This document shows positions 1 through 64,000 of a stretch of DNA of 64,000 nt, piece after piece. This stretch comes from Periconia sp. R9002 (taxonomy: Eukaryota; Ascomycota; Dothideomycetes; Pleosporales; Periconiaceae). The DNA lies in the NCBI GenBank assembly GCA_023627715.1, contig JAMAHW010000001.1, forward strand, positions 1,302,001-1,366,000, in the 5' to 3' direction. Both the position numbers and the translations under genes were made by a program. Position 1 is the first letter of the stretch. The number at the start of each line of letters is the position of its first letter. The notes under the pieces were generated by a model. The model saw only the letters and a list, made by a program, of their open reading frames with translations. It ran no database searches and was not told where the DNA came from.

Positions 1-578
1 CTACCAACGTGCCTATTTGTTATAGCACATTGGAGTGCCTTATGCTCCCCATATATGGTTTGTTCAGCTCCAGCTGCTAATAAAAGCTTAACCATCTTTG
101 TATAGCCGTAATAAGCTGCAGCACAAAGTGGATTATTCGTCGCGATGGAATATGATGGGTTGTTGACATTCCCACCAAGATCGACCAGGCGTTGTGCCAT
201 TTTTGTAAGGCCCCATTCGGCAAAATGTAGCAGGAGATCCCCTTCTGTGTCTGTAACGTCTTGAGCAATTAACTGTTTCATTGCGATGGGGTATAACTTT
301 TGGCTGGTCCGCGCGAAACGAGAAAGCTCATGGGGAGCTAAATGGCTCGCGACATTACATATGACGCTTTGCGGGAGGGTGAAGATTCCGGTGTTGTATC
401 TCAGTCTGTTCAAATAGTCCATGGCGAAAGAATGCAAACTGCGATTTGTGCGGCCAAGAATCCTAATGCTAACAATGTCCAAGTGGGAAACAATCTCGTA
501 TAGAAGGTCCTTCGGACATTGCGAGAGTTGGTCTGGGTCGGTAATCTCGATGGGAGGCGTAGTAGAGGGAGCTTCCAT
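1..578 (-). CDS. F-box / ankyrin-repeat protein, N-terminal part (cut by window edge)
   Basis: An open frame runs from an ATG at 578 down to base 1 with no stop (192 codons plus 2 nt), so the C-terminus lies outside the window. Residues about 15-50 look like an F-box (LSQCPKDLLYEIVSHLD, then LGRTNRSLHSF). Residues about 67-100 repeat the same pattern (SVICNVASHLAPHELSRFARTS), a possible second F-box. The sequence then enters ankyrin repeats (GDLLLHFAEWGLTKMAQRLV, NPLCAAAYYGYTKMVKLLL). F-box proteins of this kind usually recruit substrates to SCF ubiquitin ligases, with ankyrin repeats as the binding surface. That is family knowledge; the substrate is unknown. No intron is needed in the visible part. 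The F-box plus ankyrin reading is firm; the doubled F-box is less so. Confidence 0.75.
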   Translation of the reverse strand, partial: MEAPSTTPPIEITDPDQLSQCPKDLLYEIVSHLDIVSIRILGRTNRSLHSFAMDYLNRLRYNTGIFTLPQSVICNVASHLAPHELSRFARTSQKLYPIAMKQLIAQDVTDTEGDLLLHFAEWGLTKMAQRLVDLGGNVNNPSYSIATNNPLCAAAYYGYTKMVKLLLAAGAEQTIYGEHKALQCAITNRHVG

Positions 579-1750
579 CTTCAGAGAGGCAGTCGATAGT
601 CAGAAGTCGCAGATGTGGATGAGAGAAAGCTCGGCGGGTACACACATAACAACCTCAAACACTTGAGCTTGTAGCAAATAGCTTCTGTCACGTGACGAGA
701 ACCTGGCGAGCTTAATTTCCTTTCTGGACTATGACGTAGTTGCTCTCCTTGGCTTACAAAGGAATTGGAGCCTAGCACCAAGTTCAGTGTTATGTTCGAA
801 TGCGTTTTTCAACCCTCTCCTTGATGATTCCCCCCCTTACCTGACAACAAATCGCATTTCCATTGTTCCCGTTATCCTATCCAATGACAGATAGGTTCTT
901 CTTTATATCTTTCTGTTTAAATATAAATAGTTTGGTATAGTTACTGGGAGGATAATATATTAGATGATATCAGTTGTGACTATAGTATAGTCAGTGCCTC
1001 CATAATCAAAATTAGGTGGGCGCGGCGATGCCTTCTACCTTGCGAGCAAACGCAGAGAGGCCAAGTGACTAAGATAATCAATCACCAGATCTCCTAGTTC
1101 TAGCACATGAACTCTCTGTCTCTCTCCGATGGTTATGAGCCGTTATTGATGAAATTGAATTTTGATCCTCACAGAGTAATAACCCTGGGTATCGACACAT
1201 GGTGTGGGCACACTGGGTAAAGAGCCGTTATTGATATTAACGCTCTAGTGGCGTACGAACAGTGTCATTCTTTGGCAGAGCAGTTGATTTTCTATCTCTC
1301 TTATATCTCTCTTAGGGTCACAGGTCTTCATAGCTCCTGATAGCGAACAATTGTCGGTGAAAACAATCGGGAAACAATGGAATTCTTATGGGCTCTCTAC
1401 ACTTTTCTACTGTACTAGTGTAAGCTTTTACACTATTATTAGTGGGATCTGCAATAAGTAACAATCAATAATGCTGAAAAGAAAAACAGCTGTTGGATAT
1501 TACTACTCCCTGCTTTCCATTAAATGCTGCTTGGTGGGGAAGCTTTATTGGCCTCGGTAGCGAGACAAGCGCCCTTGCGCCCTTCGCCTTTGGTAGGTGG
1601 TGCAGAAACGGCATAAGAGCAACAAACTCCTCGGAGGTTCCACCGATGCTAAATATCTCCTCTCAATGACAAAGCTACTGTCTTATCCGTTTATCTCAAC
1701 CCGTAATCTCTCAATACATTATCTTACCAATATTTAGGCAGGCCACCACA
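579..1750. other. Intergenic region, F-box gene to acyltransferase
   Basis: This 1.2-kb stretch separates two divergently transcribed genes and must hold both promoters. It is AT-rich around 900-970. I see no convincing coding frame, tRNA or repeat in it. The segment just before 1751 (ccaccacaATG) is a reasonable fungal translation-start context. Confidence 0.5.
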
Positions 1751-3247
1751 ATGACCTCAGGCTCCAGCATGCAGAGTTTCCACCTCAACACTCTGGATCA
1801 AACTATGCTCCGTATATATGTGCGACACCTGCATATCTTCCAGTTTCCAGATCCCCAGAAGACTGAGGAGGCGTTTCAAGTCCTTCGGCAAGGTTTCTTC
1901 TTGACGCTTCGCCAGTGGCCATTTCTGGCGGGTTCTATCCAGCCACCAACAGAACAACAGGGAAAACTTAGCTTGCAGTACCCCGAAACAATATCTGAAG
2001 AATTGGTGGACGAACTATTCACAATCAACATCACAACAGCGAAGAATGATGAGCTGAGTTTTAGCAAACTGGAAAGCGAGGGCTTTTCACCGTCAAAGCT
2101 TCCACGCGACGCGTTTTGTCCTGAATTGTTGAAGAATCATCCAGGACTGGATGATGCATTTGCTGAAGGACTTATCAGCTTCAAACAAGGCATTGAGGTA
2201 CCAGTTCTGGCAGCGCAAGCAAATTTCATTCCCGAGGGACTGATCCTGAGTGTTTACTCCAACCACAATGTGTTAGATGGAACAGGTGTCGCGCAGTTTT
2301 ACCGGACTTGGAGCTCTCATGTGTCCTCCTCCAGCCAGGCCATTGCCTCTAACAAGCATTCCGAACCCAGTTCTTCTCCAACGTCAGGCCAAAGTGGCGT
2401 CGCCAGTGAAGAGGCTCAAAGGCACGCATTGGACGACCTTGCCAAATCAGCTGAGCCCAAGGACTGTCCTGAGGTCCGCTATCCTGGCACCGTGTCCAAC
2501 ACACCAAAACTTCGAAGTGCACCATACAGTCTCTCAGCAAGGGTATTCGTATTCTCATCGCCTACAATGTCGCAGCTTACCTCAGAGCTGTCGTCGCTCA
2601 CCAGCACCCGGATCTCAAGTTTCACGGCGCTGCTCACGCTTATGTGGTCCCAGATCACCCTCTCGCGTGCAGCATGCCTCGAGGAAAAGAACATTCGAGA
2701 GACTAAATTGACTATGGCTTTCGACCACCGAAAGAACCTGAAAGAATATATCAGTGACTCTTACCTAGGCAATTGCGCGACGGGGATCACAACATCCTCT
2801 CCACTCGTTGCAATGATATCCTCATTTCACAACCGGATCACCTCAGAAGACCTAGCCCCAATCGCCCGGGGAATCACCGAAACCCTTTCATCAACCAATC
2901 TAGACTGGCTAAAGCCTCGCCTCTCGCTCTTCTCACGTACGCCCAATCCCCATCACCTCGGTCTCGACATTGATATTTTCAACGGCCCGGACTTATTTGT
3001 AACAAGTTGGATGCATATCGGGACCGATTGCGTTTGGAATATACCTGGAGTAGTCGGGCAGGCGCCAAAAGCGATCAGGAAGCCGCAGTCGCAGACGGAA
3101 GGTAATATACACATATTGCCCAGACTAAAGATGGTGAATTCGGATTCTCCATTTCAGGTTATGGTATGCTTGGAAGAAGGGGAGATGAAGAGATTGGTAA
3201 AGAGACTCGAGGATGAGGAGTGGGTAGATAGGATTATAACTGCGTGA
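1751..3247 (+). CDS. BAHD-like / trichothecene-3-O-acetyltransferase-family acyltransferase
   Basis: A single uninterrupted 498-aa frame, a normal length for the fungal transferase family (PF02458-like). The catalytic HxxxD motif is HNVLD at residues 172-176. The histidine is the general base that moves an acyl group from acyl-CoA to a hydroxyl or amine. A degenerate structural motif in the place of DFGWG is seen at 426-433 (DCVWNIPG), as in many fungal members. Residues about 10-60 (LDQTMLRIYVRHLHIFQFPD, then RQGFFLTLRQWPFLAG) match the N-terminal fold of the family. The substrate cannot be predicted. Such enzymes often decorate secondary metabolites, but the polyketide synthase in this window is about 59 kb away, so no shared pathway is implied. 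Confidence 0.85.
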   Translation: MTSGSSMQSFHLNTLDQTMLRIYVRHLHIFQFPDPQKTEEAFQVLRQGFFLTLRQWPFLAGSIQPPTEQQGKLSLQYPETISEELVDELFTINITTAKNDELSFSKLESEGFSPSKLPRDAFCPELLKNHPGLDDAFAEGLISFKQGIEVPVLAAQANFIPEGLILSVYSNHNVLDGTGVAQFYRTWSSHVSSSSQAIASNKHSEPSSSPTSGQSGVASEEAQRHALDDLAKSAEPKDCPEVRYPGTVSNTPKLRSAPYSLSARVFVFSSPTMSQLTSELSSLTSTRISSFTALLTLMWSQITLSRAACLEEKNIRETKLTMAFDHRKNLKEYISDSYLGNCATGITTSSPLVAMISSFHNRITSEDLAPIARGITETLSSTNLDWLKPRLSLFSRTPNPHHLGLDIDIFNGPDLFVTSWMHIGTDCVWNIPGVVGQAPKAIRKPQSQTEGNIHILPRLKMVNSDSPFQVMVCLEEGEMKRLVKRLEDEEWVDRIITA

Positions 3248-3459
3248 TGGCAACTACTTCTTGGAGTTGTGTTGACGTCACCTTCAAATAATGTATTTGA
3301 TCTCTGAACCTATCGCTTAGTTCAAGATTACTTAAGCATTCGAGTGATTGCCTAGTTGGTTGTGTTACGCTCCCAGATAGGTTGTGCGGTGCAGGGACAT
3401 GGTCACGCCGGGCTCAAGCTGAACGGACGGAGTCAGTCAACCACTTTCACCCTGCTTGA

Positions 3460-3473
3460 TTATATTATAAAGG
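3460..3473 (+). promoter_or_regulatory. TATA-like element upstream of the zinc-finger/APH gene
   Basis: TATATTATAAAGG lies about 55 bp upstream of the ATG at 3529, at a plausible distance for a TATA box with a short 5' leader. It sits in the 281-bp gap after the acyltransferase, which holds nothing else I can recognise. Confidence 0.45.
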
Positions 3474-3528
3474 CACAACGCGACCCCATTTTCATATTCG
3501 ACTACATTCTTCTCCAACCCACAAAAAA

Positions 3529-4964
3529 ATGTCATACGAGCCGTACTATTATTCTCGGGGTTGGGCCTGCTCCGTGTCATTGTGTGAGGAGGCATCGACC
3601 ACCGACATACAAAGGTGCCGTAACTGTAGCCAACGTTTCTGCGCCAACCACATCGGTGTCACGTTTCACAACTGTCCAGTGAGTAGACATGAAGGACCGC
3701 TCCCAGAGAAATCTAAACGTGTGTCAAGAATAGATTGGATAGCGACGCATGCGCGGCTGTCATAGCCGATGAGCTGAAGGGTATATATGCACAAGTTGAC
3801 GACAAACTCCTCGTTCAGCGGGCTACACGACTTAATAAAGGAATTCCTTGCGAATTGGATCCAGCGTATCCCATGGGAAGAAACTACATAGGATCGATGC
3901 ACGTCCATCTTCGTCTTATGTTCGCGGACGGTTCAGCCTGGCTCGCTCGCATTCCCCGGCGCGCTTTGACGTCGCCCGACGACGAGATCACCAACTATAT
4001 GCTCCTCAATGAATACGCCACCCTCAAATGGCTGGAATTGATTGGTTTCCCGGCACCTAGGGTCCACGATTACGGCTTTCAAAACGATTCTCGGAATGGC
4101 GTGGGAGTTGCTTTCATGTTGATCAATGAAATACCAGGACAACCGCTCAGCGATGTCACTGCCACTGGGGGAGAGTTAGAAAAAGTGTACACACAGATGG
4201 CTGAGCTATATAACAGACTCAGTCATTATCGTTTTGGCCAGATTGGTTCATTCACTCTCGATCGGGACGGAAATTTGAAAATTGGGCATTTGATCGGTGA
4301 TGGCACGGGTATGTTCTCGAATATTGGACCTTTTGAGAACGCGAATGAGTACTATGCTGCATTGGCGCAACAGTATCAGGAATTGATTGCGATGGGAGCA
4401 CTATTCGTTCGTTATCCAGTCAATGCCTACATCATCTACAAGCACCTCGAGGAACTGGCCAAAGACGGGAAGTTGAATCAGTTCAGTTCAGACCTTAACG
4501 ACGGACCCTTCTTCTTGAAACACACGAGAGACGAAAGTCTTAACATCTTTGTTGATGAGAGATTCAATATCACATGTCTGATTGATTGGAGCTTTTCCCG
4601 GTTTGTTCCCATCTACGAAGCATTTGGACCCTCATTAGTTACCGCGGACGAAACTAGAATCCACAATGGCGTGCCTGGATTGAGCGAGGACGACAAGATT
4701 TTTGCCAAAGCTTTACATGCCAAGCGCCCTGATTTAGCACGCTTTTCTTGTTCTCCGGATACGGTTCGTCGCTTCGTTTTTGGTGTCTATCCTGGGAAGG
4801 ACAAGGAGTTCACGGAAGCACTGCGTCGTTTTAATGGGATCTTAGAAGTCTTGAATGAAAGTACGATATCGGACTGGGGAGAGTGGCGCAAGAATGCTAT
4901 TTCTAAATGGGCAAACGACGAGAAATTGATTGCTCTTATGAACAGTTCGAACCAGAATATCTGA
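3529..4964 (+). CDS. AN1-like zinc finger fused to an aminoglycoside-phosphotransferase-like (APH) kinase
   Basis: Two exons, 3529-3678 and 3729-4964, give 461 aa. The 50-bp intron has a GTGAGT donor, a CTAAAC branch-like site and a CAAG acceptor, and the phases agree. The first 50 residues hold C-x4-C-x10-C-x2-C-x4-C-x2-H-x5-H-x-C, close to the AN1 zinc-finger pattern. The rest is an APH/choline-kinase fold: KWLELIGFPAPRVHDYGF (N-lobe), then FLKHTRDESLNIFVDE and ITCLIDWSF in the places of the catalytic loop (HxD...N) and the metal-binding DW motif. The catalytic loop keeps H, D and N with changed spacing. Fungal genomes hold many such APH proteins with unknown small-molecule substrates; antibiotic resistance should not be assumed. 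The zinc finger may mediate protein binding, which is inference. Confidence 0.8.
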
Positions 4965-5219
4965 GCTGTGTAATACCTTAAGACTCATTACCTAGCATAA
5001 AATGAGACGAAGAATTGTTTCACGCTCTGCCTTGAATTTGAGGGAATGGTACTCTGAGTAGTCACTTGATGCTACTCATTGGCATGACAAGTTGTACTTA
5101 AGTTTGATACGCTAGGTCAAGATTCTGAATCACACAATTTTTCCGGTAAATATCTAAATTCGATTCTATCGGTTTCATTATTTTGGAGATAAGTAATGAG
5201 ATTTGATTACGACGTGGCG
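4965..5219. other. 3' flank of the APH gene before Array I
   Basis: No coding frame, tRNA or strong motif is visible here. Array I signatures (short CACAT modules and GAT/ATC inverted repeats) start just downstream. Confidence 0.4.
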
Positions 5220-5504
5220 ACGGTGCGTTACATCATTGGGTTGGCAAAAAGAGAACATTTACAAGGAATTTGAAACCCCCATACAGGGTACAACTGTATT
5301 GTGAGCTAATCACAAAAGGCCTGTTCATGGAAAAAGCCTTGTCTCTTTTCTTGGTTGTCCCGTTCAAGGAGAGGTGGTATGTGCAAAAAACTACAGGAGG
5401 AGAAACACGTTCATAACACCAGAACATATGATAGCAGTTTCTTTCAGGATGGGTACGGAGGTACTCCACATACTATTTATATCCGTACCACCCTAACGAT
5501 TACG

Positions 5505-5527
5505 GTGGTGATGATGATATTCATCAT
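5505..5527. repeat. GAT/ATC inverted repeat, Array I
   Basis: GATGATGATATTCATCATT in this span is a near-perfect inverted repeat, the first clear copy of the element found once per unit. Confidence 0.55.
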
Positions 5528-6645
5528 TGCTACTATTCTCATAGCACAACGAAAAACAAAGACCCAAAATAGACACGCACTGAGTCTCGAGAAAACCGCA
5601 CTCCATAACTTCGGTGGGTGATTTGTCTGATAGAGATACTGTTTAGGAATAATTGAAAGAACTGTGCGAGAAAGAGAAGGGAAAGGGGGGGTTGGGTGCC
5701 TATTTATATTATTAAGCGTTACGGGTAGAGTCATGCTTCAAACTGCCAAGGTGTTGCATGACCAGTTGTAAAGTGAATGATGCTAATGACCGTCTTCATC
5801 ATCGTGAATGCTTCTAGAATTACATACAGACAACATGAATCACACGCACTGCCACATGTTCCACATTTTGTGGGGTTTCGACAATTTCTGCGCCCCATCC
5901 CACTCATGGATCCAACATTTTGCTGGTGTGAGGAAACCAAGGAACATCCTTCGGAGAAGAAAAGCAAGTATTTATACTAATAAGGAACTGACGAAAGAGA
6001 GTGAATGAAAACGCAGAACAAGAATGAAAACGCAGAACGAGCAGCCCTACCTGCCGTTAGCAACGATGATGCCGTTGATCATTGTCTACACCTCCACCAA
6101 ACACTAAGATATACGCTCCAACAGCAAACATGAGATGCTAGCTCGGAATATTTAAAAACGACCACCCCCAGCCACATGAGCTGACGGGCGTAAGTTTTTG
6201 AAACGAAGAAAGCAGAAAGAACAGAAACCGAAGGGAGTGTGGAGAGAGAAATAGAAGAGAGGGAATGCGGTGCTATTTATACCATAGTCATCAGGGAAAT
6301 AGCCATTGGGAGTGATACTAAGAAGCAACCGATTCTGAAATCATTGTGGTAATGATGATTCTCATCATCATTTTGCCATCCCGAGAAATGAGATATGGCC
6401 TTGCAATCAGCACTTCGAAAAAAGCATGATATGAGGGAAATGCGCGGTTGACCCGAAACCATGTAAATCGCTGGGTAGAAATTTTGAACCTTATGTTTTA
6501 CAATGAGGCAACTAGAGAAAAGAAGTTGGTGTGAAGAAGTGGAAGATGAGAGGGGGGACCGAAGAATATATATATGCATAGATTTCTCATTTAGGGTTAG
6601 CCGTTGATGCTTGATTCTATAAGCAAGGAAAGGAATGTGACAAAA

Positions 6646-6657
6646 TGATGATCATCA
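6646..6657. repeat. Perfect 12-bp palindrome TGATGATCATCA, Array I
   Basis: This copy has no loop, so it is a perfect DNA palindrome. Other copies have loops of 3 to about 9 nt. It could be a dimeric protein-binding site or an RNA hairpin. Confidence 0.6.
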
Positions 6658-9600
6658 TCACCAGATGCTAACGACAAAGTTTTTCGAAAACATGATAACA
6701 TGTTATATAGGCACTCATCTCATTCGATCATTTTAGATATGAACGGACTGTCATACATGACGGATATTCAAGGTCTGATTTTGAGAAATGGCATACAAGG
6801 TGTGCGGAGAAGCCGACGTGAAGGGGAGGCTACGTAGTGGTATTTATGTCGTATCTCATCCAGGTAGGTAAACGAAGAAGCTAGCCAAATAATGCTACGT
6901 AGATGATGATACCCATCATTATTTCGAATGTTAAACAATATTAGATCGTCTATGGGATACAGAAACAATCGTCTTTCTTGCATAATCAAACAGTACCGAA
7001 CGTTTTTAGAATCAACCACGGCAACCACGCACATATCCATTCCTCGGATATCCTTCAAAGTATCTAAATCTGACATGTATGAATGGAAACGTTTGTGAGG
7101 ATACGTGAAATCACGAGAAAATTTATATAAAACCCAGGCAAAGAATGACTAAGGCAAATACGCGATAGCGATCAAGACGCTGGTATACATCATCGTCGCC
7201 ATCACCAATTTTCAGGGTTTCATACTTAAACAAATTCCAGATCAGTAGAAAATGGGACGTACGAGGACTAATCTACGGTTTGGTCTAAGACTGATTAATG
7301 AGCGATGGAGAATTTCATTATCATTATCAATTGCGAATGCGAATTTCACGCAGTGAAAAATGAATGGCAAAACCACATAAGTGGCCACATGGATCAGTCA
7401 AAAATGATCAGAAAGAGACACATGTCCACATTTCGGGCATTGGAATTTTGAGGAACCTTTCTGTTTCTTTTAGTAGATAATAGACGAGTGTCGCATGCAT
7501 AAAGAAGGATAGACAAAGAAAACGACGATAAAAAAAAAGCTATATGTGTACCTTCCTAAAGCCCCTCAAGGTGATAGTTTACTAATTCTGTAAGAAAAAG
7601 GTGAATAGGGCTCAGGTTGGGGCGTTAATGATACTCATCATCGCTGTTTTACAGGATATCAAAACTGAGATTCTGGCATGCAGGGACAGGTTGAAAAATC
7701 ATATTGAATGTTCGAAAAACCGAGAGAGCACACATAAAGGGTATTGGGTACACATTTTTTATTCGACAAAAGTAAAGAAAATAGCAGAGTGTAAAGAGAA
7801 GAAGAAGAGACAGAGTAGCAAGATGCAGGTATTTAAGCCACCCCATGCAAGCCTTAGTAAGTGTCGCCAAGCAAGCATGACAGAGAGTGTATGTATACAT
7901 TGAATAACGACAGTAGTGGTGATGAAATTTATCATTATCGTGAAACTAAAATTGTACCTCATGAGTCGAAAGTTGAAACAAGCTGGCCATGATTGCAGTT
8001 GCTCTACAACAGACACATCATGTGCTTTCTGTTTAAGTTCTGAATCCGCCGACGCAAGAACGGCCCATTGATTGTAGAAGGTATATCTTTTTGTTTTATT
8101 GCACCAGAAACACAATAGTCCGTGGAGAAATAGAAAGAAAAAGGGGCTAGAAAAGTTGTATTCATATGCACCATCCCACTAGTGCTTAGCAAGAGCGTAG
8201 GTAGGTAATGGTGGTGGTTCTCATCATCATTATCCGGCCAAACTTCCAGTCCAAGACATTCGACGGGGAGAAACAGACGGACGGATTAGGAGGGTTCCAA
8301 AACACGAAGACATAGGCAATGAAGTTTGCATGTTTGAGACCAGGAGAAAGAGAACATGTTCTTGTCTTCTCGGGTTTTTAGTTCTATGATTGGGGATTAA
8401 GGCTTGAGGTGAGTGCGAAAGGAAGAAACGAACGAGAAGAGGAGGTATCTTTTATACACAAGGCCACGCACGGTCCCTTATAGCCACACCACTAGAGAAA
8501 GAATCAGAATACCGTCACGTACAATGATAATGCTGATAACCCTCATCATCACTGTGCATTGCAAAGACCCCAACACCAAACTTCAAAAACGACGGACAAA
8601 CATGGACTTTTCTGCATTTAGAGTCAACCTCATCGAAAGGATTGAGAGCTTTTCTGAACCTGCAAACAACAAGACCACATGCGTTAACATCACAAGGTAT
8701 TTTGGTCCCGTGAATGGGGTCACAGGAGTAGTGTGAAGAAAGAAAAGGTCGAGGGAGGAAGGGGAGAGCGGGCTTTTTATATCCATTACTGAGCAGGTGA
8801 CAGAAGAGTTGAGTCAGCATTCGATCATGGAGATGACCTGAGGAAGTTAGAACATGCTGTTGACGATGCTCATTACCGCCGTTAAACTCTTTATGCAGCA
8901 AAGAGCAAATACTAAATGCCTCATAGTTTCGAACTCCCGCAGGTCGCAGGCGCACATATTATTTGTTCCTCGCCGTTATTTTAATTCCCCCACCCCAAAA
9001 TCCCAGCAGTGCAGCGTGAAAAAAAGGAAGGAAGAAAAGCAACAGAAGACAAGGTATTTATACACCTATCGACGAGGAGTTTCTTACGTAATAGCTGATC
9101 CAATCTGTGTGGAAAAGATGCTGGTGACGTTGATCATCATTGTCGACGTCACGAACGTCTCCAAGGGATACCAAAGTGTGCGGAACAGATAGACGCTGCG
9201 CAGAAACACACACGTCGAAAAGATCTATGCTGCGTTTGAGGACGCGCTGCCAGCCGGCACTCATGATCCAATGGTTGGTGCAGTTTTTAAAGGAAGAACA
9301 GCTGCAGTGGCTAGAAAGAGAGAGGAAAGTAGGAAAGTGGAATATTTATATATACTGCCAAGCAGGAAACCAGCCGGAAAGTTACTAAGCTTATGCAAAA
9401 CGAGGGTGTACGAGTAGTTGGTGATGGTGAGGATGAAGTTCGTCATCATCATTAGTGGTTTCGAAAATCACTGGCACATGTTCATGTAGGTCAGTTTCGA
9501 AAACGGGCATGTAGAAACGCGAGAGCACAGAGAAAACATAATCAACTGTGCTGTAATTTTTCATATGAAATCCCCCACCACTGCCCCAAAAGAAGACAGT

Positions 9601-9903
9601 AGAATGCAAATGTGTAGAGAAGAAGAGAGGAAAAGGGGAGGCATTTATATGCAGCACCAGACAATATTTTATTAAGCTGGTACCGGCACAGAGCATAGAG
9701 GGGAGACTACATGTATACGAGGAATACTAGTGACGACGGTGATCTTTCTCATCATCATCGCTATCGTTTAATCCAAAAACATCACGTACAGAAGCCCTGC
9801 CCCCTCCTCGCCCGAAACACAAAGCATACGACGTAAACCTTTTGGCTTTTTAATCCCTCCTATCCCCGTAAACCAGAGACAGGAAGCAAATCTGCCCCCA
9901 AGC

Positions 9904-9980
9904 GTGTGAAGAAGAAAAGAAGAGAGAAGAGGAAAAGAAGGAGGTATTTATAGACGAGGCAGAACAACGAATTAGTAATC
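9904..9980 (+). promoter_or_regulatory. Exemplar unit leader, Array I (purine tract, TATA, TTAGTAA)
   Basis: One of the best preserved leaders. GTGTGAAGAAGAAAAG begins an almost pure purine run of about 40 nt. TATTTATAG follows at 9945 and ATTAGTAATC at about 9971. Spacing of TATA to the third element is about 25-30 nt, typical of TATA to transcription start. A promoter reading is inference from this layout; no transcript evidence is available here. Confidence 0.5.
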
Positions 9981-10031
9981 AAGAAGAAGGAGAGCGATGG
10001 AAAACCGATGATGACGACGAGGGCGACGGTG

Positions 10032-10048
10032 GTGATGATGTTCATCAC
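10032..10048. repeat. Inverted repeat GTGATGA-TGT-TCATCAC, Array I
   Basis: Seven-base arms are perfectly complementary around a 3-nt centre, about 60 nt downstream of the TTAGTAA element of the same unit. Confidence 0.6.
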
Positions 10049-10272
10049 ATATTGCTCGAAACCCGAAACACACCCACACCCACATAACGGGACTGTGCAA
10101 AAGGTGGGAAATGGAGAGGACGCAAGGAACACAGAGGACACAACACAAACATTGGAGATTTGCTTGCGTCTTTTGACGGGCCCGCCTCTCCCGCTCATGT
10201 GAAAGTAGTGTTGATCTTTAAAATTAAGACCTACCACTGCCTTTTACAGCAGTAGCGATACCCTCGCCAGAC

Positions 10273-10345
10273 GTGTGAAGAAGAAAAGAAGAGGAAATCG
10301 AGCAAAGAAGGAGGCTTTTATACATAGTGGTTAGCCACGGTTTAG
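10273..10345 (+). promoter_or_regulatory. Exemplar unit leader, Array I
   Basis: Its first part repeats the 9904 leader closely: GTGTGAAGAAGAAAAGAAG, a purine tract ending GGAGG, CTTTTATAC at 10315 and TTTAGTAAGC at about 10332. The close match between neighbours indicates recent local duplication or gene conversion. Confidence 0.5.
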
Positions 10346-11678
10346 TAAGCAAGTACAGCTTTTCGAGTGTCTGGCAGGGCGAGGTAGATGTTGAGAATGA
10401 ATGATGATGATGCTGATGTTCATCGTTGGGCGAAATCGAAAAGGTCGCACATGAGTAGAGCAGTGCAGAGTTTGAAACAAAATAGATGAGTTAAAAAGCA
10501 CCAAAACACATAGAACCATTGTCTGGCAGTTTTAAAAACCCCACTCACATGTCTATGTTGTGTTGGGTTTTTTTTAAGAAGCAAATTCTCAAAATCGACA
10601 GAAGTCGCACATGAGCAGAACAGTCTAGGGTTTTGAATAAAGCCCGAGTTCCAACACACAAGACATACTGGTGTTTCCAGATTCGTTTGATACCGCCGCT
10701 CATCGATATCTTTGCAAGAAGTTTTTTTTACTAAATATTTCCCCCCAAATCAAGTTTGAAGAAAAAGGAAGAAAGGAAGCCATGCGATGAGCGACAGAGG
10801 TTTATATACCCGTGTCCCTTAGCTGAAACTTAGTAATCAGCTCCATATGTCTATATCTGTACCCATTCTGGAAACAGATAGAGGCTGGTAGTAACAACGA
10901 TAACGTTGATGAAAATCATCGGCATCCAAAACCCAAAAAGAAACAGCACAACATGTAGCTCAGTTTGAAAGTCTTTTAGTCTTTTAAACGAAGTAAAAAA
11001 TTTCGAGAAAACGACGCCAACATGTCGGTTTCGGGATGCTTGTTTAAATGATAAACGAAGTAGTTTATCCAGACAGCACACCCCGACATAAAAACAAAAC
11101 ACCAAAAATTTGAGTGAAGTAGTGATTCCACAGAAAACACCACCCACACACATATTCGTTCAAGTGGAATTTTTTTAGATCCGGCACCCATAAGCCGAAC
11201 TGGTACCCCGTTTGACACACCCAGCACACGCACACCCACACACATGCGTCCTGAAGGCTAGGATTTTAGAACCACCACCACCCACCACCCATAATCCGCA
11301 TCCTCAGGGTTTTTTAAAACATCCACCACCCTCCGAAAAGAGCAGCAGACAACCCACCCCAACCTCCCCGACCCGTGTGTAAAGAGAAAAGAAAAAGAAG
11401 GAAGAACGGAGGGAGAGAAGGGGGTATTTATATGCGTTGGGGACAGGGGGCTTGGCTAGTCAATGTGTATGAGAGGCGGTGTGGTGTTAGTGTAGTGTAG
11501 TGTTCGTGACGGTGATGATGATGATGATGATGATGATGACGAAAGTGGTGACGATGATGTGCATCGTCGTTACTTTTTCTTTGATTGAGGTGTTTCATGT
11601 GCTGGGAAGGACTTTATAGTACATGTACATACAAAATAATACGAAATGATACAACAATCCCCACTCAAACTTTGAAAT

Positions 11679-12914
11679 TTACAATCCCCCTTTCCACCTC
11701 GCACCAAACACCCTCTTCGGCCTCTCCTTCTCTTCCATTTCCACATTACTACTACTAGCATCCGGTCCATCAGCCAACCACCCCCCAACAGCCTCCAACA
11801 ACCTCCTCTGCTCTTCCCTCCTCGCGCCTACCATGCGCGTCCTAACCCTTCCTCCCTGTCTCTCATCGACACTATGTCCATTGCGTTCATCGCTGCGACT
11901 TCCTTCTTGCCCGAAAGGACGAGCTTGGACGCGTCGAACTTCGACTCTCTGCCTGTGTGCCGGGGATGAAGGGAGTGGTTTGCTAGCGAAGTGGCGGTGG
12001 ACTCTGGGAGGTGAAGAGGCGCGTATGCGACGTATACGACGACCGAAGCCACGGTCGGGGGTTCTGTTTCTATTTCTGGGGGATGATGAGGATGGCGGTT
12101 GGCCTTTGAAGTGGTAGCGGAGGAGGGTTTGGGAGGGGTCTGGGACTTTTCTGATTGGGCCGTGCCGGCGGGTTCGGGGGGAGGGTTTTGGAGGAAGGGT
12201 GATGGGTTTGTTGCTGCTTTTGGCGTTTGTGGGGACGCGGTTGATTCTGACGTTTTGAAGTTTGGTATCGGTTTCGATCGGAGGGTGTGATTTCCCGATG
12301 GGTACTTTACGTATCGAGAAATCGTGGTCTATGTTCTCTCTGGGTTTCTGCCCTTCAGCAACGGTGGTGAGAACGACGTCGAGGTCCCGGCGAAGAACGC
12401 CAACGCGCATATTGACGAGTTCAACCCATCGGTACAATCTTCTGGTATAATTTTTCGTAATCCTAGCTGTGCTGCGCGCGGGGACTGGGGATTCAGGGAG
12501 CGAGATGGGAGAGCGGGAAAGGGTGCCGAGGAGGGCTTCTGCTTCCTTGCGTAGTGCTTCGACCCGGCCGATGCTAGAGCTGACGCGTTTACTCAGGTTG
12601 TTTATATAGTTTGCATCCACTTGGGCCTGTAAGACCGGAGTGATTGGATGATTAGTAGGGATTACGGGGAGGTCGACGTTAAGTATACTTTCGAGATCGT
12701 TTTGTATGGCTATAATACGAGCTCTACTCGCATGCACTACTCGAGTTAATTTCTTGATGTTACCGCTCGGCTTGATCTTGCGATCCGGTTGTCGTCGGAA
12801 ACGGCTGAGAAGGAGACGGGCTTCTTCAGCCAGCTCGTAAAAGCTTCTCAATAAACGGTTAGATTGGGCCAAACAGTCAAGGACTGTAACTTTTCGTATG
12901 GATTTAGCATCCAC
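11679..12914 (-). CDS. Hypothetical basic protein with helical N-terminal half
   Basis: A 411-aa frame starts at an ATG at 12914. I recognise no family. The N-terminal half (residues about 1-185) is rich in Leu, Ala, Arg and Glu with heptad-like stretches (LRSFYELAEEARLLLSRFRR; RVEALRKEAEALLGTL), suggesting helical bundles or coiled coils. The second half is low-complexity, very rich in Arg, Pro and Ser, and probably disordered and basic. Between 11828 and 12052 another minus-strand frame is also open and looks fairly protein-like. A missed intron or a frameshift near the 3' end is therefore possible, and the C-terminal sequence is uncertain. The stop lies about 110 bp from the end of Array I. 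Confidence 0.5.
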   Translation of the reverse strand: MDAKSIRKVTVLDCLAQSNRLLRSFYELAEEARLLLSRFRRQPDRKIKPSGNIKKLTRVVHASRARIIAIQNDLESILNVDLPVIPTNHPITPVLQAQVDANYINNLSKRVSSSIGRVEALRKEAEALLGTLSRSPISLPESPVPARSTARITKNYTRRLYRWVELVNMRVGVLRRDLDVVLTTVAEGQKPRENIDHDFSIRKVPIGKSHPPIETDTKLQNVRINRVPTNAKSSNKPITLPPKPSPRTRRHGPIRKVPDPSQTLLRYHFKGQPPSSSSPRNRNRTPDRGFGRRIRRIRASSPPRVHRHFASKPLPSSPAHRQRVEVRRVQARPFGQEGSRSDERNGHSVDERQGGRVRTRMVGARREEQRRLLEAVGGWLADGPDASSSNVEMEEKERPKRVFGARWKGGL

Positions 12915-13047
12915 ACGACGTATTCGAACCTACGAACGGTCAATTCACATGCATGCAAAGCACGGCTGAAGCTCACTTCTGGTTTGTACGTATAAGGGAT
13001 GTTTTTTATTGACTATGAACTATTAGAATGCGGAATTGCTACTGATT

Positions 13048-14892
13048 TTACGGCCCACCTACAGCTTCCGGACTCTTTTTTTCCCTAGTTGCGTTTTTCG
13101 CCCTCTTCTCATCTACAGCTTTTGAAGTTTCTCTTTGGTCCTCCAATTTTACAGCAGAATAGCGGGAGAACGGAACATCCACTTTGCTTGCCCCGGCATC
13201 TGAAAACGCGTCGTTCTCTTGAAGTTTGAAATGGCGATTGATTGTTAGCCCCCCTTCAGTCAATGCCCCAAAGCTATTTCGCAATACATAGATATCATTA
13301 GGCGCTGAAGGGTCATGCTGCCATGAGCTTGCTGTAAGCGCGTCTGCGGTACTTGGAATTGTACCAAGTTCCCAATGCCACCTTTTTTCTGCATTTTCCA
13401 GATTCTTCAATGCTTCTACATCAGATTTTGTCTTTGGCACATTTTCTGTAGGAGAGGTGAAGAATTGTATATATTCGCCGTTCCGCACAACGGGGTGTAG
13501 GGCCGAGAATAGGTCACCAGGGCCATCCCCTACACCATCTGCCTTTGGCATCTCGGATGTAGTGATAACCGGGTCAAGTGAGAGCAGTCCTGCCTTTTTT
13601 CCCCATCCACCACCGCCGCTCAGAACACGATGAAGGCGAGCACCAGCAGCCAGCGCGTCTGGCACCATCTCGCTCCAAAGAGGCGGTTTCTGAGCCCAGA
13701 GGTTCTCCCACGACAGTTCACTAGCATTTGAAGATTCCATATCATTTGAATCAGGCACTTGCCCAAGCATGGAAGTAGTAGTCTCCAGCACGTGCGCCAG
13801 TATGTCTTTTGACATGACTAGAGCCCAGACCGTAGTTGCTTGTGCGGTTTCCCCTCGAGCCTTGAAAAATTGCGGCACAACCTTCTCAAGCTCATTAGAA
13901 GCAACTACCGTCTCTCCGTCCGGGCCTGTGATTTGTCGGAGGATGTTACCCATGCTCGCCTCCACCCGGCGGGGAAACGTGAGGGGTACCAGAGGGATGC
14001 CGAGAGTCGAAGACGAACGAGCAGACAGGACATCTGTGGGAAGTTTGATACCATGGTGTGTAATGTGTCTCTTCTCCAACAGCACAATCTTTCGTTCTTC
14101 AACATCCCTCACCCATTTCGAATATATGAGGGTAGATGGCGAACCGGTCTGGAAGATAGTATTGGCCAGAGGAACTCGCAGCGTTTCGGAGAAATGGCCA
14201 AGACTCCCAGTGAAAGACCTGGAAGTGGTGAAGCTTAGGGCAGCCTGGTCTGGAGCAGGCTGTGATTCTTCTGGAGTTGGTATGCGGTTACGACCGTGCA
14301 ATGTAACATACGCCAATCCTTCAAAGCCTGTCTCCGATACGGGAGGCCGCTTGGATCGAGCATGTAGCTCTTGACCGAGGTTTTCAATACGGTCCAATTG
14401 GTCCAACGACTGAGCAGCAGGCAGCTTATCCACCACAGCGCATAGAGCATGTATAGTGATATTGTATTTGTTCAACTCATTCGCGTGTGAGTAGGTTTTG
14501 TTGACCGCTTTGCGCAGAAAAGTAGCATCGTCGAGGAGCCACGGGGCGAAGGACGGCGTAACGAGGAGCACGAGGAAGCGTTCACGGACAACGCGGTCCT
14601 TGGGTAGGGGGGTGATATGGTTGATGAGATCATCGGGTCTCTATCCAAATTAGCTTCATCGAATTTCGCGGGTTCTCACAGATGAACAGCGTACAGTACT
14701 GGCAACTGAATTGGGAATGATGATCGCAGAATTGATCGAAGCTAGATTTGAGCTTCGTTCACTGCCATCGGGAGTGGTCGAGTATGGGCGGAGGGGAGCA
14801 GCTCGCAGCCTCGGAAGGCATTGAAGACGGTGTCTCAAAACAGGAGCGAGAGGACGTAGAACGTGCCAGTGCCACGTGACTCGAGGAGGCAT
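13048..14892 (-). CDS. Conserved-looking hypothetical protein, predicted mitochondrial
   Basis: Two exons, 14680-14892 and 13048-14640, give 603 aa. The intron (14641-14679) has a GTGAGA donor, a GCTAAT branch-like site and a TAG acceptor, and at 39 bp is very short. The first 40 residues are rich in Arg and Leu without acidic residues (MPPRVTWHWHVLRPLAPVLR, then RAAPLRPYSTT), a typical mitochondrial targeting peptide. The rest has no motif I can assign: VRERFLVLLVTPSFAPWLLDD near residue 90 and PLVPLTFPRRVEASMGNILR near the middle look ordered, and the last about 40 residues are Lys/Glu-rich. No membrane segment is obvious. Function unknown. The ATG at 14892 is chosen because it gives the targeting peptide. 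Confidence 0.6.
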
Positions 14893-15857
14893 GAGTTTGA
14901 ATCAATTGATCATGTTGGACAGCAATCTCGTAGGTGTTAGCCTGAGTCGCGCGATGATGCAAATCCGCTAAGGTGTAGGTATGATGGCAGGTATTATATC
15001 TTACGTAAGATGAGTCTACCTACTGTAATCAATGCACATGATATCCCAATAGGGAAAATGATGAGATGGAGGCAGCAAAAGAGCAGATCTGACTTACAGC
15101 AATTGACAACACGAGTAGTGATATGAAGTTACAACAAGCAGAATTGTTCTTTTTGTACATCGTACACTTTCCCATGCGTACGCCCGTCGCGTAAGTAACA
15201 TACATACGCACGATAAGCATTTATCACAAGCCGAATCAATCCCTGAACAAGCTTTCACCATTGATCTGTGTATAGGGTTTTGCTAGCATATGATTACTTT
15301 CATTACATATAGCAACATTCACATACCTATTTCATTTATGGTGACTTCTACATGTATTTAGCAAGTGCATTGACGATGCAAGTAACTAACTTTATCAAGG
15401 TACAGGCGTGGAGACCCTGAGGCTAAAAGATGGGCACGGGCCACCTCTACAGTTTCCAGAGATGAGATGAGATGATGAGGTGCATCCCATCCCCGGTGTT
15501 GGACTCGAAAGGCAAGGGCAATCCCGTCTCTCTACCTATCCATCACAGCTGAACCTCCTCACCTCCACCCCAACGGCCATCCAACAGCTAACAGCCAATT
15601 CTCCTCTCTCCGGTCATTGTCGCGCTGCCGCATCTCACCTTGTGGTACTGTACTCTGCGCCCTGTACTGTACTTTACACGCCAATAACCTCCGCTCAACG
15701 CCAGTTGGTCTCAATTTCTGGCCCTAACACCGTCACCCTCCCTTTGCGGCACCTCGCCCTCATCCACCCTCCACGATCTCCCCTTATTCCTCTGATGCCC
15801 CAGATATAGACGATTCTACGATAGGCGACTTAGGTCTGCCTTCCCCTGTCCACCAGA
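14893..15857. other. Divergent intergenic region before ANP1
   Basis: This gap separates the minus-strand mitochondrial-type gene from ANP1. The part from about 15480 to 15850 is C/T-rich, as is usual in 5' leaders of filamentous ascomycetes. Short frames in it lack protein-like composition. No RNA gene was recognised. Confidence 0.5.
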
Positions 15858-17027
15858 ATGCCCACTCCACGCTCGTTACGCCGCCAAAACCCCATCACGT
15901 TTGTCCTCGCCGGCATCCTGTGCATAGGCTTCTTCATCTTCTTCTTCTCCAGCAACGATGCCTCTCCCGCATCTGCAGACAAGGGCACCGGCCACACCGC
16001 ATCAAGCGTCCTGTCTCCGCCCTCGCTTCCTTTTCGCAAGTCCAAGTCGAATGGGCCCCCATCTGCACCCCCGGTCGAGCACTACTACATGAACAATGTC
16101 ACGCAGTCGCGAGACCCCGTGGGGAATAGGGAGAAGGTGCTCATCCTCACGCCACTTGCCCGCTTTTACCAGGAATACTGGGACAACCTCATCAAGATTG
16201 ATTACCCCCACGAGCTCATCTCTCTCGGCTACATAATACCAAAAACCAAGGAGGGAAATGCCGCATTCGCCGCATTGCAGGCGCAGGTCAAGAAGATCCA
16301 GAGCGGCTCAAAATCGAAGCGCTTCGCCAGCATTACTATCCTCCGCCAGGATACCGAGAACCCTCTCCAATCGCAACTTGAAGCCGAGAGACACAAGATG
16401 GAGAACCAGAAGGCCCGCCGCGCAGCCATGGCCAAAGCGCGCAACTCGCTGCTCTTTACCACCCTCGGCCCTTCGACGTCGTGGGTGCTCTGGCTCGACG
16501 CGGACATCGTCGAGTTTCCGCCCACGTTGATTCAGGATCTCGCGTCCTACGATGCGCCCATTATCGCACCCAACTGCTTCCAGCGCTACTACAACGAGGA
16601 GAAGAAATCAAAAGACATCCGCCCTTACGATTTCAATAACTGGATCGACAGCCCCACGGCGCAAGAGCTGGCCGCCAAGATGGGCAAGGACGATATCTTG
16701 CTCGAGGGATACGCCGAGATGCCCACCTACCGCAGCCTGATGGCGTACCTGTACGACCAGTCTGCGGATCCGGGCACCAAAATCAAGCTCGACGGCGTCG
16801 GCGGTGCCACGCTCCTGGTCAAGGCCGATGTCCACCGCGACGGGGCCATGTTCCCACCTTTCTCCTTTTACCACCTTATCGAGACGGAGGGTTTCGCAAA
16901 AATGGCCCGGCGTCTGAACTGGGATAGCTACGGCCTGCCCAACTACCTTGTACGTTGTTCCCCTCGTATACCCCCAAACCCGAACTCGACTAACACAGTG
17001 ACGTAGGTGTATCATTATAACGAGTAA
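15858..17027 (+). CDS. anp1: Anp1-family alpha-1,6-mannosyltransferase (mannan polymerase II subunit, GT62)
   Basis: Exons 15858-16949 and 17007-17027 give 370 aa; the intron has a GTACGT donor, a GACTAAC branch and a GTAG acceptor. The six-residue last exon (VYHYNE) matches the usual family C-terminus LPNYLVYHYNE, which fixes the acceptor. This is a type II Golgi membrane protein: a short basic tail (TPRSLRRQ), one membrane anchor at residues about 12-30, a Ser/Pro stem, then the GT62 domain. The DxD metal and GDP-mannose site is DAD at 214-216 within LWLDADIVEF. The family extends the alpha-1,6-mannan backbone of N-glycans in a Golgi complex with Mnn9-type subunits. A long CT-rich 5' leader precedes it. 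Confidence 0.92.
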
Positions 17028-17756
17028 CTTCGGAATCGGTTTCACCCCTCTCCCGTAGAACAACATATATCACCAAGAAAAATGATTTCTCACTCTCTCC
17101 TGCCTCTCACCTACCTAACCCACCTACGATACAAAATTCCCCCATATAAGCCAGGGCATCATTGGGATGGCGTTTTATGTTTTCTGTTTCTAGTTTCCCG
17201 GAGTTGAGTTCGCGAACGGAGGTGGGGAAGAGAGGACGTTTGGGCGGAGGGTTTTCATCACCAAGCGTGCGCATGCGCGCGCGTACGGGATGGATCGCGG
17301 TGGAGCAACGAAGAGTGGGGTGCGAAAACGGGGCATTGTTGACGGGCGCTCCCATTTCTTTGTACCGTACTTTACTAACGCTGGAAGCCTGGGAAAGGGA
17401 ATGGAGGAGTTTTTTTTTTGGTTGTCGTGTCTATGTGGTATGGATGGTTGGGTACGTACCTACATACCCAGATGGTCGTATCAAAGGCAGGGAAATTAGA
17501 TGGGCGTGGAATCTTCCCCTTGTTTTTTTGTTGTTTTTGTTCCGAATATGAAATATATATTTTTTCCATATCAAGGATGAAAAAGAAGTGATGTGTTTCA
17601 TCGGGGAAGATTTCATTTACTTCTATACATCTAACATGTAATGTATATGAACCACACATAAGTAACCAACGACAGAAAAAACCTGACATTTTCAAAAACA
17701 AAAACCGACAAATTGGTATCATCCCATCCCCCTTCTCCCCCTCCCACCCATCCTCC
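17028..17756. other. Convergent 3' region, ANP1 / DUF202 gene
   Basis: This tail-to-tail gap should hold both 3' ends and terminators. It is AT-rich around 17520-17660, and several TATATA and ATGTAATG-like stretches could serve as poly(A) signals. No gene seen. Confidence 0.45.
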
Positions 17757-18530
17757 CTACGACTCAAACCTCCCCGCCCCAACAATCACCACACACAAAA
17801 AACTCGCCGCAATCAACAACCCCGCAACCGCACTAACCACCAGCACACTCCCCCTACTCGCGGGGAACTTGCCCCGAATCACATAATGCTGCGCCTCAAA
17901 GTACCTATGAAACCCCACCCCCAATATCACAATACTGATGAAAATAAACGTCGCGCCGAGGGGTTTGCCGACGTGGCGGATCTTGGCCATGGATTCTTCG
18001 TCAGGAGAGGAGGTGGAGGAAGAGGAGGAGTTGCGAGCGATGCTGGTGTTGAGACGGAAGAGCTGCGTCACGGCGATGCCGATGGAGGCGAAGGAGAGCG
18101 AGGTGCGGAGCCAGGCGAGGAAGGTACGTTCGAGGGCGAGGTGGTCGCGTGCTACCGAGCCTTTGTTTTCGAGCTCGACGGAGCCGTATTTTTCCCAGAA
18201 GTCGTGCCATTTTGAGGAGGGGGGTGTGGGGTCGTGCGCTTCTGGGGGGTTGGAGGTGGTGGTGTTGTTGTGGGTGGAAGATTGTTTGGTGGAGCGGCGT
18301 TGGAGGGTTGTTGGGTCGTCGTTGGAGGGGATGCTAGTTGTGGTGGAGGTGGTTGCGCGGTTGGAGCTTGTGGGTTGGGATTGTGAGGGTGCTGTGGTGC
18401 TGCCGTTTGCCGTCGTGGTGGTGGAGGGATCTGGTTTTGCGGGTATCGAGGGGGATATGGAGTTGTAGTCTGCTCTTGGAGAGCTCGGATCGTGCTGCAT
18501 TATGGGTTGCGATTCGGTTGCTGGTGGCAT
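17757..18530 (-). CDS. DUF202-domain membrane protein (YidH / VTC-type C-terminal domain)
   Basis: A single-exon 257-aa frame. Residues 1 to about 110 are Ser/Thr/Pro-rich and probably disordered. The DUF202 domain follows: a conserved block ([20 protein letters not shown]) leading into a first membrane helix ([13 protein letters not shown]), a second helix ([16 protein letters not shown]), a third ([20 protein letters not shown]) and a very short tail. The domain occurs as stand-alone fungal membrane proteins and as the membrane part of vacuolar transporter chaperone subunits. This protein lacks the SPX and polyphosphate polymerase domains, so polyphosphate synthesis is not implied. It is convergent with ANP1. 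Confidence 0.85.
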
Positions 18531-19658
18531 GCCTAGATCTCGCGATTCTGACTATGTATGATAGACGGTGAGGGTATGACGGGTTCGGCGGCGGTCTTTA
18601 GCTTGACGCTGCACTTGTGGTCTTTGTTGTGGGTCGTTGATGATCGTACGGTCGAGGAAGCGCTTGTATGTGTGCTGCTAGAGACTCAATCGCTTGAAAT
18701 AGGACGTCTCGTGAATGGATATAACGGAGCGGGCGGTTATTGTATCTCGAAACGTCGTGGTCGTGGAGGAGTCGTCGTCCGGTTAAAGCTGCATCTCCAT
18801 CTGCATGTGCGCATGCATGCAATCTTCACGATATCTGATGATATCGCGGCGCAAGCGCGCAATGTCCGCTAGCGACGCCACACCGCAAGATCTGATGCAC
18901 ACTGAGAATGTTCAGTTAGCAATTCATATCTTCCAGTGCATGTTATAGCTTGAGCACTGTACCTGTTGACATTGTGTACGTCTTCCCCCGGGGAGCTTGA
19001 GATTCGATGTGGGGCGGGTCGTCACATGGATCCACTGAGATTGACATGTTGGACTAACCGCTTTCGCACATGTACCCGCTACTGCATGCCTTCTAAAGGA
19101 CATGGAGTTCGAGGATTTGAAATGATCAAGTTGTAAGAGAGTGAAGCAAATTTACTTGAAATAAAGAGGATGGCAGCGTTAACCCATAGTACCTATGTAG
19201 AAGTCGATGCTTATTCAGGTACATATACGTTTTACCGTTATAGTGAATGCTGTAGCCCTCAGTATAGCAATGAAAATAGGTTAGTAAACCATTGTCGTTA
19301 CGTAGCGAGCCAGGTATGTCAAAGCAATAGTAGACTTCACCAAACCTAGCGCAGAATACGAGATATATGTTGACACAAAGATGATTCAGCAAACAGTGAT
19401 TGACTCTCGGGATTCAGAAAGGGTATCTCCGCATTTGAATTCATGAATGTTTCTCTTTTATACGTGTTTCTCTACGTCGTAGAAGGTATTCGATGGCAAA
19501 CGGTGCCTGCTAGGCTGCACTTTTGCTTTTCATCCATTCCATTCCTCCACATGTCATTTCATTTTCTCTCCTCCCGAATCTCCCATCCAGTTCTGTTGTT
19601 ACTCCATGTCAGTTCAATCAGATCGTTGAATCTCACAATTCTCGCTGAGGCGACCAAA
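18531..19658. other. Intergenic, DUF202 gene to DBP5
   Basis: This 1.1-kb gap lies upstream of the DUF202 gene and downstream of DBP5. Short frames occur in both strands but none is protein-like or shows splice support. No tRNA or repeat recognised. Confidence 0.45.
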
Positions 19659-21365
19659 TCAGCTGTTCATTTCCTCCGTCGTCTTTCCAGCGCGCGAGCT
19701 CTTGATAATACCCTGAATCATCTCTTCCACAGAATCCCAATCTTTTGTGTCCACGGGAATGGGCTCAGTCTTGAAGTATCTGCTAATCTCGAACAACTGT
19801 TCCCAGCTCCGCCTATCGTGTACCAAGGTCAAGGCGACACCCACGCGTCCGAAACGACCGGTTCGACCGATACGATGAAGATAGGTCTCGGGGTCAGGAG
19901 TGCGACCGTCCGCCATAGTGGGAACGTCCTGTTGTACATTAATACTACCGCTGGATGCAAAAAGAAGGGATAGGAAACGTACGTAGTTAATGACCATGGT
20001 AACAGATTGAACATCGATACCACGAGCAAGCACATTGGTCGCAATGAGAACTTTTGCCTCGCCAGTACGGAACTGGTCGATAATGCGGTCACGATCTGGT
20101 CCCTCCAAACCTCCGCTCAATTGCGCGACTCGATGTCCTTCAGCAGTCATGCGCCGCTCGAGCTCAATTGCTGTATTACGCGTCTAGGTGACATTAGCAC
20201 ATGATAATACTCCGGGTAACAGAGCATCTTATACTTACGCGAACAAAAATGATGGAGGAAGCTTGGGTCATCAATCCGTAGAACTTAAGCAAGGTCGAAT
20301 ACTTGTCTGCGTCTGAACCGATATCAATGTATAGCTGCTTGATACCTTCAATGGTCAACTCTTCGTGAGCCAATGTCAATACGTTGGCGTGTGGCGCAAA
20401 CTGGCTTGCGTATTCTATAACTTGTTGGGGAAATGTGGCGGAGAAGAGGACCGTCTGTATATTGTGAGGCAGCAGCTTCTTTACGCGTGTACATTGATCG
20501 CCGAGGCCCTGCTGATCCAGCATGTTATCTGCCTCGTCTAGGACCAGGATTCTCATTTGCCTAATGTCTGCCGCACGTTTGCGGATAATGTCCATGACGG
20601 TACCTGGGGTGCCGACCAAAACCTGAGCATTGTATGTTTTTCCGCGTGCAGTGGGATCAGGAATGGCAGCTTGGATCTTCAATCCTTTCATAAATTGACC
20701 CATATGTTCAATGACGCCGAGAATTTGACGGGCTAGCTCTCGACTGGGTGCAAGAACCAAGGCTTGAGGCGATTGGATATTGAGGTCAATCCGCGAAAGA
20801 ATGTTTAAGGAAAAGGCAGCTGTTTTGCCAGTACCTGACTGTGATTGCGCAATCATATTGGTGGGGGGGTTGTGTAGTAGTAGCGGTAGCGCTTTCTCTT
20901 GGATCTTGGATGGCTTGCGAAAGTTCATGGCGCGAATTCCCCTGATTAAGTCCTCGGAGCTGTACCAATCTATTAGTGGGAAACTAAAGTGATAGTCTGC
21001 CTTTTGACATACAGGTTGAGTTGCTCAAAGCTTGAGGCGGAGAACAGAGGATTGTTGGGGTCAGCCTGCATATCTGCGAGCTTCACCTCCACCTTATAGT
21101 CGACCTTGTCGGCCAAGCTGGAACCATTGCCTGGAACACCAGCGCCATCACCCTGGTCGGTGGGGTTCGAAGACGCTTCAGCAGAGGCAGCAGGCTCTTC
21201 AGCGGAGGCGGCAGGCTCTCCAGCGGCGGCAGTAGGCTCTCCAGCGGCGGTAGCAGACTCCGAGGCAGATGTCTCGGCTGGCTTCTCTTCAGTAGGCTTC
21301 TCTTCGGCGGGCTTTTCTTCAACGGGAGCGGCAGCCTCGACTGGTTTTTCGTCTGCGGCCGCCAT
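19659..21365 (-). CDS. dbp5: ATP-dependent DEAD-box RNA helicase Dbp5
   Basis: Four exons (21013-21365, 20239-20959, 19983-20183, 19659-19928) join in frame to 514 aa. Junction peptides agree with the family: [36 protein letters not shown] and [20 protein letters not shown]. Residues 1 to about 85 are Ala/Glu/Pro-rich with short internal repeats ([13 protein letters not shown]). The helicase core follows: Q motif before residue 140, Walker A SQSGTGKT at 157-164, DEAD at 259-262, then SAT and [11 protein letters not shown]. Dbp5 is an mRNA-export helicase that remodels mRNPs at the cytoplasmic face of the nuclear pore with Gle1 and inositol hexakisphosphate, and it also acts in translation termination. 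It is divergent from BZZ1 across a gap of about 0.8 kb. Confidence 0.95.
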
Positions 21366-22181
21366 AGTTAGGAATTGGAAATTAGATTTGTCGTCTCGGT
21401 GATTTGGGGAATTGAAGCGCGTTGAATCAGAGGGACAGAGCTGGGCGCAAGCTATTAAGCAGGGCGGCGGTGTGGGTGGAGGAGGGAGTAGTGGGGTAGT
21501 GAGTGGGTGTACGAGAAAACGCTCGAACTGAGGGCGGGGGGAGGAGAAAGCCCGGCCTATGTCTAGTTCGAGGGTGGAGGGAGTAATAGAAAAATATGTT
21601 CGTGGTAGTGAGAGAGGGACTGAGTCCGTGAACAATGTTTTGTAGATAGTTACGGGCCAAGGCACCAAGGTAAGTCAATGGCGGGGGGTCAAAGGCGGGC
21701 GGGAATATTTCACGCTAGGCCGGTTTGGGAACACGCGGGCAGGCGCGATAGTGGCAGTGAAGAGCACATGCAGTACCTATCTGAGTTACAATAGGTATAT
21801 AGATGTGCATATACCTGATATAGAAAATGCAAAACAACCCATCCGCAGTCCCCAAAAACATTCGATATTAGTGAAATGCTCCGCAGCATCGATTCCCCGA
21901 TCCCATTGACGTTAATGTACCCCCCAGCTTGGCACATCCCGCTTTTCCGCCGTCATCCATCACCGCCCACCTCAAGGCCCAGCCCTCAGCCATCGCCCGC
22001 CCATCCAATTGGGCTCCTTCACTCCGCCTGCTGGTGGCCTTTGTAGCCTTCACACCACCGAACCCACTTCTCCACTCCTCGCACTTCGACTGCGACTTCA
22101 GCATCCCTCGTCGTCCTCTCTCTATGGTGCTTGCGCTGACGTTGCCCTACAACGGCTTCTCTTTGCGGGCCCTGCCAAATC
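21366..22181. other. Divergent promoter region, DBP5 / BZZ1
   Basis: The two housekeeping genes share this gap. The DBP5 side (21366-21670) is pyrimidine-rich on the coding strand, as in fungal 5' leaders; the BZZ1 side is C-rich. No TATA box close to either start stands out. No gene seen. Confidence 0.5.
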
Positions 22182-24791
22182 ATGGAAGTCGACATTGCTC
22201 CCCAGTTCGGCGCTGAGCTAAAGGTACCTCATCCATCACCGACCCGAGTTGTACTACACTGCAGACCTGACTGACATGCTCCCTTGCAGGATGGTTTCAA
22301 AAACGTCAATGCCTGGGTACGCCGTTCCCAACGTCTCCCCCGACTCGCGCAACCCAAACACCGACCCCGACCCCGACTTCTTTCCCCGCATCAGTTCCTC
22401 TTTACCTAACACTAATAATCGAGCCAGGTCTCGGGTGGCATTGCATGGCTTGACGATGTCCAACAGTTCTACAGAGAACGCAGTGCCATAGAAAAGGAAT
22501 ACTCGGCCAAACTCAGTGCTCTGGCTAAGAAGTACCTTGACAAGAAGGCCAGGAAATCTAGCAGTTTGAGTGTTGGGGATACGCCTACAGTTACACCGGG
22601 GTCACTGGAAAGGTAATAACTATGGGCATGGAGACCATAAATATCGCACCTGCTGACACAGTGGACGTCTACAGTGCCTCTATGACAACATGGGGAGTGC
22701 AGTTGACCACCCTAGAATCTCGAGCCTCGGAACATGATCAGTTTGCGACCGCCCTCATTACGAATCTTGCCGATCCCCTCAAAGCCGTCGCCGCCCGCTA
22801 CGAAGAGCTTCGAAAGCTTCATGCTGACTACGCCACTAAGCTGGAAAAGGAACGCGAATCCACATATTCTGACCTGCGCAAAATGAAGGGCAAATATGAC
22901 AGTTCGTGTCAAGAGGTGGAAAACCGCAGGAAAAAGACCGAGAGCGCTTTTGATCATAGCAAGCAGAAGGCACGCATAGCTTTTGAGCAACAACAGGCCG
23001 AAATGCGGAACGTCAAAGCATGTCTCCTACAAATCATATCGTGGACCATTGGCTAACAGCTACAGAATACTTACATTATCGCCATCAATGTGACCAACAA
23101 GCAAAAGGAAATGTATTACCACGAGTACGTGCCGGAGCTACTTGATGTGAGACTCTCCTCGCCAGCTTCGTTTGTGAACCTTTCTCACAATGTTACAGAG
23201 TTTACAGGACCTTTCAGAAACGCGCGTGACCAAGTTGAACACCCTTTGGTCTCTCGCAGCTACCCTCGAAACACAAACCCTCACCAGAAGTACCGATCTC
23301 GTCAAACATCTTTCAGCAGAGATTCCCCGGAACAACCCGCTATTGGACTCTATGATGTTTGTCCGTCACAATGCTGGCGGATTCCAAGAACCTCCAGATT
23401 TTCAATTCGAACCCAGCCCCGTTTGGCTGGATGATGGTACAATTGCTACCGACGAAGCCGCCGCAGTGTTTCTGCGCAATGTGCTCACCAAATCCAAGGC
23501 CGCTATGACAGAACATCGACGGGAACTGGACAAGAAGCGCAAAGAAGTGGAGAATGCCAGGAAGGTGCGGCAGAATATCAGGGATGGCAAGGACAAGCGG
23601 GACGAGGTGGAAGTTGTGCGTGCCATTTTTGGTCTCCAGGAGGGAATGCATGAAGTGGAGAGACAAAAAGTAAACGCAGAGGTGGAGGTATCGACGATCA
23701 CCGCTGTTGTTGGCGATCTTAGTCTCGGTGCTAGGAACCACAATTTCAAAGGTCAGACGTTCAAGATCCCAACAAATTGCGATCTTTGCGGAGACCGTAT
23801 ATGGGGGTTGTCTGCCAAGGGATTTGACTGCCGCGATTGCGGGTACACGTGCCACAGTAAATGTGAAATGAAGGTGCCGGCGGATTGTCCAGGTGAACAA
23901 AGTAAGGAGGAGAAGAAGAAATTGAAGGATGAGCGCCAGAAATCCGCTCATACCGCACCACCGCCCGCCAACGGTCACTCTGCAGCTGGTGACTTGCCCC
24001 GCCTTAGCCGAAGTGACACGGTTAATTCTATGAACACGCTCAGCTCTGGATATTCGGCAACTGCGCAACGGTCAATATCAGGGGGCATGTCTCCGACTGC
24101 AGAGGAACCTGCTCCACCCGTACCAACTGAGAACAAGCCCGCGGCAGCAGCAGCTTCCAAGCCGAAACGAAACCGAATCGTGGCGCCTCCTCCTGCACAG
24201 TACATTAAAGACGATGGCGAGTTACCACCTGTGAGCGCATCCCAGCCAGCAGAATCAACGGAGCAAAGGGGGAGAATGATGTATGCCTATCAGCAGGGTA
24301 GTGATGGCGAGCTCACTGTTGCTGACGGTCGCGACGTGACGATTCTAGAACCAGACGGTAAGTCTGTTGTTGCTCTGTATTCTAAATTTGTTGGCTAACA
24401 AAGTGCGACAGATGGTTCGGGCTGGATGAAAGTGCGGGCCGGTGTAAAAGAAGGCCTCGTACCCGCTTCCTATGTCGAAATCCTACCCATGACACCACCT
24501 CTCTCGAATCGACCAGATTCTACCTACTCGGCATCCTCTGCCTCGCTAGCTGGTAGCGTAAGCACAGCAGGCAAGAAGAAAGGACCAGCCGTCGCGCCCA
24601 AGCGCGGAGCCAAGAAGCTGAAATACGTCGAGGCCATGTATGAGTACACGGCGCAGAGCGACGCAGAGCACAGCATGTACGAGGGCGAGAAATTCGTGCT
24701 GATCAACGCGGACACGGGCGATGGGTGGGCAGATGTGGAGAAGGATGGTCAGGTGAAGAGCGTCCCGGCGAACTACATCCAGCAAGTGTAA
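22182..24791 (+). CDS. bzz1: Bzz1-like F-BAR / C1 / double-SH3 actin-assembly protein
   Basis: Seven exons (22182-22223, 22290-22316, 22428-22612, 22675-23017, 23066-23146, 23199-24357, 24412-24791) join in frame to 738 aa. The F-BAR region (residues 1 to about 300) includes GIAWLDDVQQFYRERSAIEK and NTYIIAINVTNKQKEMYYHE. A C1 (phorbol-ester-type) zinc domain at about 407-456 starts with H at 407 and has CDLCGDRIWG and CRDCGYTCHSKC. A Pro/Ala-rich linker follows, then SH3 domains at about 587-640 and 683-737. Bzz1 works with the Las17/WASP complex and type I myosins at endocytic actin patches. Intron 4 (23018-23065) is a GC-AG intron: the donor is AAA/GCATGT, supported by the family peptide NVKNTY. 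Confidence 0.93.
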
Positions 24792-27064
24792 GGCGGAAAC
24801 ACGATCGCGGCCGACGGAAGGTGTTCATTCTAGCATTCCAGCATATTCTTTCTTGCAGATTTTTTTTTGCCCCCTCTGTTTGTTCTTTTTTCTCCGGCAT
24901 GGCGCTCTGGGTGTCTGTCATTTGTTCGCTGCGCTACCCTTTTTACATCCATGTTTCTATACTAGATAGGTACCTACCTACACTTTGTAGGGCCCTATCT
25001 GTTGAGTTCAAAAGAAGTAGAAAAAGCAAGCCCCTCTCTTCCCGTTACTTGTCTCACCTGCTTTATCCGGGATTTGGGGATGGACAATCCTACCTCGTTC
25101 TGTGATCCCCGCCCGCGCGTGTGGTACTTACTACCTTGTGTGTGTTTGTGTGGCGCCGGCCTGAGAATGGTAACGTACGATGCCATTTTTTCTGTGTGTT
25201 CACATGGGGAATGGCGTGTTCATAGTTAGGTAGGTGATTAAACACCTTAGTTTTTTATTTAGAAAGAACCATGTGCGGTCAGCACGCCCCCCGCCTCACA
25301 TGGCATGGCATGGCAAAGTTGATGCGTGGGTGGGTCATTGTATGTATGTATCGATAAGAAATGCTGGTGGGAGTTTGAGGCAAATCCTACATGACATCAA
25401 TTGATGAGTGAGACTATGCCGCACACACATTTCTTCTCGCAGGATTCTCTGAGGTAAGAACACGGCATATAGTGCAAGGTACCGCATTTATCTAGGCGAT
25501 TTATTTCCAGGTGCATTTCATTTTACTAGAACCGCTGTGCCGCAAGCGCTGAGGTGGGCTTGGTTGGATGTTGGAACTTGGGGCGGGCGCTTAGAAGGTG
25601 GTTGTTGGTCTGGTCGAGTACAATTCTTGTATGCAACATCAATGTCGAGAGGAAAAGGCGTGAGAGGTCTAGACAAATGTCCTTCAAAGCAAAAGCGATA
25701 TGTATGTTCTGGTCTGGCTTTCTATTTCTATAGATATTGATTGATGGTGTTTCTAGAATCATCAGCAATAAGGAATGTGGCACGTAAGGAAAGACAAAAT
25801 AGTCCAGGGTCCCCGATCGGGCCTAGCTCCAGGTACATTTGTATACATTGAGGCGAGCCGTGCAACGTCGACCCATCGACATCCGTCTTGTCTGTCACAC
25901 TGTCACACGGAAACCGTTCGGATTGAGCGAGGAATTTTTTTTTTTTCGCAATGATGCTACAACTCTACAATGATTTCTTTGGGATTTGACTGAGTTTTTA
26001 GCCATTGGAGGTGGGTTGGATAGGAGGGCTGTAGTAAGTTGTGATAATAGTAGCACTTACTTTTGACTGCGCCGCTCGTTGCCGCCCACCTCATCCTCCC
26101 GATGCTCTGGAAATGTAGCATGTTTGGTTGCTACTGTTCCCCTTGTGGCACAGGGCTGGATTCCACACATATAAACAATGGACGGGGCGGCGTTGCAACC
26201 GTTTCACGAGGCTATTATCTTCGCTCTCTTTTGCTTTCGCGTGCCGCTTGTCTTGCGACGTTTTGTGCGTTGCGCCTATCTCTCCTTATCGACCTAGGTC
26301 TGTCTTTTATGTAGCCCTCGAAGGCTTTTTTGACTACTTTGTACAATTTGGTTTGGATGTAGGTTGTGTTTGTGGCTGCGTGGAGTACACATCCCCCCTT
26401 TATACGCCCTTCCAGACAGACGGGCTTGTGGCTGCTCGATTATATCCAAACACTCTCCCCCATAGATACCAACAACACCAATTGAGAACTGCGGGGTCAT
26501 TCATTCACTCATTCTTACCATCCTCGTCTTCCCCGCCAGCGCGCGTGGGCAACGGAAAAAGGAAGGAAGGAAGGGGCGCTGGTCTTGGCGTCGACACACC
26601 AGGCGCAAACAAACAACCACACCCACCCCGGCCGCACTACCTACTCCACCCTCCCTCTGTATCCTCTCACTCCTCACTTTCCCCTTCACCTTCCTTTCTA
26701 CCCAGCACGCTTCTCGTCAAGCTCGTGGCTCGTGCTCCCCTCCTCTCCCCGCTCTTTGTATTCTTCCTTTCCCCTCCTCGTCCTACGCCAACGCTTTCCA
26801 CGACACTCCTTAACACTCTTATACTCACGCCTTTTTCATTCTTTGTGAACGACACTTCAAAGTACAATCACTTCGATATCGGCGATCTCGAGCGCGCGAT
26901 CTTTGTGACGAGACAAGCTCGGGATTTCTGGCACATTTGCTTCGTTTGTGGTGAGTGTTTCCTATGTCTTGCGACATGTGCGCAACCAGTGGCTGACCTT
27001 TGGCCAGGACCACTCCCAACCATTCAATCTTTGCGTCGCTCACAAGCAGCTTCTTATTCGCATC
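24792..27064. other. Long intergenic region and CT-rich leader of the SUN gene
   Basis: This 2.27-kb gap follows BZZ1. From about 26480 to 26870 it is strongly C/T-rich, a typical 5' leader of a highly expressed ascomycete gene. A GTGAGT at 26951 with a later CAG near 27006 could be a 5'-UTR intron, which I cannot confirm. The open frame through 26128-27064 has no protein-like pattern and is not called. Confidence 0.5.
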
Positions 27065-28567
27065 ATGAAGGTAATACCCTTGATCGTCGCTGGAGCTGCC
27101 GCTTTGGCTGTTGCATCTCCTCATCGCCGCCACGTACGCCGCCATGTCGCGAATGCGATTGAGAAGCGCGCCGAAACGACTGTTTACGCCGCGGGCCCCG
27201 TAGAGACTGTTTACGTCTACGAGCTTGATGGTCATGTCATTAAGGAGGAGGATGTTCGCGAGGGTATTGCCAACGGGACTCTTAGTTGGGGCGACAATGG
27301 CGTGCTCTCGTCTTCGAGTAAGGTTACTGATGTTGCGCCGGCCACGCCAGCTCCTCAAGTCCCACCGACGCCGTCACCGATGGACAATAAACCCGGTGGA
27401 AATCCAGCTCCTTCTCAAGAAACTCCCAAAGCTCTGGAGTCCGCGCCTCCTAAGCCGAGTTCGCAAGAAGCGCCCAAAACCCCAGAGCCGGCTCCCCCCA
27501 AGCCAGATTCCCCCAACGGCTACAAACCAGTCGGCAATGATGGCAGTTGCCCCGATTGCAACAAGGAGTTTCGCAACAACTACCATTCGTGCAGTCAGTT
27601 CCCCACTGGATATGGTGCGCTTCAACTTGGACACGAGGGTCTTGGCGGGTGGACTGGGATTCAAGATCCGAAAGAGAGGGGGGCTGCTGGATACGACAAT
27701 ATTGTGACGGCCGCCAAAGGATCGTGTGAAAGCGGCGATTGCTGCAAGCCTGGGATGTTCTGTTCTTACGCTTGTCCCAACCCCTATCTCAAGACTTCCT
27801 TCCCTAAGAAGCAGGGAAAGACTGGCCAGTCTGTTGGTGGACTCTATTGCAACGATAATGGAAAGCTCGAGATGGCCGATGGCTCCATCGGAAAGACGCT
27901 CTGCGGTCGAGGGACTACGCATATGAAGATCCAGGTCGTGAACAAGCTCTCTCAGTCTGTTTCTATCTGCCGCACCGATTATCCAGGTAAGTTCTGTTGG
28001 ACATCTGAGTCCGAAAGTGCTAAGTAAAACCAAGGCACCGAGTCAGAAACCATTCCCTTCACCCTCCAACCCGGCGAGTCGGGCGAGCTCGCCAGCCCGA
28101 ACCAAAAGACGTACTACTTCTGGGAAGGCAAGCCCACCTCGGCCCAATACTACATCAACAAGAAGGGCGTGCCCGAGAAGGAAGCCTGCACGTGGGGCAC
28201 GGGAGCCAAAGCCGTCGGCAACTGGGCGCCCACCAACTTCGGCACCTCGTGGGACGACATCAACATGAACGCGGGCTTCGCGGGCCTCAGCCAGAACAAA
28301 CCCACGAACGCGAACGACCGTCTCGACTTCTCCATCGCGTTCCAGGGCGATGGTGTGCAGAATCCGTGTCGTTTCAAGAAGAGCACCGGGGAGTATTGCA
28401 GTGGGGAGACGTGCGGTCGGGATGTTGGGTGCACGGTTCGTATCTCTTTTTTTCCTCTCCAATCTCCCTTACGATATTTCTGTTTACTAACAATCACACC
28501 TTCGCGTCTTCTACAGGCTTCTATCAAAGAAGGATCGACCCTCACCATGGTCTTCTCTGACGATTAG
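27065..28567 (+). CDS. SUN-family secreted cell-wall protein (Sun4/Sim1/Uth1 type, GH132)
   Basis: Three exons (27065-27986, 28035-28435, 28517-28567) give 457 aa. The ATG at 27065 is chosen because it starts a signal peptide (MKVIPLIVAGAAALAVASP). A Kex2-type site, EKR, lies at residues about 33-35. A Pro/Ser/Lys-rich linker with repeats of the type APPKP precedes the Cys-rich SUN domain, marked by GYGALQLGHEGLGGWTG, GDCCKPGMFCSYACPNPYLK and SVGGLYCN. After intron 1 come YYFWEGKPTSAQYYINKKG, NFGTSWDDINMNAGFAG and a short last exon ending TMVFSDD. SUN proteins act on beta-1,3-glucan in septation and wall remodelling. The donor of intron 2 (GTTCGT) is weak, but the acceptor and phase fit. Confidence 0.92.
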
Positions 28568-30183
28568 TCATCTCCCTGCCTGCATCTGTTCGTCTCGATT
28601 GTACGTAAGTACCTTTCTACCCTTATGCATCTTCTCTTTTGCCTCCCTTTTCTTCAACTAGCCTTCTTCTTTCGTTTTTGCCTTTCCTGTATAAAATGTC
28701 GCTTCTGGAGGGAATCTACCGCATCCTGCTGCGCTATGCGCTGTTCTGGGACTCGTGGCGAGGCGATGGACGGGACCGGGACAGCTTTTGTGGAGGCTTT
28801 TTTTTTGTGGGACCTGTGGTTTCTTGTAGGGGTTTGTGAACACGGGGAAACGAATGATGAACGGATCGAATGAATGGCCCGGATCGGTTTCGTGTGTTTG
28901 TTTGGGGCAAAGCGGATTTATGGATGTGTGCATGAGAAAATGAATTTTTTTTTTCAACGTTATGTGATGATGTCTTTCTTTTTCTTGTCCGTGATGCTAT
29001 ATTCTAAGTACATGGGGATGGATGATGGGGATGGATTATCAAGTCACTCAATGACATCCACGCATACCTTCACAGAAGTTACAAACGTCACAGAAATTGA
29101 TGTGATTAGATACTCCTACATATCCAATCTACAAAATTTCCCCACACACGTAACCCCGCTCCCCCCCCCTTTCTACACCTTCTCATCTGGGGACTGGACA
29201 CTCTACACATGACATACATACATTACACACACTCTCCTAGACCAACAAAAACACCAACTCAAACACTAACACTAACAACAATCATTACAATAATGATGGA
29301 CGTGGCTTACGTATGTATGTATGTAACAACCTCACCCGTCCGTTCTTCTCTGAACTATGTATTCTATGAAATATGTAATATGAAATGAAATATGAATCCA
29401 GAGTCTTGCTGCTACTACCCTGGGTGGGGGTGGGTATCGATATAGGTAGGCACTGAACTATTTTGATATTGTCAAGTGTACGTAGAAGGGGTGGGTGTCG
29501 TGATAGGCAGGAGGTTGTGGATTTGGGTGTTAAAGACGTATAAGGGGTGTGTATGAGGTGTTGGGATTGGTTTTACGGGGTTTGGTGGGTTGGTGTTGAG
29601 GGGGGTTAGGGAGGAGAGGTAGAGGTAGGGGTAGCGGTTGCATCCTGATCTAAGGGATCAATATGTGAATAGAGAGAAGAAGATGGGTATCTCGGCTTGG
29701 TTTGGTTTGGAATCAAGGTATGCATCTGCATAATATCGGATACGTGCGGAAAGAGAGAAGAAAGAGCAACGTGTACAAGTAAACCCATTTTCCATTTTCC
29801 ATTTCCGTACTATGCTATGAATGCATATTTTGGATGCATCAATGCTTGCAAACAAAAGTGTAGTGGTATCAAAATCCCATTCCATCCCATCCGTATCTAC
29901 CCTCCCTCCGTCCTTTATCCAGGACTCCATTTGGAGAGATCTGATATGCAATCGTCATGTAAAGTAGGCTCAATACTCAACTCGCGTAAGTTATGCCTAT
30001 GAAAAAAAAAGATCAAACTCAGCCATAATGAAGAACAACAGATTGATTGGGGAATCCACACCCCAACCTTAAACAACAATAAAAGTCGAGTAGAAAAAAG
30101 AGCAGGGATATCATAAATGCACAAGAACCAACAGACAAATGACCCGGAACTTTCAAAATCCATCGCAATCGTCGCTAGTCGTG
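28568..30183. other. Convergent 3' region, SUN gene / copper-fist gene
   Basis: A 1.6-kb tail-to-tail gap. It contains poly-T/TATG-rich 3' UTR-like sequence after the SUN gene and G-rich short repeats (GGGTGT, GGTGTT) around 29420-29640. No credible gene or RNA. Confidence 0.45.
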
Positions 30184-32050
30184 TCATTCAAACCCCAAAA
30201 ACGCCTCCTCGCCCCCGTGTCCCGAAACGAAACGATCGAATTCCTCGGCGCCACCGTCTCCAAACCCAGAATCTACAGCCTGTTCTCTAGCAGCATCGTT
30301 TTCAGCCCCGTCAGCGGTGACATCTCCTAAATCCAACGCCACTCCGTTATGTCCACCGTGCGTCAAGCAGCCCACGCACTCGCACCCATCGCCGCACTGA
30401 CACGTCCCCGTCGCATCATTGCACCCAGGCAGCACGACTTCGTTCCAGAAGTATGACGACGGCGAAAGGGTGGGCCCGCTGGCGCTGTCGTCGGGGTTGG
30501 AGCTCGTGTCCTTGTCGGGGCTGTCGGTGGTGATGGCGAGCGGGCTATTGGATGCCGCAAAGGTCGGGGATTGGAGGGCCGGCTCGTTTTTGGGAGCGGT
30601 GGTAGGTGTGGCAGTGGTTGAGGACATTGACGTGGTGGGCGGGAAGTATTGGGTCTCGAGAGAGAGCGGAGTTTGGAGGGGTGTGGAGACGGGGCCAGGT
30701 GTGGGCGTTGCGTTTGTCCAGGGGCTCGGGGCGTTGAGGGGTGTGCTTGGCATGCCGAGGGTGGTGTTGGGTGGGAAGGACATTGGATGGTGAGGGTTGA
30801 TGTAGTGAGGCGTCGCGTATGCTTGATGATGTGGGTAGGTAGGGATGTCGTAGGTTGGGGGGAGTCCGGAGGTGAATTGGCCGGTGCTCATGTACTGGTG
30901 CATGGATCGGATGTACTCCATCATGGTCGCGTTGTTGGGATGCGCCGCGCAGCCGAAGCAACTACAAGAGTCGCCGCAGTGGCAGTTGTGGTCCATCGCG
31001 GGAGTTTGAGAGCCTGTGGGGTTGCCGACCATGGGGGACATCGGGATTGCGGATGGTTGTTGGGGGTGGAACATGGAGCCCACGTGGTTGTAGATGGGCG
31101 TGTGGAAGTTGAAGGGCGGCGCCATCGGAACAAAATGGTTGTTCTGGTTTAGCATGTTATAGGGTGATGGTTGAAAAGACGGGGTATATTGAGGAAAGCT
31201 AAATCCATTCATGTTCCCATCTTGAGGCGTGAAATGTGGTTGCAGTTGGGCTGTCGCCTTTGCTCCTCCGCAACACGATTTGACGGGTGCGACGGGTTTC
31301 GGGACTTCTTGTGCTTTGGTGCTACAACAGCTCCCCCTCTGCGGTGGTGGGGCTTGCTGTGCGGGTTTCGGTTGGCAGCAACTAGATACCGGCTGAGTAG
31401 CTGCAGGAAGAGGTGCGGTCATGGAGGACGCCGGGAGGGGTAAATCGGCTGCGCTCTGGCTGGCTTTCCGCGATGGTAGGAGGCGAGGGGTTGAGCTGGC
31501 ACTGGAGGGAGGAGAATTGGTATCGCTCGTGGGCGTTCGTGTGAGGAGGGAAGAGGAGTCGGTTTCGCCATCTTGGTTCGCCTTGATAGCTCTCTCGAGG
31601 ACGGCCGTGTTGAAGGTGGTTACGGACTTGCGGAGGCGTTGCTTCTGAACCCGTCCGCTGGCGGTCGAGGAAGCCGCATTCTGGGCTTGCTCCGACGGAC
31701 ATGCACACTCGGAAGTCTTGGGAATGGTGTAGTTGATCACGACACGCTCACAACTACATGATCCGGTCGGGTGGGGGCAGCTACTCAAGGGACGGCCGGG
31801 TTTGCGTACCTCAACCAGGACTCGGTCACGGTGGTCGCACTTGGAGGAGCGATGGCCGCGGATACATGGACCGCTATTGACGGGTTAGTGACGGAACAAG
31901 TGTCACAATGGAGCGTTGCACATGGCGAGAGAAAAAAAAACGAGAAATCAAGGGTGGTCTTTTTCAGCACCATAAAGAGAGGGAGGGGTAGAGGCGGTTC
32001 AGCACATACCAAGCGACCTTTTTGCGCTCGCCGTTCACTTCAGCCCACAT
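30184..32050 (-). CDS. Copper-fist transcription factor, Mac1/GRISEA/Cuf1-like
   Basis: Two exons, 32010-32050 and 30184-31873, give 576 aa. The 136-bp intron has a GTATGT donor, a CACTAAC branch and a TAG acceptor. The small first exon (MWAEVNGERKKVAC) completes the copper-fist domain: CGPCIRGHRSSKCDHRDR, then VRKPGRPLSSCPHP, the zinc module plus minor-groove-binding RGRP-like loop. Downstream are Cys-Cys pairs and two copies of a C-x-C-x4-C-x-C-x2-C-x2-H motif (CHCGDSCSCFGCAAH and CQCGDGCECVGCLTHG), the copper-sensing type found in Mac1-like activators. The family activates copper uptake genes when copper is low and is inhibited by Cu(I) bound to these motifs. Two copies favour this role over an Ace1-type detoxification factor. 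Confidence 0.9.
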
Positions 32051-34026
32051 GATGTGGGATTTGAGAAAGATAAGAGCAATGTGCTCACGAAAGACACGTC
32101 TTCATTCGCCAAGGCGCAGAATGGTATGGTAATCGGCGCAAAGTAGTACGGGAGACAAAGAGTGAGGAGGAGGGGGGCACAGACTCAAGGCCAGTGTCGG
32201 ATCGGATCCAGTCTGTGTCACGTCGTGCCGCGTGGCGTACCAAAACCTAAAACGGACGAGTCTAATGGTACTTCGGTAGGGCTGGATGGGGATTGCGTGC
32301 AGGTTGCAGGGAAATGGGATCGGCTACGCGAGAGGCAGAAAGGGTCCTCTGTAGATTGAGGAGAGGGGAGGATGAGGCAGAGGACGAGTGCGCAAGAACG
32401 AGCAAATTAATGGCGGAGGCCAGCAAGAGTGGAGATGGAGGAGGACCGGACGGAGCACTCGAGAGGAAAATAAAGCGGAAAGAGAAGGAGTAGGGGAAAA
32501 ACGCCGTCCGTCAGCCAGGCCAAGGGCAGCGAATGGATGCAGCAGCAGCGGCAGGGTTAGGGTTGACTAGACTTGACTGGCGGCGTGGGTGAGTTGGACG
32601 AGAGCCGGGGACGGGGAAGATGGAGATGGACGGTGGCGGGCCAAAGTGGTTGTTAAGGGAAGGTACCGTGATGGTCGCTGCAGAGGGCCGCCCAGAAGCC
32701 CGCTTAGGTGCAGGGTAGAGTAGGCGGTAGGCAGGTCGTTCTTGTATTGGACAATGGGTTGCTTGTACAGACTGTACTGTGGAGTCGAGTCGTACTATGG
32801 ACTCGAGGGCTGACGGGATGCAACACTGCAGCTCGGTTTGGCCGTATGTCGGGAAGGATGAGGGTTGATGGCGGGGTAGTGAGGGGACCTCGTCGCAACA
32901 GGCAATGGAAATGACAGCTAACTACCGTGCAAGTAGGGCAAAAGCCGAGTGGTAAAGTGCAGTGGTAGGAAGAATGGGATCCGTCTTGGACGCTTCTCTT
33001 GGTGGCTTTGTCGCTGGCTGGCAGTACCGAGGCGTGGGGACTAGGCGTGGCTTCGTGGCGGGAACAAACGAAGCTGACTGGGGAGCAGCGATCACGTCGT
33101 CAGGCCAGAGGGGATGTTTCTGGCGGTGCCGTGCGGCTGGGGGTTGGTAACGTAGTGGGCACCGGGCAGTGAATGTGCAAAGGTGAAGTGTTGGAGGGCA
33201 GCATGTTCGGACGAGTGAGCAAGTTTTATTTCCCGCTTGGGCCTAGCGCCCTTGGTCGCGCTTTCAGGCCTCGACCGAGATCATCACCCTCTATGCTGAT
33301 GGTCAGACAGCTAGCAGGCATGTCGACGGTAAAAGATTCAAACATCAACTGCGGCAGCCCTCCTCAGCGGCAGATGTACGCACGGGGCCATACTGAGAAG
33401 CCGTTGCGCCGCCCCCATGGACAGACGATAGCCGAAAGCGTAGATGCTGTGCTTCTTTTGCATGGGGGAATTTCCGCACATATAGTGCATGCCGTGCCGA
33501 GCGAGTCCCTGCAGCTGTGTTTGCATCAATTGATGCTATACTTGCATCTCGTACGGGCACATACTGGATTCGTACTTATTAGTGAACGTGTGGGGGAGAC
33601 GGCATGGGTACAGTACATACACAAACAGCCACACCATCAGCACATGCTGTCAGGTGCCTCTCTCAGCTTCTCAACGACTGCTATCATTCTCCGCGGTCAC
33701 TTGCTGAGAGCCATTCGCATGTGCAATTTCGTCATAAAAGGTACAGTCGAGTCGAAGCTTCGCACCGTCGATGCCCGAATTTTTGGTGTCCGCTGGTCCA
33801 CGATGGATGATTACATCATCCGAAACATTGGCGAAACACACGTGGCTCAGGTGGCTAGTGAATCGTGGCTAGTGCTGTGGCTGTTCCACAGGCGCGGGGC
33901 CAGTCTCGAAATTTCAGACCCTCTCTCCCAACTAGGCACTGACTGGTCAAACCATCATGAATCAGTGAAAAGATCAATGTCTACTCGCCAAGCCTTGCGA
34001 CACATCTTCTCCCGCCGCTCCATACC
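32051..34026. other. Divergent intergenic region, copper-fist gene / EFM7
   Basis: About 2 kb. It is G-rich on the plus strand from about 32150 to 33170, with many purine stretches. A 285-codon frame at 33173-34030 has no recognisable domain and overlaps the EFM7 start, so I do not call it. The region should hold both promoters. Confidence 0.45.
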
Positions 34027-34944
34027 ATGACCGCGGATCTCGACGAGGGAGGCTTGGACCTCTTCCAGGAGCCTGCTGACTACTACCCACCCGAGAAACA
34101 ACCCACCTTTGCCGTTCACAAACTGCTATCGGGATCCGAGCTCAACATCAGGCTAGTCGGTCACAACCCGCTGTGGGTATGGTTGCCTCATCGCCTGTCG
34201 TGTTTCCGTTTCACCTAATGATTGACTCGTTGCCTGACAGGGCCATTTTCTCTGGAATGCCGGCCGTACCATCTCGCACTATCTTGAAGGACGTGCCGAC
34301 GAGCTCGTCAGGGGCAAATCGGTGTTAGAGCTCGGCGCGGGTGGTGGCCTACCCAGCCTCGTGTGTGCTATCAACGGCGCGTCGAGAGTGGTGGTGACGG
34401 ATTACCCTGACGCTGACCTTGTTGAGAACTTGCGTTACAACATTGCACATTGCAGCGCTCTGCCTGATCCAAACAAGGTCGCAGCCGAAGTGAGATCATC
34501 AGCACGTTTGTAATCATTCCAACTAAGCAACGTCAGGGCTATCTATGGGGCGCGCCCACGGACGGCTTGACCCAGCATCTGGCTGGGGAAACGGGCTTCG
34601 ATGTGCTGATCCTGGCTGACTTGTTGTTCAATCACTCGGAACATGCTAAACTTGTCAAGACCGTACAGCAGACGCTGAAGAAGGAGAAGGATTCGCGGGC
34701 TTATGTTTTCTTCACTCCGTATCGCCCTTGGCTACTGGAAAAGGATCTCGCGTTCTTCGATTTGGCGAGGGAAGCTGGGTTCACGGTGACGAAGACGTTT
34801 GAGAAGGTCATGGACAAAGTCATGTTTGAAGAGGACCCTGGTGTAAGTTCGTTCATCTTCAATTCCTTCACAGCTAACATCGTCAAGGATGAACTCCTCC
34901 GGAGAACCGTGTACGGGTATGAACTGAGCTGGCAGATTGAATAA
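34027..34944 (+). CDS. efm7: EFM7/Nnt1-like protein N-terminal and lysine methyltransferase
   Basis: Four exons (34027-34176, 34241-34489, 34537-34842, 34888-34944) give 253 aa. The seven-beta-strand S-adenosylmethionine fold is clear: motif I VLELGAGGGLPSLV, the acidic strand RVVVTDYPD, post-I DVLILADLLFNHSEH and the C-terminal YGYELSW. PLW/GHFLWNAGRTISHYL upstream of motif I matches the family. In yeast the enzyme methylates the N-terminus and a nearby lysine of elongation factor eEF1A. The last intron (34843-34887) is 45 nt, a multiple of three without a stop, so intron retention would only insert 15 residues. I prefer splicing because EEDPG/DELLRRTVYGYEL fits the family. Array II starts about 90 bp beyond the stop. 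Confidence 0.9.
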
Positions 34945-35420
34945 AATAGAAAGAAATGCACGTCCAAACTACACTTCACCACCCTAATATTCTAGAGCGA
35001 CAATGTCTCCTCCAGAGTAGAAAACAGAAGATGGCAATAATGACGAGTCTCATCATCACTAACACCCAACTTAAAAATAAACTAAACACTCACACATGAG
35101 CTGCCCCCGTACATGAGTCCAAGACCGCAACGCCCTCGACATCCGTTGCTCCTCCGTTTTTTTCTTTTTTCATCTTTTTGTAGTAAACACCCACACCCAC
35201 AAATCGGCCCATACATACTTTTATCCGGCATTTTTAAACAGCACACTCCAACACAACCATCAAAACCTCTGCTGTTGTTTTCTTAAATAACAACACTGAC
35301 AAACAAGCATAGCATCTTTATCATCCCACTTTTCTTTTTTAAAAAAAAAGGCAGACAGCACACTCCAAACCAGCACATATTTCAATTTTCTCGTTGGTTT
35401 AATATAACGCCCACACCCAC

Positions 35421-35482
<62 letters not shown>
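35421..35482 (+). repeat. (CAA)n trinucleotide microsatellite
   Basis: About 62 nt of uninterrupted CAA/ACA repeats (about 20 copies) inside the left part of Array II. It produces a spurious poly-Leu frame on the minus strand. Confidence 0.95.
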
Positions 35483-35483
<1 letters not shown>

Positions 35484-36889
35484 CATGAAACTGGTTTTCA
35501 GAGATTTATTGTAACATCCACACCCACAAAATTCAAACACATGATATTAAAGTATACCGATTTTAAAATGGTGGGCGATAAGGTTCAAACCAGCACATAA
35601 TACCAGTCCTTAGCAAATTTATTGTAACACACCCACAAAACAACAGCACATAAAACCAGCTCTCGTAGGATTGTTGTAACACCGCCACCCACAAGACGGC
35701 AACACATGGGATGGTTGTTCATGAATTTTATTATAACACCGCCAATTCCAAAAACCAAACACATGTAATAAATGTAGTAGCGCTTTTTGAAAAAGGTAGC
35801 CGAAAAGCTCCAAACCAGCACATAAACTGGTTTTTGAAAGCTTTATTATAAAACCGCCATCCACAAGGACCAAACCTATATAATGTGGTCCTTCTTTGTT
35901 TTGAAAAACGAACATGTAGCTACCCACAAGCTCCAAACACCACATCATGGGTCGGAACAAGCATTTCTTAATGATCACACCCGCACGCAACCAAACCCAT
36001 ATCTTGTTGCAAATTATCTTTTTGTTCGAGGTGGAATCCCTCTAAATAGTTCAAAAATAAGTATCTAATGTTAATTTTTATTGGAGAAAGGGAGATGCAG
36101 CTAAGCTACACACAAATTCCGAACACCACATCAGGGGTATTTATAGGCTTTTTGATGATCACACCCACACGGAACCAATCGCATGTAGGTGGTATACTCT
36201 GATTTGAAAAAGGGAGATGTAGCTTAACTACCGACGAGCTCCGAACACCGCGTGGGGTCAAACTCGGGGTCTTTTAGATGATTACACCCACAAAAACCCA
36301 ACCACATATATCTTGGTGGACTATGATTTTTAAAAGGGACATGTAGCTATCCAGAAGTTCCAAACACCACATGGTATTGTATCAGCTGTGTTCTAATGCC
36401 CACACCCAAACGGAGCCAAACCCATGTGATCGGCTGAATACACCTCTTTTTTGAAGAAGATGTCCAAGATGTTCCAAACACACATGTAATAGCATATTTC
36501 GCGTTTTTGATAACCACACCCACACGGAACCAACACATATAGGCTTCCCTCCGAGGTTTGAAAAAATGGATATGTAGCTACCTATAAGTTCCAAACGCCA
36601 CATAATTGCATGTTTTTCACAGTTTTTTAATGACCACACCCACAGAATCAACACATCCGGATCTCCCCTGTTGATTTCAAAAAACACTCCTTCAGCCTCC
36701 GAACCAGCACATGCTCTCTACGTACCGGTAATTTTGTCAAAAGTTCCTCACGAACCAAAACACATATGCTATATAATAGTTGCCTCCTAATTTAAAAAGT
36801 ACTCTCACACTCCAAGCAAAGACATTAAGAACAAGGAAGTGACATTTTACAAAATACACACACAGGTTACTACACATAGACTTTTAATA

Positions 36890-38100
36890 ACGTATCTTTT
36901 AGAGAGAATTTCGTAGACTCCTGAATCGGCACATCGCGACTAGCTAAGAACAATTTTATTAAAAGTTCTTCACAAACCAGGACACATATTCTGCCATCAA
37001 CAATTCTTTAGATAGCAGTCCCGCAGTCTCCAAACCAGCACATACCCACCATTGTTGCATACTTTTACTAAGCACACACACACCCGTAGGGTTTCACACA
37101 TAACCCTTCGAGCACGTACTTTTTAGATAGGATCCCGCGGACTCCCGAACCAAGACATGCTGGGCATTTATGGTAGCTTTCTTCAGAGGAGACAAATATG
37201 TACGAAGTAGTACATGTTCTTTGCCATGACGCGCTTATTGGCCTGACTTTCGTGGACTTCCGAACCAGAACATAGAGTTCCTAGTATATTTCTTCCGGAA
37301 ACAGGAAATTTGTACAGAGTAGTACATGTTCTGAGACATATTTTTCGCTCTCATTAGATTTCTGTAGAGTCCGACAGACCGCATCAACCTCAGTTGATAG
37401 GCCTTTTGTTAAACGCTCCGCACGAAGCGGCACATCCAAGATCCCATTGAAGGTTCCTGGTGAACTAGCACACATGTTTTTTACCATAATGGGTTTTTTG
37501 CCCTGATTTTCATGGATTCCGACACACCGCATCTCGCGACTTTGTTCGAAGTTCCATTAAATTCTTCCGGCAACGTGGCACTTATGAGCCTCCGATGTGG
37601 GGTTTCGGAAAAGGGACTCGCGGACTCCGAGCCAGCACATAGACCTCTGTGTGTGGAGGTTTTGTTCGAATTTTCTAGCGAATAGGCACACATATTTTAT
37701 TAATGTTTGTCTTTTGAATAGGATGTCGCAGACTTCGAGCCAGCACATGATTTTAGCGTTATCCGGGTTTTGTTAAAAGTTCCTAGCGAACCGGCACATG
37801 TGAACTCTACGAGTGCCATTTTTAGATACGGTCTCGCGGACAGCAAAGCACCGCATATATATATATCTAATGGAATCTTTATCAAAAGTTCCTGGCGAAC
37901 CGGCCCCCGTGGGTTCTCGGTTTCATCTTGTTTAGATTGAATTTGGCGGACAGCAAAGCACCACATAAGAACCTAGCCAGTCTGATTTCTAGTCAAACGT
38001 TTCCTCGCGAACCGGCACACATTATCCGGGCCCCATTTTTGTTTAGAAAGGGTCTCGCAGACATGGGAAACTTCTCTGTAGCCTATTTAATGACCACACG
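36890..38100 (+). repeat. Dimeric higher-order repeat within Array II
   Basis: Two module types alternate here. Type A carries TCGCGGACTCCGAACCAGCACAT-like sequence after a TTTTAGATA block. Type B carries AAGTTCCTAGCGAACCGGCACA-like sequence after a TTTTGTTAAA block. Clear A copies lie near 37120-37160, 37600-37640, 37720-37750 and 37830-37850; clear B copies near 37660-37690, 37770-37800, 37880-37910 and 37995-38020. The dimer is about 110 nt, and the inserts after each copy differ. Confidence 0.65.
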
Positions 38101-39423
38101 CACAGAAACTACCACATAAATTTTGTTTCTGATTTCTTTAGATGTATCCCACAGACTCCAGATAACTACCTAGGACAGCTCCAGTGTTTGCTTTCGTCCC
38201 CATTTTCTCCTTTTTTAACACCCGCACACGCAGAACAGGCACACATGGTTCGTTGATCGACACGTTTTTTAGTACGTAATCTTACACGCTGTAAAGCAGC
38301 CGCATGCTGGAGGTTTACACCTGTTTTAAAACTGCCAGATACACACGAACGAACATACCCGAGCTTGCAAACCAGGTTTGGATGACATAGCTCACACGCA
38401 ATCCAGAACAAGGCCATGGGTCAATCTCTTAAGAGTTTTTCCTTTGAGAGAAACGAAGATCTTCCACAGACAAGCGCATGAACTGAAAGTGAGGGCTGTT
38501 TTTTGGAAGTAGTTCACATCCACACGCTCCAAACCAGCACATTCTCTTTGTTGTCAAAAATGTTTATTTAAGGAGCATTTTCCCACAAACCAACATAAGT
38601 AAACCTTAGTCCAGATTTTAGCGAGATATCCCGCACACAGTCCAGAAACAAGAACATTCAGTTCTTTTGTCGAAATTTTTCTAAATAGAGATTTTCCACG
38701 AACGAGCATATTGAAGATCATCATTGTTTGTTTTTAGGAAATACTTCACCCCCACACGCTCCAAACCACCATGTGAGGATCCTGTCTCGAGCTTCTGTTT
38801 TAAAAAGGGATTCCCTACGGTAGAGCACATAAAAAAAGTATGTGCTGGGTTTTTTAGAGAGTACTCCACATATATACGCAAAAACAAATCCATATAACCT
38901 TTCAAACTTAGGTGATGTTTGAAGGCTCCTCCCGAACCAGCACATCACATATTGCTGGGCGTGTTTTTTATTACTCCACACGCTTCGAACCAACACATGT
39001 CCGGTGACTTTGTATCCTTCAAAAATCCAAAGAACTTCCACACTGAACCGCACATAGAACTTTTTTACCACAGTTCTTTGAAAAGGGGTACCACACAGTA
39101 CAAAGTACCAAACATCTCATCTTTTGCCGTTCCTTTTTAATTAGGAGAAAGGATGCCAAGAAGCAGCTCATGGTCATTCATTCTGGTAGTCTTCGGAAAA
39201 TCATTCTAGACGATCAACGTCTGTACATGGGAACTGCAAGGCGATGTTTTTTGATTATGAGAAATGACTCTACGAGGCAGCACATAAGCCATGCTGTTTG
39301 GTTTCTTAAAAAGTCCCGAAGAGACTGTCTGAACCAACATATGCCGACTTTTCCTCGAAGGTTATAAAGAATGTCCCACAAAGCAGCACATGTGTCGGGC
39401 TATTGTGGAATTGAAAAGGATCT

Positions 39424-39439
39424 CCCCCCCCCCCCCCCC
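39424..39439 (+). repeat. C16 homopolymer run
   Basis: Sixteen consecutive C within one module of Array II. Its length may be affected by sequencing or assembly error. Confidence 0.9.
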
Positions 39440-42400
39440 AAAGGCCCGGAACAGCACATAGCCATAGGTTAGGTTCTTTTTAAAAAGTACCCTAACCACG
39501 CTCCAAACCACAACATTCATACCTCATCTAGGCGATTTTGTTTAAGAATTTCTTTACAAAATAACACATGTTTTTTTCGAGTATCGACTGTGAACGGTAT
39601 ACCAGACAGTCCACTCCTTCACATCCGATCAATAATCGTTAAGTGTTTTTGTAAAAAAGGATTTTCCCGCGACGCACCATACCAGTTTTGGGCGATTAGT
39701 TTTCGAAAGGTACCGCACACTCCAAACCACGACATGTTGCATCCCAATGCGTCTTTTCAATAATCACGCCCACAAACAAGCACATAACCTTAACGGCAGG
39801 GAAATCTTGTACAATCCTACAGATCTTATGTCTGACTTAAAAAGGTTTCCCACACACTTCAGACCATCCCATCGTTGGTGTCAATTTTTAAAACTCCCTC
39901 GCAAAACAGCAAATGACAAGGCCACTTTCAATTCTTTAACAGTTGCACACCATGACGGCTGATATTCTGGTTTTTTATGAACTTCAAACAGAACCACACA
40001 TGGACGGGGCTACTGTGCGATTTCAAGTACTACCTTCCAGCACACTCCACACCCCATAAATGTGGCGTCCGTCTACTTTTAGGTATTTTTTGTCTACTAT
40101 ACACGGGGTCATGTAATGGCCCTATTTGTCGTTTTATAAAAGAAGTATCTTGTATACTCTAAACTAACACGGGAAACATGTATAGTTTCTGTAATGTCTT
40201 TTTGTGAACGTTCACAGCAGAACCATACATCACTCGATTAGTATATGGCTTTTGAGAGTGTGCTAGGCACAGCGCAAACCACAACATGTCGTGATGCCAA
40301 GTTAGGTTTTTAGCAGAGTCCTTCTACGAAACGGCCCCGGTATCGAAGGAAGGTCCACAGCAGAACATAGATTCGACGCTATCCAGTTTTTACAGTCTTC
40401 CTTACCAACCGCACATGAGTAAGAGTTACCAAAATCTTGAAAGGTGTCCCACGCAGGGAATCATGTGCTAAGCAGACATCCACTTTGACTTGTTTTTTAC
40501 ATCTCCCGTAGATCCGCACATTGAAGGTTAAATTTCGGATTTTGAAAGGTACCCAAGCATAGTCAATACCACGGATGATTCTATCAAGTTGTTTATACAC
40601 TTGGCCAGAGAAACACACATTTAGAATTGGAATTTGGGGTTTTAAATGTATCTCACAGCACGGCGCAAACCAACACATCACTCCTCCCCCGTAGGCTTTT
40701 TTTTACGTGCCCTACAAACCACACATCAATTTTATTTGGCAGGTTATTTAAGAGGAGCCCCGTATTCTGAACCATTGATTCGTTCGCAAGTAGGTTTGAA
40801 AATCGTCCACACAAAGCAGCATATCCGTAGCCGAACCTGGTGTTTTTAAAAGTATCCTAGACACCCCACCATCAATTCGCTTTCATGAACTTTTCCGAAA
40901 CGTTCACACCAAGCATTGCACCACAGGTCGATGATCTTTAAAATGTAGTATCCACACACCCCAAAGGAAGACATCAACTTGATATGCTGTGGTTTGTAAA
41001 CTTCCGCACAAGATCGCACATGTAGAAGCACGAGCAGAAGTTTTAAAAAGGTACCACATACACACCAAACCATCAGAGTATTGACATGTAGTTCTATGAA
41101 CGTCCCACAAAACCACATGGAAGGCCTGGAGGAAAGTTTTGACAACGTATCACTCCAAACCAACACATACGAATTTCGAGGGGAGAGTTCCCACAAACCC
41201 ACACATTGTTCTTTTAGGGTTGTTTTTCCTTTGCACAACTTGTATTCATACACTTCAAAAATATTACATGACCACGTTCTCGAGTTGTTTGTTAATTTCT
41301 CCACAAACCGCATGGCCCACATCATTCCAAACTTTTACAAGACACCAATCCAAACCAACACATTATATGTGCCATAGTTGTTTCTAAAATCCCACAAACC
41401 AGCACATCCCGGATTGGTGTCGTCGATGTCAAAAGTGGTCTGTACAACCCAAAATCATCGGCAAATTGGTTGAATGTTTTTTGAAATCCTCCCACGAAAG
41501 CATACATAGCAGATTACCCTGGTTTTGAGAAAGAGCTCCACACTCCAAAGCAACACATGCGCGGACTGGGTGTGCACTTGTAATACTCTAGGGATTAGGA
41601 CATGAAATCATGTTACTGGTCTTTTTTTAAAAAAAAAGAAGTGTTCACACGTTCCAGAGCAACACATATATGCTTCCCAGCAATATTTGTAAGATTCCAC
41701 AGACCAGCACATTAGAAGGTTGATCTTGGTTTTTAGAGGTGTTAAAAACTCTGAACCAACATATACGTACGTTGTGGTTGGGATCTTCAAGTTCTCCATA
41801 AAACCAGACATGGTCTCTTTTGACTTTTTTATTAAGGTAAACTCCACATATTTTAAACCAGCACACAATATGCCGAAAAGTGTTCTGTTTGTAATCCCTC
41901 ACAAACCATCACATCAAGTTTTCCGGAAACATCTTTCCTCAATTTCCCACAACAACCAAACATTGAAGAGTTAAAGTGAAATTTTTGAAACGATCCACGC
42001 TCCAAACTATATTTGAACCGGAAGTTGGTTTTGAAATCCTACTTCCCAGCACATGGAATTGTACTTCCCAATTTTTAATGTGCCGTACACATTCCGCACT
42101 AGTACATGGATATATGACGATGTAGTTTTTGGAACCCGCACGAAGCAGAACATGAAATCTGTTCGGGATATTTTTGAGAAGTATCTCCCGCCCCAAAACA
42201 TATCGTTTGTACGGATGGGAGTTTGAGAATTCCACTCAAACAACCGCACATAGCTACCACTGTCACATGTTTGAACTCCACTGTTACTTGAAAGGTATGT
42301 CGTTTTGTATACAGTTTCTCTACAGAACCACACATCGTGATGGCACATGTCTCGTTTTTGTTTTGAGAAAGTATTCCACTCAAAACCAACAAAGACATTC

Positions 42401-43506
42401 ACATCTGCTTTCAGTTTTTGAAATCCTCCCTAGAACCAGCACATAAGCAGACCGTAGTAGATCTTCCAATGGAGTTCCATACCTCACATACCCACCCTCA
42501 TCCACCAACCAGTCCATCAAAAATTTCTCTTCAAAGTCTCAAACTTTCCACACTCCGAACCACCACTAAATTGGTGTTATTCCTTTTGAAGTCTTCCACA
42601 AAACCACGCATGACCCAGCAATGGCCGAACTTGAGAAGACACCCCATACTCAATCACAACAGATCGTAATACCCAGGCTTGTATTTTAGATACACACAAA
42701 GAACCAAACATGGGCATGGCGTAGGAGGATTTTCAAAAGAGCTCCACAAGTGGTTCACTTCACCACATGCCGCCTAGGCTTAGGGTTTTTAGGAACCACC
42801 CATCGAACAGCACACGACCTTTTTTTGTCCATCTTAATGGAGCACTCCACACCCCCGTGGATTGGTTTGATTGGATCTTTCACACGAACCAGCATATAAA
42901 ACAGGTGGCTTCATGTTTTCAAAAGGTTGCCGGCACAAAACGCAAGTGTTCGTAACGTTTTACAAACATACCCCAAAACCAACACATGGTTCATTCCGGA
43001 ATTCATTTTTTTGGGTCTCCCTCAAGTTCGCACATGTACGAATGCACCCACCCGTGTGGGAAGAAAAGAAGAAGAGGAAAGGAGAGAAGGAGGAGAAAAG
43101 AGGGGGTTTTTATACTTGATTTCTGGGGCTGCTGACTAAGATAGCCCTTCACATGTAACTGCGTCTTATTGGTGCATATCGCTAGACTATGCAGGTATGT
43201 TCTTCCAGGTACAATGTAATATCGAGATGCCACGTGGCGTAGCGTATTGAGACATTCATCAATCATTATATCACCCCTAGTTGAGTTAAGCTGACTTCTT
43301 TACCGCGAATTTTAGGTGTAGATGTCAATGTGGTGGCGGTGGTGGTGATGGTAGTAATGATAAACCTCATCATCACCGTTTTTTGTCTACCCGAAATGTT
43401 TAGGCATAAGCGCACGACAATGCGGCAAACTCCACCCCAGCACACGTAGCTATTGATGAATGCATTTTTGTAGAAAGTCCCCGCACGAAACCGTATCAAT
43501 CCACTC

Positions 43507-43615
43507 GTGTAAAGAGAAAAGAGAGGAAGGGGAAGACGGAGTAAAACGATCCTTATATACCCTTCCTACGTACTGGCTGACTAACCCACCTTGATTCCCA
43601 CCTCTCTCTTAGCAG
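43507..43615 (+). promoter_or_regulatory. Exemplar unit leader, Array II (also intron-like)
   Basis: GTGTAAAGAGAAAAGAG opens the purine tract, CTTATATAC is at 43552, and GGCTGACTAAC is at about 43575. A pyrimidine-rich stretch then ends in TTAGCAG at 43615. The TATA box fits a promoter, but the branch-like CTAAC, pyrimidine tract and CAG also make a good fungal intron 3' end. The GTGTAAAG at the front is only a weak 5' splice site. Confidence 0.45.
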
Positions 43616-44496
43616 TGTAGATCTTGTAATGTATGTATCAGTTGATGGCGATGAACCTCATCACTAACGCTCATCATCATCATCATCTACGCTTTCCTCG
43701 AAACTGCCTACATTCAATCTCGGGTTATCGTTTTTAGACAACCACACCCACAAATCGAAAGCTTAGTTCCTCGTTTTTAGAACGAGTTCCCACATGCAAA
43801 GCCCACGACCACACATTTCGACGTCGTAGATTTGTTTTATAAAACAACACTTACAAATCCCCCACCTGTGTAGAGAAAGGAAGTGAAAGCGGAAAAGAGG
43901 GAAGCTTTATATACTTCTGAAGACGGTAGAAAGGCGAATGCTGCTTACCAATGCACAGTTCCACGATTGCTTATACCTTAATGGTTGAGGTATGTGGAGG
44001 TAGTGATGGTGATGACGTCTATCGCCACCGTTATCTGCCTACCCGGACTGCATATACGTGAAAATAGGACATGTTAACCAAATTAGGCTGCGTTGATGTA
44101 TAGACACCACATGCACCTTTTGAACTAAAAATTTAAATTCCGCTTTAGCACCGTAATCTCCCATAAGTAAAGGAGAAAGAAGAAGGGACAGAATAGGGAA
44201 AGGGTTTTATATGCCCCCATTGAATGTAGTTGCTTACTAATATCCCCTCTCATACTTGGGCTCTTCTTAGTGTATAGTTTTTGGAAGGTATATGTATGTA
44301 GTGGTAGTGATGTTTATCACCAACGCTCATCACCATTCTATAAATACCTAAAAAAGCTCTGCATGAAATCGTGACCTATGGGCGAGGTACACATACCGCA
44401 TGCTTGAATCTTTTTTTTTACGAAGACAACGATTCCCACAGACCACTCATGAGTGAAGGTTTTGGGTTTTTGTTTGATGTAGCACACCCTACACCT

Positions 44497-44603
44497 GTGT
44501 AACGAGCAAAGAAGAAGAGGGAGGGGTGAGAAGAAGGACCTTTAAGTAGTTGTGTAATGTGGTTGCTAACTAACGCACCTTCCACCTACTGTTCTCTTTA
44601 CAG
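44497..44603 (+). promoter_or_regulatory. Exemplar unit leader, Array II (also intron-like)
   Basis: GTGTAACGAGCAAAG opens the purine tract; the TATA position is degenerate (CCTTTAAG). CTAACTAAC is followed by a pyrimidine stretch ending CTTTACAG at 44603. The total of 107 nt is close to the 109 nt of the 43507 unit. Confidence 0.4.
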
Positions 44604-45248
44604 TCGACTTGATGTTTGAATTATGTATAGAGTGGTGATGATAACGCTTGTCACCACTGTTTCATACCTCCCACAGAACTGCATACATAAGAATGTAGGA
44701 CCACTCCACGTAGTTCTAGTTCGGTCTCATGTTTTTTGGTAGTTACGGCAAGTCACACTCCACACCAGCACATAAATGCTTGTTGAATTGTGTTTTTGTT
44801 CTTGAACTTCTCCTGCTCATTTGCTAACTTGCGCGAAGAGAAGCAAACAGGAAAGCGCAGAACAAGGGTCTTTATACAGTTGATTACTATGATTGCTTAC
44901 TAACATACCTTTCTACAGTTCGAAGTATACACATGTAGTAGTGGCGGTGATAGGATTCATTACCAACGCTTATCACAACTCTTTCTCTTTTTCGAAACTG
45001 TGCATGCATGAACGTGGGAAAGTACCACCCGCATAGGGTATCTCAACTCTTTCTTTTTTATAAGACAAGACGGGCACTCCAGGCCAGCACATACTTGCTC
45101 CTCGCCGTTGGCTCTATTAGAATATTCCTCCACACAACTCCTCCATCTTTGTACAGAAAGGAAGAAAAGAGGCGGAGATGAAGAGATGCTTATATACTTC
45201 TGTGGGGTATCGCTTAGTAAGGTACACAGATATAAATACAGAGGTAGC

Positions 45249-45263
45249 GGTGATACTCATCAC
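45249..45263. repeat. Inverted repeat GGTGA...TCACC, Array II
   Basis: Arms GGTGA and TCACC flank a short centre in GGTGATACTCATCACC. It lies about 60 nt after the TATA box of the last unit of Array II. Confidence 0.55.
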
Positions 45264-45693
45264 CACCGTTTTCTACCTATGTGAAACAGCTACCGGTGAG
45301 GGTAGGTCAAAGGTCAACCCACATCTGTATTCTTGGTTCCTATTTTGAAAACGGCAGACATGGAAAGGCTCGAGTTCAATTTCTTATCGAAGGAAAGCCG
45401 CACTCCAACAGCACATAATCCTGCGTCTTACTTATTTTGAAACTCCACATGAGTGTAGCAAAGTCCACGCACATGTGTTGTTCAATCTCGTTCTGTTTTC
45501 AAATGAAAAGAAGGCGCACACTCTAATCTCTGCAGCATCCAATTCTCTTTTTTTTTCCAACAGCCATGTATATCCACTTATCTGAAGACTGATTTACACG
45601 ACATGGAGGATGGTCTGCATGAAAGGACCGGTCATGCGGACTCTGCCAGTAGTCAGGATAGCCCAGAACATGTACCAAGACGACGACTCCCTT

Positions 45694-46317
45694 TCATCGT
45701 TCCATAGAGCTTTCTATATTCTTTGATTTTTGTCGAAGAAATGGTGTGCAAGCATAACCAATCCGATTCGCAACAGAAGAAAGTCTTGAGATAAGGTCGT
45801 AGATATTATGCTCTTCTGGCAAGGTTGGGATGTACGATATCTCACTTAAAATTATAAGCGTATGGAAGTAGCTGATATGCGTTTCCCTAAGTTGTTCACG
45901 ATTGGAGCCGTCGAGTTTAGTTCGGTATACCTCATCGTATGTCGAGACGTAGAATTTGTTTTTGCGTGAGTCGAGCGCAAGTGCAGAGGCGCCAGCACGA
46001 ACAATGATAGAAAGTCGGAACGGGAATGTCTGAAGGGTAGAGAACGATGAGCCATCCGTGATCATGCGGCAGAGGGTTGTATTCAATGTTGATATCTGGT
46101 GAATTGGAGCACCATTGTCGGCGATGAAAAGGTGTCCATTTTCTGCATGTCTAAGCACAATGTCGGTATAAAAGGTGATTAGTCGGAGACTGTTGACAGT
46201 GAGTGGGAAGCTTTGTAGCCACCTTATATTTGCATGCGTCATTTTGATAATGAATAAATGGCAAGGAAAACAATGGCAAATTTCATGTAAGATTGACAGG
46301 TTGATATAGCCTTGCAT
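45694..46317 (-). CDS. YWTD/LDLR-B-like beta-propeller fragment (exon structure uncertain)
   Basis: The open frame is 207 codons. The central part resembles YWTD/NHL propeller repeats: ENGHLFIADNG and ALALDSRKNKFYVSTYDEVYRTKLDGSNREQL, a close match to the usual D-x-G-x-hydrophobic-Y-hydrophobic repeat and LDGSNR turn. The N-terminal about 55 codons look non-coding. A splice acceptor GTGCTTAG before HAENGHLF suggests that the real exon starts there. Only about two blades are visible, whereas propellers need five to seven, so this is probably a fragment, a pseudogene or a gene with exons I could not join. Fungal secreted proteins with this repeat exist; no function is claimed. Confidence 0.35.
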   Translation of the reverse strand: MQGYINLSILHEICHCFPCHLFIIKMTHANIRWLQSFPLTVNSLRLITFYTDIVLRHAENGHLFIADNGAPIHQISTLNTTLCRMITDGSSFSTLQTFPFRLSIIVRAGASALALDSRKNKFYVSTYDEVYRTKLDGSNREQLRETHISYFHTLIILSEISYIPTLPEEHNIYDLISRLSSVANRIGYACTPFLRQKSKNIESSMER

Positions 46318-47629
46318 TTCCTACCTAGTAACTGTGTTCTAGTCAGCTCAACTCAAAGGACTGTAGAATATCTGAATCTGAACCTTGAGGAAGAACGCAG
46401 ATGAGACATCTATTTCAAAAGAGCTGCACTACTACATCAAAACTACTAAAACACGCAACGTTGATAGACCTAGATTGATGGACATACTGTTCAATGGCCG
46501 ATGCGGAAGAAACAGGTCCGATAGCGCAGTACGGGTAAAAAGCGAATTTATGCCCCACATTTCCACGATGCAAGATGCAAGAAACTATGAACTAACCCGA
46601 TTATGCCTATTCCAAGCCAAAAAGGGGTGTTTGGATGGGAAACGTCCGCTCTCCCCTAGGAAGAGTTCTCACGGCGACATCTAGATTAGTGTCTTCAACG
46701 AAAGTAAACGATCACGCTGCAAGATCCGATGGGTGAAGACAGGCCTACACCACCTCCGACAGAAATCTTTACTGGTGCTGCCGGCAACACAGAACAAGAA
46801 AATAAACGCAGTCATATATTGCAGTTGCGATATAACAAGAACAAGAATGCGCTGGCTCGAGCAATTCACGGACTTAGTTGGCCACGGAAGGCGATGGCGC
46901 ATTCCGCGCTGCCTCTTGGCATTCTGAAGGAATGCTACAGCCAACTTTGGACTTTCAGAGAAGAAAAAATAATCGTAAAACAGTGCAGCGAGACTCTGGA
47001 CCTCATCACATCCCTTTCATTGAGGCGAAGAATGGGTATGATGTGATGGTGGTCCCCATTGCTTGATGATGTTGTACGTAACGCAGACCTTCGCACATTG
47101 TTGTCTTTGGGCAGCAATATTTGGGCAACGGGGAGTAGGTAGCCTGCTGATAACAACTTGGTCAGCCCAGATTTTTCTAATCGGAACGGTTGCACAGCAC
47201 TATTTTGGACCGGAACATCTAATCGCACACGGTTGGAAATTCACTACGCGCATAGATGGCATGAATATAAATCACAGTCATAGACACTGTAGACCACTGC
47301 TGGTGTGGGCATCAGGATGAGTACGAGACTGTGGTACAAGCATTCTATTCGTCAAAACCTGCTGTCTACGTATATAGCTGTAGTTGGTAAACCGTTGATG
47401 GATAGCGGTGGAAGGAGGAAGGTGAAAGTTTGCTGGTGATTAGTTCTATGGAACCATGAGACGGAGAGATCTAGCTACCTACCTATGTACCATATATTAC
47501 GTCAGTCTCAAAGAGATGTAGGAAAGGGAACAGGAAAAGACGTGGGAAAGGAACCCCCCGCATTGCATGAGTCACCCTCCTCAACTCAATGTTTCATCTT
47601 CCAAGTATAGGGAAGCCATTGAACACTGT
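46318..47629. other. Intergenic, YWTD-like fragment to RNase T1-like gene
   Basis: Short frames (for example 46385-46684 and 46729-47046 on the plus strand) are open but show no domain or convincing splice context. A short secreted or decayed gene cannot be excluded. No RNA gene seen. Confidence 0.35.
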
Positions 47630-48231
47630 TCATGGGCAGTTCAAGAAGATCGTGCCAGGGCCGCGACGGATAGCTCCACAGAACTTCACTATAAAATTGT
47701 CTCGTTTCATGTCCTTCAACCCATAGAGAATGCGGTCGGGAATGCCACCGACCTCTCCACCATTGTATAGCTCGTCGTTCATTTGAATCGGGAACTCTAG
47801 GAACTCTAGAATGTTCTTTCCGCAGTCTTTGAGAAATTCATAGTTCGTTTCGAGTTTGTGCGGGGATTGACCTGCATATATTCAGAGTCAGTGCTGTGTA
47901 AAATAATGATGTGTATGGATGGTGACCTACCAGAGCCAATCTGCTGATCATTTGCGTTCAATTTACCAGCTGACCTGAGGACTGCCTTGAGTTGATCCAT
48001 GGTGAAAGTATGCTGCTCATAGATGTCCGATGGGGGACCATTATATATTGTCGGACATGTCAGGTCAGTCTTTGGGTCTTCGAAGAACATTGTTTTTTCA
48101 GCTGGCGCTGCCCGTTGGGGCTCCGACCCAACGGAGACGGTGGAAACATTGTTTCCTTGGAGAAACGCCTCAACACAGGCAAAAATGGTGAAGACGACAA
48201 TGGGAAGGAAACGCATGTTGGTGTATCTCAA
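47630..48231 (-). CDS. Secreted RNase T1/N1-like protein, catalytic site altered
   Basis: Exons 47931-48231 and 47630-47871 give 180 aa; the 59-bp intron has a GTAGGT donor and GCAG acceptor. A hydrophobic N-terminus (LPIVVFTIFACVEAF) is a signal peptide. The second half follows the fungal guanyl-specific ribonuclease pattern: QIGSGQSPHKLETNYEF aligns with the PHK...NYE region, LEFPIQMNDELYNGG with the E-x-PI...Y-x-GG segment, GIPDRILY with the conserved Arg, and FLNC with the final Cys. His40, Glu58 and Arg77 (RNase T1 numbering) appear present. Tyr38 is replaced by Ser, and the position of catalytic His92 is occupied by Arg in GAIRRG. Weakened or lost catalysis is inferred, as in RNase-like effectors of some plant-associated fungi. 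The function here is unknown. Confidence 0.65.
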
Positions 48232-49242
48232 AGTGAAAAAACTTGGGGGGGCTGAGTGAGGAGCGTAAAGGGTAATTGAAGTTGTGTGAAGTTGTAGTGA
48301 TCATTGAACGCGCGATGAGTTATCTCTTAAACAATTCCTGCTTTTACACCAGTGGAAGGACTGCACAAGGTGGTAGCACGCAGTGCGGGACACAGCTCAT
48401 GACCATGAACACGGAAAGACATGTCTCAAAGCAACTACAGATAAATGTTGCAACGCATAGAAAAAGGAATAAAGAGGCACAAGATGTGAACGGGGAAACA
48501 TAATCAGATGCAACTATGACTCGTTAGTATCGATCGCTCTTTGTACCTGAACAGCAAATGACATTTTTGAGCCAAATAAGATAAATCAAGGTTTCGAAAA
48601 CGAAAGTTGGACTGTTGCGACTCTTCTGTCCGATTCCGTGAGGCACACGACGCACAAAATGGAAGGGCGTTACACGCCGGTACGTACGATTCAAGTTTCA
48701 GACAGCTCGAATCGAAGTTGCAGTACATCGCATCAACTGGGCTGGGTCAAAGCATGCATGTGTGTATGTGTATAGTGTAGGTAGTACCTAGCTACCTCAA
48801 TGGCATCAATCTGATATGGTCATGTGGCCCGTGCACCCTTGGGTGTGCCTGCCGTCAATACCGTGACACTGCGGCCCATACATAATCTTCTACCGCCGTC
48901 CCGCTCGTGCGATATCTGGCAATGGTAAAGCAGAGGCACTCTTCTGTGCAATAAGATGGGGCTCACGGCGCTTGAAATGGAGAGACACTGTACGACGTTG
49001 GGTGGGAACTTGAACTTGCATTGGTACCATCACATCATGATGTACTTCAAAGTTACCTACATAGCAGTCTCCCACCGTCGTCCCGCCCGTTCGGTAGCAC
49101 ACGTCACTAACCCCATTGGGAAGTCAATGTGTCAGCTAAACTTCCGCGCTGTGCTGCTTCTAGTTACATAGGTAATCTGCATATCCTCGATTCTTCTCCA
49201 TCACACCGATAATTCTTTGTATCCAGGCCAGAAGTAGGAACC
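48232..49242. other. Divergent intergenic region
   Basis: About 1 kb between the RNase-like gene (minus) and the DUF3632 gene (plus). No protein-like frame, tRNA or array module recognised. Confidence 0.45.
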
Positions 49243-50298
49243 ATGTCTCGTCCAGCCATCTTTGACCTGTCTGATCTAGAAATCATGATCAACGACCAAA
49301 AAGCTACTCAAGACGTCCTCGACAAGTCTTGTCCAGCCGTGCCGGAGTCTTTTGCAGCCACACCCAAGGATTCCTTGCAACGCAGGCACAGCGTGATTGT
49401 CCACCACCTACTGAAGTGCTTTCCGCATTCAGGAAGCTCTTTGACTTTCCCCCTACACCCATGTCAGTGATTGTGAAAGAGGCCGCCGCTCCAATCATAC
49501 GAGAGCTGTCAAAAGGCAGTGACCCCAGGGACGGTGTTGAACAGTTATGGTACACTCTTCAAGTTGCTGTCGACCAACTCACCGACTACAATGACAAATT
49601 TGTCGAATTCGTCGTCGAGCTGCAGAAGCTACCAGATGGCGATCATTTCTTCAAGTCTCTACCCGATTTTCGCCAACACATTTCAGAGGCCGGCTATACA
49701 GGTGCGTATCGATACCACTTCCTTTTCCCCAATGATCAGTAACTGACAGATTATAGTGTCGGACTGGCCATCGGACACAAAATATCGAGACGCAAAACGA
49801 CAGGCGATGATCAATCAACACGCTTTCCTCGCTAAGCTCTCTACACATGGACTCGCAGTTCATGACCACATATACAGAGCTGGCTTCATGTTGAGATCAA
49901 CCTGCGAGTTCGCGCCTTGGGAAAAGTTCCACTTCCCCGACATCGATAGGTATTACAAATACGTAGGAGAGGAAGACTGGCCAAAGTTTCGCGACGGCGA
50001 GCTTGAACCCTACAGCATCAAGAGATTGGATGCCTTAGTCCCCGCAGTTGCTCAATGGATTCAAGTGGTTGGCCACCGGTTGTACGAGATGGAAGGCGAT
50101 ATGAGTGGTGATCATGACTCGCACAAAGAAAATTGGAATGTCAAATGGACCGGAGACAAGGGATGGTCAAAACAGCGATTTGCATTCTGGAGGGAGAGGT
50201 TTGAGTGGATGACGAAGGTGACTGCCTTGGAGACGTCCACCAGGCAGATCGCGAAGAAATGTGCGGAGCACATGGCAGAGATTGAAAGGGGCAATTGA
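49243..50298 (+). CDS. DUF3632-family fungal protein (5' exon structure unresolved)
   Basis: The 3' part is clear. A frame from about 49400 ends at 49701, and an intron (49702-49756, donor GTGCGT, acceptor TATAG) leads into 49757-50298, giving EAGYT/VSDWPSDTKYRDAKRQ. The C-terminus follows the DUF3632 pattern: LDALVPAVAQWIQVVGHRLY, and TGDKGWSKQRFAFWRERFEW with a helical end. The upstream ATG at 49243 opens a protein-like frame (MSRPAIFDLSDLEIM), but it is in a different phase from the body. The shift must occur between about 49320 and 49440, and I found no good intron there. A frameshift, an unusual intron or a different start is possible. The molecular function of DUF3632 is unknown; it is common in plant-associated ascomycetes. 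Confidence 0.6.
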
Positions 50299-50559
50299 TG
50301 TATACAACAGTGCGTGAGTCGACCAGGCCCTGGTCGCGAATGGACCTATATGGTCGTGTACCTTTTTCCGCTTTGATAGATCACCGGCATTCATATCATC
50401 ACTGGAACTTTCCAATTCACATGTCCCTGTATTCGCTAAATAAGTACCTGTATTATCATTCCCTCGAGGGAACCAAATCCAAATTATCCAATGCAAATCA
50501 CCATTCAAATCAAGATATCCATGACCACAAATGCAAGTGAACCTCCTTCCTCAGTGACA
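50299..50559. other. 3' flank of the DUF3632 gene before Array III
   Basis: Nothing recognisable. The first GATGATGATCATTGTCACC element of Array III follows near 50575. Confidence 0.4.
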
Positions 50560-51573
50560 TAGTTACAGGAATATTCGATGATGATCATTGTCACCCTACC
50601 AATACTGACTTATCTATCCATGAAATTGCAATTTCAAAATCCAAGCTACGACATTAAACATGGATCAAGAAAAGCAAAGGTTCTAATGCCGCCCACCTCT
50701 TCCCTCCAACAACCATGAATTTCCAATGGACGGTATTTTAGACTACCTCTCTGAACCAAAGTACAAGTGAGGAGGAAAAGAGAAGAGTACAACGAGAGAG
50801 AAATCTTCATATCTACTTCCACTACCAATGATTACTAAGCTATACGAAATCGGCGTAGCTCAGCGGTAAAGAAGTAAGGGTTGCGATGGTGGTGAGGATC
50901 ATCATCGTTATCAGCTTATTGAAAGCCTTACTTCCATGGATTGTACATTCCGAACTTCGGGGTTCGAAAACACCGGCCACACCACATGTAACATCGTTTG
51001 ATATTTTTTTGAAAGTAGCCCCTGAGGTACACCCACCCACGTATGCGAAGAAAAAAAGTGTAGAAGGAGAAAAGAGATACTTTTATACTCACGTCGATTC
51101 CTGCGGATTACTCAGCGACGCCGCTTGAGATGTCCGTTTCAATGAGTAGTGATAATGATAAGCATCATCGCCATCACACGCACCAAAACCTGGGTACCCA
51201 TGAACAGCATATCTCACCACTCGAGTTATACGGCTATACCTGAAGGCTAGAGAAGATGTTTTGGAACCGCCGAATACTAACATTTTATTTCGCAATTTCG
51301 AAAATGGGAAACCCAGGTTCTCCTATTTGCCTACTTGCACTTTTATTACTCCGCTAAGCGGTTTTCGATGCGCATTGATTATCATCATCATCACCATCAT
51401 CACCATCATTGTCATCACTTCAGTCAAGTAACAATGCAGCGCTTTTCTGTCAGACATGAATTTTCGAAAAGCTAGAACATGAACAGGACCAACACAAACC
51501 ATGTGACATGTTTGATGTGATTTTTAGTAAACACACCCCACCACCTACCACATCAGGCAAGAATTCATTTCAC

Positions 51574-51650
51574 TGTGTAGAGAAAGAAAAAGGGAAGCAA
51601 AGGACAACGCAGATCTTTATATACCCTGTTGTGCGGTCGCTTACTCATCT
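51574..51650 (+). promoter_or_regulatory. Exemplar unit leader, Array III
   Basis: GTGTAGAGAAAGAAAAAGGG begins the purine tract, TTTATATACC lies at 51616 and GCTTACTCATC near 51639. The order and spacing match Arrays I and II, which shows that the three arrays share one ancestor unit. Confidence 0.5.
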
Positions 51651-52200
51651 TTCATCATCTTCTACCCTCCAAACATGGGAAGGAAACGATGATGAGTATC
51701 ACCACCGTCTTTCTACTCTTCCCATCGAGCATATCCCCTATCTTGACGTCATTTTCGAAAAACACAACGCCAGCCACATGTGTATTGTCAATCTCAATTA
51801 CTGCACACACCAAACCACCTCCACAACCAAGAGGGTAAAGAAGAGAAGAAGGGAGAGCAGAAAAGAAGTCCTTATATACTCCTCTGAACACTTGCTTACT
51901 AATACCTTGCCACTTTGTTCGGCGTACAAACGTGTTGGCGGTGATGAGAGTTAGCAGCATCACTGCTATTATCATCATCGTTCTAGGAAATGGTGCTGGT
52001 CCATGAGTTTTCAAATTCCAAAAGCAAAGACGGACATGATATGGTTATATCTCTGGTTTTAGACATGACACACAACAGAACACTTATGTGAAGGAGAAAG
52101 AAAGACAGAGATAGGGGAGGATTATATACTGTTTAGGCCGGAGCTCCCTACTAGCGTATTGTTCCCCCTGTACTTGTTAGTTTCAAAAGAGCGCCAAGCG

Positions 52201-52229
52201 ATGGTGATGATGATACTATTCATCACCAT
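52201..52229. repeat. 10-bp-arm inverted repeat, Array III
   Basis: ATGGTGATGA and TCATCACCAT are perfectly complementary arms separated by 9 nt. As RNA this would make a 10-bp hairpin; as DNA it is a symmetric protein target. It is the longest clean copy of the unit's inverted repeat that I found. Confidence 0.65.
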
Positions 52230-54787
52230 CGTTAGAATCTTCTTACAATCTTTCAAACACCGAAAGGTCAACTATATGTACATGATTCTTGTGATTTTTA
52301 AAGCGGCTACATGCTGAGCTACATGTATCCGTGTAATCAAGGAAAGAGAAGAATGAGGGTATGAGGGGGGTTTATATACCATTTCCATATCCAAAGGTTA
52401 GTCAGAAACAACGCTGTAAAAATATGATAAGCGTAACGACGACGACGATCATCATCATCTCAGTGTCCCGTCAAAAACGCAATTCATGCAGCGGGGTCTC
52501 GACAGTTGCCAAACACCACACCCATTGCCTTTCTTAACTTCATCATTTTGGACAAGCACAATCCTCCTGCAAGACACCCATATATTCGTGTAGAAAGAAA
52601 GGAAAGAGGAATAGCAGGCGGAGAAGGGGAGTTCTTATATACGTACATCTACCCTGTAAGCTATTCACGTATACAAACACGTGTCCTTACTCTGTCTACG
52701 CAGTCCACTGTGAGCCGTACGAGTTTAAGATATGATAATAACGATGGCACCCACCACCATCACTGTATGACATCGGATTCTTACATTCGGCTGAACTTGA
52801 GAAAGTTCATGAGTTTAAGTTTCGCGAAATGAGCCGAGCCCTCCACATGCGTCATAGACCATACGATTTCCATTAACTATAACGCAGAAAGCAAACCAAG
52901 TGTGTAAGGAAGAAAATGTAGAAACAAAAACGATCCTTTATATACCCTCTGCAGATTACTAAGCCACATACCTATATGCGTATATTCCACTTACGTCTGT
53001 TCACCATAGAACGTTGTACTCTGTGGCGATGATAAATATCATCATCTCTCCGAATCCAAAACATGGACAAATGTGCTGATATTTAGAATACCGAACAGAC
53101 CAGTTCTCATGCGTTTCAATATCTACGGTTTTCGGAACTATGTGCCTTTCGAAACACCACAGACATGTATTCGGATTCAGCTTCTTTTTCCATTGCGCCT
53201 CCACACCACGTGAACATCATCTGCTGTATTTTTTGAAACTCCCCATTAGAATCGATTCCCGCGTGTGGAGAAAGAAAGAGAGTATCAACATAGAGACAAA
53301 CGAGCTTCTTATACCACGTCCATCCCTGCGGATTACTCAGCGATGTAGGAGTATGCATGTACGTCTTTACCGCGTGGTGATGTTAGGGGATTGCTTGGTG
53401 ATGATGCGCATTGTCGTTATCGTTGCGCTTTACAAAAAACATTGTTCATGAGAGTAGCTTCTAGCATCATTGGTGTTTATTTAGCGCACACACCAACCAC
53501 AACAGGATCATGCCACCAATTATTGGCCCCTTTTTATACTCCTCTCCACTAAACCGCACCCACATGTGTAAGAAAAAGAAGAGCGACGGAAGAAGAGACA
53601 GTCTTATTTATACACTTCCTACCACACCCGCAGATGACTCAGCTTCTGCTTCCTAGGCATGCGTATATAAGTTTTTAGATTTTACACGATAACAACGATG
53701 GTCATCATCATCACTACAGTTTCAAAACGTTCTTGAAGTCCGAATTTCGACAGAAGCAGAGCAACCCACATCGAACTTCAGATGCCTCCTTTTTGACACA
53801 CCTTTACCTCTCAGCCCACCATGCCCTACTCCCTGCGTGAAAGGAAAGAGGGAAGTTAAGGAGGAGCAGAAGGGTATTTATATGCATGCTCCAATTTGTA
53901 TGACTAATCGCAGATGGTATGCCTGTGCCGTGACCAAGTTATTGATCGCTTGCGAAAATAAGAACGCTTTTAGCAGCAAATGGTAGGTAGGGTTGGCGGT
54001 GTAAGGCACTGTCATCATCATTTTATGTCATGGGAATTGGTTACGAAATGACAGCATGAGCCAGGAAATTTCATGAATCATGGTCTACGTAAAATTCATA
54101 CCACGCGAACATAGCGCTTGATATTGATTTCTTCGGCGGCTATGTCACAAGAAGGAACATATGGCTATTCTTTCCAATGTTTTTAGGCTTAATTGCGGCA
54201 TGTTAAAAGAAACTCAACAGTAATTCCCCGTTCTCTAATACTCTTTAAATCGGTGATGATGGTTTTCATCACATCTACTCAACTAGAAATGTTAAATGCC
54301 ACATGTTTCGTCGCAAAATTTTATAATAAAACGAACCATTGTACCGCCATACAATAGCCCGCCGAACCCTCCACATATGGCTCGTGCTCTTGCCATTTTG
54401 AATTCCAGAAACCTAAAACCACTCACACTTCGTGTGTGTAGAAAGAATAAGAAAGAGAAAAGGCGGGAAAGAAGTTGACTTAAATATACGTTTCTAGACT
54501 GTTGCTTACTCACCCACATTCTAACGCTAAACGGCTGTCTCCCCCCTGAAGCGAATGTAGTGGTGATGATGTTCGTTATCATTGCTCCCGTTAATAAAAA
54601 ACTTCGCTTTTATTGTTTCAGTTATACACCAAAATCGGGGGTTACAACGTCTCTCTACCCCGGACGAACGATCTTTATCAATGAACATGACCAGACAGTT
54701 GTGCATCTAATGTATCCAATTCACCGTTCTACATCACTCTGGTAAACCTTTTTCAACTCTATCCCCGGTCTCGCATAATATCCCTAC

Positions 54788-55547
54788 TTAATCTTTCTTT
54801 GTGATTTGTTCTTGAACAAATTTCACCCGTTCTGCGATGCTTTCCATGTCCCTTGACACTACAGCGTATGGAATGCCCTCACGATCGAGCAGCTCCCGGA
54901 AAACGCCGTCGCTTTTCATCCATTCTTGTAAGTCTTCAGGCATCATGCGTATTCCATCATCTACCAACCAACGACATCCAGCTTCACATAGTATCACGAC
55001 TCCTGCCTTCATGAATTCTTTCAGCTCTTTCCATGCCTCTGTGTTCAGCATCTCGACTGCGGCTTCCTCTCCGACGAGCATGCGAGTGTATACGATGGGA
55101 TCTAGGCCGGAGCGATCGGAGATGTACCATCGGGATGGAGACTTGTCTAGGACAGCTGATTTTTCGGAATTTAGTTGTGCGGCCAGAATGTCCTTTTGTA
55201 TTTCGAGAGCGCGAGTTGGGGATGTTTTGAGTTCTTCCCGATTGTATCCTTTTTCCTTGAATACCTTTCGCGCAACCTGATAGCCAAGGGCACAAAGTCA
55301 GTTAGTTTTAGGAAACCATATCTTGGCAAGAGTGAATTTTTGCATAAGAAATGGGCGTCGCTTCAGTCCGACATGTACCGGCAGTACGTACCTCTCGAAT
55401 GATGGTAGGAGGAGCAGTAAGTTCTTGCTCTGATCCGACATATTTTTCCCGATAGAAATCCTCGAGAGCATTGGTAAGTGTTGTTTTGCCAGTGCTTTGT
55501 GGGCCGATAACGTAGAGACATCGATTATGGGCTTTTGGTTCTGCCAT
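54788..55547 (-). CDS. Small P-loop ATPase/kinase, AAA_28 (NadR-like) domain
   Basis: Exons 55392-55547 and 54788-55276 give 214 aa; the intron has a GTACGT donor and TATCAG acceptor. Walker A is GPQSTGKTT at residues about 15-23, right after the first strand (CLYVIGPQ), so the protein is almost only the P-loop domain. The middle has KSAVLDKSPSRWYISDRSGLDPIVYT, where DRS-x-x-DP-x-x-Y resembles the lid and substrate part of NadR-type nucleoside kinases (PF13521-like). The C-terminus has REGIPYAVVSRDMESIAERV, as in the same family. The reaction is unknown; NTP-dependent phosphorylation of a small molecule or nucleotide is a reasonable guess. It is divergent from the RdRP-helicase gene with 328 bp between the starts and next to Array III. 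Co-regulation is possible but unproven. Confidence 0.75.
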
Positions 55548-55875
55548 CGTTGTTGGATTACCGGCTGTTGTGTTACGTGGGGCAGCACGTACACTTTAAA
55601 CTTGAATACAATCTTCTTTGTGTAACGTCGCGTAAGTCATACTATACACATGATTCGTTAACGATCAGCTGAGTTTCCATGAGCAAGTAACAAACGCTCC
55701 TGATCATCCTATCACCTTCGAGTGTTTGCTCGACCAGCATCTCACGTGCAGTCTTGGCGGTGAATAATTCAAAGTTCGACCTTTGTTGCTACCCACGCTG
55801 TTGTTGCAAGTCAGTCAACTGACTCCGCAATCTTTCGTTCTTGTACGTTATCTATTGGTATTTTTCAAACGAAAG
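55548..55875. promoter_or_regulatory. Shared divergent promoter, ATPase / RdRP-helicase
   Basis: 328 bp separate the two start codons. The span contains a CACGTG E-box-type palindrome at 55743-55748. No TATA unit of the array type is present. Confidence 0.5.
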
Positions 55876-58800
55876 ATGAGCAATCTGCGGGCTTTCCGCG
55901 CCCTTCTTGCCGACAGCATAGAGCCCGATGCGCAAGCCTGGGAATACGTTGTCGCCGACCTGCCCTCGGGTGAGCGTACGAATGCTAGTGGCCTTGTCAA
56001 GTCTCTTTCATTCGTGACTTCAGGCACAAAACAAGAGATCATCTTGCGATTTGAGAGTGTGCCAGGAAATCGCGTTACTCGCGCGGAGCTGTTAGACAAA
56101 CTTCTCCTCGTTTCATTCGTCAACTTCCGCCCACGATGGCCAGGACAAACGCCATCCGATACAGAACGACCCGCAACAATGAGAGAGAGCGGGGACTACA
56201 CTACCAGGCTACTTCAAACCGGTGTCAAAATTAACGGTCTCCATTATCATTTTTACGGTCATTCAAATAGCCAGCTTAAATCTCGATCTTGTTTGATGTA
56301 CGGGAGCTCAAAGGAAAATATCGCGGCGAAGCTTGAAGCGATGGGAGACTTCTCAAAGCTGAAGTCCGTTGCTAAAAAGGCAAAACGGATCGGACTTCTC
56401 TTTTCCAGTGCGGAGATGGCACTCACTCTGCCACCCGACCGCTGCAGCGACATCGAAGATGTCAAACGAGACGATTATACATTTACAGACGGATGCGGCT
56501 CAATCTCCCCTCAACTCGCACGACAATTGATGCAACGGCGCAAAATACGTTTCCGTAACAAAACGTATCTTCCATCAGTGTATCAGATACGATATCGGGG
56601 ATACAAGGGGGTGTTGACCTTAGACCCAAGTCTTCGCGGGAAGATTCAGGTGGAGTTCCGAGAATCTATGAGAAAGTTCAAGGACGCGCCTGACCACGGT
56701 CTCGCAGTAGTAGATTACTCCAAGGTCAGTTTCTTTATTTGAAGAGCGAAATTCAGAGCTAATTTCTTTCAGCCATATGCTTTTGGATACCTGAACGATG
56801 AAGTAGTGATATTGCTGCACACACTGGGTATTTCGGAAAAGACTCTGCTTGCAAAGCAGCAAGATCACTTAAATCTTTTGAGCAGAGCAAGCCAGGGAGA
56901 TTCACAGACAGCATTCCAATTCCTTTCATACTGCGATAAAACTGATGTTGCAGAAAAGCTTCTTATCGAAGGTATCGAAGCAATCCGTGGCACGTTGGGC
57001 AGTTTGGTTCGGCAGGAGTATGCGAAAATGCTGAATAAACGAGATGAACAGCGATGTCGGATCCTGATACCAAAATCTCGCCTTTTATTCGGTGTATGTG
57101 ATCCCACCAGCAAGAATGGAAAACCAGGTAGACTGAAGGAGGGCGAATGCTTCGTACGGATAACCCACGATGGTGACGGCATGCCCCGTACCATCATCAA
57201 CACTGAAGTGATGGTCACTCGAAACCCTTGTTTGCATCCTGGTGATTTACAAAAGTTCAAAGCCGTGGATATACCTGAGTTTGCCGATCATCTAAAAGAC
57301 TGCATCGTTTTCTCGACTCGAGGGAAACGGCCGAGCGCTGATCTAATGTTAGGTGGTGACCTTGACGGGGACAAATGTAAGTATTGATTTGCCAGATATC
57401 AGATTCTTGTTAATGATTCAATCTAGTCTTCGTCACATGGGACCCCAATATCATTCCGCGAACGATGGCGGAACCAGCCGAATACCCTGCAGGAAAAGAG
57501 CTGGTCACCTTCGGTGAAGTCACAGGGGATGCCCGTGCCGAATATTTTGCCCGATATAACAACGCATCCTTGGGGAAGGTCAAGAATCTCTACATGAAAT
57601 GGGCGCGGCTGGGGAATTGCATGAGTTCTGAGTGCCAGCAGCTGAATCGGCTCTTCTCGCAATGCGTGGATGGTAATCACATTCGTATACCGGAAAATCT
57701 ACAAAAGCTCGCACTTCTTGAGGATGCACCCGATCCCACGTCAGATACCCCACCTTTCATCCTGGATGTTCTGCATGAAGCTAGCAAGAAATTTATACAA
57801 CAAGCGGCTTTGCTACACCCAGACCACGCAGACGATGTTGAGGTGCTAGAATTATTTCTCGTCAGAGACAAGATCGCGATTACCGAGTTCGAATTGCTCC
57901 AACTTACAATGAAATGGTGCAATCGGAACGGTTTCAATATTCTAGAATTTAGCGAGCTTCTCGATTTCAGCGCCCTTACAGATGAACAACAACTTTGGTT
58001 TCTCCACAGCCTTCCACCCTCGGCCACAGCGCCCAGTCTAGTTCGAAATGGGCTTCTGCAATCAGACTTGATCACACCGTCTGAGGCTCGTAGATTCCGC
58101 CTGGATCACTCCGCTCTGCACTGGAAACCAGTCTTCAAATCATCCAGTGATCGAATGGGGAGGTTTCTGCCAACGTTGGCTCGGGCAATAGAAACCTTCC
58201 ATAAGAAGCTGATTATTTTGACCGCTGACGAACGTCTCTCCTTGGCTATATATGTACCAAGGAAGATTGAGAAAGCCAACGAAGTGCAAGTGGATACCAT
58301 GGTCCGCGTTTTCGCTTTTCCACACTCTCAAGGATCTCATTCCGCAAACTACAAAGTTTTCCCTACAAAGACCAACTACCGACTATTCTTCGATGAACAT
58401 GTTTTCCAACTGTATGAGGGTAAACGTGCCAACACATGGATCTTTCTGAGGCGGCCCCAAAATGACGACTCGTTATACAAAAACGAAAAGAAGAAAACTG
58501 ATCAACGTCGACTGAGGGACGTGACTTTGCGTGAAGGAGTCAACTTCGAGTGTAAAGCCAGTGTCGCTTTAAATAAATTTAACGGCGATCTACAAAAGCA
58601 TGTGGGCAGAGTCCAGCAGAATGGTGTCCTAGGCGCGGTAAGTTTGGTCGTCACATCTTTGGGAAAGATCTATCCGCTTACTAGGTTATAGGAAATATAT
58701 GCGATTAGCAATCGAGACATAAACTCTATGCGCGTGCTCGACGAGTGGCTAAATTATGTTGACACTGATGAGATCTTACCGCTATTCGAAAAACTCGATG

Positions 58801-61240
58801 TTGATTACGAGATTCCACGATTGGCCTCTTTCGATTGGACAACTTGTGAGCCGAGGATCATTTCCATTGTCAGGTACCAAAATCTATCTGATCTCAGGCA
58901 TGTCGCTTCAGTGTCAGAACTTCAGACCATTTTTGCCATACTTCAACGTCACGACGAAAAGAAAGGGCTTCGGGACACATTCAGCTATATGCTAGATTTA
59001 GAAGCAAGTTCGCTCTCCACTCTGGACCGCAGGGCCGTTGCAAAAACGTTGCTGGAATACCTACTGGAAGCTGTGTACCTCGTTCCCACTTTTCTGCGCT
59101 CACAAACATGGAAGAATCACAAAAGTGAGCTTGAGGATGATTTGGTCCGGGATGCTCCTAGACTGTTACAAGAACTTCTTCTTTTGTCCAATAGTATGGG
59201 AAGTTTCATTCACGGGCCGCTCACACTCATCCTTCAAGAGCTGAGACGTATGTCATTAGAGGAGTTTTGCAATCTCGTCGAGCATAGTGCACTTGTCATC
59301 AGAGACCCAGAAGCTGCTTTGGACTTCTTCCTGGAAATACTGGAACCCGAAACATCGAGGTTGCTCGTTGGACGTCCTTTTGCCATTCGACAGCTTGTTT
59401 CATCTTTGTTTGGCATTTCGCTTGATCATATTGAAGAAGCGTCAAACATTCGCAAATCCAGCAGTGAAGAACTGAAGCTTCACGGTCACACGATTAATAA
59501 CGATGGTTTCACGACAGTCAGAAGCACTCTTCGCATTGATTCTTCTATGAACAGAAATTTCAGAGTGGGTGATCATGTTAGGCTGACGGCATCTACAGAG
59601 CCGACGAATGCTCCAATGGCAAAGCCAGTATCCATGGACGCAATCATACTGGCCGTTGAAGCGGGCGAAGTGACTTTCCGGTGTCTGCATCATCCCCCTG
59701 CATATTTTGAGCAGTGTGCCTGGAATGTTCTTCACTGTGGATCTTTTGTCACCAGCAAGACGACGCTAGATGCCGTGACTGACTTTTATACTATGCGCGA
59801 ATCTTGTTGTAAGATCTATGCGCTGCTCTTGGGGTTGCCTTCAATCGATCAAATCAAACTCCCCAATGTCAAATTACCTGTATCGGCACAACCGTCGCTG
59901 AACGCTAGTCAGAACGCCGCACTATCAGCATCAATGGAGAACTCATTGACTTTTATCTGGGGACCTCCGGGAACAGGCAAAACGCAAACAATTGTCATGA
60001 TTATGACCCAGTTATTGAGGGCGCTCCCACATTCAAGATTTTTGGTTACAGCACCCACACACAACGCATGCGATAATTTGATGAAGCGATTCCTGAAAGA
60101 CTCCGTGGCGAAAAACGAAGTTGCGCCTATTAGAGTATCGACACAGGTATGCCAACTTTCTTATTCCGCGTGTCATTATCGTGAATAGTATTGCTAAAAT
60201 ATAGGAAGCTTTCGAAAGTCGACCCAGAGTTACGATCCTGGACCTGCGATGCCATGTTGGGGAAAGATATCAGTGGAAACCATCCTGCCTTAAGAAAAGC
60301 CAAGAAACGAGTCAAAGAAGCTAGACTTATCTTTGCGACATGCATCGGCTCGGGAATTGGCCTACTTCGGGACCAAGCATTCGACGTCGTGATCATCGAT
60401 GAAGCTTCACAACTGACGGAGCCCGCGACTCTTGTCCCACTCGTGAAAGGCTGCTCGCGTGCCATTCTAGTTGGTGACCACGTCCAACTACGCGCTACCG
60501 TGCAGCAGAACTCTGTTTTGACCGGATATGATGTTTCCCTTTTTGAACGTCATTACGGGTTGCCGCCACAAGAAGGCGTCGCAAAGGTCATGCTTGACAC
60601 TCAGTACCGCATGCACCGCTCCATATGCGACTTTAGCTCCTCGGAATTCTACGAAAGTAAACTGAAGACTGCTGTCCAAGACAGCGGGAGACCTTTGCAT
60701 GCCTCGCTGTTTCCTTGGCCTGAGGACAATCGCATGGTGTGGATCGATTGCGCAACATCTGAAGATTTGGGTCGCCAATCCAAATCGAATGCCGGTCAGG
60801 TCGCATTATGCAAACAAGTAGTCCAGCTTCTTGGAAAACCACCGGCAGACTCTGAAAACAAGCATGGGAAACCACTTTCAATCGTCGTGTTGACGCCATA
60901 CACGCGTCAGAAGACGATGTTGGCTTCTGCGATTTCTAATGTTGAAGTTTCTTCCATCGACGGTTTCCAAGGTCGTGAGGCAGACATCATCGTTTTCGTG
61001 ACAGTACGATGCAATGTGTATGGTGACCTCGGCTTCTTGACAGACATGCGTCGCTTGAACGTGGCCATGACGAGGGCTAAAGCTGGAGTTGTGATAATTG
61101 GGAGCAAGAGCACAATGACTGGAGTCGCGGCTGGTGTGGAAGCTGATGAAAGTCGGTTGACGTGGAGAAGGCTGGTTGAACGATGCTCTATTGTGGAATT
61201 ACCGGTTCTGGATGAGAATGGCGGTTCAGATACTAGATAG
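55876..61240 (+). CDS. RNAi-type RNA-dependent RNA polymerase fused to an SF1 (Upf1/Hrr1/SAD-3-like) helicase
   Basis: Five exons (55876-56724, 56773-57376, 57427-58637, 58692-60146, 60209-61240) join in frame to 1,716 aa. RdRP part: YTFTDGCGSIS at 201-211, VYQIRYRGYKGVLTLDPSL, LNDEVVILLHTLG, and the catalytic GGDLDGDK with DLDGD at 479-483 split by intron 2, then ARYNNASLGKVKNLYMKWAR and ELNRLFSQCVDG-like sequence, all typical of eukaryotic silencing RdRPs. Helicase part: Walker A GPPGTGKT at 1312-1319, DEAS at 1437-1440, LVGDHVQLRATV, YRMHRSICDF, GFQGREAD at 1625-1632, NVAMTRAK at 1657-1664. All catalytic motifs are intact. In fission yeast Rdp1 and Hrr1 are separate RDRC subunits; in Neurospora SAD-1 and SAD-3 act together. 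Exon 5 uses acceptor GGAAG, chosen for phase. The N-terminus is short compared with QDE-1. Confidence 0.88.
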
Positions 61241-62324
61241 TAGCATCTTCCTATTGCGGCAAGAATCCAAGAAAATCGTTTTCATCATTCCTTTTACGTG
61301 GATCTCATGCACTAGGCAAATCATGCCATCAATTCCGCAATTTCCAAGGTTTAGACTCCCTGTGTCTGCTACTGAATTTTCAAGGCTAAAAAAGAGTTAT
61401 AAAAGTAATCGAAAGTTGAACGTGTCTTGTTCTTCGCAATTGATTGGTGTAATCAGTCACGGTATACACCCTGGTACCTATGAATGTCAGGTAACGTCCT
61501 TGGCTAGGGACGTGCATACAGGTAGCTATGTCATCGAAATACAAGGGTTACCGGGCTGGTAGTTAAAAGCAAAACCTACAAAATATAAACTGTATTAGCA
61601 ATAATAAAAATCATTGTGTTTGAAGTAATTTCATGTGCTCACTGCTGTAGTATAAGCGGCCCCCAAATGCGTACCAAGATTGTTGGTTTCACCCCCTACC
61701 TAGCGCACGGGCGGATATCACTTACGTCGTCAACTAGAAGTTGGAAGCATTTATGGGCAGTGGGACATCAACAAAAAATAATGAAGCAATTGTTGTAAGG
61801 CCTCCAAGAACTACTGTATTGTCTACTAGTAGCGGTATGAAACAATATGTGGAGCTAACTATACGCCACTAACCCATTGTTGGTTCGTGCAACGTTCTCG
61901 ACACGGATTACCACATACCTTATCTTGCATATCTGGGTTGTTTGCTGCAGAGGAAGTTTTGATAGCGGATTGTTTCTCAAATAAGACAGCTTTAAGGTAG
62001 AGTTAATGGTTAAGACCAACGCGGGACCTCCCGAAGGACTCTTGGGGGACTCTTGGAGGACTCCCGCAGGATTCCCGTAAGAATATCGCACGGCTAGTGC
62101 ATCAAGTCCGACCGTAAATACAGATAGCACATGAAAAACATCCGCAAGCAAGCGTATAGTTCCAACTTGGATGCAATGGGATAGAGAAGACAGACTATTT
62201 AAATACCTGTAGATAACTTCGATTTTTCTCTCATCATTCATCCAAATCAGACTTTGATCTTTCCTTCGTTGCAGTGCAGCAATAATCGCCCTGAAAATAT
62301 ACATCAGTCTTAAAACCTGAAAAA
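61241..62324. other. Intergenic, RdRP-helicase to polyketide synthase
   Basis: About 1.1 kb between two plus-strand genes. A short imperfect repeat of GGACTC(T/C)(T/C)(G/C)-like units lies near 62030-62080. A 128-codon frame at 61176-61562 overlaps the helicase 3' end and is not protein-like. No array module of the CACAT type seen. Confidence 0.45.
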
Positions 62325-63960
62325 ATGGATGAACCCATTGCTGTCATCGGCCTGGATGCCAAATTGCCATGCGACGGAACGAGCGTTGAAGACTTTTTCA
62401 AATTCATTGTCGCTGGACGATCTGCGAAAGCTCCTGTTCCAGCAGATCGATACAATGCAGACGCTTTCTGGCACCCCGACAGCCATCGCGATGGAATTGT
62501 GCGTAGCAATCCTTCTTGCATTTCCCCTGTTCTCCATCCTATGTCAGCGCGGAAAAAAAGCTTGTAACTGATGAGAGCTTCTTTTACAGATTACTGGGAA
62601 AGAAGGGCACTTCATGAACACCAACATCAAAGCGTTCGACGCGCCCTTCTTCTCCATGACACCCGCCGAGGCCGCCAGTCTAGATCCCCAACAGCGCATG
62701 CTGCTTGAGTGCGTCTACACGGCCATGGAGAACGCGGGCTACACTATGGCTGAGATGAACGGAACTTCCACGGGTGTCTATGCCGGTGCATTCATGTGGG
62801 ACTATCGACAGGTTCTCATGAAAGATGTGGATGTACCCATGACGTACCATGGCACTGGAACGCTGGCGTGTACGCTGGCGGGACGCATCTCGTGGTTTTA
62901 CAACTTTAGGGGTCCGGCATTTACGCTGGATACCGCGTGTTCAAGTAGTATGGTTGCGCTTCACCAGGCTGTGGTGGGGTTAAGGACGGGTGGATGTAAT
63001 ATGGTATGTCATTTGCTGTCTTGTTCACATGCCCCCCTCCCTGCCAATTATACGGCGCTGAATAGATTTCTAATCATTGAATTTATAACAGGCACTCGCT
63101 TGTGGAACGAACATCATATTCTCTCCTGAGATGGCCGTGGAACTTAATGGTCTTGGTGTTTTGGGTCCGGATAGCACGTCGTACAGCTTCGACAAGAGGG
63201 CGAATGGATATGGAAGAGGTGAAGGTATTGGCACTGTTGTCCTCAAAAGAATGTCTGACGCTATACGCGATGGAGATAGTAAGTCTTTTCTTTCATCTTT
63301 TCACACATATACAAGTGTTTTCATGCCTTGTATTTCCCGATTTGTTCTGACTTGTGTTCAAAAAACCAGCCATCCGCGCGGTGATTCGCAACACTGGCTG
63401 CAATCACGACGGCCACTCGGCCAGTCTCTCTGCACCATCCAAGGAGGCTCAATCAGAGTTAATGGCCCACACATACGCACAAGTCAAGCTCGACCCGTCC
63501 GAGACGCGGTTTTTCGAGGCCCACGGAACGGGAACGCCAGTGGGTGATCCCATCGAAGCCGGCGCCATCAGCGGAATGTTTTCCAAGTACCGGTCCGCAG
63601 AGGAACCCCTTATTATTGGCGCTCTAAAGAGCAATGTCGGCCATAGCGAGGGCAATTCTGGCATCTCTTCCTTCATCAAATCAGTGCTGTGCGTCGAGAG
63701 CGGCATCATACCCGCAAACGCATGGCATGAGGAGAAGAATCCTGCTATTCCAGATGAATGGCACCTGCAGTTCGCGACTAAAGCGATGTGTTGGCCGAAG
63801 TCCAAAACGGGGGTGAGGAGAGTGTCGATTAATTCTTTTGGTGTCTCGGGTACGAATGTGCATGTTGTCTTAGACGATGCTGGCCATTTTCTGAAGGAGC
63901 ATGGATACGATGACGCACCACATCGAACGATCGAGGAACCCCGTCTGCCAGGTGTAACCT
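62325..63960 (+). CDS. Polyketide synthase, N-terminal ketosynthase domain (cut by window edge)
   Basis: Four exons (62325-62498, 62590-63003, 63092-63278, 63370-63960) give the first about 455 residues; a GTAAGT donor at 63961 starts an intron that runs off the window. The protein opens directly with a ketosynthase ([45 protein letters not shown]). The catalytic triad is intact: Cys175 in DTACSSS, His310 in [12 protein letters not shown] and His350 in KSNVGHSEG. An N-terminal KS without a starter-unit domain is the layout of highly reducing fungal type I synthases, but the other domains are not visible, so that class is an inference. Such genes usually head secondary-metabolite clusters, and the rest would be downstream of this window. 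Phases and KS peptides support every junction. Confidence 0.88.
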
Positions 63961-64000
63961 GTAAGTCTTACAAATTCTATCCAGGTGTCAGATTTCTTTT

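What the first reader, a model, noticed from the sequence alone, without database searches (positions are those of the whole stretch)
5220..54610. Three co-oriented arrays built from one unusual unit (purine tract, TATA, TTACTAA, inverted repeat, CACAT modules)
About 38 units occur in three gene-free blocks (5.2-11.6, 35.0-45.5 and 50.6-54.6 kb), all in the same direction and separated by conserved genes. Element order and rough spacing are kept while sequence drifts, which suggests constraint on the elements. I know of no fungal satellite, transposon or RNA gene with this layout.
Basis: seen in the sequence. Interest (0 to 1): 0.85.

Follow-up and report, generated by a model that had tools for sequence, protein, structure and literature searches.

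The report
Fungal arrays of snRNA-type promoter units
A filamentous fungus carries, at several places in its genome, long rows of roughly 300-base units that each look like a complete switch for making one short non-coding RNA, built like the switches of some of its splicing-RNA genes; if they are active, this is an unrecognised family of fungal RNA genes.

Summary
On the MINUS strand each unit resembles a Pol II promoter: palindrome (~87 bp upstream), TTASTMA (26 bp upstream), TATAWAWR, ~35-nt CT tract, start site, then a two-box module (A-box, ~20 nt, ATGTG+GT-box) in the presumed transcript. TTASTMA upstream of TATA occurs in 75 of 181 units, in 4 of 8 U1/U2/U4 genes of this genome, and at 0 of 51 other TATA sites. 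At least 8 array loci exist; 181 units lie in the fetched DNA, one direction per segment. A module profile learned at 35-43 kb exceeds 6 bits in 130 of 178 units on the sense strand, 21 antisense, 42 reversed. The stretch 35.0-43.0 kb has no promoters but ~115 modules, period ~54 bp. The modules look non-coding, no Rfam family reached threshold, and the snRNA 3' box is absent. Best reading: tandem arrays of short non-coding Pol II units with snRNA-type promoters. Transcription and function are inferred. Literature searches (open-access library, listings) showed no fungal counterpart.

The parts
5220..11600 (-). Array block 1: 16 promoter units with E<1, lower-coordinate ones more degraded
35000..45560 (-). 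Array block 2: 7 promoter units (43.0-45.3 kb) plus the module tract and flanking modules
50560..54600 (-). Array block 3: 12 promoter units
35000..43050 (-). Module tract: 113-117 copies of [T5-6 A4 - ~20 nt - ATGTGCTGGTTTGTGG], period ~54 bp, no promoter unit with E<1 inside
   Evidence: 117 hits on minus, 13 on plus, 39 in the reversed sequence (profile fitted to the minus strand); 113
5668..5764 (-). promoter core (weak)
   Evidence: E 0.14
5922..5977 (-). promoter core (weak)
   Evidence: E 0.12
6241..6291 (-). promoter core (partial)
   Evidence: E 0.0034
6529..6621 (-). promoter core (weak)
   Evidence: E 0.1
6801..6892 (-). promoter core
   Evidence: E 0.0044
7784..7877 (-). promoter core
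   Evidence: E 3.9e-4
8115..8195 (-). promoter core (not among the hand-picked units)
   Evidence: E 7.3e-4
8402..8492 (-). promoter core
   Evidence: E 5.1e-6
8729..8801 (-). promoter core
   Evidence: E 4.1e-7
9009..9109 (-). promoter core
   Evidence: E 8.5e-7
9303..9383 (-). promoter core
   Evidence: E 1.4e-4
9616..9684 (-). promoter core
   Evidence: E 2.6e-5
9893..9982 (-). promoter core
   Evidence: E 9.6e-7
10271..10362 (-). promoter core
   Evidence: E 6.4e-8
10760..10846 (-). promoter core
   Evidence: E 2.6e-6
11383..11458 (-). promoter core; first promoter of block 1 on the minus strand, palindromic GATGATGA sequence upstream at 11510-11567
   Evidence: E 2.2e-5
43050..43166 (-). 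promoter core that faces into the module tract
   Evidence: E 3.7e-10
43502..43600 (-). promoter core
   Evidence: E 2.7e-11
43868..43961 (-). promoter core
   Evidence: E 1.7e-6
44160..44269 (-). promoter core
   Evidence: E 2e-9
44490..44592 (-). promoter core
   Evidence: E 2.9e-8
44831..44920 (-). promoter core
   Evidence: E 2.7e-8
45151..45237 (-). promoter core
   Evidence: E 9.5e-9
50769..50851 (-). promoter core
   Evidence: E 1.4e-6
51043..51145 (-). promoter core
   Evidence: E 9e-10
51570..51657 (-). promoter core
   Evidence: E 2.7e-11
51828..51924 (-). promoter core
   Evidence: E 5.3e-11
52072..52178 (-). promoter core
   Evidence: E 5.3e-6
52335..52420 (-). promoter core
   Evidence: E 2e-6
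52588..52696 (-). promoter core
   Evidence: E 5e-7
52904..52986 (-). promoter core
   Evidence: E 2.1e-4
53259..53366 (-). promoter core
   Evidence: E 1.6e-8
53556..53671 (-). promoter core
   Evidence: E 3.5e-7
53832..53924 (-). promoter core
   Evidence: E 2e-6
54435..54529 (-). promoter core; first promoter of block 3 on the minus strand, palindromic sequence upstream at 54558-54582
   Evidence: E 1.2e-9

Best explanation
The blocks are tandem arrays of autonomous Pol II transcription units on the minus strand, each about 290 bp long. A unit's promoter consists of a GATGATGA..TCATCATC-type palindrome ~87 bp upstream of TATA, a near-palindromic TTASTMA element most often 25-27 bp upstream of TATA, a TATAWAWR box, and a ~35-nt CT tract ending at a start site 31-42 nt after TATA. 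This is the promoter layout of half of the U1/U2/U4 snRNA genes examined in this genome. About 30 and 55-60 nt into the presumed RNA sit an A-box (TTTTYTAAAA) and, ~20 nt on, an ATGTG + G/U-rich box; near-fixed spacing and strand bias point to an RNA-level element (protein-binding site or early 3'-end/termination signal). I think each promoter makes a short, C-poor, non-coding RNA whose sequence may drift while promoter and module are kept, so an array yields many different short RNAs under one control; this resembles, by analogy only, nematode piRNA clusters with snRNA-derived promoters. Shown: anatomy, spacing, strand bias, several loci, match to snRNA promoters. Inferred: direction of transcription (from sequence alone), that they are transcribed at all, RNA length, and any function.
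For: 181 units (E<=0.1, array strand) in nine fetched segments; opposite-strand hits at E<=1 were 3, all E>=0.49 (HMM iterated on the same DNA). GTGTRAAGAARRARRRRNRNR genome-wide: 48 hits vs 3 in the reversed control; 40 of 48 lie in arrays on seven contigs. TTTATATA-17/19-TTASTMA: 38 vs 2; 22 in arrays, 1 is the promoter of a U2 gene, 15 elsewhere with low-GC spacers (0.11-0.37, against 0.37-0.72 in arrays). TTASTMA at -42..-8 of TATA: 75 of 181 units (about 1 expected), 4 of 8 snRNA genes, 0 of 51 other TATA sites; chance P for 4 of 8 about 5e-8 if independent. TATA/CT tract/start layout matches A. nidulans start sites (PMC4046813, passages). Module profile from 35-43 kb: mean 9.8 bits sense, 0.4 antisense, 0.15 shuffled, 3.4 reversed; above 6 bits in 130, 21 and 42 of 178 units for sense, antisense, reversed. 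Box spacing 28-33 in 58 of 107 non-window units. Palindrome tied to the following promoter (SD 19.2) more than to the preceding one (SD 32.9); 76 of 142 units scorable.
Against: No transcript evidence at all. 4 of 8 snRNA genes do not show TTASTMA (one of them, L057, was not scored by the script; by eye it has TTACCTA), and 106 of 181 units lack an exact match. Two of the four snRNA matches have spacing 34, not 26. The snRNA 3' box TTTTCATTGA is in 0 of 181 units. Sm-like sites are in 16 of 181 units vs 8 in shuffles. RNA folding of whole units is barely better than shuffled (z -0.74 on -, -0.56 on +; 102 of 110 sampled units folded before the time limit). The module also scores above chance when reversed, so part of it is composition. 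The module position was sought only up to +170, which narrows its spread. TTASTMA is also the Yap1 bZIP site (PMC6545440, passages), so 'snRNA-type' may mean only 'bZIP-bound'.
Confidence: 0.6

Rival explanations
1. The units are remnants of a tandem repeat family that once spread and now only decays; promoter-like parts are the slowest to drift and nothing is made.
For: Units in block 1 become weaker toward low coordinates; palindromes without a TATA occur at the low ends of blocks 2 and 3 (by eye); only 75 of 181 units have an exact TTASTMA.
Against: Neighbouring units are on average 68% identical over the shorter unit in a gap-tolerant alignment (units of different loci 63%), none above 79%; neutral decay should not keep a TATA/CT/TTASTMA grammar at preferred spacing, nor a module with near-fixed spacing across nine segments.
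Confidence: 0.17
2. The arrays are DNA regulatory platforms: rows of bZIP (Yap1/AP-1-like) and palindrome sites that act as enhancer, boundary or factor sink, with no need for transcription.
For: TTASTMA includes the Yap1 sites TGACTAA/TTAGTCA/TTACTAA (PMC6545440, passages); palindrome stems give no clear RNA wobble signal (56 G-T vs 80 A-C mismatches on +; the A-C excess would be G-U on -, but it is small).
Against: Where present, TTASTMA sits at a preferred distance from a TATA followed by a CT tract, which a binding platform does not need; the A-box/GT-box module is strand-biased; the window blocks lie between ORFs that converge on them, so no neighbouring promoter seems to face them.
Confidence: 0.13
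3. One reading: purine tract upstream, TATA, TTACTAA as start site about 28 bp downstream, hairpin RNA, then modules.
For: A TATA-to-TTASTMA distance of 25-27 would also suit a TATA-initiator pair; TTASTMA and the palindrome are near-symmetric and carry no orientation.
Against: The TATA variants are canonical only on -; in A. nidulans the sense strand is pyrimidine-rich between TATA and start; in U1/U2/U4 genes of this genome the order is TTASTMA, TATA, CT tract, RNA.
Confidence: 0.06
4. The units are variant spliceosomal snRNA, U-snRNA-like or spliced-leader genes.
For: snRNA-type promoter layout; tandem organisation as in U2 and spliced-leader arrays elsewhere (abstract starts).
Against: No Rfam match at threshold; no snRNA 3' box (0 of 181); 5' splice-site-like GTAWGT near the start in 3 of 181 against 6 in shuffles; no conserved RNA sequence beyond the two boxes seen.
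Confidence: 0.04

Closest known systems
Spliceosomal snRNA genes (U1, U2, U4) of the same genome
   Same: In 4 of 8: TTASTMA (extended GMTTASTMAS) upstream of TATAWAWR or TATATATA, then a CT tract directly before the RNA
   Different: Single dispersed copies; conserved RNA; 3' box TTTTCATTGA in 5 of 8 genes, absent from 181 array units
Nematode type I piRNA (21U) clusters
   Same: Many short Pol II units in clusters, promoter motif derived from the snRNA promoter (PMC6436959, passages)
   Different: No Argonaute link or small RNA shown here; the nematode Pol II loci lack a TATA box, these have one; tandem spacing of ~290 bp in one direction; different motif
Tandem U2 snRNA and spliced-leader RNA gene arrays
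   Same: Tandem Pol II units each with its own promoter (listing and abstract starts only: PMC9138887, PMC1888695)
   Different: Those arrays encode one conserved RNA (recalled); here no RNA sequence is conserved between units beyond short boxes
Yap1/AP-1-responsive promoters
   Same: TTACTAA/TTAGTCA/TGACTAA sites (PMC6545440, passages)
   Different: I recall no array of such promoters and no fixed site-to-TATA distance; not searched for

Membership tests
snRNA-type Pol II promoter (this fungus) | TTASTMA upstream of TATA | tested here: met
   75 of 181 units, 4 of 8 snRNA genes, 0 of 51 other TATA sites. The control counted 3 of 70; all 3 were in L016, which lies in the window array, so L011-L016 were dropped. 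Met by the set, not by every unit or every snRNA gene.
snRNA-type Pol II promoter (this fungus) | TATA followed by CT tract and start | tested here: met
   (166 units); start sites themselves are inferred
Spliceosomal snRNA gene | match to an Rfam snRNA model | tested here: not met
   0 at gathering threshold in the window; in 37 kb of five other array pieces only two sub-threshold hits, mir-483 and SCARNA7
Spliceosomal snRNA gene | 3' box of this genome's snRNA genes | tested here: not met
   0 of 181 units; 5 of 8 snRNA genes
Spliceosomal snRNA gene | Sm site | tested here: inconclusive
   16 of 181 vs 8.15 shuffled; the same pattern finds it in only 3 of 8 true snRNA genes
Spliced-leader RNA array | 5' splice site near the RNA start | tested here: not met
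   GTAWGT in 3 of 181 vs 6.25 shuffled
piRNA/21U cluster | short capped precursors bound by an Argonaute | not testable with these tools
   no RNA data
Protein-coding tandem gene family | conserved reading frame | tested here: not met
   stop-free length from the module ATG 23.8/23.7/27.7 aa in frames 0/1/2, 79 units. Against: frame 0 is longer than in shuffled sequence, mean 24.6 vs 17.5 aa in 101 units, but the other frames are just as long.
General poly(A) signal of this fungus | module present at ordinary gene 3' ends | tested here: not met
   74 ORF 3' flanks: 1.26 bits sense vs 1.07 antisense; above 6 bits in 8 vs 5
Homogeneous satellite | high identity between neighbouring copies | tested here: not met
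   121 adjacent pairs, mean 0.68, max 0.79; none of the 8 Tandem Repeats Finder rows in the window is such an array

The most novel reading that the evidence does not exclude
A new class of fungal RNA genes: hundreds of ~290-bp units in co-oriented arrays at 8 or more loci, each firing a short, non-conserved Pol II RNA from a promoter of the type used by snRNA genes, with an RNA-level A-box/GT-box module that ends or packages the RNA; a fungal parallel to nematode piRNA clusters, perhaps kept below ~80% identity to escape repeat-induced mutation, and in one place expanded to an 8-kb stretch of ~115 modules.
Probability: 0.25. Interest if true: 0.92.

Novelty: new variant of a known kind. Interest (0 to 1): 0.72.

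Why it matters
If active, the arrays would be a large set of so far undescribed Pol II RNA genes in a Pleosporales fungus, and possibly a second, independent case of snRNA-type promoters being used to make many short divergent RNAs. They also give a simple grammar (palindrome, TTASTMA, TATA, CT tract, A-box/GT-box) that can be searched in any fungal genome, and a candidate fungal snRNA promoter element that can be tested directly.

Tried and rejected
Rejected: coding modules. ATGTG looked like a start codon, but in-frame stops are common and the three frames stay open equally long, although frame 0 is longer than in shuffled sequence (24.6 vs 17.5 aa). Set aside: an RNA hairpin as the meaning of the palindrome. 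Stems beat shuffles (57 of 179 vs 9 scoring >=14), G-T mismatches are not in excess (56 vs 80 A-C), and spacing ties it to the promoter (the palindrome was sought only from +120 on). Rejected: module as the ordinary poly(A) signal. Too small to be useful: orientation test on ordinary genes, 14 pyrimidine vs 4 purine runs upstream of 43 ORF starts, 3 TATA sites on each strand. Histone loci gave no clear parallel by eye. Led nowhere: Rfam; two exact patterns with 0 hits; a viral-contig scan with 1 hit, a chance match; the single purine-tract hits at C4 and C7 are not arrays, and the six other single hits (C21 twice, C33, C35, C37, C106) were not fetched. The 15-base module word with up to one mismatch had 48 genome hits against 19 in the reversed control; 12 lie in the window, the other 36 were not followed. 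Listing (471 hits, 112 control) was cut at about 100 rows, so the number of loci is a lower bound. Literature: searches are listings of an open-access library; I read passages only of PMC4046813, PMC6436959, PMC12566771 and PMC6545440.
Full report
Source. The window is C1:1302001-1366000 of a 42.9-Mb, 267-contig genome. Its Anp1/Mnn9 protein is 98% identical to Periconia macrospinosa and 96% to P. digitata, so this is probably a Periconia-like Pleosporales fungus.

The observation. A regular expression (purine-rich tract then TATA variant) found 28 sites on +, all in the three blocks, and none on -. A profile HMM from 35 hand-picked units found 35 hits with E<1, all on +: 16 in block 1, 7 in block 2, 12 in block 3; 34 are the picked units and one is new, so this is mainly a consistency check; the best opposite-strand hit had E 7.5. 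The stretch 35.0-43.05 kb has no such hit with E<1. It is a tract of 113-117 copies of one module (117 on -, 13 on +, 39 in the reversed sequence, with a profile fitted to -; 83 of 116 spacings are 40-69, commonest 50-59; 113).

Direction. On + the TATA elements read TATTTATA, TTTATATA, CTTTTATA; on - they read TATAAATA, TATATAAA, TATAAAAG, i.e. TATAWAWR. On - the purine tract is a pyrimidine tract from +9 to about +42 counted from the TATA start (166 units). A pyrimidine-A-C site follows at 31-42 nt after the TATA box in 112 of the 136 units in which one was found, out of 181. A. nidulans start sites have TATA 30-45 bp upstream, a pyrimidine-rich sense strand from -50, and CA as commonest start followed by C (PMC4046813, passages). 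I therefore take the units to face the minus strand; this rests on sequence alone.

More loci. In the same genome GTGTRAAGAARRARRRRNRNR has 48 exact hits against 3 for the reversed control; 40 of the 48 lie in arrays on C1, C3, C12, C15, C22, C49 and C60, the other 8 are single. I fetched parts of these and iterated the HMM: 181 units at E<=0.1 on the array strand (C3 35, window 31, C12 27, C15 21, C60 18, C49 17+16, C22 13, and 3 in a further array at C1:1158.5-1160 kb). Opposite-strand hits up to E 1 were 3, all E>=0.49. Spacing is 293 bp median, IQR 271-319, over the 142 neighbour pairs 230-420 bp apart. C49 and C22 were fetched only in part. The 15-base module word of the tract (one mismatch allowed) has 48 genome hits, 12 in the window and 36 elsewhere, against 19 in the reversed control; so the exact word is mostly a feature of the window.

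Same promoter as some snRNA genes. I examined 4 U2 genes (a fifth match below cut-off was not examined), 3 U4 genes and 1 U1 gene (below Rfam's cut-off but with an ACTTACCT 5' end). Two U2 genes carry TTAGTCA or TTACTAA exactly 26 nt before TATATAAA; U1 and one U4 carry TTAGTCA or TTACTAA 34 nt before TATA; in these four a CT tract and the RNA follow. Counted by script: 4 of 8 snRNA genes (L057 was not scored, its TATA failing a filter), 75 of 181 array units (about 1 expected), 0 of 51 other TATAWAWR sites in 173 kb of non-array DNA; chance P for 4 of 8 about 5e-8 if independent. The first version of the control had 3 of 70; all 3 came from L016, part of the window array, so L011-L016 were dropped. 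Genome-wide, TTTATATA-17/19-TTASTMA has 38 hits against 2 in the control: 22 in arrays, 1 at the U2 gene on C23, and 15 elsewhere, whose spacers have GC 0.11-0.37 against 0.37-0.72 in the arrays and 0.63 at U2. Those 15 were not fetched. In arrays the TATA-to-TTASTMA distance is 25-27 in 56 of the 123 units with at least 6 of 7 matching positions; exact matches at 20-36 number 70 of 181 against 4 for the reversed motif. TTASTMA also covers Yap1 sites (PMC6545440, passages); a bZIP reading is not excluded.

What lies downstream. From +54 to +75 C is 8-14% per column and 11-20% over the rest of the unit. A two-box profile (A-box, ~20 nt, ATGTG+GT-box) learned from the 35-43 kb tract scores on average 9.8 bits in the sense strand of 178 units, 0.4 antisense, 0.15 shuffled, 3.4 reversed; above 6 bits in 130, 21 and 42 of 178 for sense, antisense and reversed. 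One of the 178, the unit at 43109, overlaps the training tract. With spacing left free, 58 of 107 non-window units put the boxes 28-33 apart (30 in the tract). The module's ATG lies at +92 to +108 after TATA (IQR, SD 21.6; 101 of 142 units; sought only up to +170) and 93 of all 173 sense hits above 6 bits fall at +90 to +104, while its distance to the next TATA has SD 38.9. The palindrome is the reverse, 87 bp (SD 19.2) before the next TATA and loosely placed after the previous one (SD 32.9; 76 of 142 units). So I assign the palindrome to the promoter and the module to the transcript.

What it is not. Frames 0, 1 and 2 from the module ATG stay open equally long (23.8, 23.7, 27.7 aa), although frame 0 exceeds shuffled sequence (24.6 vs 17.5 aa). 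No Rfam family reaches threshold in the window; in 37 kb of other arrays two hits stay below threshold. The 3' box seen in 5 of 8 snRNA genes is in 0 of 181 units, and the module is not enriched at 74 ordinary ORF 3' flanks. Sm-like sites: 16 of 181 vs 8 shuffled; GTAWGT: 3 vs 6. RNA folding is weak on both strands (z -0.74 and -0.56; 102 units). Palindrome stems beat shuffles (57 of 179 vs 9), with 56 G-T and 80 A-C mismatches, no clear RNA signal. Neighbouring units are on average 68% identical over the shorter unit (different loci 63%, shuffled 37%, gap-tolerant alignment) and never more than 79% (121 pairs).

Setting. The three window blocks lie between ORFs that point at them from both sides: left of block 1 an APH-domain ORF on +, block 3 between a DUF3632 ORF on + and an AAA_28 ORF on -; the other three flanking ORFs have no Pfam match and are weaker evidence. 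At C12 the large right-hand ORFs also face the array; in C60 a 398-aa ORF lies inside the array interval. As far as ORFs show, no neighbouring promoter faces a window block, which argues against an enhancer role.

Mechanism. I judge most likely that each unit is an independent Pol II start on the minus sense, giving a short C-poor RNA whose A-box/GT-box at about +30 and +55 acts on the RNA, as a binding site or an early end signal. The promoter at 43.05-43.17 kb would then read into ~115 modules. Transcription, RNA ends and function are inference. The closest analogy is nematode piRNA loci, whose upstream motif derives from the snRNA promoter (PMC6436959, passages); nothing here shows Argonaute involvement. 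The thought that units are kept under 80% identity to escape repeat-induced point mutation rests on recalled knowledge and was not tested.

Noticed in passing
55768-61240 (+), about 1.2 kb from block 3: Consecutive + strand ORFs match RNA-dependent RNA polymerase (PF05183) and then SF1 helicase domains (AAA_11/AAA_12; best NCBIfam model IGHMBP2 helicase, below its cut-off); they may form one RdRP-helicase gene interrupted by introns.
   Followed up: partly
L044 (C23:183843-184089): This U2 snRNA gene carries an insert of about 54 nt with GTAAGT, CTAAC and CAG that L042 and L043 lack at the same point: it looks like an mRNA-type intron inside a U2 gene.
   Followed up: no
L044, L045, L055, L056, L057: Five of eight snRNA genes of this genome share a downstream TTTTCATTGA box, a likely fungal snRNA 3' signal.
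   Followed up: partly
C1:1158501-1160000 (L039): Another array of at least 3 units about 140 kb from the window, preceded by a stretch that by eye holds module-like sequence and no promoter, as in block 2.
   Followed up: partly
35421-35483: Perfect (ACA)21 trinucleotide run inside the module tract.
   Followed up: no
62575-63547 (+): Start of a polyketide-synthase-like gene (ketoacyl-synthase domain) near the right edge of the window.
   Followed up: no
C6:789-809 kb and several short contigs: Many TATA-TTASTMA pattern hits with AT-rich spacers cluster here; they may be repeat-induced-mutation regions.
   Followed up: no
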